Of a stretch of 64,000 bases of DNA, positions 1 to 64,000 are shown in pieces. The notes below the pieces were generated by a model. It made no database searches, had not been told where the DNA came from, and saw only the letters and a program-made list of their open reading frames with translations. The stretch spans positions 21,286,177-21,350,176 of the forward strand of contig NC_030858.1 in NCBI RefSeq assembly GCF_000208745.1, read 5' to 3'. The position numbers were made by a program, and so were the translations under genes. The first letter of the stretch is position 1. The number at the start of each line of letters is the position of its first letter. The stretch is from Theobroma cacao (taxonomy: Eukaryota > Streptophyta > Magnoliopsida > Malvales > Malvaceae).

Positions 1-1068
1 AAAACACTAACATAACTTAAAATCAAATTAATCTAACTTCATTCTCTCTCCATACCCATTTGGGCAACCATGAATTCACCATGAAAACATGAAATCTAAC
101 TGTGGAAAATAAGGAGAAAAGCATGGGAAAGGTAGATCACAAGTCAAAATCAAGAAATTTTACCTTTGATTACTTGATTCCTTGAAATCCACCAATTTTC
201 CTTTAATTTCCCACCTAGGTTTCTTGTTTTTTCCTTTCCTCCTATTGTTCTTCCTTTTTCTTTGTTTGGCCGGCCATGTAAAAGAAAATTGGCTGATTTT
301 TTATGCTTATTTTAAAGCTATAAATAATGACTATAAACTTGACACATGTCACCTTATTATTGGTCCATGTGTCATTTCTTAACTATTAAGCTTTCTCTCT
401 CCACCACACATTATTCAAGGGTCAAAAATGCTGATGGGTGAAGACCTTGTGCTGAAAAAATGCTCTGAGGGTGCAAAATTACCGTTTTGCCCCCGGGGTG
501 GCAAAATTACATTTTTTCCCCAAAAACTGAAAAATTGCCCATAGACATATTTTTCATCCCTTATAGTCATACCATTCTCCAATTTGTCAAATATGATCTA
601 AATTCTCTCAAAATCTCAAATTTTGTCTGCGGGTGGAAAAATTACGATTTTGCCCCTACACTCCAAAAATCACCGAAATTAAACTTTTTCACTGCCAAAC
701 CTCAAATTATACTCCAATACTCAAATCATACTCCAATAAGTTAAATAGGGCCAAAAAAATCTTTTTTAAAAATTCTCAGTTTGTCCCCAAGTGGCAAATG
801 ACCATTTTGCCCCTAGACAGTGAAAATTTCGGTTTGACTCCAAATTGATCCTCGAACTCTGAATTACCATTTTGAGTCATCCCTGAACTGTGAAACTCTT
901 AATTTTACCTCAAAATTTCTATTTGAACTAGTTCGAGGCTTAATCGACTTAATGGTACCATTAGGGGCAATATCGTCTTTTAACGATTCCTCGAACTTTC
1001 TAAACATGCAAACATTTTATTGAGCATGTAAATGACGTCGTAATTATTTTATAGAACAGGGTTTGACA
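1..1068 (-). mobile_element. LTR of family 1 (copy A), terminal part
   Basis: This is the last ~1.07 kb of a family-1 LTR; the rest lies left of the window. It matches the minus-orientation copy at 40700-41580 in order: the stretch ending CATGGGAAAGGTAGATCAC, the GGCCGGCC-type word, repeated 'tttgccc' stretches, then a TTTGACA terminus at 1068. It sits inside the 3' LTR of the copia element, whose sequence resumes at 1069. The adjoining 5 bp (ATCTA, 1069-1073) would be one copy of the target duplication; the other cannot be seen. Confidence 0.75.
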
Positions 1069-1781
1069 ATCTAGATGTGATGAGTAGCTAATTCATCAAT
1101 CCACTAGGCCTAGATTAATCGCCAATCTTCTTGAAATCACTAGAAGTGTTGTTAATGCTATGAACTCCATTATTTGGATATATGTTCCCAGATGTTCATC
1201 TCAATTATAATCCCAAAATACGGAGTCTAGATCAACGTTTTATGATCATACTCATGGTAAATCAAAGATTATAAGGAGATTAAACATGAGTCCACTATCC
1301 ATCAAGATTTTGGTTTTACTATAAGCAAATGCATAAGTGTGAGATCAAGATTTAGGTAACGGTAAAACTTAAATTTGATTCTTACATGATTCCAATTCAT
1401 GTTATAGTGTCATTACTCGAAGTCAACCATTTCAATGATTTGAGACTCATCATTCCCTTGAAATGAATCCCATTCATTTCGTTGGAAGTAATCTGAACAC
1501 TACAGCCTTAACATAATAAAGTGGCCAACTTTATTATATGGTTGTGAACAATTTTTTTAGATTCAATTAAAATACATGTCTCCTATGTATGACTCTTCAT
1601 ACAAATGTATTCTAATATCTTAATAGAATCTTGGTACCTTAACAACTAGATAATGAATGCTTACTAAAACAAACTCTTCGTCTTATTATCAAAATGTACT
1701 TTCATTACAAATAAATTTAATGAATTTAAGCATGAGAATATACTTGCTTTCCAGGGCACCATATTCTCAAAATTCCTAATA
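1069..1781 (-). mobile_element. 3' LTR of copia element 1 (part)
   Basis: This segment aligns base for base, with scattered substitutions, to 12099-12815, the start of the 5' LTR on the other side of the element. Shared landmarks are GATGTGATGAGTA, ATATGTTCCCAGATGTTCAT and CCAGGGCACCATATTCTC. On the minus strand the LTR begins TATTAGGAATTTTG at 1781, probably a decayed TGTTAG start. Family-1 copy A was inserted at 1068/1069, so the rest of this LTR is displaced beyond the window. Confidence 0.85.
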
Positions 1782-1782
1782 A

Positions 1783-1796
1783 TCTCCCACTTTCCC
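1783..1796 (-). promoter_or_regulatory. Polypurine tract of copia element 1
   Basis: The minus strand reads GGGAAAGTGGGAGA directly before the LTR start at 1781. A purine run abutting the 3' LTR is the plus-strand priming site of LTR retrotransposons. It confirms the element's orientation and the left LTR boundary. Confidence 0.8.
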
Positions 1797-2787
1797 TAAA
1801 GCAAGTATGACATATCCCTCATTCCAAGACCTTCTAAGTGACCATCGAAACTCTTTTGTGTTAAAGTCTTTGTGAATGGATCGGCTAGGTTTTGCTCTAT
1901 TGGAATTTTCTTGTCAAGCCCAACTCTACAATATGTTTATTATGTCATTCTTACATAAGAATGCATGTTTGCTTACTTGGGTACCTCGGAAATTGTTAAA
2001 GGACGACAATGTACCAAATGGTACCATTAAGTTGAATTAAGCCTAGAACTAGTCCAAATAGAGATTTTAAGATGAAATTAAGAATTTTAAAACCCTAGAA
2101 TGACTTAAAATGGTGATTCGAAGTTCGAGCACCGATTTGGAGTCAAATTAGAATTTTCATGACTTAGGGGCAAAATGGTCATTTTGCCACCTGAGGTTAA
2201 GATGTGAGTGTTGGATGAAATTTTTGACTAAGATTGATCATTTGGAGTATAATTTGAGTTTGAGAAGTGAAAATTTTTAATTCCGACATTTTTTCGAGCA
2301 TAGGGGTAAAATAGTCATTTTGCCACCCTAGGGGCAAAATTGTAATTTTACACCACCCAACACTTGTCCAGCACATAGATTTTACCCAATATTATCATGG
2401 ATAATTGAGAAAATTTAAGTAGTGGAGAGAGATTGCTTAATGGCTAAGTATGACACATGGACCAATGGAATGGTGACATGTGTCAAATTTATATCCATTT
2501 ATTTTTTGGCTTAAAAATCAGCATAAAATCAGCCCATTTCTCTTCATATGGCCGGCCAAAGCAAGAACGAAGAAAGAAAAGAAAGAATAAGAACCCTAGG
2601 GTAAAAATTCAAGGGAAAAGTGTGAAAATTCAAGTAATCAAGCAATCAAAGGTAAAATTTCTTGATTTTGACTTGTGATCTACCTTTCCCATGCATTATT
2701 TTGCATTTTCCATGGTTGAATCACAAGATATCATGAAGGATTCATGGCTGACAGAATTTAGAGAGAGAAGATTTGATGATTTTATTT

Positions 2788-2943
2788 NNNNNNNNNNNNN
2801 NNNNNNNNNNNNNNNNNNNNNNNNNNNNNNNNNNNNNNNNNNNNNNNNNNNNNNNNNNNNNNNNNNNNNNNNNNNNNNNNNNNNNNNNNNNNNNNNNNNN
2901 NNNNNNNNNNNNNNNNNNNNNNNNNNNNNNNNNNNNNNNNNNN
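2788..2943. other. Assembly gap (156 N) inside solo LTR B
   Basis: The flanks align to about 40620-40720 of copy F, where only some 50 bp separate the matching sequences. The true missing length is therefore probably smaller than the N run. Reading frames drawn across it are meaningless. Confidence 0.95.
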
Positions 2944-4009
2944 TTGGTGATGTGTAGCATGAAAATCAAGCAAGAAAAATTCATGTTCTTCCATCACCCA
3001 TCATTGGCCGAATTCTCCATGTGGAATATTGAGGATGATTTTGATTTTATTTCAAGTGATTTGGTTAGGAATTAGTGATTTATGGTGTGAGAATCAAGTA
3101 GGAAAAATTATAGTGTTGATGCACCCACCATGGCCAAATTTTCCAAGAGAAAATATGAGGATGATTTGGCCATATTTCAAGTTATTTAATTTGTGTTTGA
3201 TGATTTGGAGTATTGGGAGAAAAATAGAATTATTTCGAGTTGAATTGGACGTATTGGCCAATAATCGGGTGATAGATCGAATTAGGCCAATACCGTTTTA
3301 TTTAGGTACACAATTGAATTTGTGTAGAACACCATATTTATAGTTACTAGAGTATTTTACATTCCATTTCATGCATTAGGATAAAGCCTGAATTGGTTTT
3401 ATAACAATTTAGCACAGATGTAGCAAATGGCTTATTGTGCATTATGTCTAGGTGGTGAGCATTCTGACAAAAGTAAAGAGATAGTACCCGAGGATCAAGA
3501 ATCGAAGTACTCGAAATTCGATTCCCATTACAGTGAGTAACCTTACTATCATCTTAATTATCTAAAGTGATTTTTATCCGACTTTTTGATTTTATGGAAA
3601 ATGAGTTTAAATGGCAAATCTTTATTTTTTATAAGCAAAGTGTGATTAAATGAAAATGATTTTATAAAATTGTCTTGAAATTGAAAGATGGTTTTGAAAA
3701 TGGAGTAATTGGAGACTAAATTATTGTGTTATAAATCATGATTTGAATTGTATGGCTTATGATAATATTTGCATGAATGGCTAAATTGGTATTTATGTTG
3801 AAAATGTATGAACTGTTAATTTGCCTTGAGAGGCTGTAAAATAAAATAATTGCCATGTCATGCTATTGCAAATTTTATTGTATGGTGGGTTTAGTCGCTG
3901 CAGTGGACGGGTTCTGTGAACCAGCCTATTATAGGGGCACGGTAACCCTATTATATTCATACCTCAATATGAGAGACGCGGATGGATAACTCCTGAGGTT
4001 AACACTTTA

Positions 4010-4049
4010 GAGTTCACTTCACGCCAAACCACCACGTGAGAGTGAACTC
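4010..4049. repeat. Conserved 40-bp inverted repeat in family-1 LTR
   Basis: Arms GAGTTCAC (4010-4017) and GTGAACTC (4042-4049) flank an inner CACG/CGTG pair. The same structure with identical span occurs at 15353-15392 (copy C) and 39558-39597 (copy F), and with one arm mutated at 18437-18476 (copy D). Conservation in four copies suggests an RNA hairpin or paired binding site. Function is unknown. Confidence 0.75.
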
Positions 4050-5021
4050 AACCAACGCTAAGGAACGGCTATATTTTCAAAATAAAAACATGATTTATGT
4101 GTACATAACTTTTTAACAGCCTTAGCGGTCTTGGTTGGGATAGCCCTCGACCAAGGTATCTCTGATAACTAAGTATGAAAATGATTTTGGCACGAGCCAA
4201 AGCTTTTAAGAAATTCATAAGCCATGTTGATTACTCGATTTATATGAATTGATTTTATTTGGTTAAAATGAGTTAAAAGGTGATGAATTACAGTATGTTA
4301 AATTATTTTATTTGTCTCCATTTACTCAATTTTAAATATTTTAGATGGTATTTGTTCACTCACTGGGATTATATAATCTCACCACCCTCCTTTCCACCCC
4401 TTTCAAGCTTAGGATAGTCGGTAGATAGCTCACTTTGTTGAGGGCTACAGTTGGACTTGCATCCTCAAAAACTATAAGTTTACTGCTTTTAATACTTTTG
4501 GTCAATCGTGGGCCCACGTGTCACTGCAAATTTAAATTTCATACTTTGGTTATCTGTATTATAGTATGTATGAATTTTTTCTCTTTTACGCTAAAAAAAT
4601 TATTTATCGGTAACTCTATAAATATTGTTTTATAAGAAAATAGAATATTTTATTGAATATTTTTATTATATTCAAATAGTTATAGTTTCACTTTAAATTA
4701 ATGTTTTAGACATCTAAACTTATTTTTTATTATGAAATATGTGTTTTCCACTTGCATACTACATTTTTAGCTAGTTTCGAGATTTTTGAGGAAAAATGAC
4801 CAAAATGCCCCTATGAGGAAAAAATTATTTTTCTATTGTTTTGATTTGGAAATAGTTTATAATCTCTCAAAATATGATACTTAACAACTGTTGGTCATAA
4901 GGGAGGTGCGAACACTGATATTAGAGCCTTGCGAGGTTTCGATTAGCATTCCGGGTAATGAATGTCTATCGGGACGTTGCGGTGGTTGTCACGGGCTCGA
5001 GGGGAGTACCGGGTCGTGACA

Positions 5022-5747
5022 TTTCTTCACATTTAGTTCTTCACGTTCTATGGTCTCTCGAGTGAAATGATATTTCCTTTCAATATGTTTTGCTGCTTTA
5101 TGATTTCACGGTTCTTTTGAGTTAGCCACTACTCCACTGTTATCACAATAGAGTGTAATAGGCTTGTCCACATCTGGAATTACTTCAAGGTCCATAAGGA
5201 ACTTACGGAGCCATACAGCTTCCTTTGCTGCTTCACAAGCTGCAACATACTCTACCTCCATAGTAGAGTCTGCAATACAAGATTGCTTTACACTCCTCCA
5301 AACTATGGCTCCTCCTCCAATGGTGAAAACAGATCCTGATGTTGATTTTCTAGAATCAACATCAGACTGAAAATCTGAATCAGTGTACCCTGTCGCTACA
5401 AGGTCACTTCCAGAGTATACAAGCATGTAATTCTTCGTTCTACGAAGATATTTAAAAAAGCACTTGACTGCAGTCCAGTGCTCCACGCCTAGGTTTAACT
5501 GAAATCTACTAACCAATCCAATTGCATAGCAAATGTCTAGCCTAGTGCATAGCATAGCATACATGAGACTTCCAACAATAGATGCATATGGAATCTGTCT
5601 CATGTTTTCAACTTCCTTTGGAGTTTTAGGTGACATCTCTTTAGAAAGTTTAATTCCATGTCTAGAAGGCATAAAACCCTTCTTGGAATCTTGTATAGCA
5701 AACTTGGCCAAAATCTTGTCTATGTAGGATGCTTGAGATAATGCTAT
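5022..5747 (-). pseudogene. Copia element 1: RNase H region (broken)
   Basis: The minus strand encodes a Ty1/copia RNase H: the TDSDFQSD segment with its acidic residues, SRKSTSG, VEYVAACEAAKEAVWLR and the C-terminal YCDNSG stretch. This is the last pol domain and degrades the RNA of the RNA-DNA hybrid during reverse transcription. The frame has a TGA near 5106 where relatives continue, and a TAG near 5748 separates it from the reverse transcriptase. The tail is cut by solo LTR B at the TTTCT duplication; a remnant continues at 1797-1911. It is non-functional. Confidence 0.88.
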
Positions 5748-6629
5748 CTACTTGTTCTTACGATCCCTTATAAGTTTGATCCCTAGAACATAGCTAGTTT
5801 CTCCTAAATCCTTCATATTGAATTGTTGGTTCAGCCAACCTTTAACTGTTGATAACATTCCTATATCATTCCCAATGAGTAGAATGTCATCAACATAAAG
5901 GACTAGAAAAACAACCTTTTTATCCTGTATCCTTTTATAAACACATGGTTCGTCAACATTTTGCTGGAAATCGTATGATTTCATAGCAGTATCAAATCGT
6001 ATGTTCCAAGACCTAGATGCTTGCTTAAGTCCACAGATAGACCTATGTAATTCACAAACCTTATGCTCGTGGCCCTTTTTAATGAAACCTTTTGGTTAAG
6101 CCATATAAATGTGCTCTTCAAGATCTCCATTTAAAAATGAGGTCTTGACATCCATTTTCCATATCTCATAACCAAGATGTGCGGCTATGGATAGGAGGAT
6201 CCTGATGGATTTAAGCATAGCAACCGATGATAAGGTTTCCTCATAGTCAATCCATTTTCTTTGGGTAAAACCCTTGGCCACTAGTCTAGCCTTGAAGGTC
6301 TCTACCTTCCCATCACTTCCTCTTTTTCTCCTGTAAATCCATTTGCACCCTATAGGTTTTATCCCTTTAAGTGGATCTACTAGAGTCCAGACTTTATTAG
6401 AATCCATGGAGTCCAACTCAGATTTCATTGCCTTATGCCATTCTTCAACATCAACATTGTTCATAGCTTTCTTATATGTTATAGGATCATATTCATGTTC
6501 GTCTGAGAGTGCAATCATGTTTTCTCCCACACCCATGTATCTTTCTGGTTGTCTCACAACCCTCCCACTACGTCGTGGCACCCCTATTTGATGTTCAGTT
6601 TGTGTTTCTGTTTCAACCCTTGAATTAGA
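5748..6629 (-). pseudogene. Copia element 1: reverse transcriptase (broken)
   Basis: The minus strand carries the copia RT_2 domain. The linker begins at the RRSGRVVRQPERY segment, followed by EWHKAMKSELDSM, GCKWIYRRKRGSDG, FKARLVAKGFTQ and MDVKTSFLNGDLEE, and then LVLYVDDILLIGND containing the YVDD polymerase motif (near 5890). The reading frame ends at a TAA near 6096 within the RT core and resumes beyond it, so no intact polymerase can be made. The order IN-RT-RNaseH identifies Ty1/copia (Pseudoviridae-type) rather than gypsy. Confidence 0.9.
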
Positions 6630-7904
6630 CTATGTTATGATATCTTCATAATTAACTCTTAAATCTAAAGGATCAAACAATTCTTCTAAGGCAATTTCAC
6701 TTCTAGGTTTATGATTTCTCATAAACTCTTCCTCTAAGAAAGTGGCATTCGCACTAACAAAAACTTTCTTATCATGAGGACTATAAAAGTAATAACCTTT
6801 TGTTCCCTTTGGATATCCTACAAACAAGCACACCTCAGTCTTTGGCTCCATCTTTGTGGACTCAAGCTTTAAAACATGGGCAGGACACCCCTAAGTTCGC
6901 AGATGACGTAAAGATGATTTACGCCCTGTCCACAACTCCCTTGGTGTCTTAGGCACAGCCTTAGATAGAGCAAAATTAAGCAAGTACTGAGCAATTTGCA
7001 TACAATATCCCCAGAATGAGATTTGAAGGTTAGCATAGGACATCATTGATCTAACCATTTCTAAAAGAGTCCTATTTCTTCTTTCAGCTACACCATTATG
7101 TTGAGGTGTTCTTGGCATTGACAAATTAGAAATTATCCCATTGTCAGTAAGATATTGCTGAAATTCATTTGATAAATACTCACCTCCCCGATCTGATCGA
7201 AGTTGTTTCAATGGATTGCCTAGTTGCTTTTCAACTTCGGCATTGAATTCTTTGAACTTTTCAAAGGATTCACTTTTTCTGTGCATTAAATACATAAAGC
7301 CATGTCTCGAATAATCATCAATAAAAGTTATGAAATATTCATAACCTTCTCTAGCTTCTACGTTCATTAGTCCACACACATTTGTGTGCACCAAGTCTAG
7401 AGCGTTTGGCATTCTATTACCTTTTGCCTTGAAAGGCCCTTTAGTCATTTTAGCTTCAATACAAGACTCACATACTGGCAAAGGACACTCAACCATGTTT
7501 GGTAGAGTACCATCCTTTATAAGCCTATTGAGTCTATTTTGATTTATATGACCTAAAGACAGATGCCAAAGATAATTTTGATTTATACTAAATTCTTTGA
7601 CTCTTTCAGTTTCAAATCGTATTGCTTCTATAGCATTTGTAGAATAAGTCATAGGCTCAAGGAAATAAAGATTATATCTTACAATTCCAGAACAAATAAA
7701 ATCTTTATTCAAATAAATAGTGAGTGTCTCACTAAAATAAACTGAATATCCAGACTTTATTAGACAAAAGAAAGAAATCAAATTTCTATAAGTCTCTGAA
7801 ATGTAATAAACATTTTCCAAAACTAAGCTACGACCATAAGGAAATTGAAGAATAATGGCTCCCACTGCTAATGCTGAAACGAAGGTTCCATTTGCCATCC
7901 TCAT
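6630..7904 (-). pseudogene. Copia element 1: integrase (broken)
   Basis: The minus strand encodes a GAG-pre-integrase zinc region (H and H of LWHLSLGHINQNR, then CESC) followed by the rve catalytic core with YFITFIDDYSR, RSDRGGEY and GVAERRNRTLLEM. Copia integrases have an aspartate in the 'HTDVCG' position; here it reads HTNVCG, so the first residue of the D,D(35)E triad is lost. A TAG near 6891 interrupts the C-terminal region, and the segment 6630-6851 (GYPKGTKGYYFYSP) ends at another TAG. Strand transfer activity is not expected. Confidence 0.9.
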
Positions 7905-8063
7905 CTGAAACTACCCTTTACTCAGTTTTCTCCTTCGTTGAAACCCCTATAAAGAATTGCAAACATGGTTAGTGGCTCCAAAATCTACTATCCAAGTATC
8001 TGTAGAATCAACCACTAAACAAGCTTCTAACATATTTAGAAAACCCATACCTTGTTTATTCTT
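7905..8063 (-). pseudogene. Copia element 1: protease relic
   Basis: Between the gag knuckle and the integrase the minus strand reads TDTWIVDFGATNH. This matches the copia aspartic-protease active-site neighbourhood, which is normally DSG or DTG; here the serine position is phenylalanine. The stretch is short and no complete protease frame can be read. Confidence 0.7.
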
Positions 8064-8878
8064 CTAGATTTCTTCAAGGTAGACCTTGCAATTTTGCCTC
8101 CAATGTCCTTTCACACCATAATGGAAACATTTTCCTTTGGTGTTGTCTTTTGAAGTAGTCTTTTTCTTCATGGGCTTTTTCTTTGCTCCCACTAAGCCCT
8201 TAGAAATCTTTTTATTTCCAATTATCTTTTTTTTACCCTTGGGTTTAGGCTTAGAAGTGGAAATTGCGTGTGCTTTAGGCTTCTTTTTCAAATCAAGAAC
8301 CTCTTCCACATTTTGAAGATCATTCATTAGCCCACTTAGGGTGTAATCCCTAGTGTGCAGTTCATAATCCAATTTGAATTGTGAAAATGACAAATTCAAG
8401 CTATGAACAATCATTGATATTTGTGTTTTCGCATCTATCTCAACACCATTTAGTTCTACCTCATTGAGATAAGAGATCACTTTCAGCATGTAATCTCTAA
8501 CTGGCTCCCCAAGTTCTGCTTAAGGTCCTTACAAGCATTGATTGCTTTCACCTTAGCAGATCTAGTTTTCGTACCAAACATCTCATGTAGGTGCAACATT
8601 ATGTCAACAGCATTACCCATGCCTTCATGCTGCTTTTCCAATATATTGTTCATAGAGGCCAGTATATAGCATTTAGCCAACTCATTTGCATCATGCCACT
8701 TCTTATGATATTCAATAACTTGTGGAGTTGATTGGGGAGTCAGTGCTTCAGGCTCATGGTCAGAAAGAACCCATGTGATCTTGTCATAATTAAGGACAAT
8801 ATTAAGGTTTCTTTTCCATTCAAAGTAGTTATCACCATTTAGAGTGCATTTGTTCAATAAAATTGAAAGTGGATTCAT
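8064..8878 (-). pseudogene. Copia element 1: gag (frameshifted)
   Basis: The start is chosen at 8878 (MNPLSILLNK), preceding the FEWKRNLNIVL segment typical of copia gag N termini. A single-base shift near 8505-8512 breaks the frame after KDLKQNLG; the downstream part (MLKVISYLNEVEL) continues into a lysine-rich region and a zinc knuckle near 8090-8130. The knuckle reads CFHYGVKGHWRQNC, with tyrosine in place of the second cysteine of the CCHC box. Gag forms the particle and binds genomic RNA; neither is likely here. Confidence 0.85.
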
Positions 8879-10837
8879 ATTTGTGATGCAAATATGTTTA
8901 TGAAAGTACATTTGAAATTATGTAAGCATACTAGTTATTCATAGACTTTGAACATTTCATGAGGCATGTATGCAAGATAACAATATATAAAACCCTATAA
9001 ATTATATTATTAGTTCGATGGTTATCTACCTTTCTGTAATAAATTAACCGACTATGGGCCGTGAGAATTTACTTCCAAGTAAACTGAGACCCTCCCACTT
9101 TAACTATGTTACCCAGTATCTTCATACTTAACATGGTTAAGGAGCGCCTTCATTTGGTCCACGAAGTTTACTAATAGAGCTACTGTAGGCAAGTTAATAG
9201 TAAATTCATGTTGAGTGTAACAACCATTGTTTCATTCTTTTAAGCTCCTTACTTAGTTAGCCTCTATGGGAGGTCTCACTTCATAATCCACCTAAAAGGA
9301 TTTATCCTTTCGGAGACCCAGTCCATCATGATCTAGATTCATGTCCACCTGTAGGGAGTGACATGTTTCACATGCCAATGGGCCAACAATGGAAACCGTG
9401 GACTCTAGGATTACTAGCATCCTCTCCCACTCAATATTTTTATACTTAGGGTTTTGACTTTTTTACTGGATTTTCTAGATGCATATTTAGAATATCTTAA
9501 GTTAAATTAGGGGCTTGGTTATGTTTCCAACTAAACGCTTTTAGTATATAACTAAGTCCATATTACCATCTTGTCTAGATGTGATTTATTTTCCTATATT
9601 CATTCTGTATCTCATAGTATAAAACTCCTTTTAAATTAAAATACATACTGTATGCATGGCATTCCTTAAGAGATGTTGGCAACTTAATTCTAGATGACAT
9701 GTTTTCAAGCATACAAATAATATCTAATATCATTCATATAAATACATATAAATATTTATATATATATATAATAAGCCACATTAATGTCCATCTTAGAAAA
9801 AATAAAATAAAATTACAACTTGTAATTCTCTTCAATCTTACTTGCTTCCGCTGCTTGTTAGGATCACATCCATTTGGCACTCTTTTGAATTTTATGACTA
9901 TTTAAAAATCTTTAATTTTAATTTTAATTTTAACTCAATTTGAGAAAATAATAAAACAATTTTTTGTCCAATTAATTAATCTCATTAATTAATACCAAAA
10001 TAATATATATTTTTTAATCCAAGGCTAAAATTAATTTTCCAAAAATAAAAAAAATAAGAAAAAATTTTAAGAATATATATAATAATATTTAAATATATAT
10101 ATTTTTAAAATAATTTTATTAAAAAAAATTAAAAAGGGGCCCACCCTAATGGGCTGTTGCCCAAAAGCCCAAGGGTGGGCTGCTGCCTTGTGGCAGCACT
10201 TGCTATTGCCCAGCAACATGTACTGCTATCCGGCAGCAGCACACTGCTACTATGTGCTGTCCAGTAGCACACAGCAGGTGCTCTGTGTTGCCCAGCAGCA
10301 CACTTACCCCTCTTTTCCCCTATCCTCCTTTTTTTTTAATGAAAAAATATTCTAATAACATAAAATATATATTTTTATAATAACAGAATTTTAATATAAG
10401 AAAAACTCTTTTTCTTTACAAAAAGATAAATACAAGAAAAACTCCTTTTTCAAAAAAAATAATAGTCAAAAAAAATAGAGAGACCAAATATTACCTAATT
10501 ACCTTTTTCCTTTTGTCTTTGAACTTCTTTCTCCATGAATGCACCAAATACATCAAGAAATATTAAAATTACATGGGTTTTCCTAGTTACATAAATCTAA
10601 GGAAAAATAATAAAAAAAATCAAGAAGGAAACATGGCGATGATAGGCCACCCTTCTTGTTACATAACAAAAAAAAAAATGTTACATGTAAAATTTTCTAG
10701 GACAATTAATGTGGCAAAAACCTTGAATCATGCATTATAACATACAACCATATATTGATCACATCAAAATAGTTAAACATATGCAAAAGTGCCAACCATG
10801 CAAAATAAATATAGGAAACAAACTTGCAATTATCCCT
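8879..10837 (-). other. Leader region of copia element 1
   Basis: This ~1.96-kb AT-rich non-coding stretch lies between the primer-binding site and gag. It has a TA-rich block (9720-10110) and, at 10151-10305, a cluster of GCAGCA/TGCTGC words, several arranged as imperfect TGCT...AGCA palindromes centred at about 10208, 10231, 10262 and 10293. I see no open reading frame of note. Confidence 0.6.
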
Positions 10838-10849
10838 GCTCTGATACCA
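10838..10849 (-). promoter_or_regulatory. Primer-binding site of copia element 1 (tRNA-iMet)
   Basis: The minus strand reads TGGTATCAGAGC, the standard complement of the 3' end of plant initiator tRNA-Met. It lies 2 bp inside the LTR end (TGTTGG at 10852 on the plus strand). This fixes the right-hand LTR as the 5' LTR. Confidence 0.9.
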
Positions 10850-10851
10850 AT

Positions 10852-12815
10852 TGTTGGAGTAGGATCTGACTGAATTAATGTGATTATGTAAAGCATGGAT
10901 TTCAAAAAAAAAAATTCTTTTTATAAAGGAAGCAAGCAATCCAATTACACAAGCGGAAACACACATTATTATTATTGCAAGCAATATAATCACATCAAAA
11001 AATAAAATAAGAATCTATTAAGTAAGAAAAACCATACCTTTATTTTTAGATTCTTATTTTCAGACACCACCAAACCAATGAACGATTTCTCGACCGAACA
11101 AGTTTACCATTTATTCTTCAAGAATACTTTAATTTTGAACCTTGTGTGGATAAGGTGTGGAATGCAAGACTACAAGATGGCAACCGATTTTTTTTTCTCT
11201 CTCTTTTCTTTGAAAAGCTTGGAGGAGAAAAAGAGAAAAGATGGCTGAAGCTTTTGTTTTTAAGAAAAAGTACATTCTCTCTATTTTCTTCTAATCTCTT
11301 CTCTTTTTATTAAAACTCTTGCTTCAAAGGTTTAATCAAAATAAAACACCTTTGAATCAATCTTGACCATCCATTCAGAGTTATGGAAGAATCAAACATG
11401 CTCTATAATTATCAAAATAAAAATTAAAGAATAAATAATTTAATTCTTTAATTATCATTTAGAGTTCTTGATAAAATAAAACTCCCTATTGAATAATAAC
11501 TCTTATTTTATTGTTATCCATTTTTATTTAAAAAGAATTAATAATAAATAAAAGAGTAATAGTCAAACATAGAGTCTCNNNNNNNNNNNNNNNNNNNNNN
11601 NNNNNNNNNNNNNNNNNNNNNNNNNNNNNNNNNNNNNNNNNNNNNNNNNNNNNNNNNNNNNNNNNNNNNNNNNNNNNNNNNNNNNNNNNNNNNNNNNNNN
11701 NNNNNNNNNNNNNNNNNNNNNNNNNNNNNNNNNNNNNNNNNNNNNNNNNNNNNNNNNNNNNNNNNNNNNNNNNNNNNNNNNNNNNNNNNNNNNNNNNNNN
11801 NNNNNNNNNNNNNNNNNNNNNNNNNNNNNNNNNNNNNNNNNNNNNNNNNNNNNNNNNNNTGAAATCACTCCACCATAGATTCATGGTTGCACTCTTGGAT
11901 TAATTATATTTACAAGAAACAATTCAATACTTCATATTAATTGTTAGTTGTCCAATTGCAAACCTTATATTGTGAACCCTCATAACCATCCAATGACAAA
12001 AGGTGAAATTACCGTTTTACCCTTTATGTCAATTTTGTCCCCTAGTCTCAAATTTCATCCAATTAGTGATTCAATACTCTAGATCTAATCTTTTGAGTAT
12101 CCAGATGTGATGAGTACCTAATTCATCAATTCACCGGGCCTAGATTAATCACCAATCTTCTTGAAATCACTAGAAGTGTTGTTAATGTTATGAACTCCAT
12201 TATCTGGATATATGTTCCCAGATGTTCATCTCGATTATAATCCCAAAATACGGAGTCTAGATCAACACTTTATGATGATCATGCTCATGGTAAATCCAAG
12301 ATTATAAATAGATTAAACAACGAGTCCACTATCTATCAGGATTTCGGTTCTACTATAAGTAAATGCATAAGTGTGGGATCAAGATTTAAGTAATGGTAAA
12401 ACTTAAATTTGATTTTCACATGATTCCAATTCATGTTATAGTGTCATTACTTAAAGTCAACCATTTCAATGATTTGAGACTCATCATTCCCTTGAAATGA
12501 ATCACATTCATTTCGTTGGAAGTAATCTGGACACTACAGCCTTAACATAATAAAATGACCAGTTTTCTTATATGGTTGTGAAAAATTTTTTTACATTCAA
12601 TTAAAATACATGTCTCCTATGTATGACTTTTCATACAAATGTATTTTAATATATCAATAGAATCTTGGTACCTTAATAACTAGATAATAAATGCTTACTA
12701 CAACAAACTCTTCGTCTTATTATCAAAATGTACTTTTATTACAAATAAATTTAATGAATTTAAGCATGAGAATATACTTGCTTTCCAGGGCACCATATTC
12801 TCAAAATTCCTAATA
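10852..12815 (-). mobile_element. 5' LTR of copia element 1
   Basis: It is bounded by TGTTGGAG at 10852 next to the PBS and by CCTAATA at 12815, which matches the 3' LTR end at 1781. The last ~717 bp align to 1069-1781. Total is ~1.96 kb including the N run 11579-11859. Whether this whole length is LTR or contains a further insertion cannot be judged, because the matching part of the other LTR lies outside the window. Confidence 0.8.
11579..11859. other. Assembly gap (281 N) in copia 5' LTR
   Basis: Run of N inside the 5' LTR of copia element 1. Confidence 0.95.
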
Positions 12816-13531
12816 AATGATACATTGACCAAGAACATTTAGAGATTATACTTTGATCCATAAGGATCTCATTATTGTAACCCATTACAAGTCCCCTGCA
12901 AGGCATTAATTTCATAGACTTCATCCAATAGACTTATAACCTTTATAATTGATGTCTTATTAATGAATGAAAACCTTTAATCATTCAATGTGAATGATAT
13001 GATTGCATAATTAGAACTAAGCCTTGACCAACCTTAATTGGCTACAAGGCTCATTCCAACACAAATAACTTCAAAAATCATTCAAGCAATTTTTATCCTT
13101 TTTGTCATTTCAAAAGTGTAATCATTTTAAAGCTAATAAAGCTAATACATTTAAAAGATCATACATGCATGGTTATTTAAAGGTTATATTTGTGCAAAAG
13201 CTTTAACGCCCTTGACTTGTCCCCTTCCCGTATCTACTCATGGAGTCTTTATGACTAACATGTTAGTTTTTCATTTTTTTAGTTGTAGATCAGTGATAAC
13301 TCTCTTACTAATAGCTAGTGTCAGGGAGGCGTGATTCGCTTCTCTTCTCTTTAGGTGATTTAGTAACCACTTGCAACCTAGAGGTCTTATCATGTTCTAT
13401 TGACAAGTTGGTCTTTATTTACGTTTATGTAATGGATATTAAGCAAGTTATGGATTAGTAGCCTTCCATGGCACTATGCATATTTTACTAGATTATGCTT
13501 CTATGGCCAAGGGCCTAGATGAGCACCGAGG
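12816..13531 (+). mobile_element. Family-3 LTR remnant, left part
   Basis: The stretch from about 13190 (TTGACTTGTCCCC, ACTCATGGAGT, then AGTGATAACTCTCTTACTA and AGTGTCAGGGAGGCGTGAT) matches 56330-56500 in LTR M. It hosts the family-2 LTR at 13532: flanking CGAGG (13527-13531) pairs with CAAGG (22426-22430). The remnant resumes after 22430. The portion 12816-13190 is AT-rich and unassigned. Confidence 0.55.
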
Positions 13532-15352
13532 TGTGAAACCCCGATTTCTATAGACACGTAACATAAAGTAGGAACGATGACGCGGATTAAGGGTAATCTT
13601 GTCATTTTTCTTGGTGAGCTCCTAGAAGTAGGTCTTCTAGTATTATTAAGGTCTAAGTAAGTAAAATAACTAAATAAATAAAAATAAAAATAAATTTCAT
13701 AATAGGGGCAAAATGGTAATTTTGGCTATCGAGTCTAAATTTCTAAGTTTTCATGAACTCGAGTACCTCTAATTTATTGTAGACCTTTTCCCAATGTCAA
13801 AAGAGTAAAAGATTTCACCAAAAGAAAGGGAGAAGACAAAGTCAACTTGTTAATGGCATTTTCGTAAATATGTGAAACTTTTGTCAACCTTAGGTATAAA
13901 TATCTCACTTTCCAACACTTTCTTCTTCTTCCTCCCATTTCTCATCCCCATTTCAAACTTTCTATCTTCCATGGAGGCCATCCTTGAAACCTCCATAACT
14001 TTCTCATATTAACTCCAAACTTCATGTTTTTGGTACACTTTTCATAGGATTTTTCATAATCTTTCACTTGTCCACCTTAAAAACCCTCAAAAAGTTTTCC
14101 TCTGCACTTTATCTCACTAGCTGAACATTTTTAGAAAGAAAAACTCTTCAAAATATCTTGAAAACTCTTAAAAGAATTTTTCCCTCTTTAATCCTCACTA
14201 AGGAAATTCAACTACGAGTCCACCAAAGTGAGTAATGAGTTAGGGTTGCTTTTTAAGTTGTTAATGATGGCCAATAATTAGATTTGTGGGTTGTTTTATT
14301 GTGGAAGCTTATATTGTGATGAAAATGTGATTATTTATTTCTAGTGTGATTAGAATAATGCAAACAAATGACTAGTTTAATAAAGAGCATTGTGTTTGCC
14401 ACGACCTGGTACTCTCCTCGAGCCCGTGACAACCGCCGCGATGTCCCGATAGACATTCATTACCCTGAATGCCAACCGAAACCTCGCAAGGCTTAATGTT
14501 AGTTTTCACACCTCCCCTGTGAGCAATAATTACTAAATATCATATTTTAAAAGATTATAAGCTATTTCCAAATCAAAACAATAATAAAAAAATATTTTCT
14601 ATCTCACAAGGGCATTTTGGTCATTTTTTCTTAAAATTTTGAAACCTGCTGAAAATATAACATATAGGGGAAAATACACATTTCATAACTAAAAACAAGT
14701 TTTTATGTCTAAAACATTCATTTAGGGTGAAATTGTAGCTAATAGAATAAAATAAAAATATTAAATGAAATATTTTATTTTCTTATAAAACAATATTTAT
14801 AGAACTCTACGTAAATAATCTTTTTAGCGTAAAAGCAAAATAAATCCATACAGTAACACATAACCAAAGTATGTAATTTAATTTACAATGACGTGTGGGC
14901 CCCGAATGACCAAAGGTAACAAAGGCTGTGGACCTACAATTTCTGAGAAGGCGAGTCCAATACTAACCCTCTACTTAATCAGCTATTTACGGACTGTCCT
15001 AATCCTGGAATGAGTGGAAAGAAGGGTGGTGAGTTTATATAAACTCAGTGAGTAAACAAACATCATCTAAAATATCTAAAGTCGAGTAAATGGAGACAAC
15101 TTTAAATAGTTCATCGTACTATGATTCATAACGTTTCAAACTCATTTCAACTAAATAAAATAATTTCATTTCACTCAAATAATCAACATAGCTTATGAAT
15201 TTCTTAAAAATTTGGCTCGTGCCAAAACTCATTCTAGGGGATACCTTGGCCGAGGCATCCAATCGAGTCCGCCAAGGCTATTAAAGAAAAGTTTATATAC
15301 GCATAAAACACATTTTTACGTTTAAAAGCATAGTCGTTCCTTGGCGTTGGCT

Positions 15353-15392
15353 GAGTTCACCCTTACGTGGTGGCTTAGTGTGTAGTGAACTC
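15353..15392. repeat. Family-1 40-bp inverted repeat (copy C)
   Basis: GAGTTCAC at 15353-15360 and GTGAACTC at 15385-15392; same span as at 4010-4049 and 39558-39597. Confidence 0.75.
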
Positions 15393-16947
15393 TAAAGCTT
15401 TACCTCAGGAGATACTCTCCTCGCCTCTCGTACCGAGTTAAAATATAACCGGGTTTACTGTGCCTCTCTCTAATAGGCTAGTTCACGTAAACCCGCCACT
15501 GCAGTGACTAATCAATATCCCACCAAATCAATAAAAGTTTCGACAGCATGACATGACAATTATATTACTACCCATCCTGTTAAGGCAAAACAAACAGTTC
15601 ATACAATTTCAACACAATTTCCAATTCAGCCATTAATGCCAATATCACCATAAGCCATTCAATTCAAAGCATAAATTTACAACACAATCAAACAGTCTCC
15701 AAATTACTCAATTTCTAAATTCATCATTCAATTTCAAAATGATTTATAAAATCATTTCATTTAATCACATTTTACTTATAAAACATAAGGATTTACCATT
15801 TAAACTCATGTTTCTATAAAATCACAAAAACGAATAAAAACTACTTTAGATAATTAAGACGATAATAAGATTACTCACGATATCGGGAGTTCGAAATACT
15901 CCTATTCTTGGTCCTCTGGCATAATGTCTTTACCCTTGTTAGAAGACTCACCACCTATACACAATACACTACAAATAATTCAATATATTGTGTCATGTCA
16001 TTATAAATCTATTTCAAGCTTTATATGAATGCATGAGGTTGTTTGGATAGTCACTTAAAGACGGTGTTACACGTTGGTTCAATTATGATCGAAATGGATC
16101 GGTTTTCTACCTAATTCGAACTCTCCACCTTTGATTTAACCAAAACATCCTAATTGACTCCAATTATATTCATCACACTTCCAATGTCCCAAAATACACC
16201 AAAACGCCTCAATGAGCTTGACTTTCTCATTGTTATTCAACTTATTTACTAAAAGAACTATACTTTAAAATTACCATTTTCGATTTCCATCACCACCATT
16301 CATTAAATTCTAACTAAATAACACAAGATGTCACAAGAATCATCATCACTAGGTTCCTTATGAAATTCGGCCATGGGTGGGTGCATAAACACTATGATTT
16401 TTCATACTTGATTTTTTTTACACCATAAATCATTAGTTCCTAACCAAATCACTTGAAATAAAATCAAATCCACCAACAACATACCATAAGCAAGATTCCG
16501 CCCATGAGGGTGATGGAAGAACATGAATTTTTCTTATTTGCTTTTCATGCTACACATCACCAACCAACTAAAAACACTAGAATAACATGTTTTCCAACTA
16601 AATTCATCATCAAATCTTCTCTCCCTAGGTTCAGCCAACAAGGGATCCATCATGAAATCATGAATTTCAATCATGGAAAATGAGAAAGAATGCTTAGGAA
16701 AGATAGATCTCAAGCTAAATTTGAAAAATCTTACCTTTTGTCACTTGATTCGTTGAAATTCCACAATTTTCTCTTGAATTTTCTAGCTAGGGTTTTGTTC
16801 TTTCTTTCTTTCCTCTTTTCCTTGGTGAGGCCAAACATATGGGAGTGAAATGGGAGAGTCATGTGTTGATTTTTAACGTAAATTATAAAGAAATGGAAGC
16901 TTGCCACTTGCCACCATTCCATTGGTCCATGTTTAACACTTAACAAC

Positions 16948-17275
16948 NNNNNNNNNNNNNNNNNNNNNNNNNNNNNNNNNNNNNNNNNNNNNNNNNNNNN
17001 NNNNNNNNNNNNNNNNNNNNNNNNNNNNNNNNNNNNNNNNNNNNNNNNNNNNNNNNNNNNNNNNNNNNNNNNNNNNNNNNNNNNNNNNNNNNNNNNNNNN
17101 NNNNNNNNNNNNNNNNNNNNNNNNNNNNNNNNNNNNNNNNNNNNNNNNNNNNNNNNNNNNNNNNNNNNNNNNNNNNNNNNNNNNNNNNNNNNNNNNNNNN
17201 NNNNNNNNNNNNNNNNNNNNNNNNNNNNNNNNNNNNNNNNNNNNNNNNNNNNNNNNNNNNNNNNNNNNNNNNNNN
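16948..17275. other. Assembly gap (328 N) between family-1 copies C and D
   Basis: Run of N that hides the end of copy C and the start of the opposite-oriented copy D. Confidence 0.95.
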
Positions 17276-19433
17276 TTTTTTCTCATTTCCATGGCAAAAT
17301 TAGAAAGTGGGCATGGACACCCAGTTGGCCAAACCTCCATGGATGAGTTTTGAGCTTGAGTTTTGGTTTATTTTAATTGAATTAAGTGATTTTAGTTAGG
17401 TTATATTGAAATATAGCAAAAATAAGCTAGAGAAATAATTTTCTCCCATTGAAACCCATTATGCCGAATTTTCTAGGGGAATATTGGCTGCTGATCTTGA
17501 TGTTTATTTGAGAAATTATGATGAATAATGATGAATTATGAGCCTAGAAAAATAATGGGAATTTTCGGAGCAAAAATATGAATTTTTACCCATTGGGGGT
17601 ATTTTCGTAATTTGCTGTCATGACTGATAATTTGACCACACTAAGGGACATTAAGTCAATTTGGGTGAATTGAGGTATAGAAACTGAAAAAAATTAATTT
17701 GGAGTTTAAATGGACGCGTATATCGATTTATCGGGTAAAAGACCGAAATAAGCTAACACCGCGTTTAGGTAAAATTTAGACATTTTTGCATTCCATATCA
17801 TGCATTAGTAGTCTAAATTAGTTTAATTTCAATTTAGTACCAATGTGGTGAATTTTTGGATTTTGTACTGTGTCAAGGTGGTGAGTCCTCCGATAAAGGC
17901 AAGGGAATTGCATCCGAGGACTAGTAGTTTGAGTATTTCGAAAATCCCCACTGTAGACACTGTGAGTAACCTTACCATCATTTTAATTATCTAAAGTATG
18001 TTTTTATTCGGTTTTGGTGAATTTTATGAAAATGAGTTTAAATGGTAAATTTTTATGTTTTGTAAACAAAATGAGTTTAAATGAAAATATTTTATAAATT
18101 GTCTTGAAACGAAATAACGATTTTGAAAATAGAGTAATTGGAGACCACTTGTTATGAATTAAATTTATTATTTGAATCGAATGGCTTATGACAGTATTTG
18201 CATGAATGGCTGAATTGATATTTGTGTTGAAACATATAAAATATATATTTAGCCTTGAAAGGCTGTGAATTGCAATAATAGCCATATCATGTTATCGAAT
18301 TTTATTGTATGGTGAGTTTGACCTGCTGCAGTTGGCTGGGTTCTGTGGACTAGCTTATTAGAGGGGCACGAAATCCTGTTATATTTTTACCTCGGTTGGA
18401 GAGGCGAGTAGGGTAACTCCCAAGGTATAACTTTTAGAGTTCACTTCATGCCAAACCACCACGTGAAGGAGAACTCGGCCAACGCCAAGGAACGGCTATA
18501 TTTTCAAAATAAAAACATGACTTTCTAATAGTCTTGGTGGACTCAGTTGGGATAGTCGTCGGCCAAAGTATCCCAGATAACTGAGTATGATAATAATTTT
18601 TGGCATGAGCCAAGCTTTTTAAGAAATTCATAAGTCATACTGATTACTTGCTTTAAATAAATTGATTTCATTTGGTTGAAATAAGTTGAAAGATGATAAA
18701 TTACAGTTTGATTAAATGTTTTAATAGTCTCCTTTTACTCGACTTTAGATATTTTGAGTGATGTTTGTTTACTCAGTGGGATTTTATAATCTCACCACCC
18801 TCATTTCCACCCATTTCAGGCTTAGAATAGATTATAGATAACTGATATCGGCGAGGATTACAGTTAAACTTGCCACATCCAAAAACTGTAGGTTTATTTC
18901 TTTTGATACTTTTGGTTATTCGTGGGCCCACGTGTCACTGTAAATTAAATTCTATACTTTGGTTATCTGCATTACGGTATGCAGGAATTTATTTTGCTTT
19001 TACGCTGTAAAACTTATTTATGCAGTGTTCTTAAAATATTGTTTTATGTGAAAATTGAATATTTTATTTAATATTTTTATTTTATTCTAACAGTCATAAT
19101 TTCATTTTAAACGAATGTTTTAGACATCCAAAATTATTTTTTATTATGAAATATGTGTTTTCCACTTACATACTATATTTTTAACTGATTTTGAGATTTT
19201 TGGGATAAATGACCAAAATATCCCTGTGAGACGAAAATTATTATTTTATTTGTTTAAGTTGGAAACAGTTTAAAATCTTTTAGAATGTGGTATTTGGCAA
19301 CAGTTACCCACAGGAAAAATGAGAAGTTGATATTAAAGCCTTGCAAGGTTCTGGTTGACATTCCGAGTAATGAATGTCGATCGAGACGTCGTAGCAGTTA
19401 TCACGGGCTCGATGGGAGTTCCGGGTCGTGACA
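17276..19433 (+). mobile_element. Family-1 LTR copy D (5' end in gap)
   Basis: A diverged family-1 LTR in plus orientation, ending CCGGGTCGTGACA at 19433. It shares with copy B the region around 17880-17975 (GGTGGTGAGTCC, then GTGAGTAACCTTACCATC), the inverted repeat 18437-18476 (one arm mutated to GAGAACTC), ACTCAGTGGGATTTTATAAT and the terminal block. Its start and one target duplication are hidden in the N run; TAAAT at 19434-19438 would be the other. Confidence 0.75.
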
Positions 19434-20572
19434 TAAATAGCATGAAATTCATCAAAGTCCATTATCCAATTTCTCTCTTGAAAATTTCAACCAAGGAGTG
19501 TGGGTGAAGGGTATGAAATTTCTTGCTTGTTTTCATNNNNNNNNNNNNNNNNNNNNNNNNNNNNNNNNNNNNNNNNNNNNNNNNNNNNNNNNNNNNNNNN
19601 NNNNNNNNNNNNNNNNNNNNNNNNNNNNNNNNNNNNNNNNNNNNNNNNNNNNNNNNNNNNNNNNNNNNNNNNNNNNNNNNNNNNNNNNNNNNNNNNNNNN
19701 NNNNNNNNNNNNNNNNNNNNNNNNNNNNNNNNNNNNNNNNNNNNNNNNNNNNNNNNNNNNNNNNNNNNNNNNNNNNNNNNNNNNNNNNNNNNNNNNNNNN
19801 NNNNNNNNNNNNNNNNNNNNNNNNNNNNNNNNNNNNNNNNNNNNNNNNNNNNNNNNNNNNNNNNNNNNNNNNNNNNNNNNNNNNNNNNNNNNNNNNNNNN
19901 NNNNNNNNNNNNNNNNNNNNNGCCAAGAGAAATGAGATGGGAGAGTTTTAGTTGTGTTTATAAACAAAAATATAATAATATTAAAGCTTGACACTTGTCA
20001 CCATGTGATTGGTCCATGCATAAAACTTAATAATTAAGCATTTCTTCTCCACCACACAAAATCCCTCAATTATCCAAAGTATAAAATGAATTTCATGGGT
20101 TTGACAAGTGTCAAGGTGGTGTAAAATTTTAAAAATTCCAATTACGTCCTTGTGGACATTTGAAATTACCTTTTTACCTTTACGTTCGAAAAATTGTCGG
20201 AATTAAAATTTTTCACTTCTCAAGCTCAAATTATGTTCCAAATAGTCAAACTTGATCAAAATTTCATCCACCATCCCAAATTTGCCCTCGGGTGAAAAAA
20301 TGACCATTTTACCCCTACATTATGGAAAATTTCAATTTAACTCCAAATCAATCTCTGAACTCCGAATCACCATATTTAGTCATTCTTAGATTCAATAACT
20401 CTCAATTGCATCTTAAAATCTTTATTTGAACTAGTTCGAGGCTTAATCAACTTAGTTGTACCATTAGGTACACTACCGACTTTTGACAATTTTTTCGAGG
20501 TATTCAAGTATGCAAGCGTGTTGTCAAATACATGAATGACATGGAAAGTATATTATAGGGCTAGGCTTGATA
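19434..20572 (-). mobile_element. Family-1 LTR piece E
   Basis: A minus-oriented partial LTR ending TTGATA at 20572. It has the ATTGGTCCATG, 'tttaccc' and AACTAGTTCGAGGCTTAAT landmarks of copies F and A. The N run 19537-19921 lies inside it. Confidence 0.75.
19537..19921. other. Assembly gap (385 N) in family-1 piece E
   Basis: Run of N. Long reading frames drawn over it consist almost entirely of unknown residues. Confidence 0.95.
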
Positions 20573-21104
20573 GTGTTGGTGTAAGATGTCACTAAGGGAA
20601 TTAATTAAGTTTGGAATTTTGAATTTTAAGGATGATATAGGTGCTGGAAGTAATGAAAGAAGTGTTATGAAATTGGTTGGAGTTAGTATTAAGTTGACTA
20701 GTCAAATAGTGATTGAAAACTAGTTAGGAAAAACTAGTAAAGTTTGATTTAGGAAACAGCCTTTGGATTTATATTCATGCAAATTGGGTTGTTTTGATGC
20801 TATTATGTGTGATAGGTTCCAACGAGACCTTACATTTCCACTTGGAGCATTAGTTGAGGTTGGAGCCGATCAAAAAGGAAAATCAATAAAGACAAGTGAG
20901 TGAACTTGCATTTAATGTTTAGGATAAATGCATATGCGTTTGAATGAATCACTTGAAAAATTTTATTTGTCTTTTCTTTAAAATATGCATGGGAACAAGC
21001 CTTTGATGAAACGTCCTTATGTTGTGAAATGTGTAATGTGAGGAATTCATGTGTTTTCCATTTTATGTTGATATGTATGTTATGCCTTGAAAGGTACTAT
21101 TGTA

Positions 21105-21256
21105 TGATAACTACAATCATGCGTGTGCAATGTGAGAGTGCACATGACAGTGGTGATGTGGCATGGGAGTGCACATGATGATATTGCCATGTGCGGTGTG
21201 GGAGTGCACATGATGACGGTATTAGCTATGTGCGGTGTGGGAGTGCACATGAACTG
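21105..21256 (+). repeat. GTGCACATG minisatellite in family-2 LTR
   Basis: Several degenerate units of the form GTGCGGTGTGGGAGTGCACA followed by TGATGATATT. Within a unit CATGTGC and GCACATG are inverted repeats (for example 21188-21194 with 21206-21212), so each unit could fold as a hairpin with GTGCAC in its stem. Related arrays lie at 43800-44010, 46475-46710 and, reversed, at 57140-57330. Confidence 0.8.
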
Positions 21257-21512
21257 GGTTAAAGTCGGTAGTTGTATGCGCTGAACCATGTCGACTATTT
21301 TGGGGGTGAGTGGAATGTCCTTGATGAATGTTTGAAGTTACATATGGATACATATATAAATATATAAAGTAAATATATATATTCATATAAATTCTTGTAT
21401 ACATGTTTACACATAGCATCGGGTTTGTTTATGATATATAAAACTGCTTTAGGGGCGAGCCAATTTATATAAATCGAATCTAAATAAGGGCATTACAAAG
21501 AACATAATTTTT

Positions 21513-21735
21513 GTTGCAGCAAAATTGATTTTCGACGGGGCAAGAAACTTTCTGCCTTAGGAGTTACTATTCTTGCCGCAGCCAAATTGATTTTCGCTAT
21601 GACGAGAAACTTTTTGCCTTAAGAGTTACTATTCTCGCTGCAACCAAATTGATTTTTACCATGGCAAGAAACTTTCTGCCTTGAGAGTCACTGATCTTGC
21701 CGCAGCCAAATTTGATTCTCGCCGCAGCGAGAAAC
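21513..21735 (+). repeat. 62-bp tandem repeat with paired CTGCAG-type words (family 2)
   Basis: Four units with a period of exactly 62 bp. Each holds two degenerate copies of a palindrome resembling CTCGCTGCAGCGAG. Positions of the central TGCA equivalent are 21515/21536, 21577/21598, 21639/21660 and 21701/21723: pair spacing 21, 21, 21 and 22. Units are joined by AGAAACTTTCTGCCTT-like text. Confidence 0.85.
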
Positions 21736-22425
21736 TCTCTGTCTTGTTTGGAAATCTACTGCAGTTCTCACTTCTTAACTTCATTGTTGATCATGGATCC
21801 TTCAACACTAAGAGATTAAATAATCAAGGGTTGAATTAAGGGGTTTAAACAAGAAATTAAGCTAAATTGCATTGTTTTTAACATAAGTGCATCATGTTTT
21901 CTAAAACTTTCCGTATCGTTTGCTTGTTCCCTTCCTATGTTCACTCACTGGGTTTATACTTACTTTTTTCAACTTCATGTTTTTTAGATTCGAAGGCAGT
22001 TGGGACTTAGATTGAGGTGTCCACTTATATTCACCTTTTCGTAGGTACCATGGCATTCAGTAGCAGTACCTGTACCAAAAGTCATTACACTGGTAGTCAA
22101 GGGTCTTTTGTATGTGTACATGTACACTTGATGTAAATTTCTAAGACTTATGTTATAAACAATATATACGTATTTTGATTGATGATGCCACTATGAGTTG
22201 GCAATGGATGACATTGTTTGGGGATGATACAAATGTAAGTATTTAGTTGCCATAGTATATTACTGAAATACTTATAGTTAAGAATTACGAAATGTGGCTT
22301 TAGAAATGATAATGTATAATTGATAGAATAATGAATAGGATCACGTAAAGAGGCTTGCTTGGGCTTAGTGGGCTGGGCCCATTGGGTCCATGCGTCGATC
22401 ATGGCTCAGGATTTGGCCTATGACA

Positions 22426-22665
22426 CAAGGTGCAAACTCACGTATCAAATATGATTTCTAAATTATGTTTTGAAATAACATGATATAAGCATGTGAGTGT
22501 TTCCACACATTATGAGGCTGCATTTCAGAACGACGTGATGGCTCCTTTCTACAATTTATATGATATATGAATGAACATTTAATGATTTATATGATTGTTC
22601 TATTTATGTATGAATGTTAAAGGCTTGCTTAGGTCTAATGGGTTATACCCTAACCTTTATAAAAA
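22426..22665 (+). mobile_element. Family-3 LTR remnant, right part
   Basis: Sequence resuming after the family-2 LTR. It ends with GGCTTGCTTAGGTCTAATGG near 22621-22640, a decayed version of the GGCTTGCTTGGGC terminal block shared by the related LTRs. It completes the host begun at about 13190. Confidence 0.4.
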
Positions 22666-22669
22666 AAAA

Positions 22670-22976
22670 AAAATTACACCTTAACCTTCAAAAGATATTT
22701 TTATTGGTTGAAGTTTAATAGTGGTTGAAGCTCCTTAACAAGCCAATGGAAATGACATAGGCACAATGAGGAAGGGTCCTGACCTTTATAAATTGAGTTT
22801 TCAATTCTCTTTACCTCTCACTCTTTATCCTTATTGCATTTACTTTCAATTAAATATTTATTGAATTGTTAATCATCTAAATATTCGGTACAACTCTTTT
22901 TAGAGTTTATTGTGAAGAATATCTTTAAAAATCCAATTCACCCACCCTCCCCCTCTTGGATTATTCATTCTAATCA
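22670..22976 (+). mobile_element. Possible copia LTR end fragment
   Basis: The text AATTCACCCACCCTCCCCCT followed by CTTGGATTATTC (near 22940) resembles the 3' end of copia LTRs that precedes the primer site; compare AATTCACCCCCTTTTG near 35488 in copia element 2. No PBS or gag follows, so this is at most a solo or truncated LTR. Confidence 0.35.
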
Positions 22977-24782
22977 AAAACAAAGTTTAAACTTCTATTA
23001 GCTATTTTTCACCACATTACTTATTTGACTAATAAAGTTAGTCTTAAGTGGATACCATTTACAATAAGTAAAAGTCAAGTACTAATTACAAATTTTTACA
23101 TTTTAGGTACCAAGTTTAGCATTGGATCATAATTCCGATACGGTATGTGTGATTAACCCTTATTTCTTTTCTTATTTTTTTTGTCTCATCCCCTCATCTT
23201 CTATTTTTTTCACAAAAAAGTACAAAGATATTTTCGTTAATTTTATAAAAAAAACTAAGTACTAAACAACCATATACACTTGATAATATTTTATAAAAAA
23301 ATTATTGTAAAAAATATTTCAGAAAAAAATGTAAGAAAAGATCAGTACATCCTTGTATCCACCTAAACTCTTGAAGGTCGAAAACAATTTTTTCTTACCA
23401 AACCCATTGAACATGCGGCAAGATTGATGTTGTCGTTATTTTGTGTGATAAGGCCACTTTAGCCCCTTGAGCCGGGCCCGAAGTCCCAATTGTCATGTGC
23501 TTTCTCTCTTTCTCTTCCTCATCCCATTTTCTCTTGTCGAAAATCCTCCAAAAGAATTTGGCAATGTCAAAAATACCCTAAAACCAAGCTGTAAAAATCC
23601 AAAAAAAAAAAAAACACGTCAATGAAAACTCTAAAAATTGCTACCATGTCTCCTTCTACCTACACGTCTCCATTCCATCTAGTTCATTACTTTTTATTAC
23701 ATTAAGTCATTAAAATATAACTTTAGATTAAAGTCAAGTTCATTAACTTTATACTAGACTCGTCAATCACCATTCTAACGTGTAAAAAGCGATCTTATTA
23801 AAGATAATTAAGAGGTAATGAACTTAAATTAAGTATAATATTGCTAATCTTATACTTATAAATGATAGTTAAGAGGTAATGAACTTAAATTAGTGAACCA
23901 AATAGGACCCAATTTTCACTTTTATATTTTATTTTTTTCTCTCAAAAATGTGTCCAACTTTAAGGCCTATTGAGAGATTCCTTTCAGTCTTCACTCTTCA
24001 CCCCGAAAAGGGGAAAACAAAATTATCATTTCATTTGGTCGAGTCCAAGTTTGCAGAAACCTAGCATAGTTTCAAAAGGATAGACAATAGGATTTAGCTG
24101 CCTCCGTGACCGTGATGGGGCTTTCTGAAGTAGAGGTGGTGGGGTTCTGTAGAAAAGAAAGAGGGCCTATCAGTGATTAAAAAAGCACTGTCATCCACTC
24201 ACATGTAGCTACCATTATCCAAACTAGCTTTTTCAGATAGTACCTCGTTCTGATGAGCCAAGAGGCCCAAAAGCCAAAGAAGGTTGGGGACCCACTATTG
24301 GTTTTAGTTCCGAACACTTCAACAAAGAGAAGGGCTATTTGCAAGCAAAAGGATCCTCATTATTGGTTTTGGTTTGAAGATACTGACAGGCAGCAATGTT
24401 GCCTTCGCCGTGAAAGATGATCCAACGGAACTCGTGGAAATGGAACGTTCTAAGCAGCATTCACGTCAATTCGTTGCGAGAGCAAGATTAGGAAGAAGTT
24501 CATTAACAAACCACTCCAAGAACGGAGTAAACAAACAAATAAAATACAAGAAAGAATAACAAAGGCCTGTTTCTTTAGGCTTTTCAGAAACTTGGCCACA
24601 TTCCCAACCACTTACATGGAGGATCCTTTCAAGTAAAAAGCAAAGGAGTCAAAACTTCCCGCTAGAGAGGTCACATGTTACTAACCAACCTAATAGTAAA
24701 AAAGGGGTATATAGAAGGGAGGAGAAAGTACACTAGGGGCTGAATGATACATGGGAACAGGGCGGTAAAAAGGTGCTTTTCC
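22977..24782. other. Intergenic DNA downstream of the neprosin gene
   Basis: AT-rich sequence with no coding region I can support. It includes the 3' untranslated region of the neprosin gene, whose polyadenylation site I could not place. A 29-bp direct repeat (AAGAGGTAATGAACTTAAAT core) occurs at 23803-23831 and 23864-23892. Confidence 0.6.
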
Positions 24783-27618
24783 TCAAGGACAATTGGGGTT
24801 TTTCCCAGGGCCCCCATAATAAAAGTAATGACCCCAATCCCCATTACTGCCTGTTTGTACATCATAGCAGTTTGATTGTTCCGTGAATGTGCCAAGCCCT
24901 TTAGGGGCTTTGAGATTATTGGAGCCATCAACAACCTGTATATTCCTGAAATAACTTGATTTGCCAAAACCTTCTTCAGGAAAACGGCCGCTGCCCATTT
25001 GAGTGGAAGTGTGATGACCATCTGGTTCAGAATTCACAACCTCACCTCCCCACTCTATCATGGAAGCACTGTCCGCTAAGTAAGAGAATAAGAACGAAGG
25101 CCAATAACCCAACACATAGTCGTTACCAAACTGCATCCACCAATGCCCTTCCTTTGGATCCTACAAAACAGTTTCCGATACAGTTTAAGCCCATATTATC
25201 ATCATCACATGACATTTCGACGCAGAAGCAAAGTTGATTAACTTGAAAAGGCAGGATTTAGAACAAAAGGATAAACACCCCCCACCCCCTCTTTCTCTTT
25301 TCACAAAAAGAAGGGGAGGCTTGAAAAGCAAAAACTGTTGTTTTTATTCTGCTTTATGCACTAAAAATAAATAGAAAGGCGCATGCACTCTCAAATCAAT
25401 CACATTAAGTGTCCAAAAATATGTCATCAGAAAAATAATGCAAAAGATTCTCGGCAACTCTGAACCACAATGATGTTTCTGATTCCATACCCTCAATTAT
25501 ATAACTACAAGCACCGCTTGGGCTGGCTGATACTGCCAAAAGACGAGAATGCATTGCAACAGGCAACGTTAGCTTCCTTCGAAAAGGACAATTTCCACTG
25601 ATGCTCACATCACATGCATCCTTGGCAGTATCAACTACATCTTCCTCGTTGGCTAATTTTTAAATCTTAATGAATGTTATCACCAAAGTTTTTGTAATTC
25701 TAGATATTTGAGTTCTTTTTTTTTTTACCTTCCATACAAGTATACTGATATCATATTGGGAATTCCGATAGGCTGAAACAGGAGATATACTTGCTCCCAT
25801 TGCTATTTCACTGTTAATTTGAATAAAACCTGAGCAGAGGAGATTGTAGCAGCCTGTGGCTTGATATGCATCGCTCTGTAACATATTCACCAGGGCAAAA
25901 TAGTGAGGAAAACCCCAAAAATACCCATAAAAATGATCCAGCCGTAGTTGCAGAAACTTACAGTCCAGTAGGTGAAAAGTCTTGTATTGTTGTCACCATA
26001 TAAATCTGGGCTGACCTGTTTACATGTATAAGAATTAAAATAAACTGGAATATAAAACCGTCTCCATTCTCGGCTCCATTATGGTTAATCAAATGAGGAT
26101 TATTATAATTACCTGCCAACCAGCTTCAATGCTGTTTAGATCTTCACCAAAAGAACCTCCAAGAATCCACAGCTGGGACAAGCTGAACTCATTAGGCTGC
26201 TGTATTTTGGGTTCCCACACATTTATGGTTGCTTTTGCTCCATAATACTTATCCCCTTCCACATATGCTATTGCATGCTAATCGCCCCCCAATATAAAAG
26301 CCAAACATACCAAAACACAAAACGAAAGTAAGAAGAAATAGATGACAAAATCAATGAGTTTAAACTGTCAAGTGGAAGAAAAGAAAGGAAAGTAAAACTA
26401 ATTTGTAATACCTGATGACCACTTTCATTGATGAGATCAGGATCAGCAGACCTGGGCTGAGGGATGGCCCTATGCTTCTTCCTACCATATCTTTTGACTG
26501 AGCTTGCCCTCAAAACATCTTGTTCCTTAGTTCTTCTGATGGGTATGGTCCCTTCAGGACATTTACCATTCACGTGCCACAACTGAGTTATAGGGTTTGA
26601 GTGCGTTTTGGGTTTCTCAGAGACCTTGTTCTCATCAAAAAGACCCTCTCGGTGGTAATTAGGCCTCATCTGATGCACCAATACAAAGAATCAACACTCC
26701 AGTTCCAATTAGATGGAAAGCTGCCGGATAACAGGAAAAAGGTGAAGAATGAACCTGAATTTTGTGGTCTTTAAGAAAAGGGTGATCAAAGGCTGGCTGG
26801 TGAGAGATGTGAACGCAATCTATAATATCCCCATCCGGGCTCTGCATATGACCATACAAAACCACAACATTGGTTAGAAGTCTGGACATCTTACACCAGT
26901 TCACAAGCAAGAAATTACTACTATTAATGCAGTCAAAAGATTTTGCTATCTTCAAACAGGTGTGGTAAAAATAGAAATTAAAAAAAACAAAGAAATACTA
27001 TAAATCCTTTATCACTACTCATGTCTTACTTCTGCACTAAATTGCTTTATTTCCACAATAACTGCGTAGAAAGAGGAGAATGAAATAATCAAAACGTCAA
27101 ATAGTAGCTTCAAAAACCTTGATATTCACGAAAAATGTATCTACTCCTCTGCATTTATTCCCAGTTTGGTTGCCGTCAAAATTGCTTAAAAAAACCAAAA
27201 ATATATTCAAGTCTAGTTGAGAGGAGCATGAAAATGTTTTTAAAAAAGATAGTAGTGTATTTTCAAAATAATACAAAAGGGCAAAAATATCCAACCGCAT
27301 AGAAAATAAGGTCAAAAAGGAGAAAAAAAAAACAAAGAACGTTTCCCTTCCTTGACTTCCGCTCCTTTTCCTTTCCTTAAAAAATGGCTTGAAGCCTTGA
27401 AGCAAACAAACTGAGACGAAAGACAGAAAAACTCGGCCTACCTCGATCGTTTTAACAGCAGGTTTGTTCAGGCGGTTCAAGTGCTTTTGTACTTGAAGCC
27501 TCTGCCTCGACACACCTGGCCTGGCCGCGCAAGATAGCGAGATCGAACCCAGAAAGCAGAAAACCACTAGCAGCACTCCTCTTCTCGTCCACCCTCTGCT
27601 AAAATGCACATCCGCCAT
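24783..27618 (-). CDS. Neprosin-family (DUF239) secreted protein, seven exons, apparently intact
   Basis: Coding exons on the minus strand: 27442-27618, 26755-26841, 26412-26669, 26113-26277, 25962-26015, 25729-25875 and 24783-25160. All introns are GT-AG, every exon is a multiple of three, and they join to 421 residues plus TGA, the usual family length. Residues 1-31 are a signal peptide ([20 protein letters not shown]). Next comes the activation-peptide region (DUF4409) with [20 protein letters not shown] at 60-79, then [11 protein letters not shown] at 125-135. The neprosin domain follows from about 175, with [10 protein letters not shown] at 221-230, [14 protein letters not shown] at 254-261, IEWGGEV at 331-337 and a glycine/tyrosine-rich C terminus. 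Neprosin of Nepenthes is a glutamic peptidase; Glu225 and Glu336 are plausible catalytic counterparts, by inference. Most plant paralogues have no known substrate. It is the only gene in the window without a disabling mutation. Confidence 0.93.
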
Positions 27619-28150
27619 TCTCTTTTTTTTTTCTTTTCTTTTTGTTGGTAGCCCAAACCAAAGATTTCCTCTTGTCTCTGTGGTTAATGCTCGGTTATCC
27701 TACGCACCCCCGGTGCAGTGCAAATTGGTTAGAGCTGAAGCACCATTACCCACACCATAAACCAAAGTCTAAAACCAAAAGCGGTGAAGAAGACAGACCC
27801 CTTAAACTTTAAAGGCCAAACTTTTGCAGAAGTGGGTCTTCTTTGGTTTCCACAAAAATCCAAATTAAATTTGCCCATTGGTATTAACCCACTTTCTCTC
27901 TCTCTTTCTTCACACTTTCTCTCTCAACCTTTTATTTTCTTTAAATTTTTTTATTATGTTTTTGCTTTTTCATCTGTCTGTCAACTTTTTCCTCCTTTCC
28001 TTACGCTCGCTCCACCAAATTTCAAAAGCTAATCTTTTTTGCATTTATTTTAGTATTTTTCTCCCCGAGACTTTTTATTTTATTTTATATTTAGCACGAG
28101 GAACTGTGACTGAAAAGAGATGCGCAGAGTGGGGGAAATAGGGCAATTTT
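27619..28150 (-). promoter_or_regulatory. Presumed 5' UTR and promoter region of the neprosin gene
   Basis: Just upstream of the ATG the coding strand has a purine-rich leader (27620-27645, mainly GAAAA repeats). Beyond it is a long stretch that is CT-rich on the plus strand (27890-28080). No convincing TATA box could be assigned. Two overlapping Phe/Ser-rich reading frames on the plus strand here are by-products of the pyrimidine tracts. Confidence 0.35.
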
Positions 28151-31100
28151 CATAGGTAACTGTATGCACATGAGCTTTCTTTGTCGTTTTGGGGAAGGAC
28201 TGCCAAGTCCCACTTGCCCCAGCGTCTCAGCCTCTGTCCCTCTTAACATCACTGTTTTCCCCGACCTTTTTTAGTTGAATAAAAAAATAGGATTACTGCT
28301 AATATTTAACGTCAAAAAATCCAAATAACATAAGTAAATGAGAATGAGACTATTGTATTTCCTGTTATCATTACTAAACAATCCATAACTTTAAATAAGT
28401 AGAATAATTATTATTATTAATTTTACCGCTGAACTATCTTATTGCTAGTGGCTTTGCTCCAAGGTTTATAAGGTGATTGAGATCATTCCTGTGGAAAATG
28501 ATTGATCATTGAGATTCGTCATGAATTCCTTGATTGAGTTGGAGTCGAGTGGGGTCCCCTCTCCTTAAATGAAAATAATTGCGTTTGTTTAACCAAACTA
28601 TCCATAGGAATCCAAAGAAAATAACCCGTGCCATAATTCCATTATAATTTACTTAATATATTATATATTTATCAGTGAGGAAAATCATTTTTAGCTGGCA
28701 TCTGCATCACTGACACCGTGGCTTCTCATCCACGATCATGCTTTTATACTATTTCTAGACAAAGTTTCTTCTGCTCAAATCCTAACTTATGATACAAAAT
28801 TTTCCTTTATATAATTTAATAGGGTATATCTTTAGCGAAATGAATGGCTTACAATTGTAGAATCAAACTCCTAAGCATGTTAAAGATGCTTCGGCAGTGG
28901 TCCAATTTATTGTATTTATTTATTCTTTTTTTCATAAATATTGTAAGTATTTATTTATTCTATTCTATATGTAAAGTGCACAACTTTCCAATGTATTAGA
29001 ATATGGTATTTTTGGTGGCACCAACATTTCTCATAGCCATTCAATTTGTTCATGCGTTAAGAATTTTCTGTAACATCCTAAGTTAGGGATTGAGTGGAAG
29101 ACATACAAGCCAAAGATGAAAAGACAGGATCAAATTTTGATAATTTTGAGTGGAAAAATACAATTTAATGGAACAATTGTTTTTTTGGTTTTTGAATCTT
29201 AAGAACCTAAAATTATATCTCCGAGTTGGCGTCTTAAATACTTTATAATTGTTAAGATGTTCCTTTAGAGATATTAGTTTACATAATTCTTTTTCATGAT
29301 AAAATTAAAAATAAAAAAAAACTATTACGTAAATTTTCAAAATCACAATTTTTCAATATTTGAGTTGAAAATGTTAATGAATACTTTATAATCAAATACC
29401 TTCAACTATTCAACTTGATTTAATCAAATTATCTTATTTTATAATCCAATTCGTATAATAAAATAATAATAATAATAAATATTAGTATTATTACAATAAC
29501 AATTTAAAGAATAAAAAAACCTCAAATTTAAAGAACAGGATTATGGTCTGTTTTCCTGAAATAAAAAAAAAATTAATATAACTTCGGTTATTTAAGAATA
29601 GTTATGGGTTCCAAGTGTAAAAAAAGAAAATTCTTCTTCCCAATGTGAAGGCGCTCGTCTGTTTCCTCGTTATAACCGAGGCAAATGGCAGAACAGAAAA
29701 TTCGTCATAACGCCGTCATTAAATCAATTGCGGGTGAGGTTTTGAGTTAATAACCGCCAGGTAATCGCTCACAACTCACAAGGTAAGGCAACGCAAGGAC
29801 GAAAAAGGTTAACGCCACTTGCAGGAAGGTCACCCGGGTGTGGTTTCATCATTTAACGTACACGTGTACATCAATTCAAAAAAACCCACCCGTGAGCAAG
29901 CAGCACCCATCCCATCACGATCAGGGGTGAGATAGGAAAGATAATTTGGCCAACGGTTATGAAAGGAAAGAATCCAATGGACAAGGCGAAAATCATATTC
30001 ACCAATAGTACTCGCTTGTTTCAAATTAAATATTTTCTTCCTTTTTTTAATTTTTTTATTTTAGATATTTTAAAATTACATCTTATATTTTTTATATTTC
30101 AAAATTAGTTTTCATAATTTTTTCACATTTTGAAATTAAAAATAATGATAAATTAATTTTATAACAAAGTTTAATATAGAATACATTAGAATTAAAGTTT
30201 TCATCTTAAATTCCATAAAAAATGAGACAAAGAGAACATCCACTTTTTAAATATCATAAAATTTTAAATATATATTATTTTATTATGTACTTTACAATTA
30301 TTGCACTTAAAAATTGTAAAAGTTAGAGATATCTACTTCAAATTAATATTTGGGTAATATTGAAAAAGTGTTTTTCATTTTAACAAAGTAAAAGTATTTT
30401 TAAATATCCTAAAATAATAAGATGAATATTCAATGTGAAACCAATGGAGAATTGCTTTTCATTTCATTGTATATCTATTTTAAGGTTCAACATTAGTAAA
30501 ATCTTTTCGTTCAAAATGTAATGTTTAATTTTGATAAATTTATAATTTCAATTTTTTATTTAGGTTAATTAAAAACTTGAAAATAAAACAAAAAAACATA
30601 AAAATATTTCTTTTAGTAAATAAATTAACCTATAAAATGACTAATCTACCTAAATAATGGAGTTCATAACTCTTACCATGATAAGTTGCATTTTTTGTGA
30701 TCCAAATTTTCTTAATTGAAATTAAGAAGTTGGAATCCTAAATTTGTTAAATAAAATGTTGGATCCTAAATGAAAATTTTATAAGTGCTTAGATTCTAAA
30801 GTCAATATATAATGATTAAAATACAAATTGGATTCTTATATACTTATTAAAATTATGAATTTTAGTCTATTTTCTTTTATTTCAAGAATTTTGATCCTTA
30901 TATTTCTATTAAACGTGGGTTTTGGTCCCTCAATCAATAATCACCGTTAAATTAACGATAAAGACCAATAAATTGATGACATGGCTTTTTATGGCTAGCG
31001 TGGCAAGTAATCTAAAATTTTTAATTAACATGGTGGTATTTTAAGAAAAAACTAAAAATACAATGAGAGAGAGAGAGAGGGATGTATAAGAGGATATGGA

Positions 31101-31320
31101 AAATACGATTTTTGTTTTTGCTAAGAATCATATGTTTCAAGCTCTATGCTTTGATTGATTCATATGTTATGGTTGCTATATATGTTTTAATAACATAATT
31201 TCTGATTATGTTATATAAGTTGTTCAAGAGCTCTTTCTCCTTTTTTTTTTCTTTATTTTCCTATGGGTGGTAAGATGAAAACCCAAATTTGTTATGGAGC
31301 TTAGAACTCAAAAGAGCAAT
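28151..31320. other. AT-rich intergenic region, no gene recognised
   Basis: No reading frame with recognisable motifs on either strand. The block 29640-30000 is less AT-rich and may be an ancient regulatory or low-copy segment; it contains the 12-bp palindrome GTACACGTGTAC at 29858-29869. A short GA microsatellite lies near 31065-31078. Confidence 0.5.
29858..29869. promoter_or_regulatory. 12-bp palindrome containing a G-box
   Basis: Perfect palindrome GTACACGTGTAC, centred on CACGTG. G-boxes are bound by bZIP and bHLH factors in plants. No gene is close enough to assign it to, so a role is only possible. Confidence 0.3.
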
Positions 31321-33864
31321 TGTTAGACCCCTCATAAACAATGGAACCTCTTTTATACGTAATTAAAGAAATATCCAAATTAGAGTATTCATGAAAATGG
31401 AAAGGTATTAGGTACCCATCATGCTTAAATAGAACTTGGCATCAATTAATATTTAGTTAACCATACAACAATAATAATTAAAACACAAAACTAAAAGCTC
31501 CTTTACACTTTTTATAGCCTATAAAACACATAAAGTAACTAGAAAGCATGTCATCATCCAAAACAAGCAATCACAAGCATAGCCTAAGAACAAGACGAAG
31601 CAAGAATAATACCCAAAAATAATTATAAATATTCAAAAATATAAAAAAGTCCTTAAAATGAATCCATAACGTTTGTTAAGTAAGAAAACTATAGATTAAA
31701 ACATAAATAAACTAATAAAATAAACAAGTCTAATTGAATAATATATAAAAGATGCTATAAAAACATAAAAATCAAAATTGAAACCGTGCCAAAATAAAGA
31801 TTAAAAATCAAAGAAAAATCATACAAAGCACAACGAAAAATAAAGAAAATATTTTTTTAAGGTTTTTGAAGAATTTAGTCAACAGATAACTAGTTAACAC
31901 AAAGAACTCGATAAAGAATAACTAAGACAAAATGTAACAGCAAATTAGTGTGAAGCAACTTTAAATCTTTTGGGTTTTTCAAGAAAATAAAATAAAATTT
32001 GATAGAAACCATGAATATACATCAAATGAGTGGAAACAGGTCAAAATGTATTAGAACAGAATATTTTAATAAATCCATGATTAAACATGAATGAAATAAT
32101 TATAAAAAAATTCAAAAACATGAAATTTGTAAATGACAAGATTTAAAATTGATGAAAAACAAAAATAAGTAAAAAAACGATAAAACAAGATAATTATATA
32201 GAACAAAAGTCAAGACCTTTGCATGGAATCGGCAACCAAATATATATAAGGACATGTGATTAGATGCAAGGTGGGCACTAGTAGAGGGGAGGGTGTAGTG
32301 GCCAATAAGGGGATGAATTGATTCTTATCAAGGCCTATACTAAGGCACGAGCCAGCAATGTCTATCCACATTATTTGGGAAACATGCTTATTACTATATC
32401 TAAATCCCCTATCAGTAGTATCAAGAGGGTAGAACCCTAGTACCTATCAATCAAAACACTAAACCTCAACTAAATGGTCCAAACTCTTCACTTAAATCCA
32501 AGATTCAAGAGCATTCCAACCGACAGTAAAATACCCTACAAATGCCAACAATGACATTTTACAAGCCATCATCATTAGCAACATGCTAATATCACACCTT
32601 AAGACCTTACTTGACAAACTAAGGCTTTGAGGTAGTTCGACTACTACCATGTACCATGAAAGGAAATGGCTCTTTCAACCCTCTAATCAACAATAATGAA
32701 GTAAGCCCATAATGTAACTCCATTCTAGACTAGCAATAAGGTACCTAATATCATTCAACTCCACTTTTGATGAATAGTTAGGTAGTTCTTTGACATGGTA
32801 ACTCTTTCCTAGTTCTTGGTGTTAAACAACTACTATCGACATGGTGTTCATCATTGGGGCAGCCCTTTGATAGTTAGCTCTTGTATGACTCCTATCTTTA
32901 CTATTTTTGATAATACAGTTGTCTATAAGGCAATCTTTTATATGGAAAACTTGCATTGTCTTCTCGTTTCTACTCGACCTCACCCACCTTATCATTTTAC
33001 AAAAGATTAATAAATGTCTTCATGAAATGCTTGTCCATCACTAAAATTCAAACCCATCCCTTTGTTTCTAATATGCCATTGCCAACATCACCCTTGGATA
33101 CTTCCTTTACACAACACCATGAACTAAGTGAAAGATCCAAAATATAAACCAAAATCATAACTAAAGAAGTTTTTTTACCAATTATAATGCCACGAGTATC
33201 ACCTTAGCTCTTATTCTTACGAAAAAGTGGAATAATGTCATGCAATCATATTTCATGTATGCAATAAAAATTTTAAAATGTTCCCATAAGAAAAATCTTA
33301 CTTTGTATATTTATCATAAATCGACCCCAATTAGAGGATAAAGGTTATAGTACCTTGATTCCTTGGAGTCGAAATCACAAGATTACCAGTATAATTAAAT
33401 CTTCTTCACAAGTTGGGTTGTAGCAAACCATAAGCTGTTTAAGTGTCCAACCTCTATGGCAATTCATATGAATGATAGTTATAAGTAACTCTCATGGAGA
33501 TTAGGATTGGTTATGCTTGTAGAGCCTAGTGCAAGCTAGGAGAAAGACAATATAATCTCTCTTTTCACCTAAAGAGATCAAAACACAACCAAGAATACCA
33601 ATCTACACCAATCGGCAACAAAAGCATCAACTTTTTCACCAAGGTGCAACTTTACAAGGTTTATTCTTTTCATTGATTCTCATAAGGATTAAAACAATAA
33701 TTTTTCAATCCTCAATCAAGGCTAAGAACAAAAAGAGTCACACTATACAAAGAAGAAAATAGAAGCCAAATTGGTTGAGAAACGAGAGATCGACAACTTA
33801 CACGGTTAAAAGGTGAAAATTGATTCTTAAAGTTTTAGAACTCTTCCAAATTTTCTCACTTGCC
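31321..33864. other. Unclassified repeat-like region
   Basis: It starts TGTTAGACCCCTCATAAACA, which looks like an LTR start, and continues as A-rich non-coding sequence up to copia element 2. I found neither a matching end nor a target duplication, and no coding motif on either strand. It may be an LTR or leader of an unrecognised element. Confidence 0.3.
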
Positions 33865-34258
33865 TGTTGGGGTTTTATGGATTGTTTTTAGGGGTTTTTC
33901 AATGCTAATCACACGTTTTGTTATGTATTTAATGTGCAACTTAAGTTATATATTTATAGGTTATTAGCATTGAGATATCTTATGTTTTTATTTGACAAAA
34001 TTCCTTGACATCTTAACTTTAATAACAAGCATTTGAAATTGTCTAGCTTATATTTTTAACCCTCTTAAAATCATTTCAAGTGTTTGAAAAGCCATTCATG
34101 ATAAGAAAACATCACAAAGCTTTCCAAAACATTGAGTCTTCAGTTGAGTGAATATAGAGCAAACATGCTTTGATTGATATTTGACCATAGAAAAGAAGCA
34201 AGGAAGAAATACTTGAAGTGAATAGCCAAAAAGTCAAGAAATCTTGAAAACACAAGGT

Positions 34259-34718
34259 AAGAGTCAACCTTAAAGAAGCTTTAATTGACCCTATGGAAAA
34301 ATGGTTGAGGAACAACTGAAGAATTATGAAATGTAGAAGGCATAGTTGACCCTAAAAGCACCATAGTCGAGCTTGTGACAAGATGGATGAAAAATCACGA
34401 AGACATGAAGCCATAGTCGACTTTATAGAAGCTATAGTCAACCCTGAGACAGAATGCAAACCCAACTCAAGATTTGAGTAGCCATACTTAACTTTGATGA
34501 AGCTATCGTTAACCTTGAGGTAGAACACTTGCAAGAATCAATGCTTTGAGAAGCCATAGTCGACCTTCAAGCACCTATAGTCGACTACACCAAGCTTAAC
34601 TTTGAAAATCACAAGCTTTTGGAAATGGATCAAGTAGAAAACCTCAAGAGTCAAATATGGAAACCCTAATTGAAGATTTTAAGGAACCATAATTGACCTT
34701 AGAAGCATGGTAGTAAAC
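34259..34718 (+). repeat. 71-bp tandem array of paired GTCGAC words
   Basis: Six pairs of a degenerate CATAGTCGAC word, each pair separated by exactly 21 bp (start positions 34259/34280, 34341/34362, 34412/34433, 34483/34504, 34555/34576, 34688/34709). In the core, pairs recur every 71-72 bp, so words alternate 21 and 50 bp apart. AGAATGC occurs 18 bp after the second word of the third pair (34451). Many words show CG to TG or CA changes. Confidence 0.85.
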
Positions 34719-34786
34719 CCTATAAGCACAACAAAGGCCAGATCTAATTCAAACTTGTGTCTAATGGCTGCAAACATCCATGATAC

Positions 34787-34794
34787 TATAAAAG
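34787..34794 (+). promoter_or_regulatory. Probable TATA box of copia element 2
   Basis: TATAAAAG lies about 70 bp downstream of the last GTCGAC-type word and well before the LTR end, in keeping with a U3/R boundary shortly after it. Confidence 0.55.
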
Positions 34795-35535
34795 GTTGCC
34801 TGTGACTCATTTTGAAGTAAGAGAAGACCAGCACTACATTTGAAAACACCAGAGAGAAAACTTCTACATCTGTATAGCTATCTAGACTTTATTTTAGTCT
34901 TCCACCAAGCATTCAAAGCCTTTCAAGCTTATCCACTTGCAAATCCTTGAGCTGATATTTGTGAGATTATTTCTTCTTTTTATACACCAAATCTTAAACT
35001 TTTAGCACCCAGCCTTTGTGAGGCAAATCTTTGCTATTACTTTTTTGCACACATATTTGTAAAGGTTCTAACTTAATCTTGAAAAGTTAGTGTATGGGTT
35101 ATCACTTGATTTCGTTAAAAAGTTGGTGTAAGGGTTATTTTTGATCTTGTGAAAAAGCAATTGTAAGTTTTATCTCTTGATCCCATAAAAAGCCATTATA
35201 AGGGTTATCACTTAATCCAATTAAAAAGCTAGTGTAAAGGTTATCACTTGATCTCATGAAAAAGTAAGAATCTTTTTAGTGAATTGAAAATTCCTTGGTG
35301 AGCCAAGGGAGTGGATGTAGGCACTTGAGAAAGCTAAACTATTATAAAATCCTTGTGTCTTGATTTATTTTTATGCTTTGTGATTTATTGTTGATATTTA
35401 CTTTGCTTTTGACACAAGAAGAAAATTTGTATTTCAAAAACGGTTTATTCTTCATTGAGCTTGCAAAGAAAATTTTTAAAATACTAATTCACCCCCTTTT
35501 GATATTTATTGCATTGAGCTTACTACACTAACAAT

Positions 35536-35547
35536 TGGTATCAAAGT
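35536..35547 (+). promoter_or_regulatory. Primer-binding site of copia element 2
   Basis: TGGTATCAAAGT, 2 bp after the LTR end, resembles the initiator tRNA-Met site TGGTATCAGAGC with two substitutions. Confidence 0.75.
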
Positions 35548-35629
35548 AAAGGCTCAATTTTGCAAGTCTAACAACCTTGAGTGATCTGTTGTCTTGAGTG
35601 ATCCGTTGTAGTAGCTTAAATCATTAAAA

Positions 35630-36690
35630 ATGGAGGTTACAGCAATCGTGATTGGTGAATGGTAATCAATCCAAAGGCCACCTTTCTTTGTAAGTACTAA
35701 CTACCTTTATAGAAAAAAATGTAAGAAAATGTTTATAGAATCTATGAACTTGGATGTTTAGAATGTTATATTAGATGGTCCACATGTTCCATATAAGGAA
35801 GTAGATAGCAAATTAGTCATTAAGACTGAGAGAGAATGGAAGAATGGAAATAAGAAATTGATTCAAATTAATTACGAATCCTATAACACTATCATATGTG
35901 CCTTGGGTGCTAGTTAAATTAACAAAGTCTCTATGTGTGAAAATGCTAAGCAAGTATGGGATACTTTAGAGACCACATATGAGAGCACAAATCATGCTAA
36001 GGAATCTAAGATTAGATTGTTAACTCATGACTATGAACTTTGTAGGATGAAAGAGGATGAATCAATTAATGAGATGTTTGAAAGATTCACTAACATTGTA
36101 AGAGGTCTAAAGGCTTTAGGAAAAGAATTTCCAAATGCTTAACTTGTGAAGAAAATTCTTTATAGCTTACCAAAATCTTGATGACCTAAGGCTACTGTTA
36201 TACAAAAGGCTAAAAATCTCAATGATTTTAAACTAGAAGGATTTATAAGATCGTTTCTTACTTATGAGATGATATTAAAGCATAAAAGTGAGAGAGAGGA
36301 ACCTATGAAAAAGAATGTTAAGAAAAAGGGAACAACCCTTCAATCCGTAGTAGAGGAAGAAGAAAGAAGCCAAAAGAGTGAGAGTGAACAAAAAGAGGAC
36401 ATAGCATTGCTAGCTAGAAAATTTAATAGGTTTATGAAGAAAAATCTTAGAGCTAGAAAACCTACAAGGAGGGATGTGCCTAAGAAAGAGCATACAAGAG
36501 ATCACTTGATATGCTATGAATGCAAGAAACTAGGTCACACAAAGTATAAATGCTACAACAACAAGAACATTTCAAGAAATTTTAAGAAAAAGGCAATGAA
36601 AACCACTTGGAGTGATAGTGATGGCTCACAAGAAGAGGAAGATAATGAAGTTGTAAATTTTTGTCTTATGAAACTTGATGACTACAAGAT
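35630..36690 (+). pseudogene. Copia element 2: gag (broken)
   Basis: A copia gag of the UBN2 type starting near ATGGAGGTTACA at 35630. Readable parts are VWDTLETTYESTNHAKESK, LLTHDYELCRMKEDESI and MFERFTNIVRGLKALGKEF (35933-36142), then a lysine/glutamate-rich region and an intact CCHC zinc knuckle CYECKKLGHTKYKC near 36510-36552. In-frame stops occur near 35663, 35761, 35916, 36140 and 36180. The knuckle binds packaged RNA in functional elements. After the knuckle the frame runs on into a second gag start. Confidence 0.85.
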
Positions 36691-37380
36691 CCAAGATATG
36701 ACAATCAACTCTCATGAGCCAACCATCGAAAAAGGACCATCACTTTTAGAGCCTCCACTTTTTGATGGTGAAGATTTCTTTATTTGGAGATATAGAATGA
36801 ACTACTTCATCATTGATAAAGATTATGAAGCTTGGAAGCAAATTAAGAATAGATCACACAAAATAAAGAAAGACATGGGCAGTTGGGATTCAAATGGTTT
36901 TGATTTTATTTAACTTAATGCTTAAGCAATGCACCCCGTTTATAGTGAACTCGAAGAAAAACAATACAATCAAGTTCAAAGTTGTGTGAGTGCCAAAGAA
37001 ATATGGGAAAAGCTAGAAGAACTATATGGACAACCTCTAGAAAAAGAGCTAAAAAAATATGATCTCTTGGATCAAAATTCAGCAAGTGAAGATAAAGAGT
37101 TTAGATAATCTTGTGGCTCAACATCAAACTATGATTTTCTTCCCATGATCACTTGTTTTTACAAATAAAGGATTAGGGAGTACCTTGAATAACTAGCTTT
37201 TTCATTTCTAGAATAAAGCTTAAGTCAAAAAGAGTAAATTACAAAACTTAGAATTAAGAATAATTCATTGATGGAAGAAAACAATCAGTTGAAAGTTGAT
37301 GTTGAAATGCTTCAAAGAAATTATAATCGATTAGAAGAGGAAAACATAAAATTGAAAATATTATGAAAGGAAAATAAAGA
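36691..37380 (+). pseudogene. Second copia gag N-terminal region fused behind the first
   Basis: Directly downstream, in the same reading frame, comes PPLFDGEDFFIWRYRMNYFI (near 36753), the typical beginning of another copia gag, then AKEIWEKLEELYG near 36991. Beyond 37110 the frame is full of stops, with a coiled-coil-like stretch (SLMEENNQLKVDVEMLQRNY) at 37267-37326. A gag N terminus following a gag zinc knuckle is not normal copia order. It suggests a chimera of two elements or a nested insertion. Confidence 0.65.
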
Positions 37381-38242
37381 CATTAGATGTAGAAAGTCTC
37401 ATAAGTTCATTAATTTAGCATTCATTATTTAATTTATCTTCAATGTTTAAGTACTTGTTTTATGCATATATTTGTTAAGATTAATCCTCAAGGATCCAAA
37501 GAAGTTTCGATACCAAAATCAAATGAGAATATCTCTTATAGGTGTGCTAGAACAAGGAGGAACAAACTCTTGAAAAAGAATGCTCCTTGACACACAAAGG
37601 AATATTGGTAATTTCTATATCAAAAGGTATTTATTTGTTTGGTTTAAGAGTTTTGATTTGTTTGCCTATTCTTGCTTGAATATCAAATCGCATAATTATT
37701 TGTTCATTCTCCCTCGAGCTTGATAAGTTTTGGACTACTTGAATCGATATCTTTAAAGCATAATAAGCTTACAAGAGAAAAATGATTGCCACCCATGAGT
37801 TTATGATGATTGATGGATTGAACAACTTTGTCTCATGATGAAAGTACTTATTAACTTGTTCTTGTTGCATGTGCATGGTCACTTGTAAATTTGAATGGTC
37901 ATGAAGAAATTTTTAGTTCATAATTATGAAAAATTTGAAAATGAACATTGGTATGCATAAATATATTTCATTATGCTCATCACATACTTCATAAATCATT
38001 TAGAGTATAATTGAACAAAGTGAGTGATGTGAAACTCATGTGCTTAAAATGACATTGTATGAGTTACATGTCTAGATATATTCATTATGGGTAGATGAAA
38101 TAGTCTACCCTACAAATTCTATTTATAATGTTTCAGTGGAGTCTCTTAAGTTTAGAACCTGTAGTTAGTGACAGTAGGCACAATGTCTATTTCGTTGTAT
38201 AATGGTGATGTCTATTTTGTTGTATAATGGTGTTACCTTTAA
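37381..38242. other. Decayed AT-rich sequence, unassigned
   Basis: No reading frame or LTR landmark that I can support; it may be the remains of copia element 2 or of LTR K. A repeated phrase 'tgtctatttcgttgtataatggtg' style doublet lies at 38190-38232. Confidence 0.4.
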
Positions 38243-38544
38243 TTTCTTTCAAAATAGTGGGCATTGTACCATTGTCAATGTGTCATCCAAGATAATGGGG
38301 ACTATACCAATATCAATGTGTTGTCCAAGATAGTGGGGATTCTACCATTATCAATGTGTCATCCAAGATAATGGAGACTGTACAATTATCAATGCATAGT
38401 CCAAAATAGTGGAGACTGTATCATTATCAAAGAGTCATTTAAGATAGTAAGACTATACCATTTTCAATGTTCTGTCCAACATAATGGGGATTGCACCATT
38501 ATTAATGTTTGTCTTAGATAGTGGGGACCATACCATTATCAATG
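38243..38544 (+). repeat. 38-bp minisatellite (LTR K)
   Basis: About eight tandem units of 37-38 bp with the pattern GTCCAAGATAGTGGGGACTG followed by TACCATTATCAATGT. Unit starts are near 38243, 38281, 38319, 38357, 38395, 38433, 38470 and 38508. It lies upstream of the TATCGATA word pairs of the same LTR once inserted elements are removed. Confidence 0.85.
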
Positions 38545-38586
38545 TTTTATTATGTATTACTTAAGATAGAACTCCATAAGTTTATA

Positions 38587-41580
38587 TGTCATGACCCGAT
38601 ACTTTCCTCGAGCCCATGACAATCGCCGCGATGTTCCGATAGACATTCATTACCTAGAATGCCAACCGAAACTCTACAAGGCTTTAATATCAGTTTTCTC
38701 ACCTCCCTTGTGAGAAACAATTGTTAAGTATCATGTTTTGAGAGATTATAAACTATTTCCAAATCAAAACAATAGAAAAATAATTTTTCGCTCACAGGGG
38801 CATTTTGGTCATTTTTTCTCGAAAGTCTCAAAACTAGCTAAAAATGTAGTATGTGAGTGGAAAACACATATTTCATAATAAAAAATAAGTTTAGATATCT
38901 AAAACATTCATTTAAAGTGAAATTATAACTATTTGAATATAATAAAAGTATTTAAAAAAATATTCTATTTTCTTATAAAATAATATTTATAGAGTTACCG
39001 GTAAATAATTTTTGTAGCGTAAAAGCTAAATAAATTCATACATACTGTAATATAGATAACCAAAGCATAAAATTTAATTTACAATGACATGTGGGCCCAC
39101 GAACGACCAAAAGTATCAAAAGCGGTAAACTTATAGTTTTTGAGGATGCAAGTCCAACTGTAGCCCACAACGAAATGAGCTATTTACCGACTATCTTGAG
39201 CCTGAAATGGGTGAAAAGGAGGGTGGTGAGATTATATAATCCCGTTGAGTAAACAAATACCATTTAAAATATCTAAAGCTGAGTAAATGGAGACAGATAA
39301 AATAGTTTAACATACTGTAATTCATCACCTTTCAACTCATTTCAACTAAATAAAATCAATTCATATAAATTGAGTAATCAACATGGCTTATGAATTTCTT
39401 AAAACTTTGGCTCGTGCCAAAATCATTCTCATACTCAGTTATCAGGGATACCTTGGCCGAGGGCTATTCCAACCGAGTCCACTAAGGTTGTTAAAAAGTG
39501 ATGTATGCATAAATCATGTTTTTATTTTGAAAACATAACCGTTCCTTGGCGTTAGCTGAGTTCACTCTCACATGGTGGTTTAGCGTGAAGTGAACTCTAA
39601 AGTGTTAACCTCAAGAGTTATCCATCCGCGCCTCTCATACTGAGGTATGAATATAATAGGGTTACCGTGCCCCCTTTAATAGGCTAGTCCACGGAACCCG
39701 TCCATTGCAGCGACTAATCAATAACCCACTAATTCAATAAAATTTAACAACATGACATGGCAATTTTATCATTATCCAGCCTATCAAGGCAAATAACAAT
39801 TTATTCATTTTCAACACAGATACCAATTCAACCATTCATGTCAATATTATCATAAGCCATTCAATTCAAACCATGATTTATAACACAACAATTAGTCTCT
39901 AATTACTCCATTTTCAAAACCATCATTCAATTTCAAGACAATTTATAAAATCATTTCATTTAAACACATTTTGTTTATAAAACCTTAAGATTTACCATTT
40001 AAACACATTTTTCTATAAAATCACAAAAACAAATAAAAACTACTTTAGATAATTAAGATGATAGTAAGGTTACTCACTATTTTGGGAGTCAAATTTTGAG
40101 TACTTCGATTCTTGATCCTCGGGTACTATTTCTTTACTTTTGCCAGAATGCTCACCACCTAGACATAATGCACAATAAGCCATTTACTACATTTGTGCTA
40201 AATTGTTATAAAACCAATTCAGACTCTATACTAATGCATAAAATGGGATGTGAAATACTCGGGTAACTATCTAAATACGATGCTCAATATAAATTCAATT
40301 ATGTACCTAAATAAAACAGTATTGGCCTAATTCGATATATCACCCGATTAATTGGCCAATACGTCCAATTCAACTCCAAATAATTTCATTTTTTCCCCAA
40401 TACTCCAAATCATCAAACACAAATTAAATAACTTGAAATATGGCAAAATCATCCTCACATTTTCTCTTGGAAAATTTGGCCATGGTGGGTACATCAACAC
40501 TATACTTTTTCCTACTTGATTCTCACACCATAAATCACTAATTCCTAACCAAATCACTTGAAATAAAATTAAAATCATCCTCAATATTCCACATGGAGAA
40601 TTCGACCAATGATGGGTGATGGAAGAACATGAATTTTTCTTGCTTGATTTTCATGCTACACATCACCAATCAACTAAAAACACTAAAATACATTGAAATC
40701 TAACCAAATCAAGCATCAAAACCTCTCTCTAAGTGTTCAGCCAGCAAGATACCCATCATGAAATCATGTGATTCAACCATGGAAAATGCAAAAGAATGTA
40801 TGGGAAAGGTAGATCACAAGTCAAAATCAAGAAATTTTACCTTTGATTGCTTGATTACTTGAAATCCACCAATTTTCTTTTGAATTTTCACCCTAGGGTT
40901 CTTGTTCTTTCTTTTCTTCCTTTGTTTTTGCTTTGGCCGGCCATATGAAGAGAAATGGGCTGATTTTATGCTGATTTTTAAGCCAAATAATAAATGGATG
41001 AAAATTTGACACATGTCACCATTCCATTGGTCCATGTGTCATACTTACCCATTAAGCAATTTCTCTCTACCACCTAAATTTCCTCAATTATCCATGATAA
41101 TATTGGGTAAAATCCATGTGTTGGACAAGTGTTGGGTGGTGTAAAATTACAATTTTACCCCTAAGGTGGTAAAATGACTATTTTGCCCTTATGCTCGAAA
41201 AAATGCCGAAATTAAAAATTTTCACTTCTTAAACTCAAATTACACTTCAAATGATCAATCTTAGTCAAAATTTTCATCCAACACTCACATCTTAACCTCG
41301 GGTGGCAAAATGACCATTTTACCCCTAGGTCATGAAAATTCTAATTTAACTCCAAATTGGTCCTCAAACTTCGAATCACCATTTTAAGTCATTTTGGGGT
41401 TTTAAAATTCTCAATTTCATCTTAAAATCTCTATTTGGACTAGTTCGAGGCTTAATTCAACTTAATTGTACCATTTGGTACATTACCGTCTTTTAACAAT
41501 TTTGGAGGTACTCAAGTAAACAAACATGCATTCTTATGTAGGAATGGCATAATAAACATATTGTAGAGCTGGGCTTGACA
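38587..41580 (-). mobile_element. Solo LTR of family 1 (copy F), 2.99 kb, TSD TTATA
   Basis: It begins TGTCATGACCC and ends GGGCTTGACA with perfect TTATA duplications (38582-38586, 41581-41585). It is the best gap-free copy of family 1 in the window and serves as reference for copies A-E and G. Contents include the inverted repeat 39558-39597, a GGCCGGCC-type word near 40935, and several 'tttgccc/tttaccc' stretches near 41150-41340. There is no internal region: it is a solo LTR inside LTR K. Confidence 0.93.
39558..39597. repeat. Family-1 40-bp inverted repeat (copy F)
   Basis: GAGTTCAC at 39558-39565 and GTGAACTC at 39590-39597. Confidence 0.75.
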
Positions 41581-41585
41581 TTATA

Positions 41586-41888
41586 AGCTTGCTAAGTATG
41601 AGTTTGAACCCTTAAATGATATTTGTTTGGTTAGATTTTAAACTCAAATTTGATTCTTACTTGTTTGTAGAATGATTTGGAAGAATTTATGTTTGAATGT
41701 GTTTAATGACTTGTTTTGTATATAAAATTAGGATATTTTGATTGAGGATTGATTAAACCTTTTGTTGGAAGTCAAAAATCTAGAAATTGTTAGAAATCAG
41801 GGAAATTTTAATTAAGGTATTGATACCCTTTGAATGTGGTGTTGATAACTAGCCAACAGAATGCTCTAGGAAGCATTCTATGTTCTAA
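41586..41888 (+). mobile_element. LTR K, segment between insertions F and I
   Basis: Host sequence of both F and I. It contains the first TATCGATA-type word pair (41818/41840) and the 22-bp dyad AGAATGCT...AGCATTCT at 41858-41879. The sequence continues at 47520 after removal of I (duplication TCTAA 41884-41888 = 47515-47519). Confidence 0.7.
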
Positions 41889-42974
41889 TGTAATACCTTG
41901 TACTTTGATAAGGTGGCTAATAAAGCTTATTGGATGCCAATTGAGGTTAATTAAAGTGTTTAAAAGTGATGAAAGGCGAAAGGAATAGTTTGGAGAAAAT
42001 ATTTTGCATATGAAGAAATAATAATAAAATAATAATATTTTTATTGAGAAAGAATTAGCAAGATAAAAAGTGATTCGGAAGTGAATCGAGGCACAATAAG
42101 ACATTTTGGGTGATAAGGAGACAAGTGAAAAATTTTATAATAAAATAACATTTTTTTAATAAAATATTAATATTTTATTTAATGTAAAATTTTTCATGAA
42201 GAAGGAGTATATGGTCAATCTAAGTGGGGGAGAAGAAGAACGAGAAAATTTCAGAGGAAAATGACGTTAATTGGGCTCGCATGTCCTTATTAAATAAAGC
42301 TAACACGTGTAAGTAACTATTTTAAATATTATGGGGACATTGCGTTGGAGTACAAACTTTATATTTCGGTTGTACATGTGCAAAATAAGATAATAGAAGG
42401 AAATTGAAATTTAAAAGATTGTGGGAGGATACAATTAAAAATGGTGAAAACCTTGAAAGGCAAAATGGTAATTTTGCCATTAGTTTGGTCAAAGCTTCCA
42501 AAGGAAGCTTTGACTCTTTACTTCCTTATCCATGACCGGTTCTTATCTTCTCCAGTAGATATTTTCTTTTTCTCTTTCATGCTCCTATGAGACCTTGACC
42601 TCTATAGGCTCGTAATTAGGTATAGTCACAATAACACGGGCTAGGGTAGTTTCGTCATTTTCTCTAATAAGCTCCTAGAAGAAAGTTTTATGATATTTTA
42701 AGGTCTAAATAAGCATAAGACCACATAAATGATTTGTAATGATGAAAACAAAAAGAAAACTAGAAATGACAATAATTTTCACTACAAGGGTAAAATGGTC
42801 ATTTTTACCTTGTGTCAAAATTTTTCAAGTTTCGTAAACCCAAACATGTCTAGACCATTATGGACTTTGTCCTAGTGTCAAAAGAGTAAAAAGATTGCAT
42901 ATAGGGGTGGAGAAAGACAAGCTAAATTATTAAAGGCATTTTCGTAATTTCTAAAGGAGTGGATAAGCTTGGGC

Positions 42975-42982
42975 TATAAATA
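42975..42982 (+). promoter_or_regulatory. Probable TATA box of family-2 LTR H
   Basis: TATAAATA; the same box is at 13895-13902 in copy 1, about 390 bp from the LTR start in both. It is followed by a pyrimidine-rich transcribed-looking leader. Confidence 0.55.
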
Positions 42983-43799
42983 TCTTCTCCTTCCAGCAGC
43001 TTCTTGAAATTCTAGCAGCTTCTTCTTCTTCTTCTTCTCCTCTCAATTCACGTTACTTCCAACCTCCATGGAAGCTTGATATGGAACTTGCATAATTTTC
43101 TCTCTCTAACTTTAATTTTCATACCTTTGTGCCCTTTTGACTAGAATCCTTCTATTCTTTCACTCTCTCACTTCAAAACCCTTGATAAATCTTATTTCCA
43201 TACTTTCTCTCACTAGTTAGGCATTTTAGAGAGAGAAAGAGAAAATTACACCATTTGTTTGGAAGCTATTGGAAGAGAATTCAACTACAAAGAAACCCTA
43301 GGGTGAGTGGTGAACTAAGCTTGATTTTTAGCTGTGAATAATGACTAGTAATTGGGATTATGAGCTGTTTTATTGTTGAGTATGTTCATTCCTTTTATAG
43401 TGATTAAGATAGTGAACATAGATAGCCATTTAAAGTGGCAATTGAAAGCTTGCTAAGGGATAACTTTTAGAGTTTATAAGTATGAATTGACATTATGGTA
43501 ATGTTAATTTGATGGTAGGTTCTAACGAAGCCCCATCACCCCAATTGGATCATTAGGGGAATTAGAGTCAGCAAAAGGCTCAACAATATGTCGGTGAGTG
43601 AACTGCCTTCAAAACTTGTTTTGGGAATATAATGTATTTGCCACACATTTGAATGAATTATAAAGTTTTTCATAAAAATAAGTGCCTTGGGAACAAGCTT
43701 TTGTTAAATGGTTTTATGTGGGGATATGTGATTGGTATGGATTCATGCACTATTGCATTATGATGATAAATATATACGTGTGTTGTGCATGATGATTGA

Positions 43800-44010
43800 T
43801 ATTGTGTATAATGACTGTAACCGCGTGTGTGCACAATGTGGGGGATGCACATGCTAGTGATGATGGTGGTGTGAGAGGTGGATGATGATAATGCTCGTGT
43901 GCATGATGTGGGGGGATGTACATGATGGCACTGATTGTGCACGATGTGGGGGGATACAATGATGGCGCCGGCTATGTGCACGATGTGGGGGGATGTACAT
44001 GAGCTGGGTG
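43800..44010 (+). repeat. GTGCACATG-type minisatellite in LTR H
   Basis: Degenerate units of GTGCACAATGTGGGGGATGC type followed by ACATGATGG. The long histidine/proline-rich reading frames on the opposite strand are by-products of the repeat. Confidence 0.75.
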
Positions 44011-44218
44011 TAACTCTGATGATATTGATGTTTATCTATGTAATTATGCATATCTATACTTATGAAATGAAAGCTCATGAATATGATATATGATTGACAT
44101 ATGTGTGAAATTTGATACATTGCACTTTGGGAATTTTCATGTGTTTTATGTTGATTTTGTTGGTTTAGCAAGATGGCCTTTTTTGAGTGAAGGGAAACTT
44201 TTTTCTTGGTGCTCTGTT

Positions 44219-44630
44219 TCTCGCTGCAGCGAGATTCATTTTCACTGCAGCAAGAAACTCTAGGGTTTTGAAGGGGTAGGCTGGCCGAAAACTCGCTGCA
44301 ACGAGAATCCATTTTTGCTACAGCGAGAAAGGTACTGCAGCTTTTTGCTACAGCGAGAAACATTCTGTTTTAGGACCAAAATTTTGTTGCAGTGAGATTC
44401 ATTCTCGCTGCAACGAAAAACTTTCTGTTTTGTTTCCTTTTTGGTTTGGTTGCTACTCCATTTTCCATTTCTTTGGTACCATAGTTGAGCTTGGACTTCC
44501 AACATGAATTAAGTTTAAAATGAGTAGGTTTGGTGAGAAACCCTTGGCCAGTTGAGGAACCCTCGTTCGGCTAATAACTTAATCCCAATGTCGCAACTGT
44601 AGCGAGAATGAATTTTTACTGCAGCGAAGA
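44219..44630 (+). repeat. CTGCAG-type word pairs in LTR H
   Basis: Palindrome copies resembling CTCGCTGCAGCGAG, with central TGCA equivalents at 44225/44246, 44297/44319, 44388/44409 and 44598/44620: spacing 21, 22, 21, 22. Single extra copies lie at 44336 and 44349. AGAAAC and TTTCTGTTTT follow the words, as in copy 1. Confidence 0.8.
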
Positions 44631-46474
44631 TTCGTTGTCGCATTTGACTTGCTTGAGTATCACTGAAGCCTTCATTTTTTCAAATTATTTATTATGTATG
44701 GGTTCATCATTACCAAGTGATTAATATTTAAGGGTTTAATGAGGGGTTTTCAATATGAATGAAATTAAGTTGCATTGTTTTAAAACAAGTGCATCATGAT
44801 TTTAAATTCTCCCTTATGGTTGCTTGTTCCCTACCTTGTTCACTCACTGGGTTTATACTCACTGTTTTCAACTTCATGTTTTCATATCACGAGGCAGCCG
44901 GTAACTAGGACGAGGTGTCCTCGTAGACTTGTATCCATCTTTTGGTAGGTGTCTCGGCATTTAGTAGCAGTACATTCATCCAAGTCCCTTCTCTGGAAGT
45001 CGAGTATTCTTTTGTTGTGTATAGACAAACCTAATGTAAATTATTAAGATACATGTTGTAGATAATGTATATACACTTGTTTGGTATGCCAGTATGAGGT
45101 GGCAATGTTTAATATTATTTTGATTCTAAGTTATGAAATATGACTTAGCAGTTTATGATGGAATGATGAACATGTAAGATTAATAGGCTTGCTTGGGCTT
45201 AGTGGACTACGTCTATTGGGCCCTTGCGCCGGGCATGGTCTAAAATTTGGGTCATGACAGCTCCTATGCCATTTTCATGCTCCCATGCTATTTTCACGTT
45301 ACCACCTTGCATTTGAAAAGAAAAATGGAGAGAATTGGCTAAGAAAAGAAAGGAGAGAAAAGTGGGAGGATTGAGTAGTAAGTGATTCAAGAGTAATTGA
45401 AGAAATATCAAGTGGGTCTCAAGATTCAAGAAACATAAGGTAAGGATTTTTGTGTTTTAAGCTCCCAGTTTGTTAAATCTTTGGAGGAATAATGTGTGAA
45501 TCATTTTGTGGCAGCTATGGTGTTTATGGGTGTGAGGAAATTATGAATTTTGTTGGGTGAAATCCAAGATAAAACCAAGTGGTAAGCTTAATGCTACAAT
45601 TTGAAACCTATGATTGGTTTAATATTGTGAGAATGATTGTGTGCAATATGTAGTGTTATTGTGATGTCATGGGTATGGTTGGTAGGCAATTGTATTAATT
45701 GGAAGTTTGGATATGTGTGGATATGTATTTTTAGGAAAGGCTTACAAGGTTATGGGTGTTGGTGTGCATGGATGAATATTGATGTTATACTTAGTGGCAA
45801 CATGTAAATGAGAATGGTAGTACATGTAGACTTAGAAAATGTTTGATGGAAGTAAATTTATAATTGCTGCCATATACTAGGTCATTGGTGTGGAAATGAT
45901 GGTTGAACTTGATAAATGTCCTTAGAAAAGATTAATATATGTACTAGAGTCATAAATGAGTTACCGGTAATTATAATTTAAAGAATTACGCAAGCAAAGG
46001 ATAAAGGCAATTTTGTTAAAAATGTGTCAAGATGTAAGTTAGTTGAATAAGGATTCACGATTGAATGAAAAAGAGAAGTAGAAATGATGTACACTAAAGA
46101 TATTGAATTTGGATTATTGCTAGGAAGTGCAAAAGTAAAGACAGTGTACTGTGGCGGCGTGTCAGAGGAAATAACGAACGACCGACAAGTAAAAATAGCT
46201 AGATACCCCTCAGAACTAATAACGACGTAGTATCCCGCAATCGTAAGGTGAGTGAACTTGCATTAAAATGTTTTGGGATAAATGCATACGTGTTTAATTG
46301 AATCACCTAAAATGTTTTATCGAAATTTTTTTTAAAACGTGCATCGGAACAAGCCCTTGATGAAATGTTTTATGTGGTAAAATATGTGATATAATGAGAC
46401 CATGTGTTCCTATATTATGTGGATATGTGTGTTATGTTTTGAGTGATAATGCTGTATAATAGCTATAACCATGC

Positions 46475-46712
46475 ACGTGTGGTGTGGGAGTGCACATGAC
46501 GGTGCCAGTGGTGTGCGGTGTGGGAGTGCACATGCCTGGAATGATGTGGGCGAGAGTGCATGTAATGATATTGCAATGTGCGTGTAGGGAGTGCACATGA
46601 TGATATTGAAATGTGCGTGTAGGGAGTGCACATGATGATATTGAAATGTGTGTGTAGGGAATGCACATGATGATATTGCCTTGTGTGTGTAGGGAGTGCA
46701 CATGAGCTGAGT
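46475..46712 (+). repeat. 35-bp GTGCACATG minisatellite in LTR I
   Basis: Six or so units; the central ones repeat with a 35-bp period (AATGTG at 46575, 46610, 46645), each containing GGGAGTGCACATGATGATAT. Three overlapping Cys/His/Thr-rich frames on the minus strand derive from it and are not genes. Confidence 0.85.
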
Positions 46713-47514
46713 AAGGCGACGATGGTGTACATGTATATATGCTAAAGACAAGTTATGAAAATAAAAAATGTGATTGTACTATATGCTATAGAATGCCTTT
46801 CTGCTGCAACGAGAAACCCTTTGTTTTGCTTGTCTTGATTGGATATTTGCTATAGTTTTTACTCTTTTCAACTCCATTGTGGATTATAAATCCTTGACCT
46901 CAAGGGATTAAATAATCAAGGGTTGAATTAAGGGCTTTAGAAGAAATTAAAATAAATTGCATTGTTTTCAACATAAGTGCATCATGTTTTCTAAAACTTC
47001 CTGTATTGATGCTTGTTCCCTTCCTATGTTCACTCACTGGGTGTATACTCATCCTTTTTTTTCAACTTCATGCTTTAGTTTATAGAATCGAAGGTAGTTG
47101 GATCCTAGGTCGAGGCGTTCCCTCCTATTCATCTTTCGGTAGTTCACTATGACTCTCAATGATAGTAACCCTACTAAAGTCACTCTGCTGATAGTCAACG
47201 TCTTTTGTATGTGTCTATGATTGTTTAAGTGTAATTCGTGAAAGTTATTGCAAATACTATGTGTTTGGTTTGAATAATAGTGCTGCCACACGTAGGCAAA
47301 TGGTAATATTATTTTGTGAATACTATATGCTCGATTGCCATGATTTAACTCGTGAGAAGGAATTATTTTTGAAAATTATGAATTGAGAACCTTAAAGGTA
47401 AATGAGAGACAAGCAGTTTAATGAATAAGTTTTCATAGAAAGGCTTGCTTGGGTTCGATGGGCTATGCCTATGGGTCCATGCGCCAGTCATAGCCCAAGA
47501 TTTGGGCTGTGACA

Positions 47515-47700
47515 TCTAAGTGTCAATACCTTGGGTATAGGTATTGATACTTGGAAGCTAATAAGAATTACATGTAAAAAGTATCGATAATTTTAGTATA
47601 AGTCTCAATACCTAGTACCCAAAATGCTCTAAAAGGCATTCTGTATGAGAAGTAATGCCACATTTGAGCTAGGTATTGATACTTAAAACATTTTCTGTAG
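47515..47700 (+). repeat. TATCGATA-type word pairs and 22-bp dyad in LTR K
   Basis: Word starts are 47521/47542 and 47582/47603 (both 21 bp), then the dyad AAAATGCT...GGCATTCT at 47621-47642, then a degenerate word at 47653 with its partner at 47674 (21 bp). The dyad starts 18 bp after the preceding word and ends 11 bp before the next, the same as at 41840-41890 when insertion I is removed. Confidence 0.8.
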
Positions 47701-47867
47701 AAATTCATACTTTTAAATGGGTTTTGGATGCTTTTAGCTTTAATATTTCAAACCAAACTCCTAAGAGGTTTTGTGTTCATTTAAAACTATCTGAATGATG
47801 TTCAAAAACACTTTTATTGCATGATTTGAATGAGAATTTGGATTTAAAGTAAGATTGTTGTTGTTGA

Positions 47868-49368
47868 TTTCACTACACAAGTACATGTATCGCTAACAAG
47901 TAATATAGTGAAGAGTAGAGTCTTGTTCTCACAAGAATTTATTACCAAAATTCGTTAATTACTAAAATTAAAACACTTGAATCTTATCCAAACACACAAT
48001 CTAAATTAAGGAGTAATATAAAAATCTAAACTAGTAATAAAAATGACAATTTAAACTTGAGAAATTAATCAAAAAACACTTAAGATTATAATTTCCCTCA
48101 ACACTTTATTTGAATCTCTTTTACTTTCTCGTAACTTAATAAATGAAATGAGTTGTTAACCTAAAGTTTTAATTTATTTATAAGTATTTTATGATGTTCT
48201 TATAAAAATATCTCTCATAACCTATTTACTATATTCCTATGCAAATTAAATCAAAGAAAGATTCATAAGCTTAACTCTAATATTGGCTACATATAACATG
48301 TATATTCCTATCTCACACGCGAAACAAATCATTCAATCAACTAAATGAATTTGAACATATACTATTCCATCCATGGCTTACACTAAAGTCCATTTCCAAG
48401 TTTATTTAGGCTACCTAATCAATCTAATTAATGATCAATCAATCAAATGCATTAAACACAGAATTAGAATAAACAACTCAACTACCATTAATCATAAGAA
48501 AAAGAGAATATTAAAAATCCAAACCGCATGTTGAGTTCAATTGTAATCCTAGAAAAATAAATTTACCTCATCTTAAATATTGAAAACATAATCCAAAGAA
48601 GTTTAACCATCAATTAAAATATAAGAAAAACTAAAAAAAAACAAAAAAGAAAAGAAAACTAAAGATTTGTCATATCTTCAATCTTTCAAAGTCTTTCTTG
48701 CCTTATTGTATGCTTGATGGCTACTTTTCCTTCAAAGAAACCTAGTTCAAATGTGTCTTTTAATTGCACCAAAGGTGCCTTTAAAGAGCTTCCAAAAAAA
48801 CCTACTTCGAATCAAATTCAGAAAAAAAATTTGAAAAAGATATCATGTTGGCGTCGTGACCTCCACTTTTTGGCACCACGGCTCCTAACTCCCTGATGCC
48901 TTGGCATCGTGGCCTTACTTCTTTAGTGCCACGATGCCCTGCTTGCTACCCCATGTACGGCTGCCTCATTTTCTTGGCATTGCTACGCCAACTTTTCCAT
49001 GGCCGCAGCACCCAACACTCAGGTACCATGCTTCTTCACTTCTCTTTGTGGCGTCATGGCTCCTAATCTTTCAGAGCTGCGACGCCATGCTTGTTGATTT
49101 TTGGCTCTATTTACTTTTCTTCATGATTTGGAACTCCGTTTCATAGGCACCTTTAAAAAAAAAAATTCAAACTAAATTACTTACATAAGAAATCGAACTT
49201 AATTTACATAAAACTTAACCAAGATCACTAAAATTAAACTATTAAAAATAATTAAACCTAAACTTTAAGAAACAAACTAAAAACGAAGAATTTCTAATAA
49301 ATCTCAAGGATTTAGCCAATTCTAATGCTCAAAATGTAATAAAATAACTTTATGAAATAGAGTTATCA
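47868..49368. repeat. Unclassified interspersed repeat, copy 1 (~1.5 kb)
   Basis: It shares its start (CACAAGTACATGTATCGC, then AAGTAATATAGTGA and GAGTAGAG) and its end (AATAGAGTTATCA) with 53353-54950. It is non-coding, A-rich, with a central block of TCGTGG/CCACGG words. It interrupts LTR K. The ends suggest short TGATAA/TTATCA inverted termini, but I could not find a convincing target duplication. Confidence 0.6.
48849..49090 (+). repeat. CCGTGG/CCACGG-type words in the unclassified repeat
   Basis: GGC(A/G)TCGTGGCC-like words and their inverses. Pairs with centres 22 bp apart: 48854-48859 with 48876-48881, and 48907-48912 with 48929-48934. The related copy at 54341-54380 has CCGTGG (54352) and CCACGG (54373) 21 bp apart. 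Confidence 0.55.
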
Positions 49369-49782
49369 ATTGCATATTTGATGAAAATGGGCTTTTGTGC
49401 AAACACTCATGCTTAAGCTTGTTCCCCCTCCTCGTATATGCTTACTAAGTTATAAACTCACAAATGTAAATTTTGGTTGTGTTTTCAATTTAGTAGAGCT
49501 TCAGTTTGATGTCATTGGAAAAGCTCCATATATATTTTTGGTAGGTGTTTGTTAAGGTATTTGGTATATGTTGCTTATCTTCGAGTCAACTCTGCTTATC
49601 TGTTTAGTGTTTGTGTGTTTCAAAGTCTATTACAGTTCTTGGCCATGTTTGTAAAAAGTTTATGTATTTTATAACTTAGCCATGAGATGGCTTATGACTA
49701 TATATATTTGTTTTGAAATATTTTATCTATTTTGAATGTTTTGAGCATATGGTGTGCATTTGAATGTTGCTCCAAGATATGA

Positions 49783-49813
<31 letters not shown>

Positions 49814-49978
49814 AGGAGGTGTTCATATAGATATATGCATGAATGTGTTGAGATGAGTCTCATTTTTTAATGTTGTGTTAAGTATATCCATTTGTTTGTA
49901 TCTGAGGCTTGCTTGGATCAAGTGGGTTTCACTTCTTTGGTCTTTGTGTTAGTCATGGCCCTAGATTAGATAGTGACA
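49369..49978 (+). mobile_element. 3' end of LTR K
   Basis: It carries GCTTGTTCCC at 49417-49426, a GGTAGGTG module, an (AC)n microsatellite at 49783-49810 and the terminal block GGCTTGCTTGGATCAAGTGG ending GATAGTGACA at 49978. A primer-binding-like site follows, so this LTR was a 5' LTR and the family is read in plus orientation. Confidence 0.7.
49783..49810. repeat. (AC)n microsatellite
   Basis: Fourteen AC units without interruption. Confidence 0.95.
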
Positions 49979-49982
49979 AAGT

Positions 49983-49994
49983 TGGTATAAGAAC
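49983..49994 (+). promoter_or_regulatory. Decayed primer-binding site after LTR K
   Basis: TGGTATAAGAAC lies 4 bp after the LTR end and differs from the initiator tRNA-Met site TGGTATCAGAGC at two positions. Confidence 0.6.
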
Positions 49995-50892
49995 TAAGTA
50001 GGGTTGGTAGTGTTGTCTTGCTTACAATTTTTGGGAACTCTTACACATAAACAGTAGTGAAGCATGGCTATCCACTTAAGGGCTGCAAGGATCAGTGGTA
50101 AGAAAGGGTGGTACCTGTCTATGTATCACGACCCAATCTTAGGCCATGATTAGCACAAGGACTAACTAGGCAAAGCCTACTTGACACAAACAAGCCTTAT
50201 ACATATTAACCACATATGTATTGCCACATAACCACTACCGCACATAAACACATAATTTCACATATATTCATAGAAAACATACTTTGTGCAGTACATCAAC
50301 ATAATGTCATTTGCTCTTTAAATATCAAGATCATATCAACATTCTCTTGCACATTTTGTGTGCTCATGTAGGCCTTTAATCCATCACATCCGTTCATATA
50401 ACATATGTCAAAGTATAATGCCAATCATTGGCTACAAAGTAAAAAGTGTATAACAACATTGTAATAAACATAAGCAAAAGTAAAGTCATCAGCAGAACAT
50501 GACATGATACAAGGAGGCTTCATGAAAGGCCTCTAGGTATACCGACCAAAAGCAAGACTTAAGGATCCCTTCAACATTACAATTTAAGCTAACTTAAGAA
50601 TCTGAAAACAAAATAGAATTAACATGTGTGAATTATAAAAACAAAGTGAGAAAACATGGGGAAGGGAGTAACTTAAAAGGGGAAGTTTTTATATAAACCA
50701 CATTTCATAAATAAACATGTATTTAGAAAAAGTTATCAATTTTATCCAAAATTATGAAATAATGTTATTTCCCGCTCATTTGAGTAATTCTAGTTGAAAT
50801 CATAGTCATTTAGAAGTTTAGATTGAAATGAGAAGTCAAAACATGTGAAAAGCCTTTAAAAAGAGAGTAAGCGAGCTTAATTGTACCATAAG

Positions 50893-51094
50893 TATCAGTA
50901 ACTCTTTGAGGAATATCGATACCTTCCATTTAGAGAGCTACTAAATGCTAGGTATCGATACCTTTTTGAGAGGTATCGATACTTCCTATTAAGTATGACA
51001 CTTTCCCTCAAAAGGATCTATACTTTTTGCATAGAATGCCTTATAAGGCATTCTGCTTGCTAGGTATCAATACCTTTTTCAAGAGATATTGATA
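50893..51094 (-). repeat. TATCGATA word pairs and perfect 22-bp palindrome in LTR L
   Basis: Word pairs at 50893/50914 and 50953/50974 (21 bp) and 51065/51087 (22 bp). Between them, 51033-51054 is a perfect 22-bp palindrome (half-site AGAATGCCTTA). Read on the minus strand it begins 18 bp after the word ending at 51065, as in K and M. A degenerate word (51015-51022) follows 11 bp after it. Confidence 0.85.
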
Positions 51095-51344
51095 CTTCAT
51101 TCTTCCAGCCTAGAAATTGGGCTATTTTTTCCAAAAAAAAAAAGGTCTTTAGGACCTCACTATCCCTACTACCTTTTAATCAACATAATACCTTACATAA
51201 ATACACACATACACAATCACTAATTCATATAACTACCTTCCACTTGTAATTCCTATCTTAAGATTTAACCAGCTAGAGCATATATATAATTCCAACACGT
51301 AAATCAACTACCACAATAACATATATCAAGGATATATCAACTTT

Positions 51345-51670
51345 AAGGATAGTGGTATTTCCACCCCACCATTTAGGAAATAACCAAGGGTGCACTAGCC
51401 TAAGGAGATAGTGATATTTTCGCTTCACTACCAAGGCAATATTAAGGGCATTCTACTCAAGAGATATTGGTACTTTCACACCACCATTAAGGAAATATTA
51501 AAGGTGTTCAACTTAAGAAGTAGTGGTGTTTCTTCTCAATTACTAAGGCAATATTACGGGTATTCAACTCATGAGATAATGGTATTTCTGCCCCACTACT
51601 TAAGCAATATTAGGGGTATTTAACCCATAAGATAGTGGTATTTTGCCCCATTACTTAGGTAATATCAAAA
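51345..51670 (-). repeat. 56-57-bp minisatellite in LTR L
   Basis: About six tandem units of the type GAGATAGTGGTATTTCTGCC followed by CCACTACTTAGGCAATATTA and GGGTATTCAACTCAT. It occupies the position of the 38-bp array in K and the GTGCACATG array in family 2. The Tyr/Ser-rich reading frame through it is an artefact. Confidence 0.85.
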
Positions 51671-52788
51671 GTTCGAATCAAGGCCAACAACATACATCAT
51701 TAGCTCTAGTCATGGTATCATCAACAATTATCAACATTTATATATGAGTTTTACATATTCCATTTTATCCACAATATATTCAAACATTAAGCCTAACTTA
51801 ATGATACACATAGTAACTATATTATAGAAATCACATTGCTCATAATCATTACAACAACCACCATTAATCCATTTTGCAATAAAACACATTTGAAGGTGCT
51901 GCCCTTATGCAAATATACTATATAGATATACATATTTACATAGCATAATATATTTGTAAGCTTATTAAAACATTGAATACAACTCCAAATCGTTTATAAT
52001 ATAGGATTTGTCAAGTAAAACATTTTAATGCTATGTATTTTTGGAATATCATCATTTGGCATTTGAACATGAAGGGCATGCTTATTAAATGTCAAAATAA
52101 TTTGAAAACTCCATGTCTACTCATAAGTACAAAGATTGCCTTTCCTCTAACACCTCTAATCGATCAAATTTGTTCAGTACTCAATGCTGGAACCTTCCAC
52201 AACAACTAACAATGATTTAACAATGTGAAATCCCACTTTGAGTAAGAGGATAAGTTAGGAAATCCATAGGTGAGTATATAAATTACATGTTTTGAATATC
52301 AAACTTAGTTTTAATCTTCAAAAAAGAATTTATTGACACTTTGGTTGTTCGTCACTTTTGAAGCAAAAATTTTTCTAAGTTTGGGAAGAGTCAAAATATG
52401 TGATTTTATAGAACAATCTTTTGGAAGTAAAAAATGGCGATAATGATTCCCTTGGTATTTAAATGACCAAAAATGATTTTTTCATAATTTTTGGAATGTG
52501 TTTGCTATGGTAAATGGGAGCTACAAATTCAATATAGGTCGAACTTTTTTGACTTTTTTCTTGAAACCAAAATTTGGATTTTTATTTTTTTAGATTTTGA
52601 TTTTTTGATATTTTTATTGAATTCAAATGGGGGGCTGCTTGCTTATTTACATTAAATATCTTAAGTAAATGGAGACTAAAAAGGAAAGAAGTAAAAATGA
52701 GGAAATTTACTTAAATGGTATTTAATATAAATAAGTTAGGCAGGTTTCATAGGTAATCTATCTCAAAAACTGCATTTCGTTTCAGTTG

Positions 52789-52867
52789 TATCGATACATA
52801 TTCATAATGTATTGATACAATTTTTCTAAAACCAAATGTATCAATACATGGCCCAAATGTATTAATA
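52789..52867 (+). repeat. TGTATCGATACA word pairs upstream of a TATA box (LTR M)
   Basis: Four words, core starts 52789, 52810, 52839 and 52860: two pairs, each spaced exactly 21 bp. Cores read TATCGATA, TATTGATA, TATCAATA and TATTAATA, with TG...CA flanks preserved. Confidence 0.9.
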
Positions 52868-52923
52868 CATTTCGTCATTTTCAAAAAATAAAAGGGGTAA
52901 AATGATATTTGCACATTCAAAAC

Positions 52924-52931
52924 TATAAATA
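52924..52931 (+). promoter_or_regulatory. Probable TATA box of LTR M
   Basis: TATAAATA, 57 bp after the last word of the 52789-52867 array. Confidence 0.5.
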
Positions 52932-53352
52932 GCTCACATTTTTTGAGGGTTAGCAACCCTCAGCTACATTTGCAAGGTAAACCCTCAACTCCAAGGGTCT
53001 TCTAACCCATTTTTAACTAAAAACTCTATTTTTATGATTTTAAAGCTTAGTTTTGGATTTTTATGGAAAAGATGACATTTTTAGCTTTGAAATCTTTTGG
53101 TCTTGGATCCAGAATTAAAATAGTTATTTTAATGCCTAGATATTTCTATGGATTGCTAAAGTTTAAGACTTTGTGTTTTTCTTAAGCATCTAAGCTCACA
53201 TAAGGTAAGGATGAAGGATTTATGGGTTTTTAAGCATTGATTTGGTTGAGTAGTCAGGCGATTAAGTTAGAAATTTAGATTTAGTTGAATTCAAATAGTT
53301 TCGAAAGTACCTAGAGTGATTACTATGAGATTATTGTTCTAGGTAATGATTG

Positions 53353-54950
53353 TGATAATTTTTCACGCAAGTATACGTATCAAATAAGTAATATAGTGAT
53401 GAAGTAGAGTATTGTTCCCACGGAGATTTATTCCTAAATCTTTACTAAGTACTAAAATTTATGACAAATCAATCTTATTTAAGTAACTAAAATTTTTAAA
53501 AAATTAATTAAAACAAAATTAAAATAAACACTAAATTAAATAATAGAAATTAAAATTACTTGAGAAAGGCAATATATTAAAACCTAGGATTATGGGTTCT
53601 TTCAACAGTTTATCTGATACCAGCTTCTCTTATTATTTACATTCATGGGTAGTTTTACTAACCTAGAATCCAAAGCTATATACAAGTCTTCGTCAAGATG
53701 ATTGTGCAAATACCTAACTTAATTGAGTCATTATATGTCTATAGAATCAACTAAATTAGGTTCATTAAGCATGTGTTCTAATTTGGCTATGTATGGCAAT
53801 TGATGTATGTATACTTGAATCGTGAATAAGATCACCTAAGTGATGTGAACATACATTATTCAAACCTTAGTCCACTTTAAAATCTCTTTGTCGAGTCTTA
53901 ATTAGATTCACAAATCAGTTAATTGTTGGCTAAGCAATCAAAAGAATTAAGAACAGATTTGAATAAGCAAAACTATACCCATTCATAGTAAATAAAAGAG
54001 AAACAAAATTCATATTACATGTTGAAATCCACCACAATCCTAGAAAATAGTTAGCTCACAATATCTAATAAAAACAATATCAAAAGAAATTTAGCCATGA
54101 ATTCAAAACAAGAAAATAAGAATAACACAAAAGTAGAGAAAGAAACTAATGTTAGATCCTAATAAATCTCAAAACTCTCTCAATTGCTCTTGAATTCTTG
54201 CTTGATTCGTAACTCCAATTCTCCAGAAAAGCTACTTGCTTCCTCTCTCTCTGAATGCTCTAGAAAAAGCTCTTAAATACGTGCAAGGGTGCCCTACTTT
54301 CCAATTTTTCATCAAAGTTTTAATTATGGAAATTAGGGTGGCATCACGGTGCCGTGGTCATCGTTGGTAGCGCCACGGCTCCATTCTCTCAGGTTTTTGT
54401 ATGATGCTCCCAAGATGCTCAGCACCGAGACCATTTCTCTCTTAAACTGCGGCGGTATCACTTGCAGTGTCGTGACACTTTAGCCATGCTATTTTAATGC
54501 AAAGCTGCATTTGTCCACCAATTTTGAACATGATTTTCACCTTGATCTAGTTAGAACTGGGTCAACATAAAAGTTGTATCCTATTCTCTTAGCTTTCTAA
54601 TGGATCAAAAATAACCTCAATTGGATTTCTTCAGCTCAAGTTATCTTCAAATTACTGCAACATGTATGAGTGACACTTTCTCCTCAGTTATGCTATCATA
54701 TCTTTCTTTCACCTCGCACATCATATTCTGCACAAAACCATGAGAAAAATCGGCAAAATCTTTTCTTAACATAAATTGAGGCAAAATAAAGTGGAATTAA
54801 ACTAACACCAACTAATTTAACTATTCAACATAAAATCTAACTTACACTAGAAAAACAACTTAAAAGGTTAAAATTCGATCCTAAACTCAAGGGTCTAGCA
54901 ACTAAAGTCTCCAAAATGTGTAAAAATAACTCTATATAATAAAGTTATCA
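53353..54950. repeat. Unclassified interspersed repeat, copy 2 (~1.6 kb)
   Basis: Starts TGATAATTTTTCACGCAAGT and ends AATAAAGTTATCA; TGATAA and TTATCA form short inverted ends. It is similar to 47868-49368 at both ends and in the middle (AAGTAATATAGTGA, TTGTTCCCACGG, the CCGTGG/CCACGG words at 54341-54380). No protein motif was seen. It may be a non-autonomous DNA transposon; class not established. Confidence 0.6.
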
Positions 54951-56033
54951 TAGGAACGCTTGAAAACTCTATGGATTTCACCAAAACAAAGTTATGATTG
55001 GAGCTAGGAAATTGACTCTTCAATTAGGTGAGTGGATACACCATTTTCAAATTATTTTGATATGTAAAGCTAGCACGATTTCTAGAGAAATGATTATTTA
55101 TGTATGTTGAAATGATCTTTAAGATGGTTTATCAAATAATTTACGTTTCAAGAATGAAAATGGTTTTCTAAGAAATTAAATTGTTAGTGATTGTGATATG
55201 ATTGATACAATGATTCTTAAAACATTTATGAATCTACTATGCATGTAAATATTCTACTATGTATTAGTTTTCAACAAGGGAGGATAAGCACCTTATTGAT
55301 TTAAGCACTCGATTACTCCAGTCTTTAGATTAGTGTGGTTACAAGATTTATGATTAATGCATGAATGCTATGACGTGCATGTTAGATATGTTGAGGCATG
55401 AAATGTGTGATGGATTATATGATGATTTTTCATCTAAGATGCTATGTTTATGTATATGATGTGTATTCCATATATTACATAAGGTGTTTGAAAAAGCACG
55501 ATGAATGCCATGAGATTATGTATGTAATGTATGTTTTACATACTACATGAGAAAATGGAGTAGGCATGAGGAATGCCACGAGGAGTGTATATGATGTAAA
55601 TTCCATATATCTTATGAGATGAGTAAGCATGTCTGTGCAGGACATTCCACATACCACATGCTATGAGTACAAGAACTCAATGAGTGCAATTGATTCCATT
55701 CTAATGGGGTGCAAGTGATCACTTTACTCCTATGATGCATCATAAATGCCTAAGGTGCAATGGAGATGTACATTGTCAGCCCAAGGTTGATGGGGGTCAA
55801 ACCATCATAATTTGTGAGTTTAATATTAACGGAATAATTATAATTTTTATGATTTATAATATGTTGCATGTTAAGTTCATTTGAGTATTGTTTATGATTT
55901 ATACTTTATGATGGCATAAAAATGTGCTTAGTGAAAAGAATTAAGCCTTAATGATAGTCCCAAGAGGTAAGGGGACTTAAGGAATGGCAAAAATGCAGAA
56001 TTTTACCCATTAAATAGAGTTTTAAAGTCTATT

Positions 56034-56133
56034 TATTGATACATGTAGAACATCTATCAATAGATAGCAGACTGAATGCAACAGGAAGCATTTTGATTCG
56101 AATCTATCAATAGATTACCTTAATCTATTGATA
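56034..56133 (+). repeat. CTATTGATAG word pairs and 22-bp dyad in LTR M
   Basis: Word cores at 56034/56055 and 56105/56126 (both 21 bp). The dyad TGAATGC...GCATTTT (56073-56094) starts 18 bp after the second word and ends 11 bp before the third. Same geometry as in K and L. Confidence 0.85.
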
Positions 56134-57139
56134 GAGGAGTTCCAAAATTGTATGTATTGGCTTATTTACAGGCTTTCAAAGGTAAAAAATTTTCTAGAGG
56201 CTATACAAATTTGTTTATCTCACAAATGCTATTTAAAATGTGTTTAAACACCATGTTTCATGAACTTTATATTTAAATGGTTTATGAATGGCAAGAGATT
56301 ATAAGTGCATGTTTATGAAATACTCTTATCCCCTAACTTGTCCCATTCTTGTATCCACTCATGGAGTTTTTGTGACTCACATAGTATTTTCCTCTTTATG
56401 TTTGTTGCAAATTAGTGATAACACTCTCTTGCTAGCAGCTAGTGTCATGGAGACGTGATCCGTTCATACTTCATTGGTAGGTGCCTAGCAACCTCTTGAT
56501 GCCTAGAGAGTTTAGTCATGTTCCGCTGCTGAGTTGATCTTTTATTTTGTTTATAAATAATTGTTTGCATTCGAATGTTAACCCATTGTGTGGCAAGTTA
56601 CATTCATGATAATATGTGAATATTATGAATGTTGAGCCATGGAATGGCATAAGGAATGTTTATCGAAATCATGATGTATTCATTTTCTCAAAATCATGCA
56701 ATTGTTTTAGCTCCTTTAAACCCCTCATGTAAACCCCACATGAGTAAATCACTTTACAAAAATCCATGCTCAACTATGGTACCAAAGAAATGAGAAATAT
56801 GGCAAAAACCCATAAGTTAGCAAAATGGACAGAAAGTTTCTCGCTGTAGCGAGTACTAGTTCTGGTGAAGGCCTTCAAACCCGAGAGTTTCTCGCTGTAG
56901 CGAGAATGAATTTCGCTGCAGTGAAACAGAGCAACAAGAGAAACATTTTTCCTCCACCCAACAAAAGGGTCATCCTACTAAACCAACAAAATCAACATAA
57001 AACTCATGAAAATTCCCAAAGTGCAATGTATCAAATTTCATATATATGTCAACCATATATCACATTCATGAGCTTTCATTTCATAAGTATAGATATGCAT
57101 AATTTGATAGACAAACATCAATATCATCATAATCACACC

Positions 57140-57330
57140 CGGCTCATGTACATCCCCCCACATCGTGCACATAGCCGGCACCATCGTGTGCATGCCCCCA
57201 CATCGTGCACAATGAGTGCCATCGTGTACATCCCCCCACATCGTGCACACGGGCACATCATCATCCATCTCTCACGCCACCATCATCACCAGCATGTGCA
57301 TCCCCCCACATCGTGCACACACACGGTTAC
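57140..57330 (-). repeat. GTGCACGATGTGGGGG-type minisatellite in LTR G
   Basis: Reverse-oriented family-2 minisatellite. The 196-residue His/Ser-rich frame on the plus strand crosses it and is not a gene. Confidence 0.75.
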
Positions 57331-57361
57331 AGTCATTATACACAATATCATTCATCATGCA

Positions 57362-57363
57362 CA

Positions 57364-57399
<36 letters not shown>
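57362..57399. repeat. (AC)n(TA)n compound microsatellite
   Basis: About a dozen AC units followed directly by TA units. Confidence 0.9.
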
Positions 57400-59105
57400 C
57401 ATCATATTGCAATAATGTATAAATCCATAGCAATCACATATTACAACATCAAACCATTTAACAAAAGCTTGTTCCCAAGGTACCTTTTCTAAGACAAGTT
57501 GGATAGAATTTCATATTCCCCAAAACAAGTTTGAAATGCAAGTCCATTCACCGGTATCGAAAATTCAGATTTCGGGTGCACTCGGACTAATAGTCCTCAG
57601 GCGCAATTCCTTTGCCTTTTCCGGACGTCTCACTACCTTGACAAATAACAAAGTCAAGGAATTTACTATATTGTCCCTAAATTGATATAAACTAATTTAA
57701 ATTACTAATGCTTGATATGTAAATGCAAAAATACGTCCGATTATCGCTTAATCGCGGTATCGATTAAATTCGATAGATCACCGATTAATTGACGATTGTG
57801 TCCAAATCATCTCCAAATTAATCCATATCTCCTCTAATACCTTAATTTACCACATACCATTTAAATAAAGCCAAATTCAGCATTAGAACCCTCACAGTTT
57901 CTTATAGAAAAATTCGATCATTTAGTGCACTAGCACTGAAATTTTTTCTACATAACCGTTTCACCTTAATTCATCTTTTTCCAAGTCATTTTCCTTGAAA
58001 TAAAAACAATCCCCCATTGACATTCAGCCCTCATGGTTCGACCAACAAGGAACCCTAGAGAAATTGAATATTTCTTTTGTGTTTTTGTTCATAACCATGC
58101 TTAACTATCCCTAAACACTAACATAGTCTAAAATCAAATTATTCCAACAACAATTCCTCTTCCATACCCATTTTTCAGAATTGAATTCATCATGATAACT
58201 CAATATTCAACCATGAAAATCAAGAACAAAAGCATGGGTAAGCTAGGTATCAAGGAGAGTTAAAGAAATTCTAACTTACCTAGCTTGTTTCCTTGATTTC
58301 TTCACTTTTTCTTTGAATTTCTACCTAGGTTTTCTTGTTTTTCCCTTTGTTCTTCATTTGTTCTTGTTGCTGGTTGCCTAGGCCGAATATGGTGAGAAAA
58401 TTAGGGATTCAATGGGCTGATTTCTATAGAAAATAATAAAATAATCAAGCATGCCACTTGTCACATGCTTATTGGCCTAATTTTTTAACTTTTTGACTTT
58501 TTCTTCTTAATTTTCCACTACAATATTCTAGTATTTATCCAATCCTACCACAATTAAAATCCCTTGGTCTTGACAAGTGCTGGGGTAAAAAATTTACCGA
58601 TTTGGCCCTATACTCCGATATGTATCAGAATCACATTATTTCTACTTTTCAACCTCAAATAACACTAATATTGATCAATATTAACCAAATGGGGCAAAAA
58701 TCGTTTTATAAAAATTCCCATTTAGTCCTCTAGTGGCAAAATTACCATTTTACCCTTGTGCTCCAAAAATATCGAGAATCACAATTTTTCACTGCTAAAC
58801 ATCATTTTATACTCCAATAATCATAATTACATTTCATATAATTATTCTTGGTCAAATGTGATCAAATCTTGGCTAAAAATCTCCATTTTATCATCAAATG
58901 GTAAAATAACCGTTTTGTCTCTAATCGGTCAATTTTCCTGATGAACTCCAAACTGGACCTTGAACTCCGAATCACTATTCTAAGCCATTCTGTGGGTTTC
59001 AAAATTTTCAAATTTCTCTTAAAATTTCTATTTGAACTAGTTCAAGGCTCGATTTAATTTAGTTGTACCACTCGGTACAATACCTTTTTTTAATCGAGCT
59101 TGACA

Positions 59106-60250
59106 GGGTCTCACAGAGATGTTTGCCAATGAGATGATTGATATGTAATGCCAGGTCGGAGGGCACTATATTGTGCGTGTTTCTCCCAGCTCTCAAAGTT
59201 AGGATGACTATCAGTAGTCTATTTTGGCGTAGGAACATATAGAGATATCGCTAATGGACTTCCTTAAGTTGAAACCCTCCACTTTTTCTAAGTCAAATAT
59301 GGTAGAGGGCCCTCAAAGATTTCTAGCCATCATGGACACAATTTGCAGAATGTTGAGTTGATTTGGCATTAGGTCGATGGACTTCACCAACTTTAGACTG
59401 AAAGATATAGCTCAGTAGTGGTTTGAGTCTTAACTTAAAAGGAGACCTGAAAGATCGTTTCCATTGAATTGGGATGAGTTCAATACGACATTCATGACTA
59501 GATTCCTTTCAGAGAGTATATGGGATACTAAAGCTTGCAAGTTTAAGGCATTAGTATAAATTCTCATGATGTTAGTTTCAAAGTATGATATTCATTTTAA
59601 TATCTGTCTAGATTTGCACCTTACCTTGTTACTACTGAAGAGATGAGGGTGAAGAGGTTCATCAATTGATTGGTGGACTCATTGTATAGAGCCATAGCAC
59701 TACATAGGTATTGTACATATATGTTCATAGTTGAGTGTGTTCTAATGATGGAGTGGAAGGATATTGAAAGTCATGTGGCTAGAGAGATGACTATGAAGGT
59801 TAGGATAGAGGGCTAACAAGGTTGAAGAGATCACAGTTTGGGCATGGATTCATCTCTTACAAGCTATCAAGGCTAGCATAAGGACCCACATTAGCTCCAG
59901 CAGAGGAGTAGTTTGTCCAGTACGGGTTTGAGACAAAAACTTGGGATCTTTATTACCTCGAGGCAACATGTCTTTGGCTAAAGTGGGTAGTTTGTTACAT
60001 TATGTCTCATATGTGGGAAATTACATAGAGCGGTATGTTACCGTGCCATGCCGTGTGGCTTTACTTTTATTGTAGCTAGTCATGTCATTTGAGGAAAGAC
60101 TGTCTTAAGACACTACAATTTCACGGAGCATCACGCAATACATCTTAGCCCATTTTGAAATCTTCACCCATAACAATTCAACCCACCAAAGAGGCTAATG
60201 GGTCCAGGGACAGAGGTACAGCTAACTCTTCACAAAGTAAAGCATTTGGG
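59106..60250 (+). pseudogene. Ty3/gypsy-type gag relic
   Basis: From about 59257 the plus strand reads FLKLKPSTFSKSN, PQRFLAIMDTICRML, LKDIAQ-WFES and LNWDEFNTTFMTRFLSESIW, the retrotransposon gag domain (PF03732) common in gypsy elements. Later SKYDIHFN and a degenerate zinc-knuckle-like stretch ending CHLRKDC near 60070-60110 follow. Stops occur throughout (near 59356, 59413, 59431). Gag would package the element's RNA. No protease, RT or integrase follows in the window. Confidence 0.7.
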
Positions 60251-61069
60251 TCTATATAACATAGTTCAGCTGAGCTCAAGATGCCTAAACCTTAGATATG
60301 GCTAGCTTAGGTATAAAACATTTATGTTCTCTAGAAGTTTGTGCTAAATTTAATTCTGGTTCCTTTGGTGTTAGATAATTCTTTTATAATCTTGTGGTGA
60401 AATAAAAAGGTTTAGTTAGTTTGATAAAGGCCAACAATATGCCTGTAAGTTAATAGAAAAGATAGACACCCTATATTTAATGTTATCATTAAAAGGGTTT
60501 TGGTTTTTGGAGTATAAGCATGAATTATTAGAATTGGCATTAGATAATGATTGTAAAACTTGATTTATTGGTTGGTGTTGATAACTTGGACTACCTTAAA
60601 GGATTTTGATTTCTACCTTGCATTTAAGATGGAATGACACTTAGTGTAAAGAGGATACTTGCTTAAACTAGTGTGAATGGATAAATGAGCCATCTTTTGG
60701 AGTTGAACATTAGACTTTTAACTTAGATTATAGTAAGATTGTTAACTTGTGATGCTATTTTCCAATTGATACATTATTCGAGATTTGTTAAAATAATTAG
60801 TGATCAAAGAGGATTGTTTTTTGTGGTAGGAGACCTAAGCCATGAAACTATACCTAAGTCATAATCAACTAAGAATTTTATTGGGAAAGTTGATTTGGAA
60901 TAAGTATTTTGAAATACATAAGTATGTCATACAAGGCATGACCTTGTTATGTCAACGACAGATTTTATAAGAGTTTGATAGTTGTAGCCTTTCTAAGGAG
61001 TTTAACCCTTATGTGATATTTAATTTATGAACTAGGTAGTAAATCATATTTGAATTTTGGAGACGACTT
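60251..61069. other. Decayed sequence, unassigned
   Basis: AT-rich, stop-rich in all frames. It may be the decayed continuation of the gypsy element, but I saw no motif. Confidence 0.4.
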
Positions 61070-61699
61070 GGGCTTTCACAACCAAACCCAAGGAGCTGTG
61101 ATGGTCACACAAGCTTGGTAAGTGTAGCTCGCGAGACTCGAGCAAGCTTTCATGCATCAATCTATTCATTACATATCTTTACATAAAAAGGGGCTTCATA
61201 GCCACAAATCATACTCATAATCTTACTGAAACTTCATATTAAACATTAGTCCCCTTGGCATGTTCTTACATAAAGCATAAACATATTATCCATATAGCCA
61301 TACGTTGGCTAACTAAAAAAAAATTAGTACAACATATTGAATAAATAGGGCAATGTAGTGCCCACATAATCCATTATAGGACATGGATTGAAAACATTTA
61401 GTGCGAAAGCATAAAACATAACCCTAACTTAAAAAAGTGGACTCATCATGAAAAGAAGCCTACCATATGCCAAAATGTCTATTTAGGGACAACGTTATGC
61501 CACCTCAAATGCCTACTGTCTATTTATTTGCACAATACATTCGAAAGGAGTGAGTCATCCAAATACTCAGTGAGTGGAAGCATATAATCAAAACTGAATG
61601 TGCAGGGATAGTTGCTACACATATCCTCTAAACATACTTATATTACAACAGGCTAAACATGTTTACAGTTAAAACAAGTTAGACATCACCTGCTATAAG
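61070..61699 (-). mobile_element. Reverse-oriented LTR remnant, family-2-like
   Basis: Contains ACTCAGTGAGTGGAAGCATA near 61576, resembling the reverse of the CACTCACTGGG module, and an opening stretch (CACAACCAAACCCAAGGAGC near 61077) resembling a reversed terminal block. It is split by LTR J at 61700. Confidence 0.35.
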
Positions 61700-64000
61700 T
61701 GTAACACCCCATACACTAGTAAGCTATTTAATAGAGGTCTTAAGGGTGATGTGAAGGTCAATTGAGGTTGAGAGAAGTGTTTTGGAGAGGTAGAAGGGGA
61801 AAAGGGTATTTTAGAATAAAAAAATATTTATGCCATCAAATAATATTAAAATAATAATAAAATAATATATTTTATTAAAGGTGGAATTAATGAAGTTAAA
61901 AGGTGATAGGTAGTAGATTAGGGCTAATTAAAGGTGTTTTGGAGTATTGGAAAGTGAGAGGAATATTTTTGAAATAAAATAATATTTTATTAATAAAATA
62001 ATACTAAAATTATTTAGATGCAAAAATGGGGTACATTATGCGAATTATATGCTAAGCTTAAATGGGGGAGAAGGAAATTGAATTATTTAATATAATGAAT
62101 AAAATAATAATATTATTATTTTGTTATTCATATAATAAATTTTAGATAATATATATGTATATACATGTTATAAATATATGAAATTTAGTTAATTAAGTAG
62201 GTTAAGTGAGAATGCATAGTAGGATGGAATTTGCATGTGAAGTTACTATTACATGCAAATGATTGCATGCAAAATGCTATAGTTTAAGTGGGGGACATGT
62301 GGGACCTCCACTGTGTGAAAACTAAGAAGAAGGGAAAGGACAAAAACTAAGAGACAAAAGAGTTGATGTCATGCATGCAAAAAGGGTAGAAAGAGATTTT
62401 GCATGCATCACAAGTGGGAAAAGTCAACACATGTACATACATCATTGTGCATGGTTTTTCCTAGTAGGCTACATGCAAGACTAAGGCTTGAATCCTTATT
62501 GGGAGCTATAAGGTGCAAACAGGCAAGTGTCATGTATGAAGTTTTTAAGTATATAAAATTATTTTTAAAAGAAAGAACCAAAGACTATAACTTATTCCTT
62601 GAGAAATCTACCCCTTTAAGAGGAAAATAACTTATATTTTTCTTTGTTTTCTTTCCCACCCAAGAGCTCTCTTCCTTTTTCTTGATTATTTGGTGATTCT
62701 CTCAAGTCTTGTATGACAAACCCAAAGGATTCATAACTTTTCCATAGTGTAAGCTTCGGTTGCTGCTCCAAGGAAGACCTTAGAAGTTATAAAGAGATAT
62801 TATGTGATTGGTATGAAGACTCAAGCACGGTTAACATAAGAAGAAATAGGTTTTTGGTTTGCTAGCTCTTTGAGCAAAGATGGATAACTATATGTATGTT
62901 TGTGGCAGCAAATTTATCTTAGAATGAAGGAAGTTGTTGCCTGCATCCCACTTAAAGCTGAGGCACCTTAGAACTACTTTGAGGGAGCTTAAGATTTATC
63001 AAGATAAATTAGGGATTTGAAGTTTACAAGGGGTAAGCACATTCTCCTAACCCATACTCCATTTAAAGGCAAATTTGAGGATTTAATTAGTTAAATATTA
63101 CACGCATCTCCTAAAGAAATTATAGTACAAAAAAGAGTTTTTTTGAAATTTGAAGCTTGAATGTTTGATGGTGGGAAATCACTACTAGCAAGGTAAAAAA
63201 AAAAGATGATGAGCGAATGAAGTTTTAATACTTAAAAATTTTGATGGCCAACAGGTCAAACCATGGAGCCTTGAAATAATACTAAATGATATTGAGGTTG
63301 TAAGTGGTGTTATTCCTTTGGATAGGTTTGGCATTGTTAGAGATTAAGAGGAAACCTTGCCAAAAACTTGTGGTTTAGCATTGATAAACTCATTAAGGTC
63401 AAAAATTGTTGAAGTAAAATCCCACCAAACCGAAGTGAGTAGGGGGTACCTATTTCAAAATATTCCTTATCATATAAAATAGATAGATATCTACATGTGA
63501 TTGATTTATGCAATGTCATTATGTAAAGCATGAGCTGGTAGGAAATCATAGGTGAATTGTGAATGAAACTATTCTTAAATTTGTTTTAGTTATACATATT
63601 ACATATATAAGTAAAGTGTTTTGCCAAATAGGGAAACAAGCCCTTCATAAATGTTTTGCTTCAAACTATGCCTTGTAAGGTTATGTAATGTGCATAATTA
63701 GTTGCATGCTGTAAACAATCAGATTACATGATTACCACAAATTGATTTAAATTCTAAACTTTTACACATTTTGTTTTATTCCATGCATCACATGCGGAAC
63801 CAAGATTATAAATGGTGCCATATCTTTATTTTGAAAAGTTTATGAACAGATTATTTCGAAACCCTTGCACTATTTTAGAAGTTGTGGTTTTATTAAATCG
63901 TGATGATCAAGAGTAGGTACAGTTGTCACACCAGACTTTGTGTGACCTTTTTGCACAACAAGCTCTAGCTAGAGGTTATTTTAGGGAAGTTGACAGGCTT
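61700..64000 (+). mobile_element. LTR J (start in window, end beyond)
   Basis: Begins TGTAACACCCCATACACTAG and follows the 5' half of LTR I (41889 onward), with AATAATAAAATAATA-rich text and an AAATGGGGGAGAAGGA stretch near 62063. GGGAAACAAGCCC at 63631 corresponds to the GGGAACAAGC arm of family 2. The preceding pentamer is ATAAG (61695-61699). The Leu/Lys-rich frame at 62403-62630 shows no known motif. Confidence 0.55.

Follow-up and report, generated by a model that had tools for sequence, protein, structure and literature searches.

Palindromic words that differ between retrotransposon families recur in LTRs of Theobroma cacao as pairs about two helical turns apart, both in the 64,000-nt stretch analysed here (the window) and elsewhere in the genome. 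The pair spacing is narrow for four words, the spacers between paired words vary, and the arrays are carried by copia and gypsy elements. With modest confidence, we read them as LTR enhancer arrays of several retrotransposon families, in which putative dimer-binding sites are held to the same side of the helix.

Whole-genome pattern searches admitted spacings of 12–42 bp between paired words, and for three of the four patterns the spacings are those of the first 50 forward matches listed, from C1 alone or from C1 and C2. TAGTCGACC pairs fell within 20–22 bp in 45 of 48 cases (21 bp in 37, 20 in 6, 22 in 2), with 3 at 13 bp. Among the matches listed, all 50 TAGTCGACTA pairs (262 in all) were at 20–22 bp, 46 of these at 20, as were 26 of 50 CGCTGCAGCG pairs (470 in all), and 34 of 50 TATCGATA pairs (1872 in all) were at 19–21 bp. 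Reversed patterns, used as the control rather than same-composition palindromes such as TATGCATA, gave 0 matches vs 24 per strand for TAGTCGACC, 0 vs 262 for TAGTCGACTA, 77 vs 1872 for TATCGATA and 0 vs 470 for CGCTGCAGCG. Spacers of pairs at 21 bp were distinct in 34 of 37 cases (mean identity 0.44), and identity over the central 7 nt was 0.30 vs 0.26 expected. The central claim of the preliminary description, that the word differs by family while the spacing is kept, is therefore real and extends beyond the window. If modal spacings are taken as independent and uniform over 12–42 bp, the chance that four families share one 3-bp band is 0.002, or 0.009 for four of five families with subfamily B2 counted; the four may not be independent, because GTCGAC types A and B have a common core.

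Inspection of the window covered all 21 pairs described previously, some of whose coordinates fall a few bases beside the word (Table 1). All eight TATCGATA pairs reported at 21 bp are clear. The GTCGAC-A array has the six reported pairs at 21 bp, with a pair-to-pair period often of 71–72 bp, but its words, about 12, are mostly decayed direct repeats, with exact GTCGAC at 3 sites; over the six pairs, mean own palindromy was 0.47 over 10 bp, and paired words matched at 0.67 as direct repeats vs 0.47 inverted. The PBS-like sequence downstream assigns this array to a 5′ LTR. Its element had no Pfam matches, the gag-like ORF of the window had no match at E 0.001 in a protein search, and Rfam gave nothing at gathering scores. 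For CTGCAG, the 21-bp spacing is clear in the three pairs near 44 and 57 kb, whereas the three reported near 21.5 kb fail: the second words of 21515/21536, 21577/21598 and 21639/21660 are CGGGGC, TATGAC and CATGGC within a 62-bp tandem repeat, where the sole real pair is 21698/21720, at 22 bp. The CCGTGG/CCACGG inverted pair exists at 21 bp, but as a type it consists of that single pair; in L012, outside the window, the word-blind scan found GAGTCGCGGCTC and GAGCCGTGGCTC paired at 22 bp.

Table 1 Arrays and associated features in the window.
Feature	Position	Strand	Details
CTGCAG-related 62-bp tandem repeat	21512..21745	.	
GTCGAC-A array, LTR of copia-like element	34259..34720	+	pair reading, consensus location, alignment with L027 and L028
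TATA-like box	34787..34795	+	65 bp downstream of GTCGAC-A array
PBS-like TGGTATCAAAG	35536..35547	+	up to 2 mismatches to TGGTATCAGAGC
CTGCAG array, CGCTGCAGCG words	44222..44416	.	pairs at 21, 22, 21
TATCGATA array	47520..47682	.	spacings 21, 40, 21, 71
TATCGATA array	50892..51096	.	pairs at 21, 21, 22; inverted repeats
Inverted repeat AGAATGCCTTATAAGGCATTCT	51033..51054	.	between pairs, contains shared co-motif; read in sequence, motif counts
TATCGATA array	52788..52869	+	spacings 21, 29, 21; two inverted repeats, arms about 14 bp
TATA-like box	52923..52932	+	53 bp downstream of 52788..52869 TATCGATA array
CCGTGG...CCACGG inverted pair	54352..54378	.	single, starts 21 bp apart
TATCGATA/CTATCGATAG array	56033..56135	.	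spacings 21, 50, 21
CTGCAG array	56842..56924	.	spacings 51, 21; inverted relative of 44-kb copy

The spacing was also recovered by scans blind to the words. The comparison set comprised 27 genome stretches (L010–L036), 20 of them chosen before any array had been seen, 5 from a preset grid on chosen chromosomes and 2 (L035, L036) adjoining array-rich stretches. The commonest lag was 21 in the window (5 pairs) and in the 27 stretches (4 pairs). The 27 stretches held 9 pairs at 20–22 bp, 6 of them in the first 20 stretches, and the shuffles 0. Palindrome pairs were at 20–22 bp in 14 of 91 cases vs 32 of 768 for non-palindromic direct repeats. In 8 regions whose words were located solely from the consensus, 36 adjacent spacings included 16 at 20–22 (13 at 21, 3 at 22), vs a mean of 2.3 and a maximum of 9 in 20,000 random placements and a mean of 0.02 in shuffled sequence; these regions originate from the finding itself, so the weight rests on the genome-wide searches and the stretches outside the window. 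A looser window-wide histogram had a broad rise at about 17–25 and no sharp peak at 21, because overlapping near-palindromes blur the signal.

Further word spacings of about 29–30, 39–41, 50–51 and 60–62 bp are close to whole turns, and the spacings fit about 10.2–10.4 bp per turn. Some of the 40–41 spacings contain a decayed middle word. The 65 spacings outside the window lean to whole turns (Rayleigh p 4e-4 at 10.4 bp), those within one array not being independent; with related spacings collapsed to nine levels, p was 0.017 for periods 10.0–10.7 and 0.19 for any period 6–20, and the word-blind helical signal was modest (p 0.004–0.025). This match to the helical repeat would also be expected if words containing GC, recurring at whole-turn intervals within AT-rich DNA, fixed the rotational setting of a promoter nucleosome, with symmetry incidental, an account that leaves the extended palindromes and family-specific words unexplained and that we regard as very improbable.

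The pair geometry, with family-specific words, suggests instead that side-by-side docking of proteins sets the spacing. Each word would be the site of a host homodimeric DNA-binding protein, and a centre-to-centre distance of 20–22 bp, equal to two B-DNA turns, would place two bound dimers on the same face, able to touch and presumably to bind cooperatively, with activation rather than silencing as the likely role. As each family has its own word, each probably has its own protein, the syntax being common to all. The words may resemble DREF, GATA, ARR-B and W-box sites, which we take as leads only. Paired protein sites, one of the possibilities raised previously, are favoured because 20–22 bp holds in all arrangements of the paired words and other spacings tend to whole helical turns.

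Those arrangements differ, and the two-fold symmetry claimed in the preliminary description is unequally kept. In the 10 GTCGAC-A pairs the words repeat in direct orientation (7 flank sites direct, 1 inverted). The 19 TATCGATA pairs lean inverted, by 5 to 2 at the flanks and 5 to 0 at the centres, and the 16 CTGCAG pairs have no lean (4 to 5). The paired words could alternatively be inverted-repeat arms that fold in RNA or single-stranded DNA, acting in RNA dimerisation or small-RNA silencing; for TATCGATA, arms of about 14 bp and a 7-nt loop would give the spacing (14 + 7 = 21). The window has 116 inverted repeats, many at word pairs, vs 34–51 in ten shuffles, and fold z scores on both strands ranged from −3.0 to −12.0 for 8 TATCGATA arrays and from −2.4 to −8.5 for 8 CTGCAG arrays (40 control stretches: mean −0.72, SD 1.50), although palindromic words fold well regardless of use. 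Centre changes are complementary in all 5 informative TATCGATA pairs, but a looser count of centres gave 7 inverted and 4 direct, and covariation of the inner flanks at positions 1, 2 and 4 could stem from subfamilies with one extended word. Maize Sirevirus palindromes offer a precedent, as far as the accessible part of the source goes (PMC10760457). Pure hairpins are rejected as a general reading for every family because paired GTCGAC-A words keep this spacing in direct orientation, and their folds are weak (z −0.8 to −5.4, both strands); the spacings of 30, 40 and 50 are also left without a reason, and CTGCAG flanks have no lean. We consider the hairpin reading rather unlikely, with RNA or hairpin pairing possible for TATCGATA and CTGCAG.

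The pairs might also have arisen once per family and spread by tandem duplication and transposition, the spacing being unselected and the likeness between families a coincidence or very old descent. The tandem units (71–72 bp in GTCGAC-A, 62 bp at 21.5 kb) and the core shared by GTCGAC A and B are in keeping with this, but the length stays fixed while the spacers differ, and the low chance of a shared band also speaks against it; we judge it improbable. The idea of a small cassette jumping between LTRs was dropped for want of shared flanks, since an all-against-all BLAST of 18 array regions gave one weak match between different-word families (41 bp, 75.6%, E 2.6e-4).

Copia carriers are L022, L030 and L019, the GTCGAC-B arrays lying on copia elements with RVT_2 (9e-57) in L022 and copia gag (1.3e-32) in L030. 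The CTGCAG array of L033 lies in a gypsy element, with RVT_1, RT_RNaseH and PBS on the same strand, and the TATCGATA array of L020 adjoins gypsy gag and integrase pieces. A TATA-like box lies about 65–145 bp from 7 of 7 GTCGAC arrays (six in one scan and the seventh in a separate analysis; background 0.10), near 2 of 8 TATCGATA arrays and near 0 of 7 CTGCAG arrays. The copia GTCGAC subfamily B2 pairs its words at 13 bp, equal to 1.25 turns, and spaces its pairs by 53; the 13-bp spacing breaks the two-turn rule and counts against paired protein sites. These pairs keep the inverted arrangement, as hairpins would, and both moved to 13 bp together, as in homogenisation.

Under the protein-site reading, the families would have converged on their likeness instead of inheriting it from a very old common ancestor. 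Tentatively, copia and gypsy elements may have converged on one promoter grammar, in which two-turn palindromic pairs are read by different members of a host dimer-of-dimers class, the word is the family address and a CAGAATGC-like co-motif shared between pairs would be the second part. If this holds, LTR promoters of plants would obey a word-independent spacing rule across the copia/gypsy divide, which would explain fast word turnover in LTR regulatory regions with function retained, permit a direct test of host factors driving or silencing retrotransposons and provide a way to locate such arrays in other genomes.

In the LTRs of tobacco Tnt1 and Tto1, short repeated U3 activator boxes bind host factors and drive transcription; to our knowledge, these are not palindrome pairs at a fixed two-turn spacing common to families. 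In 2016, Bousios and colleagues reportedly described small-RNA hotspots at the LTR palindromes of maize Sireviruses. Our literature search, mostly outside subscription journals, found no description of two-turn palindrome spacing in plant LTRs. The arrays resemble palindromic LTR repeats already known from Sireviruses. In the accessible parts of Bousios et al. 2010 (PMC2829016), Sirevirus repeated motifs (RMs) are palindromic, cluster within the LTR on the upstream side of the TATA box, are proposed to be regulatory and vary in consensus by element (Vitis CGGTCGACCG, Tnd-1 ACAATCGATTGT); they are called Sirevirus-specific relative to classic elements, those being copia (Pseudoviridae), and no spacing rule was encountered there. 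The cacao arrays share the palindromic repeats, element-specific word and LTR clustering (PMC2829016, same parts), with clustering upstream of a TATA-like box in the GTCGAC families only. The GTCGAC, TATCGATA and CTGCAG cores lack CGG-CCG, as does Tnd-1, itself an RM case (PMC2829016, same parts). Unlike RMs as described in those parts, the cacao words pair at 20–22 bp and have at least one Ty3/gypsy carrier: Ty1/copia carriage applies to GTCGAC-B (L022, L030) and not to CTGCAG in L033. RMs number at least 8 copies per element, vs, counting arrays only, about 12 decayed words in GTCGAC-A, 4 in L022 and L030 and 3–8 in the others. Extra RM copies also lie upstream of an ENV-like gene, vs one match with 4 mismatches at 3408 in L022 (one locus), between pol and the 3′ side. 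Maize Sirevirus palindromes are small-RNA hotspots with strong predicted folding in the accessible parts of PMC5311732 and PMC10760457, where wider use of 21-bp pairs is unmentioned. The palindrome-rich LTR cis region and strong predicted folding recur in cacao, whereas GTCGAC-A folds weakly and the cacao arrays are known from sequence alone. A scan of IMG/VR for GTATCGATAC pairs returned 9 contigs (L001–L009), which were excluded as their context appeared non-plant by eye.

We inspected the sequence at all 21 pairs that the preliminary description had given as palindromic words set 21 bp apart in LTRs. The TATCGATA pairs were clear on direct inspection, as were the CTGCAG pairs at 44 and 57 kb, whereas the three pairs assigned to this type at 21.5 kb contained no CTGCAG pairs and belong to a 62-bp tandem repeat; the CCGTGG/CCACGG type came down to a single pair. 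With words located by consensus alone in eight regions of the window, 16 of 36 adjacent spacings (word to word) were 20–22 bp, compared with a mean of 2.3 and a maximum of 9 in 20,000 random placements. A cluster scan detected seven arrays of at least five palindromic 8-mers, part of which are other repeats, against 0.3 per shuffle. A looser spacing histogram of the window had no sharp peak.

Outside the window, 27 stretches were profiled, each 10 kb long and 20 of them placed blind. A four-word scan put 23 of 88 adjacent spacings at 20–22 bp (random placement: mean 5.1, maximum 14 in 5,000 runs) and found 31 clusters, some probably due to chance, against 1–6 in 20 shuffles. In a word-blind scan, the commonest lag was 21 (n = 4), followed by 22, 27, 29, 55 and 60 (n = 3 each), and nine pairs fell at 20–22, with none in ten shuffles. 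For window and stretches pooled, this spacing was found in 14 of 91 palindromic pairs and 32 of 768 non-palindromic direct repeats.

Pairs were also searched in the whole assembly (324.85 Mb, 431 contigs, ten of them large at ~20–41 Mb), allowing 12–42 bp. The control, the same pattern read backwards and thus not itself an equivalent kind of palindrome pair, gave no matches for TAGTCGACC, TAGTCGACTA or CGCTGCAGCG and 77 for TATCGATA. TAGTCGACC pairs occurred at 48 places, with spacings of 13 (n = 3), 20 (n = 6), 21 (n = 37) and 22 bp (n = 2); 34 of 37 spacers at 21 bp were distinct. Among the 50 matches listed of 262 on the forward strand for TAGTCGACTA, spacings were 20 (n = 46), 21 (n = 3) and 22 (n = 1), and among 50 listed of 470 forward matches for CGCTGCAGCG they were 20–22 (n = 26), 24 (n = 1), 30 (n = 6), 34 (n = 1), 39 (n = 11) and 40 (n = 5). 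TATCGATA gave 1872 forward-strand pairs, the 50 listed being at 19 (n = 2), 20 (n = 17) and 21 (n = 15), the remainder at 29, 33, 35–37 and 40–41; when only 16–24 bp was allowed, there were 1254 (control, 43), and all 50 matches listed were at 19–21.

Spacings other than 20–22 bp clustered near 29–30, 39–41, 50–51 and 60–62. Their concentration at 10.4 bp was R = 0.79 in the window (20 spacings), and R = 0.35 (p = 4e-4) for 65 spacings outside it. Collapsed into nine levels, spacings gave p = 0.017 for periods of 10.0–10.7 and p = 0.19 for any period; word-blind p values were 0.004–0.025 for palindromes and 0.05–0.13 for a non-palindromic control. The periodicity tests thus give good but not final support to helical-turn spacing, with which cooperative dimers might bind on one helical face. 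Pairs of the copia subfamily GTCGAC-B2 do not fit a two-turn rule: both pairs of an LTR are at 13 bp rather than 20, each spacer ~7 bp shorter than in the GTCGAC-B arrays of L022 and L030, and this joint shortening suggests homogenisation of pairs.

Informative flank sites were five inverted to two direct over 19 TATCGATA pairs (centres, 5 to 0), four to five over 16 CTGCAG pairs, and one to seven over ten pairs of GTCGAC-A, the family of the copia-like array in the window; in six GTCGAC-B pairs, flanks were uninformative and centres were 2 to 1. Families differ in pair orientation, and therefore the common feature is spacing, not a single orientation. TATCGATA and CTGCAG array regions folded far better than shuffles, and those of GTCGAC-A folded weakly. 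A post hoc co-motif, CAGAATGC/GCATTCTG, lies between palindrome pairs of different families; counted as CAGAATGC or its complement with at most one mismatch, it occurred 11 times near eight TATCGATA arrays (1.3 expected), three near three GTCGAC-B (0.4), five near eight CTGCAG (1.3) and once near three GTCGAC-A (0.8). TTGTCTTAATTAAGACAA-like words form a further palindrome family.

GTCGAC-B arrays are carried by copia elements: RVT_2, integrase core and gag_pre-integrs occur in L022, while L030 has the order array, TATA, PBS-like site and downstream copia gag, and L019 has copia pieces. GTCGAC-A is copia-like, judged from its PBS context, and its gag-like ORF had no match in Pfam or a protein search. 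The CTGCAG carrier in L033 is gypsy: on the minus side of the array lie a PBS-like site together with pieces of RVT_1, RT_RNaseH and integrase. Gypsy gag and integrase pieces adjoining the TATCGATA array in L020 no more than suggest a gypsy carrier. A strict TATA-like box (background rate 0.10) was near 6/7 GTCGAC arrays (the seventh box was found separately), 2/8 TATCGATA, 0/7 CTGCAG and 0/1 TTAATTAA.

The closest known kind is the repeated motifs (RMs) of Sireviruses, which the consulted part of PMC2829016 describes as palindromic, specific to each element and located in the LTR before the TATA box, with no spacing rule in that part. Both are palindromic LTR repeats, but the arrays described here have no CGG-CCG core, follow a spacing rule and, unlike Sirevirus RMs, extend to gypsy, and are therefore set apart as a variant.

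The window spans C9:21286177-21350176, and its bulk consists of nested, decayed LTR elements; Neprosin-domain pieces within it are likely a host gene.

Coordinates of arrays and accompanying features
Feature	Location	Strand	Remark
CAGAATGC/GCATTCTG co-motif	window 51033-51054		also in array spacers
GTCGAC-B2 pairs	L019:1-105; L024:1-90		with L037 and L038, respectively
TTGTCTTAATTAAGACAA-like arrays	L024:793-960; L031:2150-2350		spacings such as 21, 27, 29
SRF-TF (MADS-type) ORF and B3-domain ORF (below cut-off)	L024:8611-9807; L035:3060-3923		beside array-rich repeats
Decayed copia element	window 5109-8917	minus	gag, integrase, reverse transcriptase domains
Neprosin and Neprosin activation-peptide domain pieces	window ~24.7-27.0 kb	minus	
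GTGCAC-unit minisatellites	window 21164-21252, 43898-44002, 46512-46705, 57147-57249		periods ~19, 35, 38 bp; in related LTRs
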